A DNA stretch of 64,000 nt from Nitrosospira sp. NpAV (GTDB taxonomy: Bacteria; Pseudomonadota; Gammaproteobacteria; Burkholderiales; Nitrosomonadaceae), in NCBI RefSeq assembly GCF_000832065.1, contig NZ_JXQM01000013.1:62001-126000 (forward strand), given 5' to 3'. Of the stretch, positions 1 through 64,000 are shown in pieces. The translations under genes were made by a program, and so were the position numbers. Below the pieces are notes generated by a model. That model made no database searches, was not told where the DNA came from, and saw nothing but the letters and a program-made list of their open reading frames with translations. Numbering within the stretch: position 1 is the first letter of the stretch; the number at the start of each line of letters is the position of its first letter.

Positions 1-90
1 AACCGGAATAGAGAAATGATCTCGAAGTTCAAGTTGCAGCAAGAGGCCGATACCCGCCGATTTCTGTCCTCGTTGCTGCCAAGACCTTGA
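1..90 (+). CDS. Possible 3' end of an upstream gene (partial)
   Basis: The frame starting at base 1 is open for 29 codons and stops with TGA at 88-90. The translated tail is basic and polar and ends LPRP. There is no independent evidence such as a domain, so this could be chance. A short inverted repeat (GTCCT, five-base loop, AGGAC) lies just downstream near 97-111 but has no T-tract, so it is at best a weak terminator. Confidence 0.3.
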   Translation, partial: NRNREMISKFKLQQEADTRRFLSSLLPRP

Positions 91-176
91 TTTCAGTCCT
101 GAACAAGGACAGAATCGGTGATATTAAACAGCCATTTGCCTACAAAATTAATCAATCATGGTAAAAGAGGACTTCT

Positions 177-1211
177 ATGACTCCACAATCGCCTGTGAAC
201 ATTCAAGGACCTCGATCCGATGACCGTGCCTTATGGGACGTAGCGTTCGCGGTTTATGGTTACCCGGCATTATTGATAGCCCACCGGTTGAAAGTCTTTC
301 CGTTACTCGCGGATGGCGCGCGGACACTTACAGATATTTGCGAGATGCTGAGCCTGCAGCGACGCCCGGCCGAAGCAATTCTGACAGCGGCCACAGCATT
401 GGGTTTTCTTTCCCTGCAAAATGGCCGTTATTCCCTTACCGCACGCTCGGAAGATTACCTCCTCGAAAAGAGTCCCAGCTATTTCGGTTTCTTCTGGGAT
501 ATGATGATCGATAATGCACAGGTATTTTCCTATGCGAGCCTGGAACAGGCAGTACTCACAAACTCGCCTCAGGTCTATGGAGGCGGTGATATTTACAAGT
601 CTCATGAAGAGCAGGCCGAGCTCGCGCGGAGATTCACCCGTGGAATGCATAGTATCAGCATGACATTGGCGGCTGCATGGCCCAGCACCCTGAAACTTGA
701 CAATCATCATATGATGCTCGACATCGGCGGGGGATCGGGCGCGCACTCGATCGGCGCCGCATTGAGATTACCGGATTTACAAGCGCTGGTTCTGGATTTG
801 GGCCCGATATGCGAGGTAGCTCAGGAATTCATTGCCCGGCATGACTTGCAAGACCGCATTAGAACCCACGTTGCCGACATGTGGAATGATCCGTTTCCTG
901 AAGCCGATCTCCATTTTTATTCCAACATCTACCATGACTGGCCGGCGGAGAGGGATCAGTTCCTCACCGAGAAAAGTTTCAAGAGTCTGCAAACCGGCGG
1001 ACGTATAATCATCCATGACGTACTCTATAATGACGAGAAGACCGGCCCTTTCGCTCCTGCGGCGTATAGCATGCTCATGATGGGATGGACGGAAGGGACG
1101 TCATACTCGGGCCTCGAGTTATCGGATATGTTGAAGGCTGCGGGATTTGACGACATACAGGCCTACCCCGCTTTCGGGCATTACTCTATCGTTACCGGGA
1201 TCAAGCCTTGA
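177..1211 (+). CDS. SAM-dependent O-methyltransferase (plant COMT / acetylserotonin type)
   Basis: A 344-residue enzyme with the two-part build of the class II O-methyltransferase family. An N-terminal winged-helix dimerisation domain covers roughly residues 20-100, and a Rossmann SAM-binding domain follows. The glycine-rich motif I is LDIGGGSG at 181-188, and a later segment reads NIYHDWP, where these enzymes usually carry the catalytic His-Asp pair. Family members methylate hydroxyl groups of small aromatic or carotenoid-type molecules; the substrate here cannot be read. The start is supported by AGAGGA about six bases upstream. It stands alone, with no biosynthetic neighbours. Confidence 0.82.
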   Translation: MTPQSPVNIQGPRSDDRALWDVAFAVYGYPALLIAHRLKVFPLLADGARTLTDICEMLSLQRRPAEAILTAATALGFLSLQNGRYSLTARSEDYLLEKSPSYFGFFWDMMIDNAQVFSYASLEQAVLTNSPQVYGGGDIYKSHEEQAELARRFTRGMHSISMTLAAAWPSTLKLDNHHMMLDIGGGSGAHSIGAALRLPDLQALVLDLGPICEVAQEFIARHDLQDRIRTHVADMWNDPFPEADLHFYSNIYHDWPAERDQFLTEKSFKSLQTGGRIIIHDVLYNDEKTGPFAPAAYSMLMMGWTEGTSYSGLELSDMLKAAGFDDIQAYPAFGHYSIVTGIKP

Positions 1212-1353
1212 ACTGCCTTATACTCTGTGAATTTACGTTGACGCACCGATTTAAATATTGTCTGCCGATCACTTGGGCGGCATGCGCCTCATGAAATTGA
1301 AACAGCCCAGGGAATCGAAGGTCTAATATTTATCTGTATCCAATCAATTCATC

Positions 1354-1752
1354 ATGACTAACTCAGCAAAAGCTTCGGCGTATGGCATGACAATGGGTCT
1401 ACTGCTCCTTACTGCAGGTGTCGCGCTGGTTCATGCGGAAGAAGACCATGGCAAGAAAGCCAAGGAACATTTGGAAGAAGCTATTAAAAGTGGAAAAGAG
1501 GGTAGCACGAAAGGTGTCCTTAGTCACAGCGAAGAAGCCAGAAAGGAGTTGATCGAGCAGAATAAAGATCATCCTTACACCCATCTTCAGAAGCCCATAT
1601 ATGGCGAGCATCAGAAGTCGGAACACGATAAGGAGGCCTTCGAGGAAATCGAAGAAGCTATTGAGGAAGCTAAAGAAGGACATACCCAGCAAGCTGTTGA
1701 AGCTGTGGAAAGAGCGTCCGCTCATTTACGTGAGAAAGAGCAATCCAAATAA
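1354..1752 (+). CDS. SmbP-like small exported metal-binding protein
   Basis: A 132-residue protein with a signal peptide (hydrophobic residues about 11-27, cleavage near VHA-EE). The mature chain is highly charged and helical, rich in Glu, Lys and His, with repeated units such as HLEEAIKSGKEG, HSEEARKE, EEIEEAIEEAKEGH and ERASAHL. This composition and periodicity match SmbP, the periplasmic copper-binding protein described from Nitrosomonas europaea, although this copy is longer. A role in periplasmic metal buffering is inference from that family. No clear Shine-Dalgarno precedes the ATG. It converges on ligD with only 15 bases between the stops. Confidence 0.72.
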   Translation: MTNSAKASAYGMTMGLLLLTAGVALVHAEEDHGKKAKEHLEEAIKSGKEGSTKGVLSHSEEARKELIEQNKDHPYTHLQKPIYGEHQKSEHDKEAFEEIEEAIEEAKEGHTQQAVEAVERASAHLREKEQSK

Positions 1753-1767
1753 AACTGGCATGGGATG

Positions 1768-4311
1768 TCACTCGTCTCGGCTGGATGTGCCCTTGCCAGG
1801 TTTGAATCCTAATGCTTTCATCGCTGGCAGTATGGACTGCTGGGTGGCGCCATAGTCTGCCCAAGGCTCGTTGCCTTTGTCGAGGCGCTCATGAATATTG
1901 GAAGCCGACCAGGGAGTGGGGCTCGTAAGCCGCTCCAGTTCTTCCCATGTCACGGGCACGGATACGCCTAAACCCTCGCGTGCACGAACTGACCAGGCGG
2001 ATACGGTGGTTGCACCAAAACCGTTGCGTAAATAATCGATAAAGATCTTTCCAACCCGGTTACGCGATCCGCTTTTTGAGACGAAACGCTGCGGGATTGT
2101 CTTGGCAAGATGCTGAACGATCGCCTGAGAGAAATCTTTCACCGTATCCCAATCGCGCAGCCTCTTGATTGGAACGACAACATGTAAGCCCTTTCCCCCG
2201 CTGGTTTTGAGGAACGACTTCAATCCCAGCTCGTTGAGAAATATGCGGACAAGCTGAACTGATTCCTGGATAAGCTTCCACGTCACCCCTTCACCGGGAT
2301 CGAGATCGAATGTTATCCGATCGGGTTTGCCGATGACATTCTTTGTGGCATTCCAGGTATGAAATTCGATTACGTTCATTTGAGCGGCTGACAGCAGGCC
2401 TTCAGCCGTTGAAATTTCAAGCAATGGCTCATGCCCCGGATCCAGCGCTGCATCGAGCTGATTGACCCCCGACAGATGCTCTTTCTCCCAATGTTTCTGA
2501 AAGAATAACTGACCCGTAATACCGTCCGGCGCACGCACCAGTGATACCGGTCTTCCTTTAAGATGCTCCAGCATTAAAGGGGCGACTAGCGAATAGTAGC
2601 GGATGAGTTCCATCTTGGTGAATCCAGTGGATGGATCGATTATGCGTTCGGGATGAGTGACTCGCAGGGAGGCTGGAATTGAAGTCATAATCGTGGGTTT
2701 TTCGGTAGTTGGATGAACCGGCTTTTCGCGCATAATGGCCATCGCTTTCTTATCGGTACGCAAACCATGAAAAACCGAGTGACGTATACGGCCATCCCGC
2801 GTCCATTCGCCGAACGAGACCTCCGCTACCAGCGTCGGCATAACCCAATGCGCCTTCCGATCGATATCGGTTGCTTCATTGAAAGGACTGCGTGTTGACT
2901 CGATTTTTTTTAACTTCGCCTTAAGTTCGTGAAGCGTCTTATCGCTGAAGCCTGTACCCACATTGCCGGCATATCGGAGTTTCTTGTCATCGTAAACGCC
3001 GAGCAAAAGCGAACCTAATCCAATGCGGGAGCCTTGTGGATGGGTATAGCCTCCGATCACAAATTCCTGCCGTTGACTACACTTAAGTTTTATCCAGTCG
3101 GAGGAACGTCGGGAGATATATGTCGAGGTTTTGCGTTTACCGATGACACCTTCCAATCCCATGCGGCATGCCGATGCAACGATATCTCCGGCTGGAGCAT
3201 CAAAGGTTTCACTGAAGCGCACCGGGTCCGGCGGCGATTTTTCAAAGAATGTTTTCAGAAATGCACGGCGCTCCGTGACGGGGGCATTTCTCAAATCGTA
3301 TCCATCATAAAAAAGGATATCGAACAGATAGTAGACGATACCCTGCGTGCGGGAACTATCGAAAGCGTTCTGCAACGCCTGAAAGTCAGGAATACCGTTT
3401 TCGCCGTGCACCACGATCTCCCCATCCAGCCACCCCGATTTCAGACCCATTTTGCCTAATGCTTCTACCAGGTCAGGCAGCTTATGAGACCAATCGTTAC
3501 CGTTGCGCGTGAATAACTGGATGTTCCCACCTTCAATCCTGCAGAGTAGCCGGTAACCGTCAAACTTGATTTCATATACCCAATCGGCCGGATGAGCGGG
3601 AAGGCTATCCACAAGCGTGGCAAGCTGCGGGTCCAGGATAGGAGGGAGAGCGGCTTCAAGGGCTTTCTCGGGAAATTCTGGGGTTTTTTTTTGTTTTCTC
3701 CTTGCACTGGCCGCGGGCTTGGGGGTTTTTCTTTTCGGATGATGGGATTCAAGTCCCGCTACACTATCGGGCAACTCATCCACAACACTATACTCGTTTG
3801 ATGGACGAACATATTCATCCTTCTCTTTGATAAGCAGCCACGGTTCCTGTTTTCTCTCTTCCGTATTTTTCATGCGAACCAGCGCCCATTGGCCCCTCAG
3901 TTTTTGCCCGCGCAATTCAAACTTTAGCTTGCCGTCGCGATAACCCTTGCGGGGGTCCTGAAGAGGAACCCAGGTTCCCTTGTCCCAAATAATAACCTTG
4001 CCCGCGCCATACTGTCCGGCCGGAATCTGGCCCTCGAAGCGATTGTATGAAATGGGATGATCCTCAACGTGGATTGCCATTCGTTTATCGTTCGAATCGA
4101 AGCTGGGTCCCTTGGGAATGGCCCAACTTTTCATTGTTCCATCGAGCTCCAGTCTAAAATCATAATGCAGCCGGCTTGCCCAATGTTTCTGCACGACAAA
4201 CGACAACGCCGCTTCGTCCTCCTCGGCATTTTTAGCCATTTCGTCCGGTTCGGGCGTTACGGAAAAATTACGTTTTTCCCGATAGATTTTGAGCGAATCC
4301 CGCGGTGCCAT
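1768..4311 (-). CDS. ligD: Multifunctional ATP-dependent DNA ligase LigD
   Basis: An 847-residue three-domain NHEJ ligase. The order is 3'-phosphoesterase (about 35-170, with LHYDFRLELDG and HVEDHP), ATP-dependent ligase (about 235-530, nucleotidyl-lysine motif KFDG with Lys249) and primase/polymerase (about 560-835, with FDLDPGEG and TSGGKGLHVVVP). PE-Lig-Pol is the Pseudomonas-type order. A basic Lys/Pro-rich linker near 190-215 joins the first two domains. It processes, fills and seals double-strand breaks bound by Ku. The ATG starts one base after the ku stop, so the two genes are cotranscribed and probably translationally coupled. Confidence 0.95.
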   Translation of the reverse strand: MAPRDSLKIYREKRNFSVTPEPDEMAKNAEEDEAALSFVVQKHWASRLHYDFRLELDGTMKSWAIPKGPSFDSNDKRMAIHVEDHPISYNRFEGQIPAGQYGAGKVIIWDKGTWVPLQDPRKGYRDGKLKFELRGQKLRGQWALVRMKNTEERKQEPWLLIKEKDEYVRPSNEYSVVDELPDSVAGLESHHPKRKTPKPAASARRKQKKTPEFPEKALEAALPPILDPQLATLVDSLPAHPADWVYEIKFDGYRLLCRIEGGNIQLFTRNGNDWSHKLPDLVEALGKMGLKSGWLDGEIVVHGENGIPDFQALQNAFDSSRTQGIVYYLFDILFYDGYDLRNAPVTERRAFLKTFFEKSPPDPVRFSETFDAPAGDIVASACRMGLEGVIGKRKTSTYISRRSSDWIKLKCSQRQEFVIGGYTHPQGSRIGLGSLLLGVYDDKKLRYAGNVGTGFSDKTLHELKAKLKKIESTRSPFNEATDIDRKAHWVMPTLVAEVSFGEWTRDGRIRHSVFHGLRTDKKAMAIMREKPVHPTTEKPTIMTSIPASLRVTHPERIIDPSTGFTKMELIRYYSLVAPLMLEHLKGRPVSLVRAPDGITGQLFFQKHWEKEHLSGVNQLDAALDPGHEPLLEISTAEGLLSAAQMNVIEFHTWNATKNVIGKPDRITFDLDPGEGVTWKLIQESVQLVRIFLNELGLKSFLKTSGGKGLHVVVPIKRLRDWDTVKDFSQAIVQHLAKTIPQRFVSKSGSRNRVGKIFIDYLRNGFGATTVSAWSVRAREGLGVSVPVTWEELERLTSPTPWSASNIHERLDKGNEPWADYGATQQSILPAMKALGFKPGKGTSSRDE

Positions 4312-4312
4312 A

Positions 4313-5230
4313 TCACATCGCGCGGCGCTTGGGTGCCCCGCCGGTTCGGCTTGATACGTTGCGCGTATCTGCCTTCGCAGGCTTTCTGACCGACGTTGCG
4401 GCGTGATTATCGTCTTTGCCTCCGCCTTTCTTCAAACTGCGTTGGAGCAGTTCGGTAAGGTCGAGAATCTGCGCCCCGCCACTGGAGGTTTCCACCTGTT
4501 CAGGCTGAATCACGGACTGGATGTCACCCGTTTCCGCCTTTTGGTGCACAAGCTTCATGATCTCATCCTTGAAGGAATCCCGATATTCTTCGGGATTCCA
4601 TGTCGAGCTCATATCGTTTACCAATTGTTCGGCCATTTTCAATTCTTTTTCTGTAATAGCGGATGCTTTCATCCCTTCAGCGGGAAGATCCAAATTTTCC
4701 CACCCGCGAATTTCATTACCCCAGCGCAGCAAATTCAACACCAGCACCGGACCTGATGGTATGAGCGCAGCCAGATGCTGTTTGGTTTGGATGACCACCC
4801 GGGCAATGCCAATACGTTGAGTCTTGCGAAGCGCTTCACGTAAAAGCGCATAGACTTTTGCGCCCTTATTGATCGGTACGACAAAATAGGGCCGCTCCAG
4901 GTACAGAAATGGGACATCCGTATGAGAGACAAATGTTTCGATCTCAATTGTTTGTGTGGCCTTTGGGTAAGCGGCCGATATCTCTTCCTGACTCAGAATG
5001 ACATATTGACCCTCTTCATACTCAATTCCCTTGACGATGTTTTCCCTGCCCACCTCTTTGCCGGTTTTTTTATTAATGCGCTTATAACCCACCGGATCCA
5101 TGCTGCGCTTGTCCAGCCAATCAAAATCAAGCCCTTCTTCCGACGTTGCGGAATGAAGCGCCACGGGTATATGCACCAGCCCGAAGCTGATAGCGCCTTT
5201 CCATAAGATTCGATTACTTGAGGCAGCCAT
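4313..5230 (-). CDS. ku: Non-homologous end-joining protein Ku
   Basis: A 305-residue bacterial Ku homologue. The N-terminus reads WKGAISFGLVHIPVALHSAT, as in the family, and is followed by the Ku beta-barrel core (to about 200). A lysine-rich low-complexity tail (about 255-305) is typical of DNA-binding or LigD-recruiting extensions. Ku homodimers thread onto broken DNA ends and recruit LigD, which is the next gene. The sequence before the ATG has no good Shine-Dalgarno. A copy of the dispersed repeat ends about 20 bases upstream, so the promoter may lie in or beyond the repeat. Confidence 0.95.
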   Translation of the reverse strand: MAASSNRILWKGAISFGLVHIPVALHSATSEEGLDFDWLDKRSMDPVGYKRINKKTGKEVGRENIVKGIEYEEGQYVILSQEEISAAYPKATQTIEIETFVSHTDVPFLYLERPYFVVPINKGAKVYALLREALRKTQRIGIARVVIQTKQHLAALIPSGPVLVLNLLRWGNEIRGWENLDLPAEGMKASAITEKELKMAEQLVNDMSSTWNPEEYRDSFKDEIMKLVHQKAETGDIQSVIQPEQVETSSGGAQILDLTELLQRSLKKGGGKDDNHAATSVRKPAKADTRNVSSRTGGAPKRRAM

Positions 5231-5250
5231 GAGTTACGCCATTAAAAAAT

Positions 5251-5402
5251 AATCCTGATTCAAGTAGTTGGACGGGATGAAGGGAGAGATTTTATGGGCG
5301 CGGGGCCAGGCACACGCCACGTAAATGTAATTCCATGTCGAATGAGTACGAATCATAGTCTCTGAACTGACAAACGAGCAGTCAACCGCCGGATTCAGAA
5401 TA
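5251..5402. repeat. MITE-like dispersed repeat, short form, upstream of ku
   Basis: About 152 bp bounded by imperfect inverted ends: the left end reads CCTGATTCAAGTAGTTGGAC and the right end CAACCGCCGGATTCAG, the reverse complement of a left-type end. The left arm continues GTTGGACGGGATGAAG, which also occurs in the copies at 7100 and, more loosely, 55954. It has no coding capacity. It is one of the more diverged members of the family. Assignment rests on visual alignment only. Confidence 0.6.
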
Positions 5403-5697
5403 ATGCAAAGCTACACTGTCCCCCATTCTGGAATGGGACTGGATAGTGAAACGTGCAAAATCTACCCGCCCATCGATGTGGACCCGGACATATTTTTCCC
5501 CACATTCTGTTTATTGTATGTGCGATTGCACACGGACCCTTTATTATGGGCATCAATCCGGCGATCAACTGTCGGCGGGAGATTATTCCGACTACTCAGC
5601 AAGTCATTGTGTCATTTATAAAAAAAATTAGCCGACCGCGAAGTTTTGCACGTCATCTTGAATAACAAACAGATTTCCATGAGAAAGGTAAATTGAT
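5403..5697. other. Intergenic stretch between repeat and small membrane gene
   Basis: No convincing gene is present. Three overlapping short open frames on the plus strand have unrelated, Cys/Arg-rich translations and no ribosome site, so I do not call them. One short perfect palindrome, TGTGC-GATT-GCACA, lies at 5519-5532 and could be an operator, but it may be chance. The end of the stretch carries GAAAGG seven to eight bases before the ATG at 5698. Confidence 0.4.
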
Positions 5698-5934
5698 ATG
5701 GATTATTTTTCCCTCTTACAATGGCCCGCCATGGTGGTTAACATACTGTCGGTCTGGCTGCTGACATCTCAGTCCAAGGGTAAGCGCCATGCCGGATTCT
5801 TGCTTTCCCTCCTTAGCAACGTCTTATGGGTAATCTGGGGATGGCACGCGCAAGCCTTCGCCGTTCTTGGTCTTCAAGTTGCACTGGCCGCCCTTAATTT
5901 CCGCGGCGTGCGTAAAACCGAAAGTAATGCGTAA
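5698..5934 (+). CDS. Small membrane protein resembling half of a PnuC-type transporter
   Basis: A 78-residue protein with about three hydrophobic segments (roughly 8-24, 32-48, 50-68). It ends in an RGVRKTE-like basic tail, so the C-terminus is probably cytoplasmic. The pattern WxxxLNxxGxRK near the end recalls the repeat unit of PnuC/SWEET-like small transporters, which can work as oligomers of half-size units; that relation is a guess from appearance. A good Shine-Dalgarno (GAAAGG) supports the start. No neighbour points to a substrate. Confidence 0.6.
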   Translation: MDYFSLLQWPAMVVNILSVWLLTSQSKGKRHAGFLLSLLSNVLWVIWGWHAQAFAVLGLQVALAALNFRGVRKTESNA

Positions 5935-6261
5935 GCGCGTTCCATCAACTAGGTAGGCGTTAATAAATCTCCGTGAAGCGCTACTGACACACTCGGAAAG
6001 TCATATAGAGGCTGGTCTTTTCTAACGTGGAATGTTGGCTGAATAGAGAGAAGAAAGGCCGGATTTTCCATGGCCGAGTATTCATGAGAACCCAACCTGA
6101 ATAATGGAAAAATCCCTGCTGATCCGGATAAGCAGGATTCTTATGATAGCCGGAATAGGATGTCCGTCGCTGATGGTCGCTGCTAATAACGCTCTGGACT
6201 ATCAGTCGAACTTATTGTTCGTACAGCACGTGATGTCAGCTCAATTTATGGAACATTCGAG
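5935..6261. other. Intergenic region with two adjacent inverted repeats
   Basis: No gene seen in 327 bases. GGATTTTCCAT (6061-6071) can pair with ATGGAAAAATCC (6103-6114) with one bulge. Immediately after, CCTGCT (6115-6120) pairs with AGCAGG (6131-6136). The second hairpin lacks a U-tract, so neither is a clear terminator. They may be remains of a mobile repeat or a structured 3' region of the fkbM transcript on the other strand. Confidence 0.3.
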
Positions 6262-7032
6262 TTAAGCTCTTTCGAATATAAAGCAGGTTTCACCCCAATT
6301 TTTGGTAGTTTTGAACTTCACTTTGAAGCCCGCCTGTTCCAACAGCTTTACCGCCTCCTCCTGCTCTTCACTGGTCCCCAGTTCAATGATCACCGACCTG
6401 ACATCCGGATTCTTGAGAGTATTTTCCGCGCCTTTTATAATAGGAATCTCGATGCCGTCGACATCTATCTTGATGTAGTTGGGACAGGGCAATCCCCATT
6501 TACCGCATAAATCATCCAGCGTTACACCGAGCATGCCCTGGATATGGCTAGCCGGTCGTTTCATGGTCTTCAGATCTTCTTTCCCAAACTGCGAACGGTT
6601 TCCGCCGGCAATAAATCTCGGAATATACAATTTGGAAAACCCGCTAACCCCTGATATGGCGACGCCATATGCGGTAATATTCTTCTCAAGTTTATTTAAA
6701 TATACGTTCTTGTTGAGCAGATAATAATTGATGCACTGGGGCTCAAAGGCATATACCTGGATAGCATCCCCAAACTTCTTGGCGGGGTATAATGAGTATT
6801 GACCGATATTCGCGCCCAAATCAAAAAAAACCGAATTGGGTTCGAAGCTGTCCAGCCAATCCAGCGTATCCGGCTCCTTGATGGAATATGTTTTTGCTCG
6901 TTGAAGTGTCCGCATGTTATCCACCGCGATACGTATGGATTGACCTCTGACGTTTACTTGTGTGTAGCCGCCTTTCACACCATAAAGTGCCGCGAAAAAT
7001 CCTGATAAAATGTTCATGAAGAATGAGCTCAT
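6262..7032 (-). CDS. FkbM-family methyltransferase
   Basis: A 256-residue SAM-dependent methyltransferase of the FkbM family. Motif I reads FFDLGANIGQYSL near residue 70, and the family segment YIKIDVDGIEIPIIKGAE is at about 190-207. The short hydrophobic N-terminus (FFMNILSGFFAALYG) may associate with membrane. In surface-glycan clusters these enzymes commonly methylate sugars or lipid-linked glycans, and the glycosyltransferase genes upstream fit that role. The gene is clearly AT-richer than its housekeeping neighbours, which hints at transfer. Met6 is an alternative start; neither has a strong Shine-Dalgarno. Confidence 0.85.
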   Translation of the reverse strand: MSSFFMNILSGFFAALYGVKGGYTQVNVRGQSIRIAVDNMRTLQRAKTYSIKEPDTLDWLDSFEPNSVFFDLGANIGQYSLYPAKKFGDAIQVYAFEPQCINYYLLNKNVYLNKLEKNITAYGVAISGVSGFSKLYIPRFIAGGNRSQFGKEDLKTMKRPASHIQGMLGVTLDDLCGKWGLPCPNYIKIDVDGIEIPIIKGAENTLKNPDVRSVIIELGTSEEQEEAVKLLEQAGFKVKFKTTKNWGETCFIFERA

Positions 7033-7099
7033 GTTGGCAACCGTAGATTTGCTAGTGGAAAGGCGAATGAATGCCCGGAGAATTGGTTTATTCCTTCTA

Positions 7100-7489
7100 A
7101 CCTAAATCCGGCAGTTGGACGGGATGGAATAAGCGGTTTTTCGGTGCAAGGCAAGCCGCAACGACGCGGAATAGTGCGACCGTGCAAGGGGGAGCAGCGC
7201 CTTTCGCAGGAAAGGGTGACCCCGAAGCAGGGTGCGGGCCTCCCGTGGTAGGAAAGCGTGGTCGCGGCATTCCCTACGCTGCCCGATTCCCGTTTCGCGG
7301 GGCCTCTGTGCCACGCTCCGGAGTGGCCCCATTCCAGGGCGTTGCGAACAACGCAGCCATGTGCTGTAAAAACCGTGCAATCCGCTCCGTAGCAAACTCA
7401 ACATAAAGATGAAGGTAAAGTGAGGCACAAAATCTTTTTGGATCATAACACTAAATTGAAGAATAGGCGGTCGACTGCGGGGTTTAGGT
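7100..7489. repeat. MITE-like dispersed repeat, long form, upstream of fkbM
   Basis: About 390 bp. The left end is CCTAAATCCGGCAGTTGGAC and the right end GTCGACTGCGGGGTTTAGG, an imperfect inverted pair. The interior closely follows the copy at 53463-53841, with shared blocks such as GGAGCAG, TTCGCGGGGCC, CGCTCCGGAG, GCGTTGC, GCCATG and TAAAAACCGTGCAATC. It is GC-rich in the middle and AT-rich at the right end. Open frames inside it are not conserved as protein between copies, so it looks non-coding and non-autonomous. Confidence 0.75.
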
Positions 7490-7651
7490 GTAACCCAAAT
7501 CTTTTCAGTCGATAGCAGCTAAAGCGATTCTTTTATACACGGCTGATTATGCTGATGATTCATTTGCACGAGGAGTCATTTCTCCAAAGAACCGGATACC
7601 GCTTTGTGATTGCCCTGTCAGCAGGGCCGGCAAGCGCCGAATCCCACCCTG
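7490..7651. other. Intergenic region between repeat and rgpF-like gene
   Basis: About 160 bases without a supported gene. They lie downstream of the minus-strand gene that stops at 7652 and before the repeat. I see no strong terminator hairpin with a T-tract. Transcription of the glycan cluster may continue through the repeat toward fkbM. Confidence 0.3.
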
Positions 7652-8590
7652 TTAATGCGATATAGGCGAGACAATACAGTCCGATAGAATATCGGCAGTA
7701 TAACTAGAGTTGCTATCCGCAAGCGCAGCCGCAACTTCTTCAATGCTTATGCCTCTCCTCGTCAAGATACTTTTTTTGAGAAACGGAAATTGAAACTCGG
7801 TAATAAGGGGCTTCCATAAATGAAAAGTCGTATCTACCTGGTTCTTCGGCCTTTCAAGATACTGCACTCGATCCAGGATGTCTTCCAGATTATAGAGAGC
7901 CGAGAGTTTGAATCGGTGACTGAGCAATCGGGAAAAGCCGACTTCATATCTCCTTATTATTGCCATCTTAAATTCTAAGACCTCAACCCGCTCGAAAAAA
8001 CCGGCGAATTCCTCAGAGGCAACCACAGATTTTTTACAATAAAGAAAATACGATTGCAGATGCGGATGGAAGCGAAGGCAATCCGTCATTCCAACGATAT
8101 CGGCATCTTTATCTTCCAATTTCGCGATTATATCTCTAATGCTGAAAAGCGGTCCCAGAACGCTGTCATTGGCTAAAAGAAGGGCACTGTGCGCACGATA
8201 TTGGGGGTATTCCCGGAGCCCTGTTTTCCATCCATAAAAATCGTGCCCCTTATTCTCCCGGATTATTATCCTTACACAAAATTTCGACAGCTTCTTCAGA
8301 TCCGCATCCGAAATAGTATCGCTTGAGCTAATGAATACGACATTGAATCCCGCCTGAACAAGCTCATTCAGGTAGTGAAACACATTTCTCCTGACCGTGC
8401 TTTCCTTATCGTAGCTGCAAAAGAAACATACAGGTTTAGCATAATCCGGCTTCAGGCTTCCCTTCCCGGAGTACTCAAGCCGGGGCTGCCTGGGCGTTTC
8501 ATTTTTTATGAGAAAATCAAACGATAAAACGGACAGATATTTTAAATCTCTGATCATCGTTTTAAGACGCCAATAGGTGGATATCCTCAT
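7652..8590 (-). CDS. Rhamnan-synthesis protein F (RgpF)-like glycan biosynthesis protein
   Basis: A 312-residue soluble protein that resembles the RgpF family of polysaccharide biosynthesis proteins. After a variable N-terminus it reads KPVCFFCSYDKES, then NVVFISSSD, RENKGHDFYGWKTGLREY and LLLANDSVLGPL. The N-(K)G-x-D-x-x-x-W and NDS segments are typical of the family. Members act in assembly of rhamnose-containing O-antigen or cell-wall glycans; the exact transfer is not known here. It lies 23 bases downstream of the GT2 gene and is AT-rich like fkbM. The start is taken at the first Met, preceded by AGAAG; Met12 is possible. Confidence 0.75.
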   Translation of the reverse strand: MRISTYWRLKTMIRDLKYLSVLSFDFLIKNETPRQPRLEYSGKGSLKPDYAKPVCFFCSYDKESTVRRNVFHYLNELVQAGFNVVFISSSDTISDADLKKLSKFCVRIIIRENKGHDFYGWKTGLREYPQYRAHSALLLANDSVLGPLFSIRDIIAKLEDKDADIVGMTDCLRFHPHLQSYFLYCKKSVVASEEFAGFFERVEVLEFKMAIIRRYEVGFSRLLSHRFKLSALYNLEDILDRVQYLERPKNQVDTTFHLWKPLITEFQFPFLKKSILTRRGISIEEVAAALADSNSSYTADILSDCIVSPISH

Positions 8591-8613
8591 AAGCTTCTAC
8601 AAGACGAGACGCA

Positions 8614-9579
8614 TTAACGCAGCAAATCCTGGCGAAAACTCCTGAATCCTTTGGCATAGCGATGATAGCGCAGTGCGACCAGCTCGCGCAGCGCACCAGG
8701 TAGCCGGCGCCAGCGCGCGTCAGGCAGCGCGGCGACCGCACGCAAAAAATTGAGTGTTTCTTCAAGACGGCGAATATTATGTCCACTATCGGGAAAGCGG
8801 TCGCCAAATTCCCGCAAGCGCTTCAGCGCTTCTTCAAAGCGGAGAGCCTGCAGGCCATGAATGGCGGCACAGGTCATGCCGCGTCTCCTGCCACGGCGCG
8901 GTATGCCAATCTGATTTGCGCCGTGTTGACGATAGGCGATCAGCGGCGTTGGTAGTGCGGACAGCTGCGATGTGGCACCCATCAGCATTGCGATCCAGGC
9001 ATCATGCACCCATATGTCAGGGATAGGCAGCAGGAGATCCCGATAACGGGAGCGAAAAGCCATCGTCGCGCCGGTTACCATGTAACGTTTGAGCAGTACC
9101 GAGAATGCGTCACCGGCATCGACCTGAGCCTGCTCTGGCCGGCGGAACCGCACTGCTTCCCATAGATGCAGTCCCAATGGATGCAAATCTTGGTCGACCA
9201 CATCGGCATCGGTAAATACCACGCTCACCCCAGAATCAGTCGTGAAGCGCTCTTCAATAAGAGCCATTTTATTCGGATACCAGACGTCGTCCTGATCACA
9301 AAGAAAAATGATGTCGCCGCTGCAGGCACGCATGGCAACTTCGAAATTACGCGTCGAGCCAAGACGCTCCCTGTTCGTCAGCAACCTTACGGGAAAGGGC
9401 GCACGCCTGGTAAAATCCAGTACGATAGCTTTTGTCGAATCAACCGAGGCATCATCGGATATCACCAGCTCCTCTGGCAACCGGGTCTGGCGCACGATAC
9501 TGTCGAGTTGCTCTGCGATGTAACGTTCACCGTTGTAAGTAGCTAAGGCAATAGACAGCGATAGCTGTGTATTCATCAT
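8614..9579 (-). CDS. Family 2 glycosyltransferase
   Basis: A 321-residue GT-A enzyme. The N-terminal beta-strand and nucleotide site read SIALATYNGERYIAEQLDSI and VISDDASVDST. The metal-binding region is LCDQDDVWYPNK (about 93-104), and an acceptor-side motif HDAWIAML follows near residue 190. This pattern is close to rhamnosyl- or galactosyl-transferases of O-antigen clusters. It is predicted to be cytoplasmic at the inner membrane face, adding one sugar from a nucleotide sugar. GAAGAG lies just before the start, where two Met codons follow each other. It forms a run with the RgpF-like gene downstream. Confidence 0.9.
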   Translation of the reverse strand: MMNTQLSLSIALATYNGERYIAEQLDSIVRQTRLPEELVISDDASVDSTKAIVLDFTRRAPFPVRLLTNRERLGSTRNFEVAMRACSGDIIFLCDQDDVWYPNKMALIEERFTTDSGVSVVFTDADVVDQDLHPLGLHLWEAVRFRRPEQAQVDAGDAFSVLLKRYMVTGATMAFRSRYRDLLLPIPDIWVHDAWIAMLMGATSQLSALPTPLIAYRQHGANQIGIPRRGRRRGMTCAAIHGLQALRFEEALKRLREFGDRFPDSGHNIRRLEETLNFLRAVAALPDARWRRLPGALRELVALRYHRYAKGFRSFRQDLLR

Positions 9580-9684
9580 CTCTTCGGCAGTTTATTAGCA
9601 GATTTCCTCTCTTGAATCTTGCTCCAAGAGCCATTACACCCCTGCTCATTGCGGAGCAACGGGCCTCCGGCCGCATCAGCAAAA

Positions 9685-11004
9685 TCATCCAAAAGCGAGA
9701 TTCACAGCGCGTTCGTCCGGATAAGGCTGGCCTTGGCTGGTCCGAGCCCGTCCTTGCTCCTCCAGCAACGCTACGTAGCGGGAAAGTACGTCCGCATCCC
9801 CCACATTGATCATTTCCTTCACGAAACGCTGGTGGTGCGCTTCAATATAAAAATTATCACAGCCGTGAGTCAGGAATCCTTCAATCTGCCGATAAACGTC
9901 ATCCCGGCAGCGCAGTTCCGTCTCGGGCAGATATTCCGCCAGGGCGGAGCGGCCCGCATGCAGATAATCGCCCGCCAGTACCGGCTTCTTCGCCTTGACC
10001 GCTTCAAATACCACCGAGGTGGCCAGGTCAATGATCACGTCCGCCCAGTTCATGAGATGGATGGAATGAATGTCTCCAGCCACGCTCACGTTCGGCAGGC
10101 GCCGCAGCGAGGCATCCCTGGTCAGGGATTGCTGCCAGCCACCACGGGTATGCGGCTTGATGATCAGCTCCACCCCCGGAAAGCCGGCAACAACGCGCAC
10201 CACTTCACCCACTTCTTCCCAGAAGGTGGAAAAGTTGCTCTTCCTCAGAAAGAGGACGACTTTGAGCCGGCTGCCGGAGCGCGTCAGCGGCGAAGGCGGC
10301 ATCAGCGTGGCCAGCTTGGCGAGCCATTCGTCACAGTAGCGCGGCGACCCCAGCACGGCAAGCTTCTGGTTGTCCATGAAGGGCCGAAAACGCACGGAGC
10401 AGAGTTCATTCGGAACCACCACTTTATCGAATATCCCTGCATTGGCAAAGGTGGTGTCGGGCTCCAGGCGCAACTCACGCCGCCGGATCAACTGGCTTGC
10501 ATGCGGGCTGTCTCCATGCGGCAGCGATACGGTGCCAAGCCCCATGGCGCGGGCCGTCGATAGCATGACCCCTACCCATTCCACGCAGATGGAGGAGTTT
10601 CTTTCGATCCAGTCAAATACCACCACGCCCTCATGCGCGTCCCCGAAGCTGCGGGCCAGCAGCCGTTGGGCGGTGCTGTGCCACACCGGTGCCCGCCGTC
10701 TGGCATCGTATGACTTCGCTATGGCCGCCATGATCGGGCCTATGAAAGGGCGACGCAAACTTCGGATCAGTATCAGCGTTTGCAAAAACCAGCGGGCAAA
10801 TTCAATTGGCGGCAACAGGTCACTGATATAGGCCATACGCACGCCGTTGAGCTTGCGCAGAAATTCAATGCGGTAGTCATTACGGAACCGCGAGTTGCCT
10901 ATTAGCACGATATCGCAGGTGTGACCCGAGTTGACCCACTTGTAGATCACCGGGGTAACATGATCAATGTCATTATAATGACGAAGAAAAAAAAGGGCTT
11001 TCAT
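9685..11004 (-). CDS. Capsule/CDP-glycerol-transferase-like protein of the glycan cluster
   Basis: About 439 residues from the Met that opens MKALFFLRHYNDIDHVTPVI; a longer frame reaches 11139 but its extra N-terminus is unlike the family. The layout is two Rossmann-like halves. The first has HVTPVIYKW and VLIGNSR, the second VVLFLRKSNFSTFWEEVGEVV, ELIIKPHTRGGWQ and a late segment DVIIDLATSVVFEAVKAKKPVL. Those features recall GT-B enzymes of the capsule and CDP-glycerol glycerophosphotransferase type (KPHxR, then an E/D-rich donor site). I am confident of a GT-B-type fold but not of the substrate. Confidence 0.62.
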   Translation of the reverse strand: MKALFFLRHYNDIDHVTPVIYKWVNSGHTCDIVLIGNSRFRNDYRIEFLRKLNGVRMAYISDLLPPIEFARWFLQTLILIRSLRRPFIGPIMAAIAKSYDARRRAPVWHSTAQRLLARSFGDAHEGVVVFDWIERNSSICVEWVGVMLSTARAMGLGTVSLPHGDSPHASQLIRRRELRLEPDTTFANAGIFDKVVVPNELCSVRFRPFMDNQKLAVLGSPRYCDEWLAKLATLMPPSPLTRSGSRLKVVLFLRKSNFSTFWEEVGEVVRVVAGFPGVELIIKPHTRGGWQQSLTRDASLRRLPNVSVAGDIHSIHLMNWADVIIDLATSVVFEAVKAKKPVLAGDYLHAGRSALAEYLPETELRCRDDVYRQIEGFLTHGCDNFYIEAHHQRFVKEMINVGDADVLSRYVALLEEQGRARTSQGQPYPDERAVNLAFG

Positions 11005-11166
11005 CCTATATCGGGTGGGTTGGACATGAGGCTGCGACGCGTGGTTCTTGGGATGCGGACCATGTTGCCGTGTAGACTCATGTCGGATTTTGGGAGTAAA
11101 CGCTTTCGCGAAAAATATCCATGCCTGTTGGCAGACCATGCGGCACGCAATGAAATTTGCTCTCGG

Positions 11167-12294
11167 TCACTTCAACTGCTCATACAGCAGATTCAGTATC
11201 CGGCCCGCAATATCGGATTTCTCCGGTTCGCCATCCTTGTTAAGCACCTTGACTTCGCTGCCTGCTTCCGCCGCGCTAAGTTGGATGCGGTATTGATCCG
11301 GCTTGTCGGTTGCATCGTCGCGCCAGAAGAAAAGTTTCGAAAGCAAACCGCCGCCAGCAGCACGATTATCCACATCAGGATTGATATAGCGCACGAAATA
11401 AATACCTTGGGAACGATCACGATCTTCGACGGTAAAGCCGATGCGGTCCAGCGCTAATCCAACGCGGCGCCAGGAGCGGTCGAACGGCTCGTTCAGGGTA
11501 AGTATTCCTCCCTTTTCACGGTCAATACGTGCACGCTCCTGGGCGGTGCCGGAATTGGCCAATACTGTTCTGGCACGCTCTTCCTCAACGCCAAAGCGCA
11601 TCATCAAGCGGGCGAGCATCTCGGCTTCCAGCTCCGGATCGGGGGGACGAGGCTGCCATACCGTGCGGACATTGCCCTCCATCACTTCGTCCATGCCACG
11701 ATGGCTAATGTAAATTTCGGTGGTACCCCCTTCCCCCCGCTCTAGGCGAGTCCGGAATTTATCACGCTCGGCGGTCGAATATAAGGTATCCAGGATTTTG
11801 GAAAGGGCATTACGAATAAGATCTTCTGGGATCTTGGCGCGATTTTCCGCCCAGTCAGTTTCCATCACGCCAGCTTGGGGCATTTCCACCTTGATGATAA
11901 AACCCAATTCATGCCAAAACTCCTTTACGACCGGCCATATCGCCTCCGGTTCACCCTTCACCACCAGCCAGCGCTGGGTCCCCGAACGTTCCATGCGCAC
12001 AACGCCCTCATCCGGAGCGGTGGGTAAAACAGAAGTTTCCCCGCCACTGGCAGGATGCTTGTTTTTACGCTCTTTGTTATACGCGGAAAAGGTTGCGCTT
12101 CCCGACGGATTGATATCGGGCACAACATAACGTTCATCCGTACCGGGCGCAGTCAAATCAGGCGGCACTTCCAATGGTGGAAGTTTACCTGCCGACTTGT
12201 AATTGATTTTTTTTGCTTCCGGCAGCATATGGCAGCCTGCCATCATTGCCACCAGGCATAGCGCAGCCGCTATCCTCCATCTTATGTGTAGCAC
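11167..12294 (-). CDS. bamC: Outer membrane protein assembly factor BamC
   Basis: A 375-residue lipoprotein (signal peptide with lipobox MAGC, Cys21). Like BamC it has a flexible Pro-rich N-terminal region (KLPPLEVPPDLTAP), which in the family touches BamD, and two helix-grip domains (about 95-215 and 245-370). It belongs to the BAM complex that inserts beta-barrels into the outer membrane. It follows dapA on the same strand with a 35-base gap, the order also seen in Escherichia coli (dapA-nlpB). That context strengthens the call, since BamC sequences are poorly conserved. Confidence 0.9.
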   Translation of the reverse strand: MLHIRWRIAAALCLVAMMAGCHMLPEAKKINYKSAGKLPPLEVPPDLTAPGTDERYVVPDINPSGSATFSAYNKERKNKHPASGGETSVLPTAPDEGVVRMERSGTQRWLVVKGEPEAIWPVVKEFWHELGFIIKVEMPQAGVMETDWAENRAKIPEDLIRNALSKILDTLYSTAERDKFRTRLERGEGGTTEIYISHRGMDEVMEGNVRTVWQPRPPDPELEAEMLARLMMRFGVEEERARTVLANSGTAQERARIDREKGGILTLNEPFDRSWRRVGLALDRIGFTVEDRDRSQGIYFVRYINPDVDNRAAGGGLLSKLFFWRDDATDKPDQYRIQLSAAEAGSEVKVLNKDGEPEKSDIAGRILNLLYEQLK

Positions 12295-12329
12295 TCAACT
12301 CCTCTGGATCGCAAATTCCGCCCACCCAT

Positions 12330-13220
12330 CTATATGGCTACCCCAGCCTGATCCATCGCTTCCCGGACAATTGGATGATATTGATCCGACAATGGCGTCA
12401 AAGGCAGACGCAGACCAGAGCCTATCAACCCCATTTGGGCGACTGCCCACTTTACCGGGATCGGGTTGGCCTCAATGAACAAATCCTGGTGCAGCCTCAA
12501 CAGCTTGGCGTTGGCGGCACGAGCCGCGGCAAGATCCCCCGCGAACGCCGCAATACATATTTCATGCATCAGTCTTGGCGCGACATTGGCGGTGACTGAA
12601 ATCACGCCGTGGCTGCCCAATAACAGCAGTGCCAAGGCACTTGCATCGTCTCCGCTATAAACAAAAAAATCCCGCGGAGCCCTGCATAATAGATCGAAGC
12701 CACGCCCCATATCACCGGTTGCATCCTTGATGCCGATAATATTGGGAATCTCGGCAAGCCGCAGCACCGTATCATTGGCCAGATCCGCCACCGTCCTGCC
12801 AGGCACATTGTACAGAATCTGCGGAATATCCACCGCTTCCGCCACTGCCCGGAAGTGCTGATATAAACCTTCCTGGGTCGGTTTATTATAATAAGGAACT
12901 ACAGATAAGCTCGCATCCGCGCCGGCATCTTTTGCGTAGACTGACAGATCAATAGCTTCCCGCGTGGAATTCGCACCCGTGCCGGCAATCACCGGCACGC
13001 GCCCGGCAGCGCGCTCTACCGCGGTGCTAATGAGCAGTCGATGTTCGTCAAAATCGACTGTTGGAGACTCGCCCGTCGTACCCACCACCACGATGCCGTC
13101 GGTTCCCTCCCCTACGTGATAATCAATCAGGGTGCGAAAATGCTCCAGATCCAGCCCGCCATCTTCGTGCATGGGTGTCACAATAGCGACCAGACTGCCT
13201 TTCATTACCACACTACGCAT
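12330..13220 (-). CDS. dapA: 4-hydroxy-tetrahydrodipicolinate synthase
   Basis: About 296 residues, close to the usual 290-300. It is a TIM-barrel class I aldolase that condenses pyruvate with aspartate semialdehyde, the first committed lysine/diaminopimelate step. Visible motifs are [43 protein letters not shown] (with the catalytic Tyr), ILYNVPGRT and [10 protein letters not shown], where Lys forms the Schiff base. The start is uncertain: the Met at 13220 has GGAT upstream, while the Met at 13205 gives the family-like [11 protein letters not shown] but a poor ribosome site. bamC follows. Confidence 0.95.
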
Positions 13221-13325
13221 GACATCTATCCGGCAAAAAAACGGTATTTTACCTGAATCTTGCAACTCCCAAGAATATTCGCGATATCGCGCTGCGCATC
13301 GGGTAATGCCGGGATTCTCAGCGAA

Positions 13326-15935
13326 TCATGTCTTCGAAAAAACCATTGAACCGTTTCTGCAATCCACAGTGATAGTGTCCTTGGCACCAAAGCGGCCTTC
13401 AAGTATCTCTTTCGCCAATGGATTTTCGATTTGCGCCTGAATTGCGCGCTTCAACGGCCGCGCCCCAAAAATCGGGTCGAAACCCGCTTGAGCGAGCTCT
13501 CCCAGAGCAGCATCGGTCACATTCAAAGTCATCTGGAGTTTTGTCAATCGCGCCTCCAGATATTGCAACTGTATTCGCGCAATGGATTGAATATGCTTCT
13601 CGTCCAGCGCGTGAAATACCACCACCTCATCGATGCGATTGATGAACTCGGGACGAAAATAAGCCTTCACCTCACCCATCACCGCAAGCTTGATGACTTG
13701 GTAATCATCGCCCGCCATTTGCTGGATCATTTGCGAACCGAGATTGGAAGTCATGACGACAACCGTATTCTTGAAATCCACCGTGCGGCCTTGACCGTCG
13801 GTCATGCGTCCATCATCGAGCACCTGCAGCAAAACGTTGAATACATCGGGATGCGCCTTTTCGACCTCATCCAGTAGAATCACGGAATAAGGTTTTCTGC
13901 GCACCGCTTCGGTGAGATAGCCTCCTTCCTCATAACCCACATACCCGGGGGGCGCTCCGATCAATCGGGCAACCGAATGCTTTTCCATGAATTCCGACAT
14001 GTCGATGCGGATGAGATGATCCTCGGCATCAAATAGAAAACCAGCCAGCGCCTTGCACAACTCCGTTTTACCCACACCGGTGGGTCCAAGAAACAAAAAT
14101 GAACCATAAGGCCGGTCGGGATCGGAAAGTCCAGCGCGTGAGCGGCGGATGGCATCGGACACCAGGCGGACCGCTTCATCCTGTCCGACCACTCTGTCGT
14201 GCAATTTCTGCTCCATGTGCAGAAGTTTTTCACGCTCACCCTGCATCATTTTGGAAACAGGAATACCCGTCGCGCGCGAAACCACTTCGGCGATTTCTTC
14301 CGCACCCACCTGAGTGCGAAGCAACTTCGGCTTGTTTTCCGCGCCGCTTTGCCCAGGCGTTTCGCCCTGGCGCTCCTGGTTGTTGAGTTGCGACTGCAAT
14401 TGAGCCTCCAGCTGCGGAATACGCCCGTATTGGAGTTCCGAAACTTTCTGCCAGTCGCCTTTACGGGTGGCCGCCTCTATTTCCAGCTTGACCTTCTCCA
14501 TCTCCTCTTTAATGTGCTGAGAACCTTGCACTTGCGATTTCTCAGCCTTCCAGACTTCTTCCAGATCGGCAACCTCACGCTCCAGTTTCGTTATCTCGTC
14601 TTCCAGTAAACTCAAACGCCTCTGTGAGGCCTCGTCTTTTTCCTTCCGGATCGCCTCGCGTTCGATCTTGAGCTGGATAAGCCGGCGATCGAGTCTGTCC
14701 ATCGCCTCCGGCTTGGAATCGATTTCCATGCGAATACGCGCCGCCGCCTCATCGATTAAATCAATGGCCTTATCCGGCAGGAAACGGTCGGTGATATAAC
14801 GATGAGACAATTCAGCAGCGGCAACGATGGCCGGATCAGTGATATCGACCCCATGATGCACCTCATATTTTTCCTGCAATCCGCGCAAGATGGCGATAGT
14901 TGCTTCCACTGTAGGTTCATCCACCAGCACTTTCTGGAAGCGCCGTTCCAGTGCGGCATCCTTTTCGACGTATTTACGATATTCGTCCAGGGTGGTGGCG
15001 CCTACGCAATGCAACTCGCCACGGGCCAGCGCGGGCTTGAGCATATTTCCCGCATCGATGGCGCCTTCCGCCTTGCCTGCGCCCACCATGGTATGAAGCT
15101 CATCAATAAACACAATAACGCTGCCTCCAGCCTGCGCAATCTCCTTCAAAACAGATTTCAAGCGTTCCTCAAATTCGCCACGGTACTTAGCTCCAGCCAA
15201 TAATGCAGCCATATCGAGCGAAAGCACCCGCTTGTCCTTCAAAGTTTCCGGCACTTCACCATTGATAATGCGCTGCGCCAGGCCCTCAACAATGGCAGTC
15301 TTGCCCACGCCCGGCTCCCCAATCAGAACCGGATTATTCTTGGTGCGCCGCTGCAATACCTGAATGGTGCGGCGGATTTCATCATCACGCCCGATCACTG
15401 GATCGAGCTTACCCATGCGTGCGCGCTCGGTAAGATCAAGGGTGTATTTTTTCAAGGCCTCACGGCTGCCCTCGGCTTCCGCGCTGCCTACGTTCTCGCC
15501 TCCCCTCACTGCGCTGATAGCTTGTTCCAGCGCCGCCCGATTGGCGCCGTGCTGTCTCAATAGATTGCCCGTTTCACCTTTGTCCTGACACACAGCCAGC
15601 AAAAACATTTCTGATGCGACGAACTGATCACTCCGTTTTTGCGCCTCCTTGTCGGCAACATTGAGCAGATTGCCAAGCTCGCGTGAAGCATTGATTTCTC
15701 CGCCAGTTCCCTCCACCTTGGGTAAGCGTTCTATGGTCTTCTTCAATGCCTCACGCAGGGGTGGAACATTTGTGCCGGCCCGTTGCAAGAGCGAAGTCGT
15801 AGCGCCATCCTCCTGCTGCAAGAGCGCAAGCAACAGATGTTGGGGTTCAATATAAGGATTATCCTGGCCTACAGCGATGCTCTGCGCATCAGCCAGCGCC
15901 TGCTGGAATTTGGTGGTCAACTTGTCGAAACGCAT
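13326..15935 (-). CDS. clpB: ATP-dependent disaggregase ClpB
   Basis: An 869-residue Hsp100 chaperone of normal length. In order it has an N-domain (1-145), AAA-1 with Walker A GEPGVGKT at 206-213, the long coiled-coil middle domain (about 400-530, rich in Glu/Lys/Arg heptads), and AAA-2 with Walker A GPTGVGKT near 610 and GYVGYEEGG pore-loop residues. Hexamers thread aggregated proteins through the pore together with DnaK. A near-consensus sigma-32 promoter lies upstream, so it should be heat-shock induced. Confidence 0.97.
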
Positions 15936-15968
15936 GAGATTTCCCCGGTGAATTATGGATGACAGCTA

Positions 15969-15995
15969 TATGTGGGATCTGACCACAATTTCAAG
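15969..15995 (-). promoter_or_regulatory. Sigma-32 (RpoH)-type promoter of clpB
   Basis: Read on the minus strand, CTTGAAA (15995-15989) is an exact match to the usual heat-shock -35 element. After a 12-base spacer, CCCACATA (15976-15969) resembles the -10 consensus CCCCATnT. The ClpB ATG follows 33 bases downstream of the -10 element. Assignment uses the E. coli and betaproteobacterial RpoH consensus; no transcript start is known here. Confidence 0.75.
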
Positions 15996-16030
15996 ATAGT
16001 ACAGTGGAGCAATCCCTGCTTTTTCCCGGT

Positions 16031-17512
16031 TCAATGCTGAGGTTCTTCCGGATAAGGATACAAAATGTTGAGTGCCACACTTTTACCTGCGGTTTCCACG
16101 ATACGTACATGCTCCCGCTTCAATTGGCGGGCATGATGCAAGCCACAGGAGTAGGCGATCATATCGATTTCCTTATTCATGTTTCTGGCGTAATTGGCGA
16201 CACGCAGGTATTTCTCCGCCACGACGAGGCCGCGCTGCAAACGCCTGTTATGGGTGGTAACACCGGTAGGGCAGGTATTGGTATGGCAGCGCATCGCCTG
16301 GATGCAGCCCAATGAGAACATGAAGCCGCGGGCGTTATTGATGAAATCCGCACCTGCGCATAACGCCCACGCCGCCCGCGCCGCAGTCACCAGCTTGCCG
16401 GCCGCGATCACACGTACGCGGTTTCTCAAGCCCGATTGCAGCAACGCATCCACCACTCGCGGTAATGCTTCGGCAATGGGCAGGCTCATGTGATCGAACA
16501 GGGTCTGGGGCGCGGCGCCACTGCCGCCTTCGCCACCATCGATGGAAAGAAAATCCGGAGCATACTCGAGACCCCGGCGATTTACCGCATCACATAATTC
16601 ATTGATAAAGTGCCAACCGCCAATGGCGGCCTTTACGCCTACGGGACGCCCAGTGAGTTCGCGAATGTAGGCAATCTTGTCGAGTAGCTCATCCACGTTA
16701 CTGATATCGATATGACGATTGGGGCTAATTGAATCATGGTGGGCGGGAATACCCCGGATAGTAGCGATTTCATCGGTTACCTTGACGCCCAGCAGCATCC
16801 CGCCCTTGCCGGGTTTTGCGCCCTGGGAAAGTTTTATTTCAAATGCCTTGACTACCCTCGCGAGTTCCTTCGCCCGTGCCGGCGAGAAACTGCCGTCGTG
16901 ATTACGAATTCCATACTTGGCAGTACCGATTTGCATAACGATGTCGCACCCCCCTTCCAGATGATAAGGCGCGAGTCCGCCCTCCCCTGTATTCAGCCAG
17001 CATCCGGCCTCCGCCGCACCGAGCGACAGCGCGCGCACCGCGGGTGCCGAGATCGCGCCATAGCTCATACCGCTGATATTGATTATGGATTTCGCATGGA
17101 AAGGATGCTCGCAATAGGCATCCCCGATTGTGAGTGATGGGGTCGGCAGCCGTTCACGCTCCAGTACCGGAAAAGCGACGTTGACGAAAATGATCGAGCC
17201 AGGCTCGCGCAGATCGTTGGTGGAACCGAAACCGACGATACCGCCCTCGTTCTTTGCATTCTTGTATACCCACGTCCGGGTAGCGCGATTAAAAGGCATT
17301 TCATCCCGGTCTCCGGAAAAGAAGTACTGGCGGAAATATTCTCCTTGTTTCTCGAAGAGGAATCGCAGATGCCCGATGACCGGATAGTTACGCAGGATGG
17401 AATGCTTCTTCTGGGTTACATCCCAAATAAACCAGAATACGATAATCCCGATCAGGATCAAGCCAAGAATCGTGCCAAAACTGTAGGAAACTATCTTTAG
17501 TATCTCAGACAT
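16031..17512 (-). CDS. Membrane-anchored FMN-binding glutamate-synthase-domain protein
   Basis: A 493-residue protein with one N-terminal transmembrane segment (about 8-30) followed by a GltB-like FMN/Fe-S barrel domain. Recognisable pieces are ISGMSYGAISAPAV, NTGEGG, QIGTAKYGI, KPGKGGMLLG, SIDGGEGGSGAAPQ and a Cys-containing segment LGCIQAMRCHTNTCPTGV that would hold the 3Fe-4S cluster. It lacks the glutaminase domain of true glutamate synthase, so it is one of the stand-alone GOGAT-like proteins of uncertain reaction. The start at 17512 is preceded by GGGAGA. It is divergent from nadC across about 70 bases. Confidence 0.85.
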   Translation of the reverse strand: MSEILKIVSYSFGTILGLILIGIIVFWFIWDVTQKKHSILRNYPVIGHLRFLFEKQGEYFRQYFFSGDRDEMPFNRATRTWVYKNAKNEGGIVGFGSTNDLREPGSIIFVNVAFPVLERERLPTPSLTIGDAYCEHPFHAKSIINISGMSYGAISAPAVRALSLGAAEAGCWLNTGEGGLAPYHLEGGCDIVMQIGTAKYGIRNHDGSFSPARAKELARVVKAFEIKLSQGAKPGKGGMLLGVKVTDEIATIRGIPAHHDSISPNRHIDISNVDELLDKIAYIRELTGRPVGVKAAIGGWHFINELCDAVNRRGLEYAPDFLSIDGGEGGSGAAPQTLFDHMSLPIAEALPRVVDALLQSGLRNRVRVIAAGKLVTAARAAWALCAGADFINNARGFMFSLGCIQAMRCHTNTCPTGVTTHNRRLQRGLVVAEKYLRVANYARNMNKEIDMIAYSCGLHHARQLKREHVRIVETAGKSVALNILYPYPEEPQH

Positions 17513-17585
17513 GAACTCTCCCCCATTGCTTCCGCTAAAATACTCCATTCCCGCAACCATAATAAGAAGGTTTCAGGATAATTTC

Positions 17586-18446
17586 ATGGATCTGGAAACA
17601 GAAATCAAAAACAACGTCAACCAGGCGCTGATCGAAGACATCGGCACGGGCGATCTCACGGCGCTTCTGATTCCTGCCGGGGAAATTGCCACTGCCAGCG
17701 TTATCAGCCGTGAAAACGCGATATTGTGCGGGACAAAATGGTTCGAAGCATGTTTCCGGCACCTGGCTCCGGAAATCGAATTGTGCTGGTCGGCACAAGA
17801 CGGCGTAGCAATTAACGCCGGACAAGAACTGTGTCAGATAACTGGGAATGCTCGCATACTACTCACGGCCGAGCGTCCTGCGCTGAATTTTCTGCAATTG
17901 CTGTCCGCGGTCGCAACACAAACGCGATATTACATGGAAGCGGTGTCCGGAACCGGAGCAAAAATCGTGGACACTCGCAAGACCTTGCCCGGATTGCGGC
18001 TGGCACAAAAATATGCGGTCAGATGCGGCGGCGGCACGAATCACCGTTTGGGTTTATATGACGGCATACTCATCAAGGAAAATCATATTATCGCGGCAGG
18101 CAGCATCGAGCGAGCCCTGCGTGAAGCGGAAAGAATAGCCCCCCCAGGACTATTTATTCAGATTGAAGTGGAAACGCTGGATGACTTGCGCAACGCTCTC
18201 GCTGCCGGGGCAAGAATGATTCTCCTGGATAATTTTGATCTCGACGAATTGCGCAAGGCGGTCGCATTGAACGCACAATTGGCTAGTAGAAAAGCGATAC
18301 TGGAAGCGTCGGGAGGGATCACGCTGGAAAACGTTCGGGCTGTAGCAGAAACGGGGATGGATCGAATTTCGATCGGCAGCCTTACAAAGGATATCAATGC
18401 AGTGGATTTATCGATGCGATTTTCCACTGGTCTTGCAGGACAATAA
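17586..18446 (+). CDS. nadC: Quinolinate phosphoribosyltransferase (carboxylating)
   Basis: A 286-residue enzyme of NAD synthesis that turns quinolinate and PRPP into nicotinate mononucleotide. Family signatures are LIEDIGTGDLTA at the N-terminus, TRKTLPGLR with the RKT active-site residues, the GGGTNHRLGLYDGILIKENHI substrate loop and the C-terminal SGGITLENVRAVAETGMDRISIGSLT phosphate site. The start at 17586 has AGGA seven bases upstream; an upstream Met would add a segment unlike the family. It faces the GltB-like gene divergently. Confidence 0.97.
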   Translation: MDLETEIKNNVNQALIEDIGTGDLTALLIPAGEIATASVISRENAILCGTKWFEACFRHLAPEIELCWSAQDGVAINAGQELCQITGNARILLTAERPALNFLQLLSAVATQTRYYMEAVSGTGAKIVDTRKTLPGLRLAQKYAVRCGGGTNHRLGLYDGILIKENHIIAAGSIERALREAERIAPPGLFIQIEVETLDDLRNALAAGARMILLDNFDLDELRKAVALNAQLASRKAILEASGGITLENVRAVAETGMDRISIGSLTKDINAVDLSMRFSTGLAGQ

Positions 18447-18474
18447 AATAGACTGTTTCTTCTATCGACTGTTT

Positions 18475-18571
18475 AAGCAGGGCTGCAGTCTGGTACACTG
18501 CGATACCGATGAGAGGGAAACTCCACCATCGCCCTGCTGCTTACTCCAAATCGCCGCAGGGTTATCCCTCT
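18475..18571 (+). promoter_or_regulatory. Candidate structured RNA leader (three-way junction with pseudoknot)
   Basis: By eye the stretch folds compactly. A perfect 8-bp outer stem joins AGCAGGGC (18476-18483) and GCCCTGCT (18531-18538). Directly inside are hairpin GCAGT/ACTGC (18485-18489/18497-18501) and a short stem GATG/CATC (18508-18511/18527-18530) that abuts the outer stem. The loop of the latter, AGAGGGA (18512-18518), is complementary to TCCCTCT at 18565-18571, a possible 7-bp pseudoknot. It lies after nadC and about 230 bases before a cation antiporter operon, so a cis-regulatory RNA is plausible. No known class was assigned. Confidence 0.4.
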
Positions 18572-18730
18572 TCCCGTTCATGGTTTATAATCCCAGCATC
18601 TCATTCGATATCGAGTCAATACCTCACCAATCAGCCTCACCGGATTAATAAAAGCTGGGGTCTAATCTGGAGATTCCGTAAAGTTCTCAGGGTACAGACC
18701 GAACATCCGCATTATCCCAAAGGAGGCCGG

Positions 18731-18802
18731 ATGCATCTGAAAATAACGTTCGACATTATTGGAACAGGCACCTTGCTGCTGTTCTTCCGTACTCTCCCAT
18801 GA
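18731..18802 (+). CDS. 23-codon leader ORF overlapping the antiporter start
   Basis: A tiny ORF whose ATG follows a very strong ribosome site (AAAGGAGG, four bases away). The peptide is hydrophobic in its second half (LLLFF). Its TGA overlaps the antiporter ATG as ATGA. The antiporter itself has no good Shine-Dalgarno, so ribosomes probably reach it by translational coupling from this leader. It may be regulatory rather than functional as a peptide. An alternative is that it marks a mis-assigned antiporter start. Confidence 0.5.
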   Translation: MHLKITFDIIGTGTLLLFFRTLP

Positions 18803-20007
18803 CCTGGTCCAGTTATCTTCCACTCTGGCCGTTATCTGTCAGTCCAGCGCTCTGGCTTGCGCTTTCGCTGGTGGTCGCAGTACTTGTGGGCGAAGCACTG
18901 GTACGCTACGCGAAATTGCCGCGTATTGTAGGCTATATAGGAATTGGCCTATTGCTGGGCCCCGGCGGACTGGGTCTGATCCCGCAGCTACCGGAGGTCG
19001 AATGGCGTCTGGTAGTTGATCTTGCGCTCGGCATTCTGCTGTTCGAGCTGGGAAGCAAGGTAAATTTGCGCTGGCTTAAAGCCAACCCGTGGATTGCCGC
19101 CACCAGTCTGCTGGAAGCGGTCGCCACTTTTTTTGCTGTATTCTTACTGCTGTCGTGGTTCGATATTCCTGGCATCACTGCCGCGGTGGCCGCCACCATT
19201 GCGATTGCCACTTCACCCGCCATCGTGGTGCGAACCGTGACCGAATCGCGCGCTCAAGGTCAGGTGACTGACCGGCTTCTGCTCATGACGGCGCTCAATT
19301 GTATCTATGCCGTTATCTTTCATAAGCTGGCCGTTGCTTTCATGCATGGCGAAACCGGCACGGGCTTTGTTCACTCCGTGCTGCCCCCACTTTATCTCAT
19401 CAGTGGATCGGCCCTGCTGGCCTGGCTATTCGGTGTCACGTTTGAACGAATCCATCATTATGTGGGCCAACATGAGGAAACTTTTTCCTTTATCTTGTTT
19501 GGCATGATCGCATTCGCGACTATCATGGCGTCGACACTCAAGCTCAGCCCTATCCTTGTGTTGCTCGCAGCCGGTCTGATCACACGCTACCAACGCCAGC
19601 GTCCACGAACTTTTCCGCCCCATTTTGGCTCCGCTGGCGCCGTCCTGGTGGTACTGATGTTCATTGCCAATGGCCTGGCGGCTGACCTCGGGGGCCTGCG
19701 CTCGGGTCTGCTGCTCGTCTTGCTGCTCATTATCGTACGCTCAGCCGCAAAGTTGTTGTCCGTGCTCATACTGGGACATTACAGTGGTATTGGCCTGCGT
19801 CAAACCATGGCTTTGGGTATTGCACTTGCACCCATGTCCAGTGTTGCACTTCTGCTGACGCTGGATACCAGTGCCATGTTTCCCGCCTTTGGCTCAGGAA
19901 TGGGGCTGGTGCTAATGAGTTGCATCGTCATACTCGAGTTGTCGGGGCCCATTCTGGTGCAAAAGGCGCTCAGGTCAGCGGGTGAAACACCGGAGAAGCA
20001 AACATGA
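18799..20007 (+). CDS. CPA2-type cation:proton antiporter (membrane domain only)
   Basis: A 402-residue polytopic membrane protein with about 12 hydrophobic segments. It starts ALVVAVLVGEALVRYAKLPRIVGYIGIGLLLGPGG, typical of the Na+/H+ exchanger (CPA2/KefB-like) fold, and carries ATSPAIVVRTVTESRAQGQVT in the conserved helix region. There is no C-terminal TrkA-N/RCK domain, unlike KefB/KefC and unlike the second antiporter at 57350. Its stop overlaps the next start (ATGA), so it forms an operon with a GCS2-type ligase and a glutamyl hydrolase. The transported ion is unknown; K+ or Na+ is likely for the family. Confidence 0.85.
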   Translation: MTWSSYLPLWPLSVSPALWLALSLVVAVLVGEALVRYAKLPRIVGYIGIGLLLGPGGLGLIPQLPEVEWRLVVDLALGILLFELGSKVNLRWLKANPWIAATSLLEAVATFFAVFLLLSWFDIPGITAAVAATIAIATSPAIVVRTVTESRAQGQVTDRLLLMTALNCIYAVIFHKLAVAFMHGETGTGFVHSVLPPLYLISGSALLAWLFGVTFERIHHYVGQHEETFSFILFGMIAFATIMASTLKLSPILVLLAAGLITRYQRQRPRTFPPHFGSAGAVLVVLMFIANGLAADLGGLRSGLLLVLLLIIVRSAAKLLSVLILGHYSGIGLRQTMALGIALAPMSSVALLLTLDTSAMFPAFGSGMGLVLMSCIVILELSGPILVQKALRSAGETPEKQT

Positions 20008-21119
20008 GCCTGATGTCCTTTGCACCTTCCCGGCCCTTAAGCATCGGCGTTGAGTTGGAACTTCAGTTGCTCAGTTGTAATGACTACAATCTGGTTTCCT
20101 CGGCCCCCGATATGCTGCGGCGGATTGAAAGATATCCGCATCCCGGAGACGTCAAACCGGAAATGACCCGCAGCATGATCGAAATCAATACTTCAGTGCA
20201 GCAGGAATATGGTGCGCTGGTCGAAGAGTTGCGTTCATTGCGTAACGTGGTATCCGATGCGGGACGCTTTCTCAATGTAGCGGTGGCCGGCGGCGGCACC
20301 CACCCATTCCAGCACTGGAGCGAACAGAAGATTTTTGATGCACCTCGCTTTCATCATCTGTCCGAACTCTACGGTTATCTGGCCAAGCAATTCACCATAT
20401 TCGGCCAGCATGTCCATATCGGGTGCACCGGCCCGGATGAGGCGCTCCATCTCATGCACATGCTCTCGCGCTATATTCCCCACTTTATTGCGCTATCGGC
20501 CAGTTCTCCGTTCGTGCAGGGCCATGACACGGGCTTTGCCTCCGCACGTCTCAATTCGGTGTTTTCCTTTCCATTGAGCGGCCGCGCGCCCTTCGTGCTG
20601 CGCTGGGATGATTTCGAGCAGTTCTTCGGTAAAATGACCACGACCGGCGTGGTCGAATCAATGAAAGATTTTTACTGGGATATTCGTCCGAAACCGGAGT
20701 TCGGCACTATTGAAGTAAGAGTATGCGATACCCCGCTCACCGTTGAAATCGCCGCTGCCATTGCCTGTTATATTCAGGCAATGGCGCGCTATATCATGGT
20801 GGAGCAGCGCATCGCCCCGGAAGAGGACGATTATCTGGTTTACACGTTCAACCGTTTTCAGGCCTGCCGTTTTGGGCTTGAAGGAATTTTTATCGATCCG
20901 CGCACCCATGAGCAACGCAGCATTCGCGATGATATAGCCGACATGCTGACACGCATCGCCGGCCACGCTTCGGAATTACGAGCGGTGGAAGCCATGGAAC
21001 GCATTCGCGAAATACTTATCGCGGGCAACGGCACAAGCTGGTTGCGCCAGACTTACGCGCGTGAACACAATCTCGGCGACGTCATGCAGCTGCAAGCCGA
21101 TTTGTGGATGAGCAACTGA
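20004..21119 (+). CDS. YbdK-type carboxylate-amine ligase (GCS2 family)
   Basis: A 371-residue member of the glutamate-cysteine ligase 2 family. Characteristic segments are GVELELQLL (metal/glutamate site), PEMTRSMIEINTSVQ, AGGGTHPFQHW, FGQHVHIGC and FGTIEVRVCDTPLTVEIAAAI. The family forms gamma-glutamyl amide bonds with ATP; YbdK of E. coli has weak gamma-glutamylcysteine ligase activity. Start and upstream stop overlap by four bases. Lying between an antiporter and a gamma-glutamyl hydrolase, it probably makes a gamma-glutamyl compound that the next enzyme can cleave, but this is inference. Confidence 0.9.
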   Translation: MSLMSFAPSRPLSIGVELELQLLSCNDYNLVSSAPDMLRRIERYPHPGDVKPEMTRSMIEINTSVQQEYGALVEELRSLRNVVSDAGRFLNVAVAGGGTHPFQHWSEQKIFDAPRFHHLSELYGYLAKQFTIFGQHVHIGCTGPDEALHLMHMLSRYIPHFIALSASSPFVQGHDTGFASARLNSVFSFPLSGRAPFVLRWDDFEQFFGKMTTTGVVESMKDFYWDIRPKPEFGTIEVRVCDTPLTVEIAAAIACYIQAMARYIMVEQRIAPEEDDYLVYTFNRFQACRFGLEGIFIDPRTHEQRSIRDDIADMLTRIAGHASELRAVEAMERIREILIAGNGTSWLRQTYAREHNLGDVMQLQADLWMSN

Positions 21120-21138
21120 GGATCCATAGCCACCTCAC

Positions 21139-21915
21139 ATGACACGCCCGCTACGTATCGGCCTGTCGCCACGTATCCTGCATCATCCGCCCGCGGAACT
21201 AGGTTTTCGCAATAAAACTCTACAGTACCTTGAACAGACTGTCGCCCACTGGATCATGCGTCGTGGAGCGCTGGTTTTCATGCTGCCTGCCATCGAGTCG
21301 GGGGGCGTGGAACGTTCCAGTGTGCGTGTGAGCGATTATGTAAAGGAAATAGATGGCCTGGTGATGCAAGGCGGTGCGGATGTCAGCCCCATTTCTTATG
21401 GAGAAACCCCATCGCGGCCAGAATGGTCAGGTGATCGGGTGCGCGATCTCTACGAAATAGAGTTATTTTGGGAATGTGTCGTACAGCGTAAACCCGTGCT
21501 GGGTATATGCCGCGGGCTGCAGCTTATCAATGTCGCGCTGGGTGGAAATCTCTATCAGGATATCGCCACTGAACGCCCCAATGCCATTTTGCATGTGGAC
21601 CCTGTGCTCTACGACCAGCACCGGCATGCTATTCATATTGAAGAGAATTCCACACTGGCGAAACTGTATGAGGGCACGGATATCCACCTTGTCAACAGCA
21701 TTCACCATCAGGCAATCAAGCGGCTGGGACGGGACTCGCTGGTTGAGGCGGTATCGGACAGCGATGGTATTATCGAAGCCATACGCATGCGCGGGGAATC
21801 CTATGTCGTCGCATTTCAGTGGCATCCCGAGTTTCACGCCGGCGCCAGCGAACTCCTTGACTCTGGACCCATATTGGATGATTTCCTTGCTGCCGCCAAA
21901 AAACAGCGCGTATAA
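21139..21915 (+). CDS. PuuD-like gamma-glutamyl hydrolase (class I amidotransferase fold, peptidase C26)
   Basis: A 258-residue enzyme with the glutaminase nucleophile motif LGICRGLQLINVALGG (Cys124). The usual LYQDI follows, and the catalytic His-Glu pair is in FQWHPEF near residue 230. N-terminal QGGADVSP and the overall length match gamma-glutamyl-GABA hydrolase. It should release glutamate from gamma-glutamyl amines. It lies 19 bases after the ligase gene, so the operon encodes both making and breaking of gamma-glutamyl bonds. Substrate not readable. Confidence 0.9.
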   Translation: MTRPLRIGLSPRILHHPPAELGFRNKTLQYLEQTVAHWIMRRGALVFMLPAIESGGVERSSVRVSDYVKEIDGLVMQGGADVSPISYGETPSRPEWSGDRVRDLYEIELFWECVVQRKPVLGICRGLQLINVALGGNLYQDIATERPNAILHVDPVLYDQHRHAIHIEENSTLAKLYEGTDIHLVNSIHHQAIKRLGRDSLVEAVSDSDGIIEAIRMRGESYVVAFQWHPEFHAGASELLDSGPILDDFLAAAKKQRV

Positions 21916-21943
21916 AGAAACCTAAAAAACTTTCTGACTAAGC

Positions 21944-21980
21944 CCCCTTCCTGGCTAAGCCCACAAGAACCAGCAAGGGG
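21944..21980 (+). terminator. Possible hairpin after the antiporter-ligase-hydrolase operon
   Basis: CCCCTT-CCTGG (21944-21954) can pair with CCAG-C-AAGGGG (21970-21980) around a 15-base loop. There is no following T-tract, so intrinsic termination is uncertain. It lies 29 bases after the stop and between convergent genes. Confidence 0.3.
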
Positions 21981-22096
21981 AAGATTCAAAATGTTGCGTA
22001 GAGTGTTCCACGACATTGTGCCTGCCTGCACATCACAATCGCACGCCCCCCTCCAACTGCCGAATTTAGAGCTGGTTTATGCCGACAACGGATTTA

Positions 22097-23515
22097 TTAG
22101 GAGATTCCTGAAGTCTGCTCAACCATAAATGCCTTGACTGCATCCGCATCGGCATTCATCACCACATACCGCTGCGGCAGGCTTTCGAGATTCTCATATC
22201 CGGCCGGACGCCCCGGTTCATGCCCAATGGCCTCGACAATGCTCTCGGAAAATTTAACCGGCAACGCGGTTTCCAGGCAAATTAGAGGTACCCCGTCTTC
22301 GCGATGCTCCAACCCCACTTTCAAACCGTCCGCGGTATGCGGATCCACCAGTACGCCGTATCGGTCCCGGATATTGCGTATCGTGGCGATACGCGCCGCA
22401 TGGTTGCTGGTTCCTGACACGAAGCCAAAGTCCTTTACCTTTTCCCATAACGGCGTACCGGCGATATCGAAGGCGCCCCCCTTATCCACCAACCGCCACA
22501 GTTCTTTCACCTTGGCCGTGTCTCGCCCGGTCAGGTCAAAAATGAAACGCTCGAAGTTGGATGCCTTGGAAATATCCATCGACGGGCTGCTGGTATGCAC
22601 CGTTTCCGCCGTGGCCCGTGGACGGTAGCAACCGGTCTGGAAAAATTCATCCAGCACTTCATTTTCATTCGTGGCAAGTATCAATTTTTTGATCGGCAAT
22701 CCCATCATACGCGCCACGTGGCCCGCACAAATATTGCCAAAATTACCGGACGGCACTGCAAACGACACCTGCTCGGTGTTGGAACGGGTGGCGGCAAAAT
22801 AGCCCTTGAAATAATAGACGGTCTGCGCCAGGATGCGCGCCCAGTTTATCGAGTTGACCGTACCGATATGGTATTTCTGCTTGAACGCATAATCATTGCT
22901 GACCGCCTTGACAATATCCTGACAGTCGTCGAATACGCCGCGAATGGCGATATTGAAAATATTCGGATCTTGCAGGGAAAACATTTGCGCGGTCTGGAAA
23001 TGACTCATTTTCCCTTGGGGCGACAGCATGAACACACGAATGCCGCGCTTGCCGCGCATGGCATATTCTGCGCTGGGCCCGGTATCGCCGGAGGTGGCCC
23101 CGAGGATATTGAGATCGTCGCCTGTTTTAGCCAGCGCATATTCGAACAGATTACCCAGCAATTGCATGGCGATATCCTTGAATGCCAGCGTAGGCCCATT
23201 GGACAATCCCAGAATGTGCAACCCTGGCTCCAGCGTTTTAAGTGGGGCAATTTCCTTGCTCTGGAATAATCCGGCAGTGTAAGTATCCGCGATTATGCTG
23301 CGCAAATCGGCAGCGGGGATATCATCCGCAAAACGGGAAATGATTTCAAACGCAAGCTCCTGATAACTCAGGCCGCGCAACTTGTCCAATCCGCCCGGGC
23401 TGATTGCCGGATATGTTTCGGGCATCGCCAACCCTCCGTCGGGAGCCAGGCCGGCCAGGAGAATTTTGGAAAACTTTTTTGGCGGCATGCCGCCGCGGGT
23501 CGAAATGTAATGCAT
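22097..23515 (-). CDS. thrC: Threonine synthase
   Basis: A 472-residue PLP enzyme converting O-phosphohomoserine to threonine. It has the N-terminal YISTRGG and the PLP lysine in NGPTLAFKDIAMQLLGN. SGDTGPSAEYAMRGKRGIRVFMLSPQGKMS follows, then FAVPSGNFGNICAG as the phosphate-binding loop. This is the longer, yeast/E. coli-like threonine synthase class. I place the start at the second Met (23515), which gives the family-like MHYISTRGG. It follows hom on the same strand across an 84-96 base gap. Confidence 0.96.
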   Translation of the reverse strand: MHYISTRGGMPPKKFSKILLAGLAPDGGLAMPETYPAISPGGLDKLRGLSYQELAFEIISRFADDIPAADLRSIIADTYTAGLFQSKEIAPLKTLEPGLHILGLSNGPTLAFKDIAMQLLGNLFEYALAKTGDDLNILGATSGDTGPSAEYAMRGKRGIRVFMLSPQGKMSHFQTAQMFSLQDPNIFNIAIRGVFDDCQDIVKAVSNDYAFKQKYHIGTVNSINWARILAQTVYYFKGYFAATRSNTEQVSFAVPSGNFGNICAGHVARMMGLPIKKLILATNENEVLDEFFQTGCYRPRATAETVHTSSPSMDISKASNFERFIFDLTGRDTAKVKELWRLVDKGGAFDIAGTPLWEKVKDFGFVSGTSNHAARIATIRNIRDRYGVLVDPHTADGLKVGLEHREDGVPLICLETALPVKFSESIVEAIGHEPGRPAGYENLESLPQRYVVMNADADAVKAFMVEQTSGIS

Positions 23516-23611
23516 TTTTTTCACCACAAAAGAAAAGAACAGAGAATGTTTTTCCGCGCTGACATTCCTTGTTCGCGCCCGCCTGGAAGCGAATGCCGAA
23601 AGCGCCGTATA

Positions 23612-24928
23612 TTATTTACTATTCAGTTCTTCAAGCCGGATGCGTGTGACTTTACCGGTCATCAACGGAAGTTTCTGGATTTTGGCAATCGCAGCATTTA
23701 TATTTTTTTCAACTGCCAAATGGGTAAGCATGATGATATCCACCTGATCTTCTCCCTCGCTGGGCTCCTTCTGCACCATTGCGTCAATGGAAATGCCCAG
23801 ATCGGCAAGGACGCGGGTGATATCGGCCAGCGCCCCCGGTTTATCCATTACTCGCAACCGCAGATAATATGAAGTTTCCACGTCCTCCATTGCCAGGATG
23901 GGTGTGTCCGACAGCAGGTCGGGCTGAAAAGCGAGGTGGGGAACACGGTGCTTCGGATCGGAGGTATGCATGCGGGTTACATCCACAAGATCCGCCACTA
24001 CCGAACTGGCGGTAGGTTCGGCACCCGCCCCCGCGCCATAATATAAAGTAGCGCCCACCGCATCGCCTTTTACCACAATGGCGTTCATCACCCCTTCCAC
24101 ATTGGCAATCAACCGCCGCGCGGGTATCAGCGTGGGATGGACACGCAACTCTATACCCTTGGCCGTACGCCGCGTAATACCCAGCAGCTTGATACGGTAG
24201 CCCAGTTCTTCAGCATACCGGATATCCTCACGGGTTAATTTTGTGATGCCTTCGGTATAAACTTTGTTGAACTGCATGGGAATTCCAAAGGAGATGGCGG
24301 CCATGATGGTTAGCTTGTGTGCGGCATCGATCCCTTCGACGTCAAAAGTTGGATCGGCTTCGGCATACCCCAGTTTTTGCGCCTGTTTCAGCACGGTATC
24401 GAACGTCAGCCCTTTATCGCGCATTTCGGACAGGATGAAATTACTTGTGCCATTAATGATTCCGGCAATCCATTCAATGCGGTTAGCGGTCAATCCCTCA
24501 CGCAATGCCTTGATGATGGGGATGCCGCCCGCCACCGCCGCCTCGAACGCAACCATCACGCCCTTTTTCTGCGCGGCAGCAAAAATTTCCGTACCATGCG
24601 AAGCGAGCAATGCCTTATTGGCGGTAATGACATGCTTGCCATTCTCGATAGCCTTCAGCGTCAACTCCTTCGCAACGGTATAACCACCAATCAGCTCAAC
24701 CACGATGTCAATGTCGGGGTTTGTCACGACTTCGTTCGCATCGGCTGTGATTATGACATCGTCACTCACCATCCTGCGTGCTTTTTCCACATCGCGATCG
24801 GCAATCATCCTGATGACGATGCCTCGCCCGGCACGGCGGGTAATTTCTTCCTGATTACGTTTGAGTACCGTAAAGGTGCCACCGCCGACGGTGCCGATAC
24901 CTAACAGGCCTACATTGATGGGTTTCAT
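23612..24928 (-). CDS. hom: Homoserine dehydrogenase
   Basis: A 438-residue monofunctional enzyme that reduces aspartate semialdehyde to homoserine. The N-terminal dinucleotide site is NVGLLGIGTVGGGTF. The catalytic domain has GGIPIIKALREGL, GIINGTSNFIL, YAEADPTFDVEG and AHKLTIMA. A C-terminal ACT domain (about 350-430) begins near YYLRLRVMDKPGALADI and implies threonine feedback control. It is part of the aminotransferase-hom-thrC order common in betaproteobacteria. Confidence 0.97.
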   Translation of the reverse strand: MKPINVGLLGIGTVGGGTFTVLKRNQEEITRRAGRGIVIRMIADRDVEKARRMVSDDVIITADANEVVTNPDIDIVVELIGGYTVAKELTLKAIENGKHVITANKALLASHGTEIFAAAQKKGVMVAFEAAVAGGIPIIKALREGLTANRIEWIAGIINGTSNFILSEMRDKGLTFDTVLKQAQKLGYAEADPTFDVEGIDAAHKLTIMAAISFGIPMQFNKVYTEGITKLTREDIRYAEELGYRIKLLGITRRTAKGIELRVHPTLIPARRLIANVEGVMNAIVVKGDAVGATLYYGAGAGAEPTASSVVADLVDVTRMHTSDPKHRVPHLAFQPDLLSDTPILAMEDVETSYYLRLRVMDKPGALADITRVLADLGISIDAMVQKEPSEGEDQVDIIMLTHLAVEKNINAAIAKIQKLPLMTGKVTRIRLEELNSK

Positions 24929-25012
24929 AATGGATGAATTAAATTAACGGATGAGTTGATAAGCGGATATGCGGCGGGAAATCTTGCACTTTCCTGCGGT
25001 TTATTTTTAGAT

Positions 25013-26242
25013 TCACTCACGTCCGGCACGCTTGCGATATCGCCCAAGAAAATTCGCGATGCGGCCTATCGCCTCGCTAAGATCGTCACTATTCGGTAAA
25101 AATACCACGCGAAAGTGATCCGGATATGGCCAATTGAAACCACTACCCTGGACCAGCAGGACCTTCTCTTCAATCAACAGATCCAGCACAAACTGCTGAT
25201 CGTTTTCAATTGGGTACATTTCTGGATCCAGACGCGGAAATAAATACATCGCGGCCTTCGGCTTGAAACAGGTAACGCCGGGAATATCCGTCAGCAATTT
25301 CCAGGCGAGATCGCGCTGGCGCATAAGCCGCCCGGTGGGCATGACCAGATCATTAATGCTCTGATAGCCGCCGAGCGCGGTCTGAATTCCGAACTGCGAG
25401 GGTACATTTGCGCACAGCCGCATCGAGGCCAGCATGGTCAGTCCCGCAATATAATCACGGGCAAACTGTTTTTTTCCTGAAACCACTGCCCAACCGGAAC
25501 GAAATCCAGCTGCCCGATAGTTCTTGGATAACCCATTCAAGGTGATGAACAGCACATCATCCGCCAAGGAAGCAATCGAAGTATGCGTCGCATCATCGTA
25601 CAGCACTTTATCGTAAATTTCGTCCGCATAGATGATAAGGTGATGCTGGCGGGCAATCTCGATGATTTCATGCAATAAATCGTCCGGATAAAGCGCGCCG
25701 GTAGGATTGTTGGGATTAATGATGACAATGGCGCGGGTATTCGAGGTAATCTTGGCGCGAATATCGTCCAGGTTAGGCAACCAGCCGGATTGCTCATCGC
25801 ACACATAGTGCCGCGCTGTGCCTCCTGCAAGCACGACCGCAGCGGTCCATAGCGGATAATCTGGCGACGGAATCAGCACTTCATCGCCGCTATTCAGCAA
25901 TGCCTGCATGGCCATCACGATCAATTCGGAAACACCATTGCCGATGTAGATGTCCTCCATCCGCACGTCACGAATTTGCTTCTCCTGCGTATAGTGCATA
26001 ATCGCCTTGCGCGCAGCGAACAAACCTTTGGAGTCGCAATAGCCGGAAGCGGCGGACAAATTGTAGATGACATCCTGCAGAATTTCCGCGGGCGCATCAA
26101 AACCAAATAATGCCGGATTGCCGATATTGAGCTTGATTATGTGATGCCCTTCCTCCTCCATTTGCTTGGCGTGGTCAAGCACCGGCCCGCGTATGTCATA
26201 ACATACATTCGCCAGTTTGCTGGATTTCAGTATAGGTTGCAT
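25013..26242 (-). CDS. Alanine-forming aminotransferase (AlaA/AlaC type)
   Basis: A 409-residue class I/II PLP aminotransferase. Landmarks are IIKLNIGNPALFGFDAP, GNGVSELIVMAMQALLNSGDEVLIPSPDYPLW, NPNNPTGALYP, IYADEIYDKVLYD and the Schiff-base lysine in GLSKNYRAAGFRSGW. The sequence is closest in feel to the pyruvate-glutamate (alanine) aminotransferase AlaA. It is conserved upstream of hom and thrC, so it likely links pyruvate, alanine and the aspartate family. There is a gap of 84 bases to hom. Confidence 0.88.
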   Translation of the reverse strand: MQPILKSSKLANVCYDIRGPVLDHAKQMEEEGHHIIKLNIGNPALFGFDAPAEILQDVIYNLSAASGYCDSKGLFAARKAIMHYTQEKQIRDVRMEDIYIGNGVSELIVMAMQALLNSGDEVLIPSPDYPLWTAAVVLAGGTARHYVCDEQSGWLPNLDDIRAKITSNTRAIVIINPNNPTGALYPDDLLHEIIEIARQHHLIIYADEIYDKVLYDDATHTSIASLADDVLFITLNGLSKNYRAAGFRSGWAVVSGKKQFARDYIAGLTMLASMRLCANVPSQFGIQTALGGYQSINDLVMPTGRLMRQRDLAWKLLTDIPGVTCFKPKAAMYLFPRLDPEMYPIENDQQFVLDLLIEEKVLLVQGSGFNWPYPDHFRVVFLPNSDDLSEAIGRIANFLGRYRKRAGRE

Positions 26243-26469
26243 GAATTGAGAGGGTTGATCCGCAAAACGGTCTGCGAAATGATCCGATCATGCGCCGGGA
26301 AAAATCGTCGCTATGACAAGGTTTCAGCGTCGGGGTTTCTGCATTTTATCCAGTATGTTACGCAGCCAATTCGGTGGAACTTGAAAAAACCCGCAGCATC
26401 GCCGGTTTTTTCCGCTTTATTGCAACGCGAAAAACATGTAATGTTACCCGACACGCGAATCTGTCGCAA

Positions 26470-26856
26470 ATGGAGCCTTGCTTGAAACTGCATCTTTCGG
26501 GATTTTCCGAACAAAACATGTTCACCGGTTATGGGGCCGGATATGTCTTGGTCAATCAGACACGCTACGAGCGCAATCTGATTCTTTTACCCGACCGCAT
26601 CATTGAAAACTGGGGGGCTGCAACCTTTGAGCAGCTTACAGCAGAGCACTTCGAGCTTCTGCTCCCATTGCAGCCTGAAATGGTGTTATTCGGGACGGGG
26701 GCAACCCTGCGCTTTCCTCACACCTCCCTCACAAAAAAGCTGATTGCATCAAAAGTCGGCGTGGAAGTCATGGATACCAATGCGGTCTGCCGTACTTACA
26801 ACATACTGACAGCGGAAGGAAGGCGTGTGGCGGCAGCGCTGCTCATCTCTGAATAA
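26470..26856 (+). CDS. Mth938-like (DUF498) small protein
   Basis: About 128 residues from the Met at 26470. The fold signature of the Mth938/NDUFAF3 family is visible: FSGYG-like MFTGYGAGYVLVN, RYERNLILLPDRIIENW, LLLPLQPEMVLFGTGATLRFP, and the late GVEVMDTNAVCRTYNILTAEGRRVAAALL. Human NDUFAF3 assists complex I assembly; the bacterial role is not settled. A longer open frame starts at 26374, but its N-terminus is not family-like. It is divergent from the aminotransferase. Confidence 0.85.
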   Translation: MEPCLKLHLSGFSEQNMFTGYGAGYVLVNQTRYERNLILLPDRIIENWGAATFEQLTAEHFELLLPLQPEMVLFGTGATLRFPHTSLTKKLIASKVGVEVMDTNAVCRTYNILTAEGRRVAAALLISE

Positions 26857-26898
26857 GCTCATCCTTCCTTGGTGTCCGCCGGCTCTCGGTGTGCCGGT

Positions 26899-28128
26899 TT
26901 ATTCCTGGACTGCGGGGACGGACAGTTCGTCGCGTACCCGCGCCCGCCAGCTCTCGATCCAGGCGGGCAGATCCGCAGCCAGCATGGGCCGTGACATAAA
27001 AGTCCCTTGAGCGAGATCGCATCCCGTGCGGTATAGAAGGTCCCAATCATTCCGGTCCTCGACACCTTCGGCCACGACCTCCATGCCGAGCTGTCTCGCC
27101 AGAGATAGGCTGGCATCATACATTGCCCGCAACGTCTCGTCGGCCCAGGCGCGGTGCACAAAACCCTGATCGATCTTGAGTTCATCGAACGGAATATCGC
27201 GCAACTGGGCCAAAGATGAGTGTCCAGTGCCGAAATCATCGATTGAGAGCCGGAAACGCTTTAAACGCAATCGAGTCAGTATCTCAAGTGGAGCTCGCGT
27301 ATCCAGCATCAACCGGCTCTCCGTCACTTCCAGGACCATATCCTGCGGCGCCACACCGGTTTTGGCCGTAAGCTCGGTAACGAAATTCAAAAAACTCAGC
27401 GATGCCAGATTGTCCATCGATACGTTGACCGCCACCCGCAATGTCAGTCCCGCTTGTTGCCAGGCTTTGGCCTGTGTCACCGCGCTGGCGAATACCATTT
27501 GCGTCAGATCGTCAATCAGCCCAAAGGCTTCGGCCACTCCGATGAATTGATCGGGGAATACGATGCCGTCGACGGGATGACGCCACCGAACCAGTGTTTC
27601 CACGCCTACCACTTCTCCATTCGCTACCGCCACTTTGGGCTGGTAGTAATTGACAAGCTCTCCATTGTCGATAGCGGTCCGCAACTCGTCCGCGCCATAG
27701 GCTTTCTTCGTTATTCCGGGTCCACCGGTGGACGGAGGTGTCCACTTCTCCAGCAGTGCGGATAACGTCTCCGGCTTGACGGGCTTATGCAGGTGCCCAA
27801 GTATCTGGATTTTATGCGCCTGCACCAGTTTTTCCGCGGTCTGCAATATGCGTTCGTCGTCGCCGCTCACCAGAATGAGACTGCCGGTATAGTGCCGGCC
27901 GACCAGATGCCGCACGAACTCTATGCCATCCATTTCCGGCATGTTGAGATCCAGCAAAATCAGGTTTGGCTGCGAATCCAAATCGCCTATCCGATCCAGG
28001 GCAACTCGTCCGCTATCGCAAAGTGTGACCGAAGTAAATCCCAGATTTGACAGAATACGGTTCAACAGCTTGAGCATAAAGGATTCATCGTCAAGCACTA
28101 GAATCTTGACTGCGGATCTTTCGACCAT
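26899..28128 (-). CDS. Response regulator with EAL c-di-GMP phosphodiesterase domain
   Basis: A 409-residue REC-EAL protein. The receiver (about 5-125) has the acidic pair in ILVLDDESF and the phosphoacceptor in [13 protein letters not shown]. The EAL domain (about 160-400) has [11 protein letters not shown] in place of EALx[25 protein letters not shown] and LKIDQGFV. The metal and catalytic residues are largely present, so it is probably an active phosphodiesterase. The start at 28128 has GGGAAAG upstream. It is the last gene of a run with the hybrid kinase and the periplasmic binding protein, and so the likely output of that sensor. Confidence 0.9.
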
Positions 28129-28282
28129 GGTATTCTTTCCCTTCCGATCGTTATACGGAAAAACAACCGCGTACTTTCTCCACATGGCACAGCACCGGCC
28201 TTGGCTCGACTGAGATGCCAAGGAGCGCAACACGGTGAACATCCGATTTTACCAGCAACCCGAATGGGAGTATCCCGAAGGT

Positions 28283-31200
28283 TCATTCAGAGGTTGGGTG
28301 TGACGAATCAATATACCTATTCACGACAGCCAATTCCGACTCGAAGCGGGGCATTAGCGCTTTCACAGTCTCAATGTCTCCCGCCTTCCCCGCCTTTTCC
28401 ATCTCGGCACAGAGATCGCCTAGTATCAGTGCGCCGACCGAACGAGCCGATGACTTGAGTTTATGGGCCACCGCGCCGGCCGTGGTCGCTTCTCCCGCCT
28501 GTAAAGCCGCACGCAAATCCGCCGCTATTCGGGCTGAACTGGCACGAAAGTCCCGCAGGAATTCGTCGATTATCGACGGATCGTTCCCCACAAGCGCTTC
28601 GAGAACACTCACATCCATTGATCTTTCCGCGATCGCTGGCGTGACAGGGACGGCGGCCACCGCAGGCGCCGGGGTAACTGATTTTGGAAGCGGCAGCCAT
28701 TTATGCAATACCGCTTTCAAGTGGGCAAGCTGCACCGGCTTGCTCAGGTAATCATCCATGCCAACAGAGCGGCAATGCTCGGCTTCTCCCTTGAGAGCAT
28801 TGGCAGTGAATGCGATGATGGGAATTCGAGTTTTGTCCCGTTCAGTGCGGCGAATGGTCGCGGTCAACTGATAGCCGTCCATTTCCGGCATATGCAGATC
28901 GGTAAGCAGCACCGCGTAGTTGCCGCTCTCCCAGCGTTTCAGCGCTTCCCGGCCATCGCCGGCAATGTCCGCCGCATAGCCGAGCAGCGAGAGCTGCTGG
29001 CGGATCACTTTCTGGTTGATCTCGTTGTCCTCAGCCACCAGAATCAGCGTCCCTTCACGCATGGCCTTCTCGCGCGATGGTGCAACCACTGCCTCTACCT
29101 TGTCCGCCGGCTGTGCTTCCGCTTCCTCCTGGACCCGCCCTGCCGCGATAGCCACCGCACGAAGGAAAGCGTCGCGATGCATGACGTCCCCATCCAGCGT
29201 GACGGTATCCACCGCCTCGGAGCGCTCATGACGGCGCCGGCCGCGCCTGATTACGACAAAGCGGGGCTCAATATCAGGCTGATGATGCCCATGTTCCAGG
29301 ACGACGAAATGCGGATCGAGATCGGGCCGGGAATGGCAGGCAGTGCGCAATTCTTCGACCGGTGGCGTATCGTGCCCCGCATCGATGATAAGCAACCATA
29401 AACCGGGGGGCAGTGTACCGATTCGTTCCCGGGCTGCCGCCAGATCCAGCACGCGTTCAACGGCTGCACCGCTGTGTCTCAGATATACAGCCAGATCGTC
29501 GCTCAGTCCCTTCTCGTCGCCCAGCACCAGGCAGGAAATGCCGGTCAGATCCACAACTTTGGCGGTGATGGGTTTGGCTGGCAGTGGCACGAAGGATAAA
29601 CGCACGGTGAACGTGGAACCCTTGCCCAACGCACTTTGTACCGAGATATCGCCACCCATCAACTGCACCAGATGATGGGAGATCGCCAGCCCCAAGCCGG
29701 TACCGCCAAACCGGCGCGTAGTGGAGGCATCCCCCTGAGTGAACGAGGTAAAGAGCCGCCCCTGAGTCTCTTCGCTCATGCCAATGCCATTATCGCAGAT
29801 CTGGAACTCTACTTTTACCTGATCCAGGCTGTGCCCGGCCAGCAGCGCACGTACCGACACCCGCCCTGGCTCCTGCTGCCCGCTGGAAAATTTGATGGCG
29901 TTATTGGCGAGGTTGACCAGCACCTGACGCAACCGCAGGGCATCTCCAAGAACTTCGTCAGGAATCGCGGGATCAAGAAATAAAGTGAGCTCCACTCCTT
30001 TTCTTGCGGCCAGGCTTTCGAGCATGTTGCAAGCCTTCTCCACCACATTCACCACCGACATCGGTGCTTCTTCGATTTCCAGCCTGCCCGCCTCGATCTT
30101 GGAAAAATCAAGAATATCATCAATGATTTCCAGCAAGGCAAAGGCCGATTCACGGATCAGATCGACCATCTCCATCTGGTAGCCGCTGAGGCTGGTTTGC
30201 TGCAACACATCCGCCATGCCAATCACGCCGTTCATGGGCGTGCGTATTTCATGGCTCATGGCTGCAAGAAAAATCGATTTTGCCTGGTTGGCTTGTTCGG
30301 CATCCAGCCGGGCCTGCTCCAGGTCCTTCATGATAAGGACTCTTTCACTGATATCAACGCCTGAAGGTATCAGCTTGACCACCCGACCTTCGGCGTCGCG
30401 GACCGGCGCAAGCATGAAATCGATCGTCATAAGACTACCATTGGCAATACGCACCTCGACATCGCGACGCACTATCTCGCCCCCCTGAGCGCGTTCAATA
30501 TCCTCGCGGAGTTGTCTCTGCACTTCCGGGTTATAAGAGAACCACCATGTCTCATCCAGCCGCTTGCCAACGACGTCCTGGCTCCGCAGGCCGCCCAGCT
30601 CCAGAGCGGTGCGGTTGATCTCCACGAAAACTCCGGCTGGTGTCGTTTCACCGACGAGGGCACCCAGGTTGTCCACGATGGCTCGAAGACGCTGCTCGCT
30701 GCCGCGCAAAGCCTGCTCCACCTGCTTGCGCTCGTGGATGTCTCGCAGAACACCGGTGAAATAACGCTTCCCTCCCACGAAATATTCGCTGACCGCAACA
30801 TATACATCAACAGGCTCTCCATTCTTGTGCCGTCCCACGACTTCACGGCCCATGCCGATGTTATGCAATCCCTCGACTTCAAGTGTAAGAATATGGTCGA
30901 ATTCGCAGCGGCCCCGCCCGGTCCGGAAATACCTCTCGATATAGCCATCGTGGCCACTACGATGGGGTTCGGGCATGAGCAGGGAAATATTCTGGCCGAT
31001 CACTTCATCGCGGGTGTAACCAAAGAGTTTTTCGATGACGGGATTGACTGAGCGGATGATGCTTTTATCATCGATGGTGATGATGCAATCCACCATGTGC
31101 TCGACGATGGAGCGCGTTTCTTCCTCCTTGCTGATCAGGGCTGCGTTGGCGCGCTCCAGATCGGCGGTGCGCACCGCAACTCTATTTTCCAGCTCCTGAT

Positions 31201-32410
31201 TGAGCTGCCGCAGGTTATTTTCAGCGCCTTCCCTCTCCCGGTTGCTGGCATTCAGACGTTCCGTCATGGTATTGAAGGTGCTGGCCAGTTGCCCGATCTC
31301 GTCCCACCCCACCACCGGTACGCGCTGCTGCAGATTGCCTGCGGCGATGTGCTGAGCGCTGTGGCTGAGGTTCTTCAAGGTCGTGACGACACGCCGGCTA
31401 AATAAAATTGCACCCAGGATGGCGGCAACGAGTGTCAGACCGAGAATCAGCAAACTAAGCGTGCGCACGCGTTCCAGGAAAGCGAATACCTCGTCCGCAT
31501 CCATCTTGACCTCGATGCCCCAGTTCATGCGAGGCAAATACCGCCACGCCGCGACTACCTCCTTGCTGCGGTAATCCATTTTCAGGCCGCCTCCACGCTC
31601 GCCATGCAAGCCACTTTGGGTAACCACCGCAAACGGCGCGTTACGGAGGGGTATCTTGAGCTCCAGTGCCGCATCAGGCTCATGTTTCAATGGAGCCATC
31701 ACCAGCGCGGTGCGCTCGTTCAGAAACCGGGTCAGCACGGTTTCGCCGCTCGCCCCCAGCCCCACATTGTCCTGCACCACCTGGAACACGCGTTCACTGT
31801 AGATCTGCAATGCCAGCACACCTTCAAGCTTCCCCTCAACCACGATGGGAAATGCCATGAAAGCCGCGATCCTGTTGCGCGAAGGCGCATAATGTTCGAA
31901 GTCCGAGACGCCGTTTTGAAGGGTATCCAGCGCTTCGCGAGTCACGACACCCAGGCCGCTGTTCCGATAGGGACCGGTAATCAGGCTGGTAGCGAAATCC
32001 GATTCATGAGCATCGGTATAGACTATTTCACCCGAGGGTGAAATCAGAAACAAATCATAGTAATCAGCTTCCTCGACAAAACGTTTGAATTGCTCGCGAT
32101 ATTGGGCATCCAGCTGACGATAGGCCCAGGATTTCACCCCGCTCTGGCTATATACCCGGGCAAATTCGCGCATGGCTGTGCGTATAGCGCTATCTGTCTG
32201 AATAACCCTGGCATCGAGAAGACGTTCACGCAAATAGCTGTCGATCTGCTCCGCCTTCATATCGGCGATGGCGGAAACTTGCTGGATGGCCGTTTTCTGC
32301 ATCTCTATTTCGAAAGTGCGCAACAGGCTGTAACCGATTATCAGGATAGGCAGCAACGAGACACCCACGAACCACACCGCGAAGCGCTGCGTAAGTGAAG
32401 TGAACCTCAT
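28283..32410 (-). CDS. Hybrid sensor histidine kinase (Cache-HAMP-PAS-PAS-HK-REC-Hpt)
   Basis: A 1375-residue membrane kinase. Between two transmembrane segments (about 10-30 and 315-340) lies a roughly 280-residue periplasmic Cache-type domain. Then come HAMP, two PAS domains (with [10 protein letters not shown]-like and [10 protein letters not shown] starts), HisKA ([19 protein letters not shown]), HATPase ([20 protein letters not shown]), a degenerate receiver-like stretch, a true receiver ([15 protein letters not shown]) and an Hpt domain ([14 protein letters not shown]). This is a complete phosphorelay. The ATG at 32410 overlaps the upstream stop as ATGA; a GTG nine bases earlier is less likely. 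The Hpt may pass phosphate to the EAL regulator downstream. Confidence 0.93.
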
Positions 32411-33726
32411 GGTTTCCACCCGGGAACGGCTTCAAGCAATCGATCCCACTCTTCGCGCGACCGATAGGTGGGAAATGGCGCCGGCTCGAGCGGCCGCCCC
32501 GACTCCCAGACAATCTCGAACTGGCCATCGTCGCGAGCTCTACCGACGCGCGCCATCCTCCAGATATGATGGGTGATGGGATCGACTGCCACCACTCCTG
32601 CGGGAACAGGCAAGCTCTGGCGCAAAATTGTGCGTTGTACCTGCACCACATCGCCCGAACCCGCCTCCCGTGCGGAGTTGATCCATATTTGCATATTGAC
32701 ATAAGAGGCCTCCATCGGCCCGTCTATTACCGCATGCCGACCGAAGCGGTCACGGAATCGGTTCACGAACGCTTGATTCTTCGGAGATGAAATACTTTGA
32801 AAATAACCTCGCGCGGCGTAATGACCGGTCATCGTCTTAAAATCCTGAGCCGTCAGTCCCACCTCGGTGACACTGAACGATAATACGGGGATTTCATCCG
32901 GACTGATTCCGCTCTTGGCGATCGCCCGGAAGAACGCGGCATTGTGGATGTCACTGATGGTGGTCAATACCATATCTGGCCGCTGACCGAGGATATCCGC
33001 CGCTAGATCTTCCATATCGGGCTGGTTCAAGGAGAGATATCGCTCTCCAACCACTTCCGCGCCATGCGCGGCCAGCAAGTCCTTGATGAGGAGGTGCACC
33101 ACACGGGAAAAGACATAATCCGATCCCGCAAGATAGATTCGCTTGCCGCGTTTATCGCGTTTACCCGCCTTGCCGAGATTACTCAGCGCCCAATGCACCG
33201 CCGGCATGACCACCTGATTGGGCACGGCGCCGCCGTAGAGGATATTGGGCGACTGTCTCATGTCTTCGTGCGACTGCTCCATTCCCTCATACTGCAGCGC
33301 GTAAAAGAGCAGGTGATGGTGCTTTTCCACGACCGTTTTCACCGCTTTGCGACAGTCCGATGTCCAGCAACCAAACAACGCCTGCACCTGCTCCTTGGTA
33401 ATCAGGCGCTCCGCCTGCTCGGCGCAATAAACTGGATCGGAGCGGCAATCGACGACTACGGCCTCGATCTTTCGGCCATTGACACCCCCCGCCGCATTGG
33501 CCTCTTCAATGGCCAGCTGGAGGGCATCCACCAAGGGTTTCTCACTCGGTGCCATGATACCCGAGAGAGAATGCAGCACCCCGACCCTGATGCTCAGCTC
33601 CGCAGCCGAGTGCTGCCTCCACATCCAAACGCCGGCGCCCAGCAGGATAGGCAAGAGAATAAGAAAAACGTGCGTTTTATAGCGGGTCGCCAAACTTGAT
33701 CTTCCCCTTATGAAAACAACCGTCAT
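32407..33726 (-). CDS. UrtA-like periplasmic substrate-binding protein linked to a sensor kinase
   Basis: A 439-residue exported type I periplasmic binding protein with one N-terminal hydrophobic anchor or signal (about 18-36). The core reads IRVGVLHSLSGIMAPSEKPL, AIEEANAAGGVNGRKIE, ALFGCWTSDCRK and LLFYALQYEGMEQS, close to urea/short-chain amide binding proteins (UrtA/FmdD/AmiC). No ABC permease or ATPase genes are nearby. Instead its stop overlaps the start of a hybrid kinase, so it probably acts as a ligand-binding sensor partner rather than a transporter part. The ligand could be urea or an amide, by family only. Confidence 0.88.
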   Translation of the reverse strand: MTVVFIRGRSSLATRYKTHVFLILLPILLGAGVWMWRQHSAAELSIRVGVLHSLSGIMAPSEKPLVDALQLAIEEANAAGGVNGRKIEAVVVDCRSDPVYCAEQAERLITKEQVQALFGCWTSDCRKAVKTVVEKHHHLLFYALQYEGMEQSHEDMRQSPNILYGGAVPNQVVMPAVHWALSNLGKAGKRDKRGKRIYLAGSDYVFSRVVHLLIKDLLAAHGAEVVGERYLSLNQPDMEDLAADILGQRPDMVLTTISDIHNAAFFRAIAKSGISPDEIPVLSFSVTEVGLTAQDFKTMTGHYAARGYFQSISSPKNQAFVNRFRDRFGRHAVIDGPMEASYVNMQIWINSAREAGSGDVVQVQRTILRQSLPVPAGVVAVDPITHHIWRMARVGRARDDGQFEIVWESGRPLEPAPFPTYRSREEWDRLLEAVPGWKP

Positions 33727-33838
33727 CCAGATAGCCGGATAATCTCAATGCTACTCTTATCATAGACCAATGGTCACTGTAAGAAACAATCCTAAAGGAA
33801 ATATCTTTGCCGAGGCTCTTCAGGGTAGCGATCCCTGG

Positions 33839-34762
33839 TCAGGGCTCGCTCAAAACCTTCAAATGAGCGACCACGCTTCGTCCCAAGGCGGGTAACGCAT
33901 ATCCCCCCTCTAGCGCTGATACGATCCAATTGTTGGCATAAGCCCGCGCAATCTCCTTGATTCGTTCCGTTACCCACGCGTAATCAGCCTCCAGCAGATT
34001 CAACGAAGCGAGATCGTCGTCCTGATGCGCATCGAAGCCGGCGGAAATAAACAACATCTGCGGTTTGAATTTTTTGAGCGCCGGCAGCCAGAATTCACTT
34101 ACCGCCGCGCGGAATGTATTGCCGTTGCCACCGGCGGTCAGCGGAATATTGACCATGCGCGCGGAGCGTCCCGCAATACCGCTATAAGGGTAAAAAGGAT
34201 GCTGGAAAGTGGATACCATCATGACGCGCGGATCATCTCGGAAAATGTCCTCGGTACCGTTACCATGGTGCACATCGAAATCCACTATCGCGACGCGGTC
34301 CAAAGCATGCGCCTGAATCGCATGAGCGACACCCACCGCAATATTGTTAATGAGGCAGAAACCCATCGCCCTGTCACGTTCCGCATGGTGACCCGGTGGA
34401 CGAATACTGCAAAAAGCGTTTGCGGCATGCCCGCCGATCACCAGATCAGCCGCCAGAATCACCGCCCCCGCGGCACGATAAGCCGCCGCCAGACTGTGCG
34501 GATTCATCGTCGTATCCGGATCGAGATATGCGATCCCGGTGGAAGGCGTTTTGGCAACCAGTGAAGCAATATATTCCGGCGTGTGCACGCGCCTCAGCTG
34601 TTCGAGAGTCGCCAATGGCGCAACGTGACGCTCCAGCCGATCCATCAGACCGGAAGCGGTCAACTCTTCCTCGATAGCCTTGAGCCGCGCCGGGCGTTCG
34701 GGGTGATGGGGCCCCATATCATGCAGCAGGCAATCGGGATGGGAAATGAAAGCGGTACGCAT
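33839..34762 (-). CDS. Histone deacetylase-like deacetylase (class II / acetylpolyamine type)
   Basis: A 307-residue Zn-dependent deacylase. Zn and catalytic motifs are clear: RPPGHHAERDRAMGFCLINNIAVG with the tandem His, VDFDVHHGNGTEDIF with the Zn ligands Asp and His, and FISAGFDAHQDDDLASL with the third ligand. Bacterial members deacetylate polyamines, acetoin-related proteins or lysines; this one cannot be assigned a substrate. It is separated from the UrtA-like gene by about 110 bases and may or may not share its promoter. Confidence 0.93.
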   Translation of the reverse strand: MRTAFISHPDCLLHDMGPHHPERPARLKAIEEELTASGLMDRLERHVAPLATLEQLRRVHTPEYIASLVAKTPSTGIAYLDPDTTMNPHSLAAAYRAAGAVILAADLVIGGHAANAFCSIRPPGHHAERDRAMGFCLINNIAVGVAHAIQAHALDRVAIVDFDVHHGNGTEDIFRDDPRVMMVSTFQHPFYPYSGIAGRSARMVNIPLTAGGNGNTFRAAVSEFWLPALKKFKPQMLFISAGFDAHQDDDLASLNLLEADYAWVTERIKEIARAYANNWIVSALEGGYALPALGRSVVAHLKVLSEP

Positions 34763-34911
34763 ATGTAATTAAAAGCCTCCCGTTCCAGGAAAGTAGCTGC
34801 GGCTCGAAATTGAAACCGCTGCCCACTCCGTGATAACCTTTGCCTCATGTTACTCAGCTTATTGAGACAGTACCCGCTTTAACTTAAAGAAATAAAAAAA
34901 TCAGGCGTCCA

Positions 34912-36831
34912 ATGTCTCTTTTTCGACAACTCTGGCTGGCCGTTATACTGGTCACCTTGACAAGTTTCATAGGCAGCTTTGCGGTAAGCATGCAAAGCAC
35001 GCGAAGCTATCTTGAGCAGCAGCTTCATCGGAAAAACATCGATAGTGCCAATTCCCTCGCTCTTTCCATATCTCAGCTGAGCAAGGATCCGATTACGATC
35101 GGGCTGCAGATTACGGCACTTTTCGATAGCGGCCAGTATGAGACTATCTCGATTATCTCTCCCGATGGCAAGGTTGTCGCCGAACGGGTGCAGAATCGGG
35201 TAAGCGATGCCGCTCCCGAATGGTTTATCGATCTCTTCCCCATTCATGCCGAAGCAGGCCGTGCCCAAATCTCGGATAACTGGATGCAGTTTGGCGTCGT
35301 CAAGGTGGTCAGTCACCCTCACCTCGCCCAGCAGGCGCTTTGGGAGCAGACTGAAACACTGATAGTCTGGTTTCTGATAGCAGGTGCCCTCAGCGGACTC
35401 ATCGGTATGCTGATACTGCATAGCATCAAGCGGCCATTGGCCGCGATGGTCGGCCAGGCCGAGGCTATTACGGAGCGGCGCTTCCTCACCATATCCGAAC
35501 CCCGCATTCCGGAACTGCGTAGCATCGCCCGAGCCATCAATGATCTGGTAAGACGCCTGCATAACAGGTTTATCGAGGAGACTTCGCAGCTGGAAGCCTT
35601 GCATAAGCAGATCCATCATGATCCCGTTACCGGCCTCGCCAATCGAGACTACTTCATGAACCATCTCCCTGATGCATTGAATACCGGGGAGACCGCTTCA
35701 GGAGATATACAAAGCGGTATTCTTCTCATCATACGTCTCAATGATCTAGCGGAGATCAACCGAAAACTTGGTCATACCGGGACCAACAATCTGCTTTGTC
35801 AGATAGGCACGCTCATGGCAAACGTGGCCAGCGAAGCGCCGGATCGCCTGGCCGCCCGTCTGAACGGATCGGATTTTGTACTCGTCATTCCGAATATCGA
35901 TGATGCGGGCAAATTCGCAAATCAGTTGACCATGGAACTGACTGCACTGCTGCCACAAGCCGATAGTGAAACCGCCGACTTCTGCCATATCGGCGCTATC
36001 CATTATCAGCATGGCGATAAGCCGGATGAAATTCTCGCCAGTGCCGACAATGCGCTAGCCACCGCAGAGAGGAAAGGAATCAATGCCTGGCATGTCATCG
36101 CCGGGCAAGCAAGCAATTCTCTTTTGTCTTCCGCCAATATCAGCGACTGGCGACATATCTTCAGCGATGCACTGAATGAGGATCGCTTCAAGCTGATGCT
36201 TCAGCCTGTGGTTGATCCAGCCGGAGCACAACTGCATCAAGAAGCCGTTATCCGTCTCCAGGCCCAGCGTGATGGAGACTGGCTGGCCGCGAGCGATTTC
36301 ATCGCCATCGCCGCTCGCCTCAATCTCACCGGCCCGGTTGATCTGAATGCCATCCGTCATGCCTTGCGGTCCCAAGCCGGCGAAATCGCGGTTGGCCTCT
36401 CCATTGAAACGATTACCGATTGGGGTTTCCGCAACCAGCTCGCGCATTTACTGCGCCAGTACCCCCAATTATGTCGCCGGCTTTGGCTCGAAGTGCCGGA
36501 ATACGGCGCATTCCGGGAGTTCGAAGCTTTTCGTGATTTCTGCCATACTTTCAAGGAACTCGGCTGCCGTATCGGCATAGAACACTTCGGTCACCATTTC
36601 GGCGAATTCCAGAAACTCACGGATCTCGGTCTTGACTATCTCAAGATCGACGCCAGCTTCGTGCGCGGCATCAATCAGAAAAAGAATAATCAGAAGTTCT
36701 TGAAAGGCTTATGCAGCTTGGCCCACAGCATTGGCATCATTGTCATCGCCGTTGCCGTGCAAAGTGAGGCGGAGCAAAAGGCATTGATAAAACTGGGCTT
36801 TGATGGCCTTACCGGACCCGGTGTAAAGTGA
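34912..36831 (+). CDS. LapD-like c-di-GMP receptor (HAMP-GGDEF-EAL, degenerate)
   Basis: A 639-residue inner-membrane protein. A transmembrane segment (about 8-26) is followed by a LapD/MoxY-type periplasmic domain to about 145, with motifs ISIISPDGKVVAERV and a second helix near 148-170. HAMP follows. The GGDEF domain is degenerate (NGSDF at 318-322). The EAL domain is also degenerate: QEAVIRLQ in place of EALxR, and IEHFGHHF in place of DDFG. Such proteins bind c-di-GMP and, in Pseudomonas, hold the protease LapG. No LapG or adhesin is visible in the window. Confidence 0.88.
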   Translation: MSLFRQLWLAVILVTLTSFIGSFAVSMQSTRSYLEQQLHRKNIDSANSLALSISQLSKDPITIGLQITALFDSGQYETISIISPDGKVVAERVQNRVSDAAPEWFIDLFPIHAEAGRAQISDNWMQFGVVKVVSHPHLAQQALWEQTETLIVWFLIAGALSGLIGMLILHSIKRPLAAMVGQAEAITERRFLTISEPRIPELRSIARAINDLVRRLHNRFIEETSQLEALHKQIHHDPVTGLANRDYFMNHLPDALNTGETASGDIQSGILLIIRLNDLAEINRKLGHTGTNNLLCQIGTLMANVASEAPDRLAARLNGSDFVLVIPNIDDAGKFANQLTMELTALLPQADSETADFCHIGAIHYQHGDKPDEILASADNALATAERKGINAWHVIAGQASNSLLSSANISDWRHIFSDALNEDRFKLMLQPVVDPAGAQLHQEAVIRLQAQRDGDWLAASDFIAIAARLNLTGPVDLNAIRHALRSQAGEIAVGLSIETITDWGFRNQLAHLLRQYPQLCRRLWLEVPEYGAFREFEAFRDFCHTFKELGCRIGIEHFGHHFGEFQKLTDLGLDYLKIDASFVRGINQKKNNQKFLKGLCSLAHSIGIIVIAVAVQSEAEQKALIKLGFDGLTGPGVK

Positions 36832-36957
36832 TGCCTCCTTGCTTCAAGTATCATCGGTCTGAATTTTACCTTGATAAACTGACATACTAGACTTATAACT
36901 TTCTCATACTCTACAGTTTCATATCCCCCCATCAATCATCCATTATAAGGACAGATC

Positions 36958-39105
36958 ATGGCTTCCTCGCACACATGGCATTTTTTCCGGGCAGGTGGTT
37001 TCGATCAGGTACAAATTGACAGCGGCGCGGATCTACTAGCTTTGAAAGAGCTGGATCAGAAGCTATGGGTGGCACTGAGTTGTCCTACACGCGGCATAGA
37101 GTTCGACAATAGAACACTCGACTTGATTGACCATGATACGGATGCGCATGTGCATGCAAATGAAGTGCTTTCGGCTATCGCATGGGCAGGTGGTTTACTG
37201 AAGAATCCAGACCTGCTGGTCAAAGGTTCGGATTCCGTGGCCCTGGCCGATATCGATGATGGCAGTGAAGAAGGACAGCAGGTGCTCATCTCAGCTCAGT
37301 ACATTCTCAAATGTCTGAATAAAGCCGATGCGACAGAGATTTCGCTTGCTGACATGGCTGACATCGAGAAGTTTGTGGCGGGCCTTGAATTCAATGGCGA
37401 TGGCGTGATTCATTCCGGCCAGATTGCGGATGCGGAATTGCGTAAGACCGTCGAAGACATCATCAAGTATCGCGGCTCTGTTCCCGATTTAAGCGGGAAT
37501 GCGGGTATCAACCAGGAAATAACTGATACTTTTTTTACCGAAGTTGCTGCTTATTCGGATTGGCAAGCCAGTGGAGACAGCGATGCAGATATCCGGTTTC
37601 TAGGGGAGAAGACGCAAGCGGCTGCCGACGCTTTTCATGCCATCAGAAACAAGGTCAGCGACTACTTCACGCGTTGCCAGCTGGCCGCTTATGATGCGCG
37701 CGCAGCAGTGCCATTGAGCCGTTCCGCAGAGGATTATCAGAATATCGCTGCACAAACGTTATCGGCGCAAAATACTGATATAGCGAATTTTCCACTGGCA
37801 ACGGTGGAACCCGATAAACCCCTGCCATTAATCTCCGGTATAAATCCCGCCTGGCAGACACAGGTGGATGCACTACGTGAGCAAGCCATCGTGCCATTGT
37901 TTGGCAATAAAGATAGCCTTTTCGCCGCGGAGTGGGTAGCACTTTGCACCAAGTTTTCAGCATTTGACGCATGGCAAACATCCAAACCTGCCTGTTGTGC
38001 GGAGGAGTTGGGAGGAGAGCGTTTGCGTGAGATTTTCGGCAGTGGGCATAAGCAAGCAATCGATAATCTGATCAGCCGGGACAAGGCGGTGGAAACCGAA
38101 GTAAAAGCAATTCGCTCGGTGGAAAAATTATTGCGTTATAACCGCGATTTATTCAATCTGGTAAATAATTTCGTATCATTTCGCAGCTTCTATACCGGAA
38201 GGGACAAAGCGATATTTCAACTGGGTACACTGTACCTGGACGGGCGCAGTTGCGATCTATGCGTTAGGGTTGAGGATATAAGCAAGCACGCGGAGTTCGC
38301 CAATATGAGCGGGCTGTATCTGGCATATTGCGATTGTGTACGCAATGGTGGCGCGGAAAAAATGAGTATTGCCGCCGCATTTACCGCCGGCGATTCTGAT
38401 TTTCTCATGGTTGGACGGAATGGCATTTTCTATGACCGGAAAGGCCAGGATTGGGATGCGACCATCGTGCGCATCCTCGACCATCCGATCAGCATTCGGC
38501 AGGCATTCTGGTCCCCCTATAAAAAACTGAGCAAGTTCATTAGCGCGCAATTGCAAAAATTGGCCTCATCGAGGGCTGCGGCGGCGGATGAGAAACTGAT
38601 CAAAGCGGCGATGGAAACCGGTACACCCGTAGTAGCTGGCACGCCCCCTCCACCGCCCAAGCCTCCCTTCGATGTAGGCAAGTTCGCGGGGATTTTTGCC
38701 GCGATAGGGTTGGCAATCGGCGCGATCGGCGGCATTCTTGCTTCACTGGTCAGCGGGATACTGGGACTGAAATTCTGGCAAATACCTTTGGCCATATTCG
38801 GGCTGATGTTGCTGATTTCGGGACCGGCAATGATTGTAGCCTGGTTCAAGTTGAAGAAACGCAACCTCGGCCCGGTGCTGGATGCGAACGGTTGGGCCAT
38901 CAACGCCCGCGCGCGCATCAATATTCCATTCGGCACATCATTGACCAAGCTCGCGTATTTGCCCCAAGGCGCCCGTCGCTCCCTGACCGACCCATTTGAG
39001 GATAAGAAACCGATGTGGCCTTATTACATTGTGATTGCGGGTATCATCGGTGCTTTGATCGGCTTCTGGTATATGGGCATTTTCGGAGCCCCCTCCATTC
39101 AATAA
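36958..39105 (+). CDS. Large membrane protein with EF-hand-like loops, unknown function
   Basis: A 715-residue protein I do not recognise. Two calcium-loop-like segments stand near the N-terminus: DHDTDAHVHANE (58-69), which fits the DxDxDxxhxxxE spacing, and EFNGDGVIHSGQ (144-155). The middle is soluble and helical, with a CDLC (432-435) and CDC (458-460) pair that could bind metal. A Pro-rich hinge (about 560-570) leads into about three transmembrane helices (577-600, 604-630, 688-708). The first segment is thus probably cytoplasmic or periplasmic and tail-anchored. AAGGA supports the start. Confidence 0.75.
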   Translation: MASSHTWHFFRAGGFDQVQIDSGADLLALKELDQKLWVALSCPTRGIEFDNRTLDLIDHDTDAHVHANEVLSAIAWAGGLLKNPDLLVKGSDSVALADIDDGSEEGQQVLISAQYILKCLNKADATEISLADMADIEKFVAGLEFNGDGVIHSGQIADAELRKTVEDIIKYRGSVPDLSGNAGINQEITDTFFTEVAAYSDWQASGDSDADIRFLGEKTQAAADAFHAIRNKVSDYFTRCQLAAYDARAAVPLSRSAEDYQNIAAQTLSAQNTDIANFPLATVEPDKPLPLISGINPAWQTQVDALREQAIVPLFGNKDSLFAAEWVALCTKFSAFDAWQTSKPACCAEELGGERLREIFGSGHKQAIDNLISRDKAVETEVKAIRSVEKLLRYNRDLFNLVNNFVSFRSFYTGRDKAIFQLGTLYLDGRSCDLCVRVEDISKHAEFANMSGLYLAYCDCVRNGGAEKMSIAAAFTAGDSDFLMVGRNGIFYDRKGQDWDATIVRILDHPISIRQAFWSPYKKLSKFISAQLQKLASSRAAAADEKLIKAAMETGTPVVAGTPPPPPKPPFDVGKFAGIFAAIGLAIGAIGGILASLVSGILGLKFWQIPLAIFGLMLLISGPAMIVAWFKLKKRNLGPVLDANGWAINARARINIPFGTSLTKLAYLPQGARRSLTDPFEDKKPMWPYYIVIAGIIGALIGFWYMGIFGAPSIQ

Positions 39106-39186
39106 TGGAGATAGACGGACATGCACCCCAGCGCACCTTCTCATTTTCTCAAAGAAATGAATTCACCTTTTTCGGAGAATCGCTAA

Positions 39187-40209
39187 ATGGACGTTGATAA
39201 ACTCAAGTCAGTAGCAGGTGCCATCGTCGCGCAACAAAAGGGTATTCTTGCAGCGGATGAAAGCAACCCCACGATCAAGAAACGTTTTGACTCGATCAAG
39301 CTTGAAGCGACCGAGGAAAACCGCCGGCGATACCGTGAACTGCTTTTTACCACCGATGGTATCGAGCGCTATATCAGTGGCGTTATTCTCTTTGACGAAA
39401 CACTGCGCCAACGTTCCCGCGATGGCGTTCCTTTCGCCGAACTGCTGTCAAGCCGGGGGATCATTCCCGGCATCAAGGTGGACAAAGGCGCAAAAGCGCT
39501 GGCACTGTACCCTGGTGACACAATCACCGAGGGTCTGGACGGCTTGCGTGAACGGCTCGCGGAGTATAAACAATTGGGTGCGAAATTTGCGAAATGGCGA
39601 GGCGTTATCCAGATTGACGGGCACGATATTCCTTCGGCATACGCCATGCATGCAAATGCCCACGCGCTGGCGCGCTATGCCGCCCTCTGTCAGGAGGCGG
39701 ATATCGTGCCCATCGTCGAACCCGAAGTACTCATGGATGGCATTCAGGATATTGATCGCTGCGAAGTGGTCACGTCGCAAATGCTAGAGAACTTGTTCGC
39801 GGAGCTTAGTGCCCACCGTGTGATACTTGAAGGTATTCTGCTCAAGCCGAATATGGTGATTGACGGGATGAAGTGCACACATCCGGCCAGCGTGCGGCAT
39901 GTCGCCGAAGCTACGGTTCATTGCCTCAAGCGCTACGTTTCGGCCGCGGTTCCCGGGATCGTGTTCCTATCCGGCGGCCAAAGCGCGGAGGATGCCACCG
40001 ATCACCTGAACGCCATGAATGCCATGGGATCGTATCCCTGGCAGCTCAGTTTTTCCTATGGGCGCGCACTTCAGGCACCGGTTCTCGCCACCTGGAAGGG
40101 AAAGGAAAGCAATGTCGCCGCGGCACAAGAGATATTTTTCAGGCGTTGCCAGTTAAACGGTTTGGCCCGAGAAGGAAAATATAACCGGGCAATGGAAATG
40201 GACAAATAA
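39187..40209 (+). CDS. Class I fructose-bisphosphate aldolase
   Basis: A 340-residue Schiff-base aldolase of the animal/plant-like class. Landmarks are GILAADESNPTIKKRF near the start, SGVILFDETLRQ, GIIPGIKVDKGAKAL, AKFAKWRGVIQI, VPIVEPEVLMDG and LLKPNMV, where Lys is the catalytic residue, followed by FLSGGQSAEDATDHL. It splits fructose-1,6-bisphosphate in glycolysis/gluconeogenesis or the Calvin cycle, relevant if the organism fixes CO2. It is convergent with the PLD gene with only 18 bases between stops. Confidence 0.95.
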   Translation: MDVDKLKSVAGAIVAQQKGILAADESNPTIKKRFDSIKLEATEENRRRYRELLFTTDGIERYISGVILFDETLRQRSRDGVPFAELLSSRGIIPGIKVDKGAKALALYPGDTITEGLDGLRERLAEYKQLGAKFAKWRGVIQIDGHDIPSAYAMHANAHALARYAALCQEADIVPIVEPEVLMDGIQDIDRCEVVTSQMLENLFAELSAHRVILEGILLKPNMVIDGMKCTHPASVRHVAEATVHCLKRYVSAAVPGIVFLSGGQSAEDATDHLNAMNAMGSYPWQLSFSYGRALQAPVLATWKGKESNVAAAQEIFFRRCQLNGLAREGKYNRAMEMDK

Positions 40210-40227
40210 CGCATAGCTTGTCCGATA

Positions 40228-41592
40228 TCAGATCCATCGGGCCCACAGGCGTGCGCCAAGCTCTTTGAGGCGCATACCAATGGAACGCTCGCGCCACTTT
40301 TCAAGGGTGACAAGCGTGGAAGATTCAATATCTTTCTCGAACATCGCTTTCATTTGCTCACCAAAATCTTGTCCGAGAATCACAGCATTGATTTCCTGAT
40401 TGTGTTGAAAACTGAGCCAATCAAGGTTGGTCGAGCCTATGGTAGACCAAATGCCGTCTATAAGCGCGGTCTTCGCATGGAGCAGCGCATCCTCCCGCTC
40501 ATAGATCTTCACGCCAGCACTCAGCAGTTCATCGTAGTAGGAATGCGAAGCATAATAAACCAGATTCGAATCCGTTTTGTCGGGTAGCATCAAGCGCACG
40601 TCGACATTGCGCTGGGCAGCGCCCTTCAATGCAGCAAGCAATTGCGGGTTAGGCACAAAATATGCGGTTGTAATATATGCATGGGTCTCGGCGCTGTTAA
40701 TCGCTGATAGCAGCGTGACATAAATGGTGTTGTAAGATTCATCGGGCGAACTGCCAATGGCACGCACCACTTCATTGCCTCTACTGCCCATCTTCGGAAA
40801 AAAGGATTTCGACACCGGTGATTCACCCTTTTGCTTTTCCCACGTTGAGAGAAATAATTTCTGAAAATCGCTGACAACCGGCCCTTCAATACGTAGATGG
40901 GTATCACGCCACGGTGGGGTATCCGGTGTACGCGGTTTTGATCGAGTGAAGGATCCGCTGGAATACACGCTGCTAATATTGACGCCGCCCACAAAGGCAA
41001 TCTGGCCGTCAACCACGAGCAGCTTGCGATGATCGCGTCCCACCTCCCATTTCTTGCGAGGCGCCAATGGATTAATGGGGTTGAATTCCAGTACGTTGAT
41101 GCCGCTGTCCATCATTGACTTGAAGAATTCTTTAGGCGTATTACCCGATCCAACGCTATCGTATATAAAATTCACCTGTACACCCTTCTTTTGCCTTTCA
41201 ATCAATGCATCCACGAAACGACGACCAATCTCATCATCCTCGATACTGTAGGTTTCCATGTTGATGTGATTCTTCGCTCCCTGTATCGCGGAAAACATCG
41301 ATTTGTAGGTAGCAGGGCCATCAAGCAGCAACGTTACCTTATTGCCCGTCACCAACGGGCTTCCCATCAGTTCCTCGACTTGCGCAAGATGCCTGTCAAA
41401 GATGTTCGTTTTTGGGCTCCCGTTCTTCAGTCCTGCCAGGATTGCCTCACTTTTCTGGGGAGGAAGCGGACCCTGCGCGCCGTTTACACGTACCGCATGG
41501 GTTGTATGCGCCATTCTATCCGGCAGTGGTAGGGAACCACAGCCAGCCAGCAATATCAGGCACAATACCCCCGCACACTTCTGAATCATCAT
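40228..41592 (-). CDS. Phospholipase D-family lipoprotein (cardiolipin-synthase-like)
   Basis: About 454 residues. A lipoprotein signal with LLAGC (Cys about 18) anchors it to a membrane. Two HKD motifs are complete: HRKLLVVDGQIAFVGGVNIS near 190 and HAKTALIDGIWSTIGSTNLD in the C-terminal half. The order and spacing are those of PLD-type phosphatidyltransferases such as ClsA/ClsB/ClsC. Unlike ClsA there are no N-terminal transmembrane helices, so it is closer to a periplasmic PLD-like enzyme. Of the Met codons near the start I choose 41592. Confidence 0.9.
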   Translation of the reverse strand: MMIQKCAGVLCLILLAGCGSLPLPDRMAHTTHAVRVNGAQGPLPPQKSEAILAGLKNGSPKTNIFDRHLAQVEELMGSPLVTGNKVTLLLDGPATYKSMFSAIQGAKNHINMETYSIEDDEIGRRFVDALIERQKKGVQVNFIYDSVGSGNTPKEFFKSMMDSGINVLEFNPINPLAPRKKWEVGRDHRKLLVVDGQIAFVGGVNISSVYSSGSFTRSKPRTPDTPPWRDTHLRIEGPVVSDFQKLFLSTWEKQKGESPVSKSFFPKMGSRGNEVVRAIGSSPDESYNTIYVTLLSAINSAETHAYITTAYFVPNPQLLAALKGAAQRNVDVRLMLPDKTDSNLVYYASHSYYDELLSAGVKIYEREDALLHAKTALIDGIWSTIGSTNLDWLSFQHNQEINAVILGQDFGEQMKAMFEKDIESSTLVTLEKWRERSIGMRLKELGARLWARWI

Positions 41593-42141
41593 GAATTCCA
41601 TTTCCTCAGGTTTTTGATATTACCGGTTACATTTGGCGCGTTTCACTTGCACATCCCTGCTTGAGAATTAATACCCATGTTTACTACACGGAATTAAATC
41701 TAAAGTTACAAAATATTGAAAGCAAGAATCATTCCAAACAGATCAGTCAAATAGTTATCGACTGAACCACCGTCAAGTGTGAAATTTCTCGACATACTTT
41801 TGCATCTCAACCCTCCTGCCTGAAACATGACTGATCAATATTAGTCTTGGATACCACTTTATTTGCTGTCATCGTATCGAAACATGCCGCAAAAAAGTGC
41901 GGCTGACAGGGGACGGACTATGGATGTCTCCCATGGGCCGCGGGGCGGCCTGCAACTACCTGAAGTATTTAGCCGGGTGGGGAATGTGGGAAAGAGGGGA
42001 AATTTCTGCGCATCACGTCCGAGCGCTCCACAGGTTGTCCATGAAGCATGTTATTGGCATAGTCGGGATTACAACCGGACTTACGACCGTACCGTGATGT
42101 TACCGCCACTTTTGGACGTGCTTGAGATGCCAAATGAGCAG
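41593..42141. other. Intergenic region between PLD and PEBP genes
   Basis: About 550 bases. The left half (to about 41850) is AT-rich and holds the upstream region of the PLD gene; no clear promoter consensus can be fixed by eye. The right half is more GC-rich and carries overlapping short plus-strand frames without ribosome sites or family-like sequence. No gene is called. It may contain a decayed gene or the 3' region of the PEBP transcript. Confidence 0.35.
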
Positions 42142-42750
42142 TTAATGCTTCTGGTATAACCCGATCAGTTCGGAATGGGCAAGAATATGCCCTTGCATTG
42201 CTTGCTCCAGCTTTACTTTGGTGGGCTGATTCAAGTCCGGCAGTACGGTATCCAAAGCGTAGAGTTTATGAAAATAGCGATGGCTGCCTATCGGAGGGCA
42301 AGGTCCGCCGTAGCCGGTACGCTGCCAGTCATTAAGCCCCTCCAGGGTTCCTGGTGGGAGATCTCTTGCCGCAACGGCCTCGGGCAAACCACCGGAATTG
42401 ACCGGGATGTTATATAACACCCAATGCACCCAGGTTCTTTTAGGCGCAGCCGGATCAGGCGCATCCGGATCATCCATGATTAAAACCAGGCTCTTCGTAC
42501 CCTCGGGTACGTCATTCCAGAAAAGTTCGGGGGAAGTATCATGGCCCTCGCAAGTATGGCGAACGGGAATGACTCCCTGGTGGGGAAAAGATGATGAAGT
42601 AATGGTCATGGACATAATAGTTTTCTCCTTCTTGCTTACGGACGGTTCCGTTTCAGCCGCTCCCGCCACGATACAGACCAAGGCGATTCCGAGCGAGGCG
42701 GCAACAACACCAATGTACCTCCACCCGATGAAATGAGATCCGGTTTCCAT
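42142..42750 (-). CDS. Exported YbhB/YbcL-type PEBP-family protein
   Basis: A 202-residue protein. A hydrophobic N-terminal segment (about 13-30, ending AGAAET) suggests a signal peptide or anchor. The PEBP/Raf-kinase-inhibitor-like domain follows with SSSFPHQGVIPVRHTCEGHDTSPELFW, LVLIMDDPDAPDPAAPKRTWVHWVLYNIP and YGGPCPP-GSHRYFHKLYALD. These are the family signatures of the phosphate-ligand pocket. The bacterial function is not established. A Met near residue 46 would give a cytosolic form. Confidence 0.88.
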   Translation of the reverse strand: METGSHFIGWRYIGVVAASLGIALVCIVAGAAETEPSVSKKEKTIMSMTITSSSFPHQGVIPVRHTCEGHDTSPELFWNDVPEGTKSLVLIMDDPDAPDPAAPKRTWVHWVLYNIPVNSGGLPEAVAARDLPPGTLEGLNDWQRTGYGGPCPPIGSHRYFHKLYALDTVLPDLNQPTKVKLEQAMQGHILAHSELIGLYQKH

Positions 42751-42843
42751 TTGCTACGATATGGGAACAGTCCTTCCCTTCTCGCCACCCAGTTTCGGCA
42801 ATCTGCCAGTCAGCAGCATGATATACTCCTTTTCAAGGGGCTA

Positions 42844-43293
42844 TTATTGACGATGTCTCGTTTCTTTCTGGCGTTGATATTTCACCAGCTTGGCAATGGC
42901 GAGCAATTCTTCCGACAATAGCTCCAACAAGTCATCGAGCGTCAGAATACCTACCAGTCCACCGTTTTCATCCACGACCGGCAATCGCCTTACCGTCTTG
43001 CTGCGCATGTATTGAATTGCCTCGAAAACCCCTACGTTTTCTTTCACCGTGACCAATTCCCGCATCATGATATCGCCCACGGTGATAACTTTCTGATCGA
43101 GATCCGGCGCCATGATTTCCACCACGAGATCGCGGTCGGTAACAATCCCGACCGGAACCCGGACGTCACCGCGCTCTTCGACAACCAGCACATCGCCGAC
43201 ATGATGCTGCCGCATGAGCTTGGCAGCTTCCAGAATGGTATCGTCACGTTTCAGGATAACAACATCACGGTTACATATTTCACCGGCAGGCAT
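42844..43293 (-). CDS. Tandem CBS-domain protein
   Basis: A 149-residue protein of two CBS domains (about 10-65 and 77-135) and little else. Typical segments are LKRDDTILEAAKLMRQHHVGDVLVVEE, VGIVTDRDLVVEI, VFEAIQYMRSKTVRRLPVVDENG and VGILTLDDLLELLSEE. Such stand-alone pairs bind adenine nucleotides and often act as energy or redox-stress sensors. The Met at 43293 has a very good GGAGG six bases upstream. It neighbours the zinc-ribbon and Hsp20 genes, all on the minus strand. Confidence 0.9.
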   Translation of the reverse strand: MPAGEICNRDVVILKRDDTILEAAKLMRQHHVGDVLVVEERGDVRVPVGIVTDRDLVVEIMAPDLDQKVITVGDIMMRELVTVKENVGVFEAIQYMRSKTVRRLPVVDENGGLVGILTLDDLLELLSEELLAIAKLVKYQRQKETRHRQ

Positions 43294-43409
43294 GATGCCC
43301 TCCAATTCATTAAATATTTCATACTATATGGCAAATGCATGACGCCCTGTTCCGATAGGTCCGACGGAAAATATCGCGGACTTCGATCTCGTCAGGCTGT
43401 AACTCCTGT

Positions 43410-43913
43410 TTAGCGTGCCCAGCTTACGCGCAACAGATACTCTTGCGGATTGTAGTGAAACTCCAGATCACCCTGATAAGCGTGATGTAGCGCTTCGCCA
43501 ATGCCACGGGCAAGATGAATATCCGTCGTCGTCAATAGGGTTGCATCCTCTTCTTCTTCAATTGCCATGATCCGCTTGAGCGGATGATCGGCCCGCTCAC
43601 GTTTTTCCACATTGTGCACAAGATGCATGACTTCCTCGCGATGAGCGAGAAAGAACGCCCCTTGCAAGGTTAGAAATCCGGCGGGAAAATGATCGTGCAT
43701 GCGATGGCAGGCGGGACAGGTTTCCTGATGGGCATCGGTGGTGGCTTTGCCCCATTGCCAGCGTCCTTCATGAAATACTGCCCCACACTGGGGGCAAACG
43801 GTAGGCTCCGGCAGCTTGCGCCTTGCTTTATAGGTATCGTGCACATGCTCCTGAAAGAGGCCATCATCCCGGGAAACTCGCTGGAAGCCGGGTAATTTGC
43901 CTTCTGTGCTCAT
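43410..43913 (-). CDS. BCAM0308-type zinc-ribbon protein
   Basis: A 167-residue protein. A double Cys-x-x-Cys zinc ribbon is visible: CPQCGAVFHEGRW and CPACHRMHDHFPAGFLTLQG, followed by a helical segment REEVMHLVHNVEKRE. A C-terminal alpha/beta part includes TTTDIHLARGIGEALHHAYQGDLEFHY. I recall similar sequences in the Burkholderia family named after BCAM0308; the name is from memory. Such ribbons recall NMD3-like ribosome factors. AGGAG seven bases upstream supports the start at 43913. It sits with CBS and Hsp20 genes in a stress-type group. Confidence 0.72.
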   Translation of the reverse strand: MSTEGKLPGFQRVSRDDGLFQEHVHDTYKARRKLPEPTVCPQCGAVFHEGRWQWGKATTDAHQETCPACHRMHDHFPAGFLTLQGAFFLAHREEVMHLVHNVEKRERADHPLKRIMAIEEEEDATLLTTTDIHLARGIGEALHHAYQGDLEFHYNPQEYLLRVSWAR

Positions 43914-44106
43914 GGTGCGACTCCTATGATGAAGAAAAAGTATATATTCCAACCGACCGCCGATTATCCTGCCGCCATAGCCGAAGTCACCGGGAGGCGC
44001 GGCTTCATTTTCAAGGCAAGAAAGTGAATGCCCGAATCAAACCGCGAGACTCGATTCACTCCATCAATGCATAGCCGCCGTTTGTCATCCCGCAATGAAA
44101 TCCGCT

Positions 44107-44556
44107 TTATTTAACCTCAATCCTCTTGGCGGTTTTTCCACCCTTCTTCGGGAGTACTAGTTCCAAAGTACCATTCTCATACTTGGCCTCAGCTTTGGTT
44201 TCATCCACCTCGCTGCCTAGAGTAAAACTCCGGTAAACCGACCCCTGACGGCATTCGCGGCAAATGACTCTTTCCCCTTCCTTTTCCTCTTTTTCCTCCT
44301 TGGTCTCGGCGCTGATGGAAACCTGTTTGCCATCTATTTGCACTTTGACATTCTCTTTCTTTACTCCCGGCATTTCCGCGCGTACGGTATAAGCCGTATC
44401 GTTTTCGGTCAGATCCATCTTGATTGTGGGAGCATTTTCCATTTCCGCGGAAAATGGACGCATCCCAAAATTTTTGAACCAGTCTTCAACATTGTAAAAT
44501 GGATCGGGACGCGTCATTTCGCCGAAAAGAGGGGAATGCCGCATGATATTCGCCAT
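44107..44556 (-). CDS. Hsp20/alpha-crystallin family small heat-shock protein
   Basis: A 149-residue sHSP. The alpha-crystallin domain (about 45-145) has IKMDLTENDTAYTVRAEMPGVKKENVKVQIDG, KEEKEEKEGERVICRE, GSVYRSFTLGSEVDETKAEAKYENGTLELVLPKK and the C-terminal IEVK. The N-terminal part (FGEMTRPDPFYNVEDWF) is typical too. It holds unfolding proteins for refolding. AAAGGAG about eight bases upstream supports the start. A sigma-32 -35/-10 pair was looked for but not convincing. Confidence 0.94.
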   Translation of the reverse strand: MANIMRHSPLFGEMTRPDPFYNVEDWFKNFGMRPFSAEMENAPTIKMDLTENDTAYTVRAEMPGVKKENVKVQIDGKQVSISAETKEEKEEKEGERVICRECRQGSVYRSFTLGSEVDETKAEAKYENGTLELVLPKKGGKTAKRIEVK

Positions 44557-44627
44557 GATAATTCTCCTTTGCAATTAGTAAAATTTCTTCAACGTCGCCT
44601 TCTGACCAATTTTGATTACCAAGAAGA

Positions 44628-44897
44628 CTAGTCCCCACCGTCATACGATGCCTCATCTACGCCAGGCATGACATCCACTTCCTGGCCGCCACGCCGCTCA
44701 GTTCGATAATAAAGGGCAGTGGAAATCGTCTGATAGTTATTTCTCCGTTCTCCTGCCTTGCGTTTGACTGCTCCACGGGCTTTCGCTGCCGTTGACTCGA
44801 TTGACATGAATTTTGCTGGTTGTTCAACAAATTCGCTTCCATGTTTCTTTCTTTTCTTGCTTTTCGTACCGGGAGGACTTAATGGTTTGCTTGACAA
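44628..44897 (-). CDS. Small basic protein, hypothetical
   Basis: An 89-residue ORF beginning with TTG, preceded by AAAGG at good distance. The protein is very basic (KSKKRKKHG near residue 13, KARGAVKRKAGERR near 40) with an acidic C-terminus. No family is recognised. It is directly upstream of hsp20 on the same strand but separated by about 70 bases. It may be a real stress-associated small protein; a spurious frame cannot be excluded. Confidence 0.4.
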   Translation of the reverse strand: MSSKPLSPPGTKSKKRKKHGSEFVEQPAKFMSIESTAAKARGAVKRKAGERRNNYQTISTALYYRTERRGGQEVDVMPGVDEASYDGGD

Positions 44898-45036
44898 AAT
44901 ATGACCTTTAATGAGTTGAAGGTTTATCCAGATAGCTTATCGTCGTTTGACTGCTTAGTTTAATTTAATGGCAGAGCTTACTAATTATCAATGATCCCTG
45001 GTGGTTTTCTGTGCGCTTCCTAACATTAGGAATGAT

Positions 45037-45816
45037 CTACTTGGCTTTGCAAATTCCCGGGCAATCCGCCCCACCCTGCTTGGGGTCGCAATCATCAGCG
45101 GGGTCGTCCACGCAAGTTCCACCGCCGGTACATTGGATTCCCGCAATGCCACCACAGGCTTGCGGCCCGGTCTTCTTGCATTCACCCTCGTACTCAACGG
45201 ATATGCCGGCGCCAGCCGCTGTGCATGCGTTCCCGTACGTCTTGCCATCACAACCGCATACGGGTCTGAATTCCCTTGTGCAAATCGTAGGCTTGGTCTT
45301 GCATGTGCCTTGCGCGTCCGGCATCTTGCATCGACCGATACCGAAATCGCAGTATTGTTGCGCGTCAGGACAGATTTCTCCAGCTATTCCGCCACAAGTC
45401 AGCGATTGCCCGCCGGAACCACCCGAACCGACGGGCTTGCATTGCGCAGTAAACTCCACATCAAGGAATGTACCTGCCTTGGGATGAACTGAACGCAGCT
45501 GCTTGACAAAGGCATTAAACTTTTTTGGTGTTGCGTTGAAACCGGCCTCCGCGCATGCGAATAAACCGCCTTCGATCGGAATGGGTCCATCCGCCCTTGG
45601 GCTATAAACAGCGAATGTATCGATGGCGCCGGCAGCAATTGCCTGCCCCACCAACTTGCGAACTGATCGCAAGGCGGCGTTATCGAGACCTCGTCCATCA
45701 TTGGTGAGAGTGATATTCACGGCACGTTCGGCAGGATCCGCAAGGTCTTCGGCGAAGACGGACGTGTTGTTGAGCACGAACGCTCCAATCAGGAGAGCAT
45801 AGGCCAGTCTTTTCAT
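45037..45816 (-). CDS. Secreted Cys-rich protein with a Kazal-type domain
   Basis: A 259-residue exported protein. A signal peptide (1-22) ends VFA. The N-terminal half (to about 125) is a small alpha/beta domain without recognised family. Then comes a Cys-rich region: CGGIAG at 141, the Kazal-type segment about 172-213 with REFRPVCGCDGKTYGNAC and YEGEC, and a second CGGIAG at 221. Kazal domains in eukaryotes inhibit serine proteases; in bacteria they are sparsely known. GGGAGGA gives a strong ribosome site. Family naming beyond Kazal is not possible. Confidence 0.85.
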   Translation of the reverse strand: MKRLAYALLIGAFVLNNTSVFAEDLADPAERAVNITLTNDGRGLDNAALRSVRKLVGQAIAAGAIDTFAVYSPRADGPIPIEGGLFACAEAGFNATPKKFNAFVKQLRSVHPKAGTFLDVEFTAQCKPVGSGGSGGQSLTCGGIAGEICPDAQQYCDFGIGRCKMPDAQGTCKTKPTICTREFRPVCGCDGKTYGNACTAAGAGISVEYEGECKKTGPQACGGIAGIQCTGGGTCVDDPADDCDPKQGGADCPGICKAK

Positions 45817-45912
45817 TTTTTCCTCCCATCACGGCGTCCATACTTCTGTCCTATCCTATGGATATATCGCACTCTTTTTGTAGCAAAAAAAATGGAAAAG
45901 TAAAGCTTGGAT

Positions 45913-45942
45913 GATTTATTCGAATAAGATTTATTCGAATAA
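45913..45942. promoter_or_regulatory. Two tandem palindromic operator-like sites
   Basis: The 15-base unit GATTTATTCGAATAA occurs twice in direct succession. Each unit contains the perfect 12-base palindrome TTATTCGAATAA (45916-45927 and 45931-45942), on almost the same face of the helix when spaced 15 bases apart. Such paired dyads are typical of dimeric repressor sites. The units precede two successive ATGs with good Shine-Dalgarno sequences (45965 and 46016), so they probably control plus-strand transcription. The regulator is unknown. Confidence 0.45.
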
Positions 45943-46025
45943 CAATGATCGGGAGGAATGCATCATGAGCATACGATATCTCAAATTGTCGATAACCAAC
46001 CAAAGGAGTATCGACATGAGCAAAC

Positions 46026-46172
46026 ATGGGGAAGGACGACTTTGAGGTAATATGCGAGCACTATGGCAGTACTGATCCCGATTCGGGCAATAAGGTGGGA
46101 TATCGAACGCTGTCCAGTATCCCGGCTTCGTGGGACCGATACGGCGGCACGGTGCGTCGATTTCGGCCGTGA
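46026..46172 (+). CDS. Small hypothetical protein (48 codons), start uncertain
   Basis: A frame reading MGKDDFEVICEHYGSTDPD... with protein-like composition, ending RRFRP. The nearest good Shine-Dalgarno (AAAGGAG) favours an ATG ten bases earlier in a different frame, which reaches a stop after nine codons. The run GGGG at 46028-46031 lies between the two starts, so a one-base slip or frameshift could join them. It may therefore be a pseudogene remnant, a programmed shift or a mere coincidence. No family recognised. Confidence 0.3.
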   Translation: MGKDDFEVICEHYGSTDPDSGNKVGYRTLSSIPASWDRYGGTVRRFRP

Positions 46173-46470
46173 TTTCGTCTCGAATCTAACTCTTATTCGA
46201 TATCTTCACCGGATGGACGGAGTGCCGCGCCACCTGGAGCACAGTGGTGAATCAGGGCGACCCATTGAACAGGTGTTGCCGTTCGATTTGCATGGATTCG
46301 ATGACGATAAACAGAAGCGAGGGAACAAGGGATTGACCCTATGAAAGATCGTTTGAACTCCGCCAGTTACGCGGAAAAGTTGCCCCCCAGACAATAAAAA
46401 CGACGAGCTGCGACGGAATTAACCTGCCAGCAGGCATTTCGAGGAGATGGGAAAAATTCAGCATGAAAGA

Positions 46471-46505
46471 GCAAAGCCGGATTAGCGTAGCTAACCCGGC
46501 TTTGC
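46471..46505 (+). terminator. Strong rho-independent-type hairpin
   Basis: GCAAAGCCGG (46471-46480) pairs perfectly with CCGGCTTTGC (46496-46505). The loop itself can pair TTAGC/GCTAA around GTA. On the plus strand it is followed by CCCGTTTTT; on the minus strand a TTTTT run comes 12 bases further. It should end transcripts from the plus-strand small ORF and may also act behind the minus-strand gene that stops at 46534. Confidence 0.75.
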
Positions 46506-46533
46506 CCCGTTTTTACCGGATAGAGGAATAATA

Positions 46534-46974
46534 CTATTGCAGCATGGTGCTGCTTTGATGCAATCCACTCGCTGCGCTAAGCGTTTGAGTATCGGATGCA
46601 GCATGGTTTTCGTCGAGCTTTGATGCTATTTGCCGATGGGCAGCGGCTTCTTTTATGTCGTCATTCATGATTTGCTCATACTGGCGTACTAAAGCACCGG
46701 TATGAGATTGCAGGTCCTGTGCTTGTCTTCCGTAGAGATAGCTCTTGTTCTCATACTGTTCAAGCAACTCTTTTTGTTCCTGTACTTTTGCCTGCATCTG
46801 CTTGGCTTCGGCCTCAAGGGATTTCGCTACCGCGATGTGATCATGGCTGGTTACAGCCTTCTGCGCCGCCGCAAGGATAGCAGGGTTTTCGGTTGCCATT
46901 GCGGATGGGCTTACCGCGGCCATGAGTCCCACCATTGATAACGCGGCAAGAAATTTTCCGAATTCCGTTTTCAT
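46534..46974 (-). CDS. Exported coiled-coil protein, hypothetical
   Basis: A 146-residue protein with a clear signal peptide (hydrophobic residues about 8-20, cleavage near AMA-TEN). The mature part is helical: SLEAEAKQMQAKVQEQKELLEQYENKS, with Tyr-rich YLYGRQAQDLQS and a later AAAHRQIASKLDENHAA. It looks like a periplasmic helical-bundle or coiled-coil protein. I place the start at the Met that opens the signal peptide; a longer frame reaching 47226 lacks support. Function unknown. Confidence 0.7.
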   Translation of the reverse strand: MKTEFGKFLAALSMVGLMAAVSPSAMATENPAILAAAQKAVTSHDHIAVAKSLEAEAKQMQAKVQEQKELLEQYENKSYLYGRQAQDLQSHTGALVRQYEQIMNDDIKEAAAHRQIASKLDENHAASDTQTLSAASGLHQSSTMLQ

Positions 46975-47401
46975 GATAATTGTACCCAAATAAAATGAAA
47001 GTGACTGTATCCTAACCGAGTCAACAGCATGAGTATATTGGGGAAACCCTGGTTTTATGCTAAGGGAAACCCTTAGAAATTTCTGAAGGGATCTGGGCAC
47101 AACCGCCACCTTGTCTGGGAATGGCTGATGCATGCCAATCTCGCCACAACTCGTTGTTTGCACACCACCTCGGATCGCCATGCCGTCCCAAGTAGTGCCC
47201 GGAACCGCCGAGCCCGGATATTTCACCGGATCGCAGATGATGAGCCGACTGTTTTGGCGATTGGGGAAAGTCGCCGCGCATGCGGCGAAATAGTCGCAAA
47301 CTGACCGCCAGCACTCCAGTAGGCATGCAGGGATTTAACGTTATCCACCCAATGGCATCATTCATGCCGCATATGATGACTTCCGGAGGACCTATCCCGG
47401 G
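46975..47401. other. Intergenic region upstream of the coiled-coil gene
   Basis: About 427 bases after the erythromycin-esterase-like gene stops. Two overlapping minus-strand frames cross it but show neither a ribosome site nor family-like sequence. It probably holds the promoter of the gene starting at 46974, which I cannot place by eye. Confidence 0.3.
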
Positions 47402-48823
47402 CTAGAACCCCGAAGGATAAGTTTCATCCATTTCCCCTGGCCTTGGATGAACGAATGAGGGCAATGGTTCCAGTGCTTGCGTTTCGTCGATATGGATCAT
47501 GAAATCAAATTGCCGTGGCAGGGATGTATGGAAATAATGACTCATGCGCTCGGTTTCGGGTCGATAAATGACGCCGATAGCCCGCTGTAGTCTTTCGTCC
47601 GCCAGCATGCCAATTGCTTCGTTTTTGCCTCTCAGGTCAATGTAGAAACGCTTCTTTTCGAGCCGTGAGAAAACTTCTTCATAGCTGCCGGGCAACGGCT
47701 CACGGATCGCCTTGGTTTCCGCTGGTCCATCCCAGTCCGACGCTGCCGTCACCGTACCGCGGCTGGTCGAAAAACCGATACGAAGCGCTTTGTTCGCGTA
47801 TTTATCATTGACCAGTTGGCCGATGTTAATCTCGCCGCGACGTCCCATCTGGGTTGCCGCTGCATTACCCAAATGAGAATTATGGGCCCAAACAACGATT
47901 CTCGCCTTCCGTCCCAGTCGGGCGCCGAGGTGCGCAGCAAGCTTCTCCAGCGTTTCGAACATATGCCGGTCTCTCAGATTCCAGGTGTTGGGCCGGCCTC
48001 TGAACAGAGCGCGATAATATTCCTCGGCATTCTTTACCAATTCGGCATTTTGCTGCGCCGAAAAATATTCATTTCCGGCAAAAATACCGTCCCTTTCCAT
48101 ATAGACACGCGCTTTTTGTTGGAGTCGTATAAGTTGGGTGATGACTTCCTGCTCGCATGAATCCCATCTACCAGAGGCAATGGCATAGCCATATGCCTGA
48201 GGATCATTGATAAACTGGCCAAAGCACGCATAGCGTCCCCGTGCGGCTTCCGCTTCTTTTGGGTCGATCTTGTCCAGGTACCCCAGCACTGCCTCCATGG
48301 AGGTTGTCATGCTATACAAGTCAAGACCGTAGAAACCGGGGTATTCCGTGGGCCGCGGCTGTCCCACTTGCGCTTTCCGGCCTTCTCCGCCCTTAAGACC
48401 TCTGTTCTCTTCGTTGAAATGATGCAGCCACTCGACAAACGCCTGAATTTCGATGTTACGCCACATCCAGGTGGGAAACCGTTCAAAGTCCGACAAAGCC
48501 GCGTCTGCGTCCATATCATCCGACTGGCCCAACACATAGCGGTTAACCCGGTAAGCATCCGGCCAATCGGCTTCAACGGCAATGGCGTCAAAACCTTCCT
48601 CCATGATGAGACGCCGGGTAATTTCAGCGCGAATCCGGTAAAACTCCGCCGTGCCATGAGTGGCTTCACCGATGAGGACGAATATTTTTCCCTCGGTGCT
48701 TCCTGAAGCATCCCCCTGGACGGCCTGTATTATCGCGTCGTAATCACTATCGATACCTAGCAGGGACTGAGCTTGCCTTTCCAGCGCAACCATCAACTTA
48801 TGATCCGGATTGAAATCAGACAT
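47402..48823 (-). CDS. Erythromycin-esterase-family protein
   Basis: A 473-residue member of the Ere family (Pfam erythro_esteras type). The active-site region reads IGEATHGTAEFYRIRAEITRRLIMEEGFDAIAVEADWPDAYRVNRYV, here spread over about 50-100, with further HNSHLGNAAAT near 320. True macrolide esterases are a small part of this family; most chromosomal members have no known substrate. It is the third gene of a tight set with a phosphoribosyltransferase and a dienelactone-hydrolase-like gene, all minus strand, which recur together in many proteobacteria. The start at 48823 is preceded by GGAGGAT. Confidence 0.88.
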   Translation of the reverse strand: MSDFNPDHKLMVALERQAQSLLGIDSDYDAIIQAVQGDASGSTEGKIFVLIGEATHGTAEFYRIRAEITRRLIMEEGFDAIAVEADWPDAYRVNRYVLGQSDDMDADAALSDFERFPTWMWRNIEIQAFVEWLHHFNEENRGLKGGEGRKAQVGQPRPTEYPGFYGLDLYSMTTSMEAVLGYLDKIDPKEAEAARGRYACFGQFINDPQAYGYAIASGRWDSCEQEVITQLIRLQQKARVYMERDGIFAGNEYFSAQQNAELVKNAEEYYRALFRGRPNTWNLRDRHMFETLEKLAAHLGARLGRKARIVVWAHNSHLGNAAATQMGRRGEINIGQLVNDKYANKALRIGFSTSRGTVTAASDWDGPAETKAIREPLPGSYEEVFSRLEKKRFYIDLRGKNEAIGMLADERLQRAIGVIYRPETERMSHYFHTSLPRQFDFMIHIDETQALEPLPSFVHPRPGEMDETYPSGF

Positions 48824-48887
48824 ACCATCCTCCTCCACTTATTCCGGGAAAAAACCGGTGCCAGCGGATAACTTATGGCTCTGGGGA

Positions 48888-49559
48888 CTATAGGGTTCTG
48901 CCGGGGTTTTTGGCGGCATGGTTCAAAAGAGCCAGCACTTCATTATCCGAGGTCTGGGAAAAATCGCCGTACCATTGTCCGACACCATAAAAAGGCTCTG
49001 GCATGTGCAGGCATATAAGCTCATCCGCTTCTTTCTCGATTTTGCCGCAGGTGGAGACCGCGCCAACCGGAACAGCCACAATGATACGTGCAGCGCCCGA
49101 ATGGCGAAGGGACGCAATCGCAACCCGCATGGTCGCGCCTGTGGCAAGGCCATCGTCGACGATAATGATGGTTTTTCCCTCTAAATCGGGCGGCGGCTTC
49201 CCCTGGCGGTAGAGCGCGTTTCGTCTTTCCAGCTCTGCCCGCTCCCTGGCGATGATGCCATCAATAACGGTCTGATCAATATTCAGAAGATCGATAATAT
49301 CCTGATTGAGAACACGGATATTTTCTCCCGCCAGCGCACCCAGCGCCAGTTCTTCTTGTCCCGGCACACCAAGCTTGCGGACTAGCCACAGATCGAGTGG
49401 TGCAGACAGGGCTTTTGCCACTTCATAAGCCACCGGGACGCCGCCCCGCGGCAGTGCGAGAATGAAAATATCGTTTCTGCCGGCATAACCGGATAATGCA
49501 TCCGCTAGGAACTTCCCCGCTTCCGTTCTGTTTGCGAAACGGTGAAAAGTGGCCGCCAT
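48888..49559 (-). CDS. Stand-alone phosphoribosyltransferase-domain protein
   Basis: A 223-residue type I PRTase. The PRPP loop is clear: [24 protein letters not shown] (about 130-150). The N-terminus has [12 protein letters not shown] and [15 protein letters not shown], as in the comF/Pyr-like group found next to dienelactone hydrolases. No salvage substrate can be assigned. It begins 15 bases after the hydrolase stop and leads to the Ere-type gene, so the three are one transcription unit. Confidence 0.9.
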
Positions 49560-49574
49560 TGGATAGGTCCCCTG

Positions 49575-50246
49575 CTAATTCAAATGATCGCGAAACCACT
49601 GGGCCGCTAGGAGTGCGGCTGCTTCAAGCGTACCGGGCTCTTCGAACAGATGCGTGGCGTTTGGCACAATTTCCAGTCTTGACTGGGCATTGAGCCGTGC
49701 TAACGCCCATTTATTGAGGTCCAGAACCTGGAAATCGTTTCCCCCCACGATAAGCAGCACAGGCACTGTGACTTTCGCCAGATAATCCGCGGCAAGATCC
49801 GGCCTGCCACCACGTGAAACGACAGCCATGATATTTTGTGGACGTCGCGCCGCCGCAATCAAAGCGGCGCCGGCACCGGTACTGGCACCAAACCAGCCGA
49901 TCTTGAAACGGTTCGTCTGAGCTTGGCTTTGCAGCCATGCCGCAACATCAACCAACCTGTCCGCCAGCATTGGAATATCGAAGCGCAGATGCCGTGTCCG
50001 CAAATCGATGGTCTCTTCCTCCTCCGTCAGGAGATCGGCAAGGAGTGTTGCAAACCCATATCCGTTCAGCGTTTCCGCGACATAACGGTTCCGGGTGCTA
50101 TGCCGACTGCTGCCGCTCCCATGGGCGAATGCAATAATGCCTTGCGCGCCCGCAGGCACGGCCAAATCCGCACTCAACACCACGCCACCCGCCGGTATGC
50201 GTAAAGCCGTAGGCTCGGGAAGACGGTGTAGCGGTCGGACGGGCAT
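49575..50246 (-). CDS. Dienelactone-hydrolase-like alpha/beta hydrolase
   Basis: About 223 residues from the Met at 50246, which has GGAAG upstream. The hydrolase signatures are GIIAFAHGSGSSRHS (oxyanion region), IGWFGASTGAGAALIAAA with nucleophile Ser in GASTG, an Asp near IVGGNDFQVLDLN and His in NATHLFEEPG. It belongs to the dienelactone-hydrolase family often found with, or fused to, the phosphoribosyltransferase that follows. The native ester is unknown. An N-terminal extension to 50369 is possible. Confidence 0.88.
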   Translation of the reverse strand: MPVRPLHRLPEPTALRIPAGGVVLSADLAVPAGAQGIIAFAHGSGSSRHSTRNRYVAETLNGYGFATLLADLLTEEEETIDLRTRHLRFDIPMLADRLVDVAAWLQSQAQTNRFKIGWFGASTGAGAALIAAARRPQNIMAVVSRGGRPDLAADYLAKVTVPVLLIVGGNDFQVLDLNKWALARLNAQSRLEIVPNATHLFEEPGTLEAAALLAAQWFRDHLN

Positions 50247-50517
50247 AGGACTTCCAATTTTATGCAACAGGCCGGACAGAGTATCGAAACGGGCACCAGC
50301 GGGCTGCGTTTTACCAAACGAAATAACTTTGATGGAAGCTTCGGGCGATTTCCGTGCGATTCCGAACATAGCTGCATGTTTCCTATTGCGGGATCGGCGC
50401 TACGTCGCCCGATTGATTGCCCAGTATGGAAAAATTACGGAAATTGTCATTCCCTCGTACTATTATGTAAAAACGATACCGATTTCTTTCTCAACTTTTA
50501 TAGGGAGCAGGTAAAAA

Positions 50518-52080
50518 ATGAAAACAATTTACCGGATTTACCCGGCAATAGGAGTCGCCCGGATAGGAAACAGCGAGACCGGCTATTTCCTGGGTCCGGA
50601 ATCTCCGGGTATCGTTCCAGACGGACCCTATCGTGATAGTTCATCGGGAAAAATAAAACCACAAGGTGTCCGCTTCAGAGTCTATAAATTCACCCGGGAT
50701 GAGTTTGGTAAGGAAACGCTGGACAACGAGGTTATACCGGATAACAAGACAAAAATTACTTGGAGCGTTCATCTCGTCAATCGCAAAGCGGCGGGAGGGA
50801 ATTTCCCCCCGGGAGGTCCGTCTTCTTCCTTGCGGAACGCTGATTACGATCGTGCCGGACTAGTCGTGGATGCTTCATTAAAGTCAATATCCGGAAAAAA
50901 CAAAACTGCCTTGCCGCTCAGTGGAGAAATTAACTTCATAAGAAATGGCAACATCGAGGGGAGCGAAAAAGTTACGCTGGGACGGCTACTGACCGACGAA
51001 AAAGGACGCCTCATCGTTGTTGGCGGACCCGGTAAATCAGGCTCGCCCATCGGCCGGGGCCTGGACAGTTTCGCGAACAATGATGGCTGGTATGACGGCG
51101 TTTCCGATGGCCCGGTAAGCGCCGTGGTGGAAGTCAATAATGAAGCGCCCGTCACGGCGGAAGGGGGTGCGTGGGCTGTCGTAGCTCCGCCATCATATGC
51201 ACCGGGCATTGAAAATGTCACGACCTGGTACGACCAGGCACTCAATGTCGCGGCGAGGAATTTCTCGCCGCGTCTCATAGTAAACGTACCGTCATTCACA
51301 CGCGATATCTATCCCATCCTGAAGCGAACGGTAATGCTGCATTGGGTGGTGGAGCAGAAAAATCGTCACCATGGCACAACCGGCAATTTTCTGAATGTGG
51401 CAAGACTAAGCAAATTGGCGGACAAGACCGAAAACGGAAAATCCGCACGTGAAACAGTCTTCCGATGGCTGATGAAACCTAATACGCACGTCGATCCCAA
51501 TACGCCTCCGCCACAACTGCCGCCGGCCATGCCAAAAGTGAATAGCGGCCTCGATCCTGACAACCCCGAGCAAGGCGAGTACACCGCACTGACGGAATAT
51601 CAATACGCCATGATGGAAAAATGGTCGCAGGGCAATTTTGATCCCGACTGGACGGCTGAACCGGTACCCGTTCCGCTTGATGAGTTGCCGCTGGAACAAA
51701 GACCCGATGCCCTGACGCGAGCGTCGCTGGAAGGCTGCATTGGCGCACCGTTCTTTCCAGGTATTGAAGTGACATACGTTATCGCTCAAGCTGCAACTTA
51801 CGAAGGATCATTTCGAATCAAGCACACCCTCCCACCCGGTTTCCTGACCGAGCGCATGGCGTTGCCGTGGCAGGCCGACTTTCTCGCTTGCGGCGAACTA
51901 TGGTGGCCCGCCCAGCGCCCTGTCGACGTCGTTACCGCATCAGGAGAAATTCAGTCATTCTCGCGGGGCATACAAGACTACGGCGATATGGTCCGATGGT
52001 GGACGGAGCTTGGCTTTATTGTAAAGAAGGGCGAGAAGTTTGTTGAGGACGAGCGTAATCCCATCGAGGGTCAAGTTTGA
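50518..52080 (+). CDS. LodA/GoxA-like quinoprotein amino-acid oxidase
   Basis: A 520-residue protein of the LodA family (L-lysine epsilon-oxidase/glycine oxidase type). The N-terminal signature IYPAIGVARIGNSETGYFLGPE and VEVNNEAPVTAEGGAWAV support it. The Cys that becomes cysteine tryptophylquinone is in LEGCIGAPFFPGIE (Cys407), and nearby Trp candidates are PWQADF and ELWWPAQRP. These enzymes oxidise amino acids, releasing H2O2. Cofactor maturation needs a LodB flavoprotein in the known cases, yet none is adjacent. It is shorter than the classic LodA (about 700 residues). It is tail-to-tail with glrR. Confidence 0.85.
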   Translation: MKTIYRIYPAIGVARIGNSETGYFLGPESPGIVPDGPYRDSSSGKIKPQGVRFRVYKFTRDEFGKETLDNEVIPDNKTKITWSVHLVNRKAAGGNFPPGGPSSSLRNADYDRAGLVVDASLKSISGKNKTALPLSGEINFIRNGNIEGSEKVTLGRLLTDEKGRLIVVGGPGKSGSPIGRGLDSFANNDGWYDGVSDGPVSAVVEVNNEAPVTAEGGAWAVVAPPSYAPGIENVTTWYDQALNVAARNFSPRLIVNVPSFTRDIYPILKRTVMLHWVVEQKNRHHGTTGNFLNVARLSKLADKTENGKSARETVFRWLMKPNTHVDPNTPPPQLPPAMPKVNSGLDPDNPEQGEYTALTEYQYAMMEKWSQGNFDPDWTAEPVPVPLDELPLEQRPDALTRASLEGCIGAPFFPGIEVTYVIAQAATYEGSFRIKHTLPPGFLTERMALPWQADFLACGELWWPAQRPVDVVTASGEIQSFSRGIQDYGDMVRWWTELGFIVKKGEKFVEDERNPIEGQV

Positions 52081-52081
52081 A

Positions 52082-53455
52082 TCAACCCTGCGGCTGTTTG
52101 AAAACGGAGGGGTCGAGCTGATATCTTTGAAGAAGTTTGTAGAATTCAGTGCGATTGCGTTTGGCGAGGCGCGCAGCCTGAGTCACATTGCCGCCCGTGA
52201 TTTTCAGCACGCGAACCAGATAATCTCTCTCGAAACTCTTGCGCGCGTCCTCGAAAGATACGAGTTGCTCCTCCTCCTTGTGCATGGCATCGTATACCAA
52301 TACCGGCGAAATCAAGGGGGCGGTACTCAAGGCCACGCACTGCTCCACAACATTCATAAGCTGCCTCACATTACCAGGCCATGAGGCACTAACCAGCATT
52401 TCCATTGCCTCGGGAGAAAACCCATTAATACTTTTATCGTATTTCGCTGAAAATATGCCAAGAAAATGATTCACCAGCAAAGGAATATCCTCACGCCGCT
52501 GGGACAAGACAGGGATGGTTAACGCTACGACATCCAATCTGTAGTAAAGATCTTCTCGAAAACTGCCGTTAGCGATTTCGGCCTTGAGATCACGGTGAGT
52601 TGCGGAAATGATACGGACATCCACAGGGATGGTCTGCATGGATCCAACCGGGCGCACTTGCCTTTCCTGGAGAACACGCAATAATTTAACCTGAAGCAAC
52701 AGTGGCATGTCCCCGATTTCATCCAGGAACAGCGTTCCCCTTTCCGCTAATTGCAACAAGCCTTTGTGATCCCTTACCGCCCCTGTGAATGCCCCCTTGA
52801 CATGTCCGAACAATTCGGATTCCAATAGTTGTTCCGGAATTGCCGCGCAATTTATCGCCACAAATGGGTAATGGCGACGTTTGGAGGCTTCATGTATGGC
52901 GTGAGCGAACAATTCCTTGCCGACACCGCTCTCGCCATAAATTAGCACACTTGCATCCCCTTCCGCCACCAGTCCCGCCTTGGTGAGGAGATCCTCCATC
53001 ACCGCGCTTTGCGTAATGATACCTTTGGACCAGGATGCCTTTGACATATCGTTTTGTCCCGCCGCGCCGGGGACATACCTGAGAGCCTGGCTGATATTGG
53101 CCAGCAGCGTCTTACTGTCAAAAGGTTTGGCGAGATAACCGAATACACCTCGCTGAACAGCCGCGACCGCATCGGGAATAGTGCCATGTGCTGTCAGAAT
53201 TATCACTGGCAATGTGGGTAGCGTACGGTGAATTTGTTCGAATAGTGCCATTCCATCCATCCCGCTCATCTGCATATCGCTGATGACGAGCTGCGGGCGC
53301 GACACATCCAGATAATTGAGGGCCGCCTCCGCGCTTGGCACGGCTTCCGTTTTGTAGCCAGCGGCTGTAAGCCGGATCGTGAGGAGTTCCAGGAGATCGG
53401 TATCGTCATCGACGATGAGGATTCTTGGCTTGGAATCGGAAGTATTTTTATTCAA
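52082..53455 (-). CDS. glrR: Sigma-54-dependent response regulator (GlrR/QseF type)
   Basis: A 457-residue NtrC-family activator. Receiver domain (about 10-125, phosphoacceptor Asp60 in VISDMQMSGMDG), AAA+ domain with GESGVGKELFAHAIHE and the GAFTGA loop, and a C-terminal Fis-type helix-turn-helix (VTQAARLAKRNRTEFYKLL). It should activate sigma-54 promoters when phosphorylated by the kinase upstream. The start is a TTG; an in-frame stop lies four codons upstream, so the start is fixed to a few codons. Its Shine-Dalgarno AGGA lies inside the terminal repeat of the 53463 element. Confidence 0.93.
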   Translation of the reverse strand: MNKNTSDSKPRILIVDDDTDLLELLTIRLTAAGYKTEAVPSAEAALNYLDVSRPQLVISDMQMSGMDGMALFEQIHRTLPTLPVIILTAHGTIPDAVAAVQRGVFGYLAKPFDSKTLLANISQALRYVPGAAGQNDMSKASWSKGIITQSAVMEDLLTKAGLVAEGDASVLIYGESGVGKELFAHAIHEASKRRHYPFVAINCAAIPEQLLESELFGHVKGAFTGAVRDHKGLLQLAERGTLFLDEIGDMPLLLQVKLLRVLQERQVRPVGSMQTIPVDVRIISATHRDLKAEIANGSFREDLYYRLDVVALTIPVLSQRREDIPLLVNHFLGIFSAKYDKSINGFSPEAMEMLVSASWPGNVRQLMNVVEQCVALSTAPLISPVLVYDAMHKEEEQLVSFEDARKSFERDYLVRVLKITGGNVTQAARLAKRNRTEFYKLLQRYQLDPSVFKQPQG

Positions 53456-53462
53456 TTTATTA

Positions 53463-53841
53463 TCCTAAATCCGGCAGTTGGACGGAGCAGAATGTGCGGT
53501 TTCTGAAATGCAGGGCAACGGCAGCGGCGCGGAATGGCGCGGCCCGCGGGGCGGAGCAGTGCCCTCCGCAGGAAGGGGTGTCCCCGTGGCGGGATGTGGG
53601 TGCCTCGGAACGCGGTCCGGCGTCCCCCCTCGCAGCCCGATCCCCGCTTCGCGGGGCCCCCTCGTGCGACGCTCCGGAGCACCTCCGTTCCAAGGCGTTG
53701 CAACGCTGCCATGCGCCGTAAAAACCGTGCAATCTACCCCGTAGCGGCCTCACCCAAAAGGTGCGGCTCAAATAGTATAAGCCGTTGTTATTAATCATAA
53801 CGCTAACCTAATAAATAAGCGATCAACGACCGGATTTAGGA
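53463..53841. repeat. MITE-like dispersed repeat, long form, between qseG-like gene and glrR
   Basis: About 379 bp and the best preserved copy. The ends form a near-perfect inverted pair: TCCTAAATCCGGCAGTTG at the left and CAACGACCGGATTTAGGA at the right. The interior aligns with the copy at 7100-7489 over most of its length. It fills the gap exactly: the stop codon of the upstream lipoprotein gene (TGA, 53842-53844) abuts its right end, and the glrR start follows eight bases beyond its left end. It is therefore transcribed as part of the operon unless it terminates or starts transcription. Confidence 0.85.
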
Positions 53842-54396
53842 TCATAGGCCTCTGAGAATAAGATTTTTTTCCATGCTTTTAATCGCTTCAATCTGATTTT
53901 GCAGCGTTTCCACCCGTTTTTGCTCTTCTTTCAATTTTATCGATAACTCGTTTAATTTTAGCGCTGACTCATCCACGCTATTACTTAGCCGCTGCTGTTC
54001 CGCAAGCAGCGTCGCCAGTAAATTTCTGAAACTTTGCAAGCCCGTCACGGGTTTCACATCGCGTGGCCATTCGTTGAGCAGATAAAGCGCTGAATTCACG
54101 TCGCGGAAGGGAGTGTTGGGCAGAATGAGAAGTAATATCAATCTCGCCCGGTTTGCCTCACTTTTATTCTGTACAAAATTTTGCTTTACCTTATCGTACA
54201 CGCGAGCGAGTTCCGCCGGCGGCTGCTTGCGCAAGGAATCGTAATATTGCATCAGATCTTCCATTTGACCGATTACGATCAAGTCGGACAGCAATAGCCC
54301 CCCAGGTTGCTGATTTTCAGGGATGGCGGTACAGGCGGTTAGCAACGTCAGTATCACCACCGGTAGAATCCGGAATTTCTGGTATGCGTTACTCAT
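53842..54396 (-). CDS. qseG: QseG/YfhG-like lipoprotein of the sensor operon
   Basis: A 184-residue lipoprotein (lipobox LLTAC, Cys about 22). The mature chain is helical with a C-terminal coiled coil (LNELSIKLKEEQKRVETLQNQIEAIKSMEKN). Position and size match QseG/YfhG, the outer-membrane lipoprotein encoded between the kinase and the regulator of the GlrK-GlrR system and needed for kinase control in enterobacteria. Sequence identity to QseG cannot be judged by eye. Its ATG overlaps the kinase stop as ATGA. Confidence 0.75.
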   Translation of the reverse strand: MSNAYQKFRILPVVILTLLTACTAIPENQQPGGLLLSDLIVIGQMEDLMQYYDSLRKQPPAELARVYDKVKQNFVQNKSEANRARLILLLILPNTPFRDVNSALYLLNEWPRDVKPVTGLQSFRNLLATLLAEQQRLSNSVDESALKLNELSIKLKEEQKRVETLQNQIEAIKSMEKNLILRGL

Positions 54397-55907
54397 AAGG
54401 TTCCTTCCGGGTCACGGATCGGCAGGGTAAGACGAAAATGGGCGCCATTGACATTAACAACCGGTTGCATCAGCTCTATATTCCCTCCGTGCGCGAGCGC
54501 GTATTCGCGCGCGATGGATAACCCCAGTCCCGTTCCCTTTATATGACTGTCGAGTACCTGCCGCCCCTGATAGAAAGGCTCGAATACCTTTTCGCGATCC
54601 GCCTCGTCAACACCGGCGCCGGCATCCAGGATATCGAATTGCACCGTCTCGTCTACCTTGCTTGTCCAGATTTTTATGCACCCGCCAGGAGGAGAGAACT
54701 TAATTGCGTTCGATAACAGATTATCCACAATAACTTTAATTTTTTGTTTATCACAGTCAATTATCAACTCCGGGCAGGAGACCTCGATTTTCAAGCCCTT
54801 ACTCATGGTGATAAGGTTCTGATCTTGTAATACGGTATCCAGAATTTTCGCCAGATTCGCCTGACGTTTCACCAGTGCGGCTTTCTCCGTCTGGAGCGCG
54901 CTGTAGCTCAGCAAATCCTCGATACGCCGCTGTAATTGTACGCTGTTGCTGTACAGGATATTCGCGATACGCTGCTGTTCTTCGGTCAATTCTCCCACCA
55001 CGCCTTCCGCAAGCAGGTCGGCACCTTCGCGCATGGCGGTGAGCGGTGTCTTGAGTTCGTGAGAAACGTGCTGTAGAAACCGGGTTTTCTGCTCTTCCAG
55101 TTTCAGCAACCGACGGCGCAACCAGTCCAGGCGTTCGCCGAGATACCTTAAATCCTGAGGACCGTCCACTCTTATCGCTTTAAACAGCGCACCTTCCCCC
55201 ATGGTACGAATCGCTTCGTCAATCTGGCGTATTGGATGCGCAATCCGCAGTGAAAAGATGAATGCGAGGAGAATCGCGAACGGAATCAAGGCAAGCAGCT
55301 GCCATCCGACGGTAAAGCGGGCATCCCCCGCCATATCCTGCATTTCGCCTACCTCACGTTCAATCAACGCATAACCGACCGCCGAAAAGGTTCGCGCCGA
55401 ATCCCGCAGGGGCACGAATTTGCCAACCAGATCGCGCAGCTCTTCCGGTGACTTTTCTCTGGCCGATACGTTACCGAAAATAGATATCTCCAATAGTTGC
55501 ATTTGCTCCAGCAATTGTTTTTGTTCAGTATGCAGGGAAAGCTCAAAAAGATTGGCTGAGGCGCTTTCGAACTTCTCATGTGCCCTGAAGTAATTTTCGA
55601 GCAGGGACGTATCGCCAAGGATGTGTGTTTGCCGCACAGCACGTTCCATGGCTGCAATTTCATCCGCCAGGACACGGCTGCCGTGCGCAATTTGCGCCGC
55701 CTGGTATACGGCCCTGCGGCTTTGATCCGCCAACCGGTCAATGGAGAATGCGCTATTGACGAGAGCGATGATAAGCGGCAAGCCCACCAGCGCAAATCCG
55801 AACAGAATCAATTTCAGGAAGGATTTTGGCTTCTTGCGCCGCATCCGTGAAATGGAAGTAGCGCCAATACCACCCTCCTGCTTTACGGTATCTCCATCAA
55901 CAACCAT
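54393..55907 (-). CDS. glrK: Sensor histidine kinase (GlrK/QseE type)
   Basis: A 504-residue kinase with two transmembrane segments (about 31-53 and 197-220) around a periplasmic helical domain of about 145 residues. HAMP follows, then HisKA with the phosphoacceptor His283 in HVSHELKTPLTAM and HATPase with DNLLSNAIKFSP, DAGAGV and GTGLGLSIA. The gene order kinase-lipoprotein-sigma-54 regulator is that of GlrK-QseG-GlrR, which senses envelope-related signals. AAAGGA ahead of the ATG is a good ribosome site. A short copy of the repeat lies 46 bases upstream. Confidence 0.88.
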   Translation of the reverse strand: MVVDGDTVKQEGGIGATSISRMRRKKPKSFLKLILFGFALVGLPLIIALVNSAFSIDRLADQSRRAVYQAAQIAHGSRVLADEIAAMERAVRQTHILGDTSLLENYFRAHEKFESASANLFELSLHTEQKQLLEQMQLLEISIFGNVSAREKSPEELRDLVGKFVPLRDSARTFSAVGYALIEREVGEMQDMAGDARFTVGWQLLALIPFAILLAFIFSLRIAHPIRQIDEAIRTMGEGALFKAIRVDGPQDLRYLGERLDWLRRRLLKLEEQKTRFLQHVSHELKTPLTAMREGADLLAEGVVGELTEEQQRIANILYSNSVQLQRRIEDLLSYSALQTEKAALVKRQANLAKILDTVLQDQNLITMSKGLKIEVSCPELIIDCDKQKIKVIVDNLLSNAIKFSPPGGCIKIWTSKVDETVQFDILDAGAGVDEADREKVFEPFYQGRQVLDSHIKGTGLGLSIAREYALAHGGNIELMQPVVNVNGAHFRLTLPIRDPEGTL

Positions 55908-55953
55908 TTTTATCCTTTGATTGGCGACTTGCCAAGGCCGATACCTGAATCCA

Positions 55954-56110
55954 TTCTAAATCCGACGAGCGGGCGGGATGAAGTGTGCGATATTTTGGCT
56001 GCGGGGCAAGGCGCAACGATGTGAAATGGCTTGTTATATTCCATGACGTTGCAAATGCAGCCATGTGCCACAAAACTGTGCACATCATTCCCCTAATACC
56101 GGATTTAGGA
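55954..56110. repeat. MITE-like dispersed repeat, short form, upstream of glrK
   Basis: About 157 bp. Left end TTCTAAATCCGACGAGC, right end ATACCGGATTTAGGA. The arms are each other's imperfect reverse complement over most of their length, so the whole element could fold into one long hairpin. Compared with the copies at 7100 and 53463 it lacks the GC-rich centre of about 200 bp but keeps both arms, for example GGCAAGGCGCAACGA and TGCAGCCATGTGC. This makes it the minimal, probably ancestral or internally deleted, form. Confidence 0.8.
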
Positions 56111-56218
56111 CCATATGCGATTATCTCTAGATTATGCCGATAATTCAGAAAATCTGAATAGTCTTATTGGCACAGAACTTCGTGTCGCGGCGTTCATCCA
56201 GATTTGGAGCGGGTAAGT

Positions 56219-56593
56219 CTATGGCGTTGAAGCAATGTAGGGCTTGCAATAATGCTTGGAAGGAAATTCCTTGTTCCTTCGCGAATTGACAATAACATCA
56301 CCGCCGTTTTTTACGCACTCCCGCATCGAATTGTTCAGACTGGCATAATGCTCGTTTGGCTCTGTATTTTTTGAAACCGGTGGTACTTTCTCCCGGATTT
56401 TGACGCACGCCGCCACTTCATCTCCGGCGGGAGAAATATCTTTTGTAGGTGGTAATGCACATAATTTACATGGATTACCCGGACACAGGCATCCGCTACA
56501 TTGCGCATGCGCTGCGGTGGTGGATATTCCCAGCAGCGATGCGAGGACAAGCGGGCTGATCAGCCGCAACATATCGATTGACTTCATCTTCAT
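56219..56593 (-). CDS. Small Cys-rich exported protein, hypothetical
   Basis: A 124-residue protein. A signal peptide (about 10-30) ends AHA. The mature N-terminus is strikingly rich in cysteine: QCSGCLCPGNPCKLCALPP, five Cys in 14 residues, with four further Cys spread over the rest (ACVK, MRECVK, HYCKPY). It could bind metal or be disulfide-rich. No family is recognised. GGAGG lies close to the ATG at 56593; the Met at 56587 has the better spacing. Confidence 0.65.
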   Translation of the reverse strand: MKMKSIDMLRLISPLVLASLLGISTTAAHAQCSGCLCPGNPCKLCALPPTKDISPAGDEVAACVKIREKVPPVSKNTEPNEHYASLNNSMRECVKNGGDVIVNSRRNKEFPSKHYCKPYIASTP

Positions 56594-56682
56594 ATCCTCC
56601 CGCCTTTCCTGTCAGGTACTGTTACGACCCCACCGCCCTGCCTGCCGCCGGGCTTGTCGAGGTACGGCTTCATTCAACCACA

Positions 56683-57036
56683 TTACAACAATTTGGTCAC
56701 GTTCTCCGGTGGCCGGCATAACACGGCCTCATCGCCACGCACGACAATCGGCCGCTGAATCAGATCCGGATTCTCCACCATAATCTTTATTAATTCGTCA
56801 TCCGGCAACTGCCGCTCAGCCAGCTTCAGGCTACGCGCGAGCGGTTCGTCGCTACGCAGTACGTCGCGTACCGGCACACCCAGTTTATCGATCAGTTCGC
56901 GCAGTGCCGCGGCGGTTAGAGGGATCTCATAGTAATTGACGGCATCGAACTCTTGCCCGCTATCCTTGAGGAGTGTAAGCGTCGCCCGGCATTTACTGCA
57001 GGTGGGCTTGTGATAAATGGTAATCCTGCTACTCAT
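56683..57036 (-). CDS. Arsenate-reductase-family protein (ArsC/YfgD type)
   Basis: A 117-residue thioredoxin-fold protein with the family start ITIYHKPTCSKCRATLTLLKD, including the catalytic-type Cys in PTCSKC, then YEIPLTAAALRELI and the Arg loop IQRPIVVRGDEAVLCRPPENV. ArsC of E. coli uses a single Cys in H-x-P-x-C; here the first motif is HKPTCSKC. It could reduce arsenate with glutaredoxin, but many YfgD-like members have no shown arsenic role, and no ars genes are near. The start at 57036 has AGGAGG upstream. Confidence 0.9.
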   Translation of the reverse strand: MSSRITIYHKPTCSKCRATLTLLKDSGQEFDAVNYYEIPLTAAALRELIDKLGVPVRDVLRSDEPLARSLKLAERQLPDDELIKIMVENPDLIQRPIVVRGDEAVLCRPPENVTKLL

Positions 57037-57349
57037 GCAATTTCCTCCTGTCTCCATCCTGCAGCCCCGTCGCCCCCGATCCGCATCGCGAGCTCCGAAG
57101 GAAGGGCTGCCTGTAAGAACCCGCATCTCACTGAGTCAACGTTAAAACAGCCGGCTGATGAGTATGGCCGACCCTATATAACGCTACTTTAGCAAAACTT
57201 ACAAGTTCGTGACTAAAATACTCCACAAGAATCAAAAACCGGGCGATATGTTCTTTATATGGATATGCCACTATGGGGACGGGCAAAAAAAACGACGCCG
57301 TGGAATCTCGAACAGGGCGCCTTCTTGACCAGGGCAACTCTGCCCGCCT

Positions 57350-59086
57350 TCACCCATGCTCTGCTTTGATCCCTGTGGTATGGATTCCTTGTTTGCTGAA
57401 TTTTACTAGGACATGGCGAGTCATGCTGAGCGCAAGCTCATGCTCGCCCAGAAGTACCGTACCCCCGCTTTCTTTTCGCAGGAGGGCCGCCTCTTCTTCA
57501 TTATGTGTACGCACAATGATCTCGACCGGTGGATTGAGCATCCGTGCGGTTTCTATCATCCGGCGAGCACGGAGCGCATCGGGAACTGCGATCACCAGCA
57601 TTTTGGCCCGCGCGATATGCGCTTGTATAAGCACAGCCGGTTCAGCGGCATCGCCCGCCACGGCATGGATTCCATGCCTGCGTAACCCTTCGACCATCTC
57701 GCGATTCTGATCCGCCACAACGAGCGCCACCCCCTGTTCGATCAGCGCTTCGCCAATATGCCGGCCGACCCGACCATAACCCACCAGCACCACATGGTTG
57801 GTCACGTAGCTTGAGGCAACCGTCATCGGCAGCTCCGCCAGAGGATCGTCGGAACGCTCCAGAACGCGGGCAAGCTTGGAACGGGAGCGTATCCATTCCT
57901 GTGCCGGTTCGATTACCTGGAATACCAGGGGATTGAGCGTGATCGAGATAAAAGCCCCCGCGAGTATAAGACTCTGGGCCTCGATCGGCAGAAGTCCGAG
58001 GGAAACACCGAGCGCTGCAAGGATAAACGAGAATTCGCCAATCTGGGCAAGACTGGCCGACACGGTTAATGCCGTATTGAGCGGGTAGCGAAAAGCAAGT
58101 ACCAGCAGAAAGGCAGCCAGCGATTTGCCGATGATAATAATCGCAAGCGTGGCGACAACAAGCAGCGGCTGATCGATGAGGACGTTCGGGTCGAACAGCA
58201 TTCCGACGGAGACAAAAAACAGTACCGAAAAGGCATCCCGGAGCGGCAGGGAGTCCTGGGCGGCCCGATGACTCAAATCGGATTCTCTCATAACCATTCC
58301 GGCGAAAAAAGCGCCGAGCGCAAAGGAAACACCGAAGAGCATCGCCGAACCGTAGGCGATGCCGATCGCCACCGCAATCACGCTCAAAATGAATAGCTCG
58401 GTCGAGTTGGTGCTCGCGACATGCCAAAGCAGCCAGGGAAAAACCCGTTTTCCCACAATAAGCATGAGCGCGATGAAGATTGCCACCTTGCCGAAAGTGA
58501 GGAGGAGCGTTACCAGCAGGTCCGAGCTGGGGCCCGTCACCGGGCCGTCGGCAGAGGTACCCAGCCAACCAGCCAGCGGCGGCAAAAGAACAAGCACCAT
58601 AACCATTGCCAAATCCTCAACCACCAGCCAGCCCACAGCAATCGATCCATTGACGGATTTGAGCACGCCACGCTGTTCCAGCGCCCGTAGGAGTACGACC
58701 GTACTCGCCGTGGAAAGCGCCACACCAAACACAATCGCCGCACCCAAGTCCCAGCCCCAAGCGACCGCAACCGTCGCACCAAGAGCGGTTGCCACCACAA
58801 TCTGCACGATCGCACCAGGCAGTGCTATCCGCCGAACTGCCAGCAGGTCGTCCAGGGAGAAGTGCAGCCCCACGCCGAACATCAGCAGAATGACACCGAT
58901 TTCCGCCAGTTGGCCCGACAGCTCCATATCGGCCACAAAGCCTGGCGTATTGGAACCGAGGATTACCCCCGCAACCAGATAGCCCACCAGTACCGGCAAT
59001 TTCAGGCGATTGGCAATAAGCCCCATAAGTAAAGCAAGACCGAAACTGACGGCAATGGTGGTGATCAGAGTAACGCTATGGGGCAT
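57350..59086 (-). CDS. KefB/YbaL-type CPA2 antiporter with TrkA-N domain
   Basis: A 578-residue protein. The membrane domain (1-about 390, about 12 helices) starts LALLMGLIANRLKLPVLVGYLVAGVILGSN, with ALSTASTVVLLRALEQRGV and FFVSVGMLFDP in the conserved core. The C-terminal NAD-binding TrkA-N domain reads HVVLVGYGRVGRHIGEALIEQGVALVVAD (about 420-450) and DALRARRMIETARMLNP. It would exchange K+ or Na+ for H+ under nucleotide control. A second, shorter CPA2 protein lies at 18799. No gene for an ancillary KefF/KefG subunit is near. Confidence 0.92.
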   Translation of the reverse strand: MPHSVTLITTIAVSFGLALLMGLIANRLKLPVLVGYLVAGVILGSNTPGFVADMELSGQLAEIGVILLMFGVGLHFSLDDLLAVRRIALPGAIVQIVVATALGATVAVAWGWDLGAAIVFGVALSTASTVVLLRALEQRGVLKSVNGSIAVGWLVVEDLAMVMVLVLLPPLAGWLGTSADGPVTGPSSDLLVTLLLTFGKVAIFIALMLIVGKRVFPWLLWHVASTNSTELFILSVIAVAIGIAYGSAMLFGVSFALGAFFAGMVMRESDLSHRAAQDSLPLRDAFSVLFFVSVGMLFDPNVLIDQPLLVVATLAIIIIGKSLAAFLLVLAFRYPLNTALTVSASLAQIGEFSFILAALGVSLGLLPIEAQSLILAGAFISITLNPLVFQVIEPAQEWIRSRSKLARVLERSDDPLAELPMTVASSYVTNHVVLVGYGRVGRHIGEALIEQGVALVVADQNREMVEGLRRHGIHAVAGDAAEPAVLIQAHIARAKMLVIAVPDALRARRMIETARMLNPPVEIIVRTHNEEEAALLRKESGGTVLLGEHELALSMTRHVLVKFSKQGIHTTGIKAEHG

Positions 59087-59337
59087 TTATCGTGCCGTTT
59101 AGACAGGGTTAATCACCGCACCGATGATTTGGGCATGGATCGCGGCGCGGAACTCCAGGATGGCATGAGAACGCAAATTTGGTTCGGGTTCCGCGTCCGC
59201 CAAGATGAAAAATAGAATATTGAATGAATATAATTAGTGACGAAAGAAACCTTTGTAGATCATAGTGCCAAATTTAAAATATGAACATCGACCACCAAAT
59301 TTGACTGGCATAGGGGGCGGATACTTCTCCCCGGCAC

Positions 59338-60240
59338 TCAGCCTCTATGCCGAGATGCGCGGAAACGCCAGCCAAGCAATCCCAAACCGGCCAGCATCAT
59401 GGCCCAGGTTTCCGCTTCGGGCACGGACGAAACTTGCCAGCCGATGTCTTTCATAGCGGCATTATCAAGCTCTGTAAAATATTTGCGTTGCCCGGAGGCG
59501 ATAGAGGGATCCATCGCAGCCTCCTGGCCAAGATAGCTAAGTCCGTTTGCCCAGTGACTATCACCCGCCAGGGGCGGATTGTAACCCAGCAGGGCGTTAA
59601 CGGCGGGACCCGTAAATGAGCCGTTGGAGATCAGTCTGTCAAAGGAATCGGCCCCGCCAAAACCGAGCACATGCGCCAGCTCATGTACGGCTACTGAATA
59701 AAGATCGACGCCGGAAAAAGATTCGTTTGTAGTGGTATCAGAATCAAAATACCAATTGGAGGTACTGTTAAAGGAGATCGCTCCACCCCATGGCCCAAAA
59801 TCGGTCTCGCTGGGTGTGAGGGCTCCGGATTGACCTCTGCTGGATGCATTATTGACGAAATCAGTGGAACCTTTGCTGGAGAATCCCCCCGGACCGCCCA
59901 CCGCTAATGTGTCACCCAAATTATGGGCACCGGCAAACACCACGATCTGATTCGCGGCGATACTGTAATTGGAAATGCTAACCTCATTATCGTTATCCGG
60001 CTGAAAGAACCTGACATCAAAACTATTCGATCCCGATGACGTAATCGCGGTCAGATCATCCTGAAAACGGCTCTCGAATGTTGAAGCGGCCGCATTCAAT
60101 AAATTCTGACGCGAACTGTTAGCGCCGGTAAAAAAACCTGAACTGTCGTAACGATAATCAAAATGAATATCGATATTAGCTGAAACAGACTGATTCGTAG
60201 CGAGCAATATGCCGAGGAATACTGGGTATGCTAATTTCAT
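59338..60240 (-). CDS. PEP-CTERM protein with HExxH metalloprotease-like domain
   Basis: A 300-residue exported protein. Signal peptide 1-21. A zinc-protease-like motif VAVHELAHVLGFGG (His186, His190) lies in the middle. The usual third ligand of metzincins (position of HExxHxxGxxH/D) is Gly196 here, though Asp198 is close by. The C-terminus (about 273-300) is a PEP-CTERM tag: VPEAETWAMMLAGLGLLGW followed by Arg-rich RFRASRHRG. It is thus a probable exosortase substrate. Its ATG overlaps the alanine-dehydrogenase stop as ATGA, an unusual coupling. Confidence 0.85.
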   Translation of the reverse strand: MKLAYPVFLGILLATNQSVSANIDIHFDYRYDSSGFFTGANSSRQNLLNAAASTFESRFQDDLTAITSSGSNSFDVRFFQPDNDNEVSISNYSIAANQIVVFAGAHNLGDTLAVGGPGGFSSKGSTDFVNNASSRGQSGALTPSETDFGPWGGAISFNSTSNWYFDSDTTTNESFSGVDLYSVAVHELAHVLGFGGADSFDRLISNGSFTGPAVNALLGYNPPLAGDSHWANGLSYLGQEAAMDPSIASGQRKYFTELDNAAMKDIGWQVSSVPEAETWAMMLAGLGLLGWRFRASRHRG

Positions 60241-61385
60241 GTTGCTTGGCTCCTGGTAGTTGAACCGCTCAAGGTATGCTCCAATGCTTGCAATGGATCA
60301 AGATAGCTCAGGCCAAATTCCTTTGCGACCGCAGGATAGGTGACCGACCCCCGGTACGTATTAAGACCGTATTGTAACGCCAGATTTTTTCGTATGGCAT
60401 CCAATCCTTCATCCGCCAGACGCAATGCATAAAAAGCCGTTTGAGCATTCAGGGCGAAGGTGCTGGTGCGCGGGACCGCGCTGGGCATGTTGGCGACACA
60501 ATAATGCACCACGCCGTCGAGTTCGTAGGTTGGATTGCTATGAGTGGTAGGCCGGGTGGTTTCGACGCACCCTCCTTGATCAACCGCCACATCCACGATT
60601 ACGGAACCTTTTCGCATATTCGGCAACATTCCGGCTGTCACCAGCCAAGGCGCCCGTCCACCGGGAATCAGAACGGCACCGATCACCAGATCGGCATTGT
60701 AGACCATCTCTTCAATATTATACTCATCACTGATGCGCGTTTGCAGTTGCCCTTGATAAATGTCATCCAGGTACTTCAGGCGATCATGATTGATATCGAG
60801 CACGGTGACCTGGGCGCCGGACCCGATAGCGGCGCGAGCGGCATTGGTACCGACGATACCCGCTCCCAGGATTGCAACGTTAGCCGGCGCCACACCCGGT
60901 ACGCCGCCCATCAATATGCCCCGGCCACCATATGTCTTTTGCAGATATGTCGCTCCAATTTGAGCGGCCATACGTCCCGCGACTTCACTCATGGGCGTTA
61001 ACAGCGGCAGTTGACCTCCTTCCGTCTGAACCGTTTCGTAGGCGATGCCTGTCACACCATGTTCCAGCAGCGCGATGGTCAAAGGCTTATCCGAGGCCAG
61101 GTGAAGATAGGTAAACAAAATCATGTCTCGATGCAGATAGGGATATTCCGCCGCGGTGGGCTCCTTGACCTTTATCACCATTTCCGCTCCCCAGGCGTCT
61201 TCGGCGCGGGAAACGATCATGGCCCCGGCGGACTGGTATTCCGCATCTGAAATGAAACTCCCCTCCCCCGCTCCGCTCTGTACCACCACCCGGTGTCCAT
61301 GCCGCGTCAAGGTTTTGACTGTACTCGGTGTCAGTCCAACCCGGTTTTCGTGATCCTTGGTTTCCTTGGGCAATCCGATCAGCAT
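60237..61385 (-). CDS. ald: Alanine dehydrogenase
   Basis: A 382-residue NAD-dependent enzyme that interconverts L-alanine with pyruvate and ammonia. It starts MLIGLPKETKDHENRVGLTP, has the catalytic region KVKEPTAAEYPYL, LTYLHLA-like FTYLHLASDKPL, GGRGILMGGVPGV and the Rossmann motif ILGAGIVGTNAARAAIGSG. The family uses His and Lys near the start and VDQGG-like DVAVDQGG. In an ammonia oxidiser it could serve ammonia assimilation. The pnt genes upstream use related dinucleotide-binding folds; the distance is about 465 bases. Confidence 0.95.
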   Translation of the reverse strand: MLIGLPKETKDHENRVGLTPSTVKTLTRHGHRVVVQSGAGEGSFISDAEYQSAGAMIVSRAEDAWGAEMVIKVKEPTAAEYPYLHRDMILFTYLHLASDKPLTIALLEHGVTGIAYETVQTEGGQLPLLTPMSEVAGRMAAQIGATYLQKTYGGRGILMGGVPGVAPANVAILGAGIVGTNAARAAIGSGAQVTVLDINHDRLKYLDDIYQGQLQTRISDEYNIEEMVYNADLVIGAVLIPGGRAPWLVTAGMLPNMRKGSVIVDVAVDQGGCVETTRPTTHSNPTYELDGVVHYCVANMPSAVPRTSTFALNAQTAFYALRLADEGLDAIRKNLALQYGLNTYRGSVTYPAVAKEFGLSYLDPLQALEHTLSGSTTRSQAT

Positions 61386-61850
61386 GCTTTTGTTCCTGAC
61401 TGAATAAAATTGAACTTATTCTTCCGCAAAGATGAATTCGATACAAAGAATTTTACAGATAATCTTGTCTCGCCAGATAATTCTATACGGCAATAAAAAC
61501 ACTTTACCGGCGGGCATCAAGGAACTCTCGATAGATCCATTCTTTCTTATTAAGTATACAACCCGATCCCAGGGTCGCTGTAAAAAATAACCCTGAATCC
61601 GGTAGTGCGGCAAGGTGAAGTGAGCAGTTTCTGGAGGCAGGACAGGCTCAACGACGCGGAATGGTCATTCCATTCCGGCATGAGAACAAACTTAAGCGGG
61701 AGTGGCCGCTCGCCGCGACGCGCGGAATGCATTCTCACGAATCGAGCGAGCAGTCAGGTGAGGATAGGTTGATCAGTCCTTCACAAAGGCGATGTGGCCA
61801 AGGCTGCGACTCCCAATGAACACGTATTGAGGTGAAGCGTTTATATATGG
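61386..61850. other. pntB-ald intergenic region
   Basis: About 465 bases containing the half repeat at 61589-61680 and otherwise no supported gene. The stretch 61386-61588 is AT-rich and may hold the ald promoter. Short minus-strand frames inside the repeat have the arbitrary look of the frames in other copies. Confidence 0.35.
61589..61680. repeat. Half copy of the MITE-like repeat
   Basis: The left arm is recognisable: CCCTGAATCCGGTAGTGCGG, then AAGGTGAAGTGAGCAGTTTCT and CTCAACGACGCGGAATGG, matching the left arms of the other copies. It stops being alignable after the centre (ATGGTCATTCC), and no right end of the CCGGATTTAGG type is found in the next 170 bases. So it is truncated or strongly diverged. 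It lies in the pntB-ald gap. Confidence 0.55.
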
Positions 61851-63233
61851 CTACAGCGCCTTGACCATGTCTTCAACAACCTTCTTGGCATCGCCGAACA
61901 CCATCATGGTTTTGTCCATGTAGAACAGATCATTGTCGAGACCGGCATAACCGGCCGCCATACTGCGCTTGACCACCATCACGGTACGCGCCTTGTGAGC
62001 ATCCAGAATGGGCATGCCGTATATCGGGCTCCCGGGAACATTCGCCGCAGGATTCACCACATCGTTCGCACCCAGTACCAGTACCACATCGGTGTTGGAA
62101 AAATCGCTGTTGATCTCATCCATCTCCAGCACTTGCTCATAGGGTATTTCCGCTTCCGCCAATAATACGTTCATGTGCCCTGGCATGCGTCCCGCCACCG
62201 GATGTATCGCAAAACGCACGTTGACACCTTTCTCGTGCAGTTTCTCGGCCAGTTCCTTGACCGAATGCTGCGCCCGCGCCACTGCCAGACCATAACCGGG
62301 CACGATGATAACGCTGTCGGCGTTACCCATCAAGAATGCGGCATCGTCGGCACTACCGCTGCGATGGGTTTTCTGTGTCCCATCGCCCGCTGCGGCCACC
62401 GCCCCACCCTCGCTGCCAAAGCCACCCAGTATGACGGAAAGAAATGGCCGGTTCATGGCCTTGCACATGATGTAAGACAGAATTGCCCCGGAACTTCCCA
62501 CCAGCGATCCGGCAATAATAAGCATGGGATTGCCGAGCGAGAACCCGATTCCCGCCGCAGCCCAGCCGGAATACGAGTTAAGCATGGAAATCACCACGGG
62601 CATATCCGCACCTCCGATGGGGACGATAATGAGAAAACCGAGTACAAAGGCGATCGCGGTCATGGTGGCAAAGGCTGTCCAGTTGGTAGTCTCGCTAAAG
62701 AAAAACCACAAGCCAAAACCTACCATCACGATTGCCAGAATAAGGTTGACCATATGCTGGCCGCCAAAGGTAATGGGTGCGCCGCTCATGCGGCCGGACA
62801 GCTTCAGGAACGCGATAACCGAGCCCGACCAGGTCATGGCACCGATAAAGGTGCCAAGAAAAAGCTCCAGTTTACTGCCCATGGGCAATATCGCGGGCAG
62901 GCCGAATGAGGCTGGATTATTGACTGCGGCGATAGCGATAAACACTGCCGCCAAACCTACCAGCGAATGCATGAAGGCAACCAGTTCCGGCATTGCCGTC
63001 ATCTGGACGCGTCGTGCGACAGCCGCGCCGATGGTACCTCCCAGCGCGATACATGCAAGTATCAGCGCCCAGTTCTTGGTAATCGTAAGCGTGGTGATAA
63101 CAGCAATCGCCATCCCCACCATGCCGAACAGATTACCGCGACGGGCGGTTAGCGGCGAGCTCAGGCCTTTTAGCGCCAGAATAAAAAAAACCGATGCGAT
63201 CAGATACGCGAATGCGACCGAATTTGCGGACAT
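61851..63233 (-). CDS. pntB: NAD(P) transhydrogenase beta subunit
   Basis: A 460-residue subunit with about nine membrane helices in the first 275 residues (for example TLTITKNWALILACIALGGTIGAAV and MPVVISMLNSYSGWAAAGIGFSLG). The C-terminal NADP(H)-binding domain III contains VIIVPGYGLAVARAQHSVKELA and VLVLGANDVVNPAA. The enzyme moves hydride from NADH to NADP+ using the proton gradient. It follows pntAB by three bases. Confidence 0.97.
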   Translation of the reverse strand: MSANSVAFAYLIASVFFILALKGLSSPLTARRGNLFGMVGMAIAVITTLTITKNWALILACIALGGTIGAAVARRVQMTAMPELVAFMHSLVGLAAVFIAIAAVNNPASFGLPAILPMGSKLELFLGTFIGAMTWSGSVIAFLKLSGRMSGAPITFGGQHMVNLILAIVMVGFGLWFFFSETTNWTAFATMTAIAFVLGFLIIVPIGGADMPVVISMLNSYSGWAAAGIGFSLGNPMLIIAGSLVGSSGAILSYIMCKAMNRPFLSVILGGFGSEGGAVAAAGDGTQKTHRSGSADDAAFLMGNADSVIIVPGYGLAVARAQHSVKELAEKLHEKGVNVRFAIHPVAGRMPGHMNVLLAEAEIPYEQVLEMDEINSDFSNTDVVLVLGANDVVNPAANVPGSPIYGMPILDAHKARTVMVVKRSMAAGYAGLDNDLFYMDKTMMVFGDAKKVVEDMVKAL

Positions 63234-63236
63234 TTA

Positions 63237-63542
63237 CTAGCTTCCTTTTTTATCTTTTTTTCTGAACATTTCCAGCATCCGCTGGGTAACAAGAAATCCA
63301 CCGAATACATTGATCGCGGCCAGTGTCACCGCTACGGCTCCCAGCCATACGCCCCAGTCTGTTTCCGCCGGACCGGCAGCGAGCATTGCGCCGACCAGGA
63401 TAATGCCGGAAATCGCATTGGTCACTGACATCAGCGGCGTGTGCAACGCCGGGGTCACGTTCCATACCACGTGGTAGCCTACAAACACCGCGAGTACAAA
63501 CACGGTCAGGTTAATGATGGTTGGGTCAACTTCGCCGATCAT
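63237..63542 (-). CDS. pntAB: NAD(P) transhydrogenase alpha-2 subunit
   Basis: A 101-residue membrane subunit with three helices (about 8-30, 38-58, 63-85). It corresponds to the C-terminal membrane part of the alpha chain (PntA) of E. coli and to the separate PntAB of Rhodospirillum. Typical residues are [34 protein letters not shown] and [16 protein letters not shown]. It sits between the NAD(H)-binding pntAA and pntB, 102 bases after the former. Confidence 0.95.
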
Positions 63543-63644
63543 GATTGCTCCTTCAATCCGTTAAATATTCCGAGTGTTGAGTGATGGCAGGGGAAGGCGA
63601 AATATGCAGAACCGGATGGCCCCTCACTTTCCGCCGGCAGCTTT

Positions 63645-64000
63645 TCAAGTTTTACCGGTTACTTCCCCATCCGCACAGACCAGTGTCCCGGAAATGATTT
63701 CATCCTCGCGGTTCACCTTGAATTCCCCGCTCTTCGCATCCAGCATCAGATTAAGAAAATTCATCAGATTACGTGCATACAGCGCACTGGAATCCGTCGC
63801 CACCAGACCGGGCAGGTTGGCGATACCGACGAGATGCACGCCGTGCTTAACTACGATTTTGTCCAGTTCCGACAAGGGGCAGTTACCGCCCGCTTCCACC
63901 GCCATATCGACGATCACCGAGCCGGGTTTCATAGCGCTGACGGTTTCCTCCTTGATCAAAACGGGAGCCGGACGCCCGGGAATCAATGCCGTGGTGATAA
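63645..64000 (-). CDS. pntAA: NAD(P) transhydrogenase alpha-1 subunit, partial
   Basis: The C-terminal 118 residues of the NAD(H)-binding subunit; the start is outside the window. The frame runs to the right edge through ITTALIPGRPAPVLI, followed by MKPGSVIVDMAVEAGGNCP and LVGIANLPGLVATDSSALYARNL, as in the alanine-dehydrogenase-like domain I. The alpha chain ends at 63645 rather than being fused to the membrane segment, so this organism has the three-gene pntAA-pntAB-pntB form. Confidence 0.93.
   Translation of the reverse strand, partial: ITTALIPGRPAPVLIKEETVSAMKPGSVIVDMAVEAGGNCPLSELDKIVVKHGVHLVGIANLPGLVATDSSALYARNLMNFLNLMLDAKSGEFKVNREDEIISGTLVCADGEVTGKT

Follow-up and report, generated by a model that had tools for sequence, protein, structure and literature searches.

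The Correia elements of bacteria carry a TA duplication. Bacterial non-autonomous transposons (MITEs), such as the Correia elements (CREE) and the TIMEs, are described as short, intergenic sequences with terminal inverted repeats and flanking direct repeats, which form a hairpin, and a TA duplication is given as usual for MITEs in general (PMC4133298). MITEPye1 of Paracoccus yeei is likewise described as non-autonomous and mainly intergenic, with a long stem-loop (PMC11578231). ISEcp1, a member of the IS1380 family, is listed with the ends CCTAGATTCTACGT (IRL) and ACGTGGAATTTAGG (IRR) and with direct repeats of 4-5 bp (PMC7864471). The repeats described here are confirmed as a dispersed MITE family of Nitrosospira, numerous in the genus; a literature search found no title or abstract start naming a Nitrosospira MITE.

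The window is the whole 64-kb stretch of DNA that was analysed. It contains the following copies and parts of copies, with the E values of nhmmer and the 5-bp flanks:

5254..5399 (+): short-form MITE copy (146 bp) with decayed ends; E 1.3e-5 and 6.6e-6 for the two arms; flanks ATAAT (5249-5253) / ATAAT (5400-5404), identical on both sides
7101..7488 (+): long-form MITE copy (388 bp) with GC module; E 3.6e-83; flanks TCTAA / TGTAA, 4/5 bases equal
7176..7325 (+): GC-rich module within the 7101 copy (L003 1576-1725)
22005..22069 (-): possible decayed one-arm remnant; E 0.0031, a weak match
53464..53840 (+): long-form MITE copy (377 bp) with two same-strand genes around it; E 1.1e-85; flanks ATTAT / ATCAT, 4/5 bases equal
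53545..53682 (+): GC-rich module within the 53464 copy (L001 1583-1720)
55955..56109 (+): short-form MITE copy (155 bp), on the upstream side of gene 54393..55907 (-); E 2.2e-8 and 2.4e-6; flanks TCCAT / ACCAT, 4/5 bases equal
61592..61680 (+): half copy that consists of the left end and left arm; E 1.5e-8 for 61592-61664

Of the 28 two-ended copies behind the nhmmer profile, one (L149) belongs to another family and 27 come from Nitrosospira genomes other than the window's own. The profile recovered all five window copies where the initial annotation had placed them, with boundaries within about 3 bp, and the reversed window gave zero matches at E up to 10. The 7101, 53464 and 55955 copies were matched on both strands and their arms are therefore mutual reverse complements, imperfect ones, as had been proposed. 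The two size forms described earlier, ~155 bp without and ~385 bp with the GC-rich centre, stand, but the family also includes a ~236-bp form and miniatures of ~100-136 bp; the 49 two-ended copies that were measured are 100-388 bp long.

Within the window alone the over-representation of the 11-bp end is weak: 27 matches with at most two mismatches were counted against a shuffle mean of 19.0, and 3 of 100 shuffles were equally high. The earlier suggestion of a numerous genome-wide family was upheld by the window's own genome, with 191 ends at no more than one mismatch versus 17 in the control, and by the single-contig genome G001, with 125 exact ends versus 1. The MITE arms were seen in 16 of 23 Nitrosospira genomes. 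A query that includes the GC module matched 22 of the 23, which is not a count of the MITE; a distribution of the MITE itself over 22 genomes was rejected, since six of these showed the module only. The long copy had no DNA match in the plasmid and phage collections.

Insertion of the MITE creates a 5-bp duplication, ATNAT or TTNAA. A target-site duplication had been envisaged in the initial annotation, and identical 5-bp flanks were found in 21 of the 49 two-ended copies versus 3.9 with shuffled partners, all 21 being ATNAT or TTNAA; the other 28 copies lack identical 5-bp flanks. Agreement over 2 bp (25/49) is a by-product of ATNAT, and at 1, 3, 4 or 6-10 bp there is none. Of 22 relatives, 20 have no insertion at the site of the 53464-53840 copy, as measured in 17 and judged by eye in 3. 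The gap between the two flanking genes is 386 bp in the window versus -7 to 9 bp in the 17 measured relatives, and in the three further ones the two genes abut. Spread by recombination, or production of the repeat by assembly, both without transposition, could be suspected in an assembly of 315 contigs, as that of the window's own genome is. Many copies are, however, also present in single-contig genomes, and the target duplications and empty sites contradict such an origin, which is scarcely credible.

If the repeat were a structured RNA or a regulatory element that the host maintains for its hairpin, and only resembled a MITE, several observations would fit. Changes on both sides of a pair occur in 13 of 102 pairs versus 4.8 in shuffles; slid structures pair only 36-42% of cells versus 97.0%; departures from Watson-Crick pairing in the outer arms comprise 24 G-U and 9 A-C column types; and the folding z values are -4.5, -4.7 and -3.3. 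Yet the 97.0% of cells in which pairs are kept compares with 96.0% in shuffles, and an independent register of the arms gives a G-U to A-C ratio of 26 to 15. These pairing controls are not decisive because the structure was derived from the same related copies, and the hairpin strand preference is suggestive, not robust. In the module alone only 2 of 33 pairs covary. The copies have no uniform orientation to the frames beside them: same-strand pairs split 22 to 13. In that count, frames that reach into the element were truncated at its border, so that reading the copies as abutting genes overstates their adjacency. Rfam gave zero matches above gathering score in the window; at E up to 1, seven loci yielded one match, Ysr276 at L006 2281-2472, which falls short of its gathering score and lies beyond the element. 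Together with the mobility demonstrated by the target duplications and the empty site, these observations make maintenance by the host improbable. Promoter-like sites around two copies numbered 5 against 3.0 expected, none of them within a copy, and terminator-like sites 1 against 3.7 expected, inside the 53464 copy; neither count is evidence for regulation. In every one of the six frames, 14-19 of the 23 long copies have an open stretch of at least 90 codons, which looks like a reflection of base composition.

For transposases of the IS1380-like kind, the earlier statement that none is present is valid throughout the window's own genome, where neither a Pfam search nor a query with the L150 transposase found one. 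In G005 the same query matched fragments, and in G014 it gave a weak match. The PF13701 gene of G014 was rejected as an in-genus partner, as its ends differ (CCCAGATTTTCC), and around weaker PF13701 matches in G001, G003 and G010 a pattern search found no matching end pair. No IS bearing MITE-type ends was found in Nitrosospira, and the pairing of MITE and IS therefore rests on other genera. A full-length element sharing these ends, which had also been envisaged, was found there only.

In G191, a genome from another family of the order, the transposase query had 11 matches; the G191-type transposase has a frame of 526 codons. Ten IS copies were measured, the eleventh being left out as no right end was found; their ends are CCTATTTCCGGCAGTT and CCTAAATCCGGCAGTT, the latter identical to the MITE end across 16 bases. 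Identical 5-bp flanks, all WTNAN, are present in seven of the ten and absent from three, and one of the seven (L170) matches only when the outer of two left ends is used. The IS target is looser than that of the MITE, since only one of the seven is ATNAT or TTNAA. The partner transposases score 84.3 and 69.1 bits with Pfam PF13701, above the cut-off of 34.7, and 153.3 and 147.8 bits with NCBIfam NF033539 (IS1380), below the cut-off of 180, in an alignment that spans nearly the whole profile for both. Solved structures, searched by sequence, gave none. A Polaromonas plasmid carries an intact IS, its ends located by searching with the consensus end, with TTAAA on both sides. At a distance of 357 bp lies a 234-bp element homologous to the Nitrosospira MITE, with E values of 1.4e-9 and 4.8e-4 for its two arms; across 16 bases, one of its ends is identical to the right end of the neighbouring IS. 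The Polaromonas and Caballeronia MITEs have no identical flanks (TTCAT/TTAAT and GTAAC/GCAAC).

These findings argue strongly that the repeats are MITEs mobilised in trans by an IS1380-like transposase, a reading that we hold with high confidence; an enzyme found only in other bacteria thus probably moved the Nitrosospira MITEs. A DDE transposase of this type, acting in trans, would be expected to recognise CCTRAATCCGGYAGTTG, the terminal inverted repeat of ~17 bp, and insertion into a 5-bp site (ATNAT or TTNAA) would duplicate that site. The transposase may have been lost from Nitrosospira or may only have passed through, and effects on neighbouring genes would be a by-product of the landing place. 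Duplications of 5 bp are known from several transposase families. A transposase from a different family might have moved the MITE, the likeness of the ends being due to chance; the window's own genome has no IS1380-like gene, and the search covered the IS1380-like kind. Against this stand the 16 identical terminal bases, the same duplication length and the WTNAN target of the IS1380-like IS, and the Polaromonas plasmid, on which an IS and a MITE that match in their ends are linked. Together these leave chance likeness very unlikely.

The long form carries its GC-rich centre, a separate Nitrosospira-specific module, at the hairpin tip. New here is the recognition of this centre as a separate module, ~150 bp long, common to two unrelated repeat families. 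It was matched in 21 of 23 Nitrosospira genomes, and the 102 genomes from the rest of the family to which Nitrosospira belongs gave no match; in the module alignment the stretch from the 53464 copy was entered one base shifted. Copies of the module also occur in arrays and within members of a second MITE family, as well as in six genomes without visible MITE arms. Of the 18 module loci retrieved from G010 and G014 (L253-L270), 17 had no MITE-arm match. The second Nitrosospira repeat is palindromic, with ends AGGGAAGCGCTGAATAAATC and, in the copies examined by eye, CTAG or TTAA flanks; we take it to be IS5-like. It is possible, though we suggest it only tentatively, that the module is itself a mobile passenger. 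It would then be a structured, transposase-free unit that sits at the tip of hairpin transposons, or close to it, in two or more unrelated lineages; it would multiply together with its hosts and would also occur independently of them, singly or in tandem arrays. If so, it would be either a parasite of the MITEs or a functional unit that they carry around the genome.

These numerous, enzyme-less MITEs can thus be paired with a transposase of the IS1380-like type, and the pairing is testable in the laboratory; small transposons persist here in a group of nitrifiers, the ammonia-oxidising bacteria, where the enzyme was not found. Two unrelated lineages of hairpin repeats with one common centre bear on the origin of MITE interiors; both are palindromic, whereas their ends are unrelated. 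The partner IS has a PF13701 transposase, as does the IS1380 family, and this transposase shares ~22-25% identity with the annotated IS1380 transposases listed for plasmids, while the Nitrosospira repeats, unlike IS1380 elements, have none. Compared with ISEcp1 as listed, the partner IS has similar CCT-type ends, and its 5-bp duplication falls within the 4-5 bp given (PMC7864471). The Nitrosospira MITE resembles MITEPye1 in being non-autonomous, mostly intergenic and a long stem-loop, but MITEPye1 is described with IS1182-like ends and 1-3 chromosomal copies, whereas the Nitrosospira MITE has IS1380-like ends and tens of copies (PMC11578231). With the Correia elements and TIMEs it has its general features in common; it differs from both in its ends and in a central module common to an unrelated repeat family, and, in that it duplicates 5 bp, from the Correia elements and from the TA given as usual for MITEs.

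The initial annotation placed five copies of a MITE (a short hairpin repeat with inverted ends and without its own transposase) in the window, and these are borne out, with positions that agree within about 3 bp. The copies and their neighbors are:

1768-5230: genes presumably coding for LigD and Ku
5254-5399: MITE copy, 23 bp before a Ku-like start
7101-7488: MITE copy
22005-22069: faint remnant of a single MITE arm (profile search, E 0.003)
52082-53455, reverse strand: gene next to the following copy
53464-53840: MITE copy
55955-56109: MITE copy
from 61592: MITE half copy

The repeats constitute a true family: 28 copies taken from other genomes were built into a profile, which picks up each of the five and has no hit in the reversed window. 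The window's own genome (G000; 3.45 Mb, 315 contigs) contains 34 matches of the long copy at E up to 1e-3. The MITE ends occur there 191 times versus 17 in a reversed-pattern control (up to 1 mismatch), and 125 times versus 1 (exact) in G001, a genome in one contig. Assemblies seem to break at the repeat, because in 7 of the 19 loci of MAG 40_S54 (L274, L278, L281, L285, L286, L290 and L292) no more than about 100 bp separate the arm pattern from the nearest contig end.

Target-site duplications, which had been proposed as a check, were found. The 5-bp flanks are identical in 21 of 49 two-ended copies, compared with 3.9 for shuffled partners. At other lengths, flanks agree in 25 of the 49 at 2 bp and in none at 1, 3, 4 or 6-10 bp. 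The duplicated 5-mers are ATAAT (5), ATTAT (5), TTTAA (4), TTGAA (2), ATGAT (2), ATCAT, TTAAA and TTCAA (1 each). Each end of the 49 copies is at most 1 base off CCTAAATCCGG, CCTGAATCCGG or CCTAGATCCGG; more decayed copies, four of the five window copies among them, and loci fetched for the IS lie outside this set, and at least one pair in it, L047 in G012 and L049 in G011, seems to represent a single locus present in two genomes.

The copies lie beside genes and possibly inside them, since a long frame starts or ends within 30 bp of 19 of the 49 copies and runs into the element in 20. The copy at 53464-53840 occupies a 386-bp gap between the gene at 52082-53455 (reverse strand) and a gene ending at 53842. 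This gap measures -7 to 9 bp in 17 of the other 22 Nitrosospira genomes, and in three further ones (L215, L218 and L225) the genes abut by eye, though the second flank gave no match. In G003 it is 214 bp long and starts like the MITE; in G019 it is 134 bp long, without the MITE. The surrounding genes appear to be a glrK-qseG-glrR operon, and the copy at 55955-56109 is located just upstream of it.

Compared with shuffled sequences, better folding was seen for a long copy, on either strand, and for the 155-bp copy. In 23 long copies both sides have changed in 13 of 102 pairs (4.8 in shuffles) and paired cells amount to 97.0% versus 96.0% in shuffles, the structure being tested on the same related copies from which it was derived. 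Selection on the hairpin is for this reason possible, not more.

The long copy has matches in 22 of the 23 Nitrosospira genomes, 1 to 53 in each, and none in G019; this query includes the GC-rich centre, so that its matches do not count MITE arms alone. Arm-only profiles, run on examined loci, place the arms in at least 16 genomes (G000-G003, G007, G010-G017 and G020-G022), with one arm only in G010 and G014. No arm was found in the examined loci, best long-copy match included, of G004, G005, G006, G008, G009 and G018. In the named genome collection the arm pattern occurs in 25 stretches, all from three Nitrosospira assemblies.

The part of the result that a specialist would not expect is the shared GC-rich centre. 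At its hairpin tip the long form carries about 150 bp that the 236-bp form lacks. This GC module is joined after GGAAT or after GGAATGG, and only 2 of its 33 predicted pairs covary. It is matched, in some cases partially, in 21 of 23 Nitrosospira genomes (19 if the query is the module of the window, which is more diverged) and in none of 102 other genomes of the family. In G010 and G014 (L253-L270) the same module resides in a different palindromic repeat with AGGGAAGCGCTGAATAAATC ends, presumably IS5-like, with CTAG or TTAA flanks in copies read by eye; here it occupies two internal positions, sometimes both together. Two arrays in G022 repeat it head to tail. In L272 (contig C13) neither repeat family's end is matched by any string within 2 mismatches; L193 (contig C22) has an end-like string with 2 mismatches at its edge, possibly a MITE remnant. 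An array of part of the module with a 99-bp period (L271 in G017, contig C18) lies beside a string resembling the second family's end.

Some of the module exchange might be due to recombination between repeats that have GACGACGCG(G)AATGG in common. That the module is a mobile passenger in its own right is a tentative reading, and we consider it slightly less improbable than before because the module was found in six genomes in which no MITE arm was seen. In L046 (G005), L050 (G008) and L051 (G004) its left part comes immediately after GAAAAAGTAA, which may be where a lysine-rich gene ends with its stop, and in L051 this part recurs about every 130 bp; this context is possibly the source of the module.

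A full-length element with the same ends, also proposed as a check, exists outside Nitrosospira, and the MITE-like interpretation holds. Of the 399 genomes sampled from the order, 5 contain the exact 17-bp MITE end: the window's own, G014 and three outside the family. One of these carries a degraded IS with such ends (L150), whose transposase pieces match IS1380 weakly and in order. The L150 transposase piece matches 19 of the 399 genomes; the window's own genome has no match to it and no PF13701. In G191, from another family, it has 11 matches. Ten copies were measured, nine of 1639 bp and one of 1710 bp (L170, the outer of two left ends being taken), and in seven the two 5-bp flanks are the same (three cases of ATAAA and one each of ATTAT, TTCAT, ATCAC and TTGAG). 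Polaromonas plasmid CP087967 encodes a related transposase, 87.1% identical, in an IS with TTAAA on both sides. A 234-bp homologue of the Nitrosospira MITE is located 357 bp away from this IS. It has non-identical flanks; one of its ends equals that of the neighboring IS over 16 bases and the other is 1 base off. A Caballeronia plasmid carries the same element (79.5% identical) between two genes converging on it, and L149, a locus of another family, is a 237-bp MITE copy with ATGAT at both flanks. These three elements extend the MITE family beyond Nitrosospira. The IS transposase is the likely motor of the family and was not detected in Nitrosospira, where the MITE is numerous; it scores above the Pfam PF13701 cut-off and below that of NCBIfam IS1380, and is therefore named IS1380-like.
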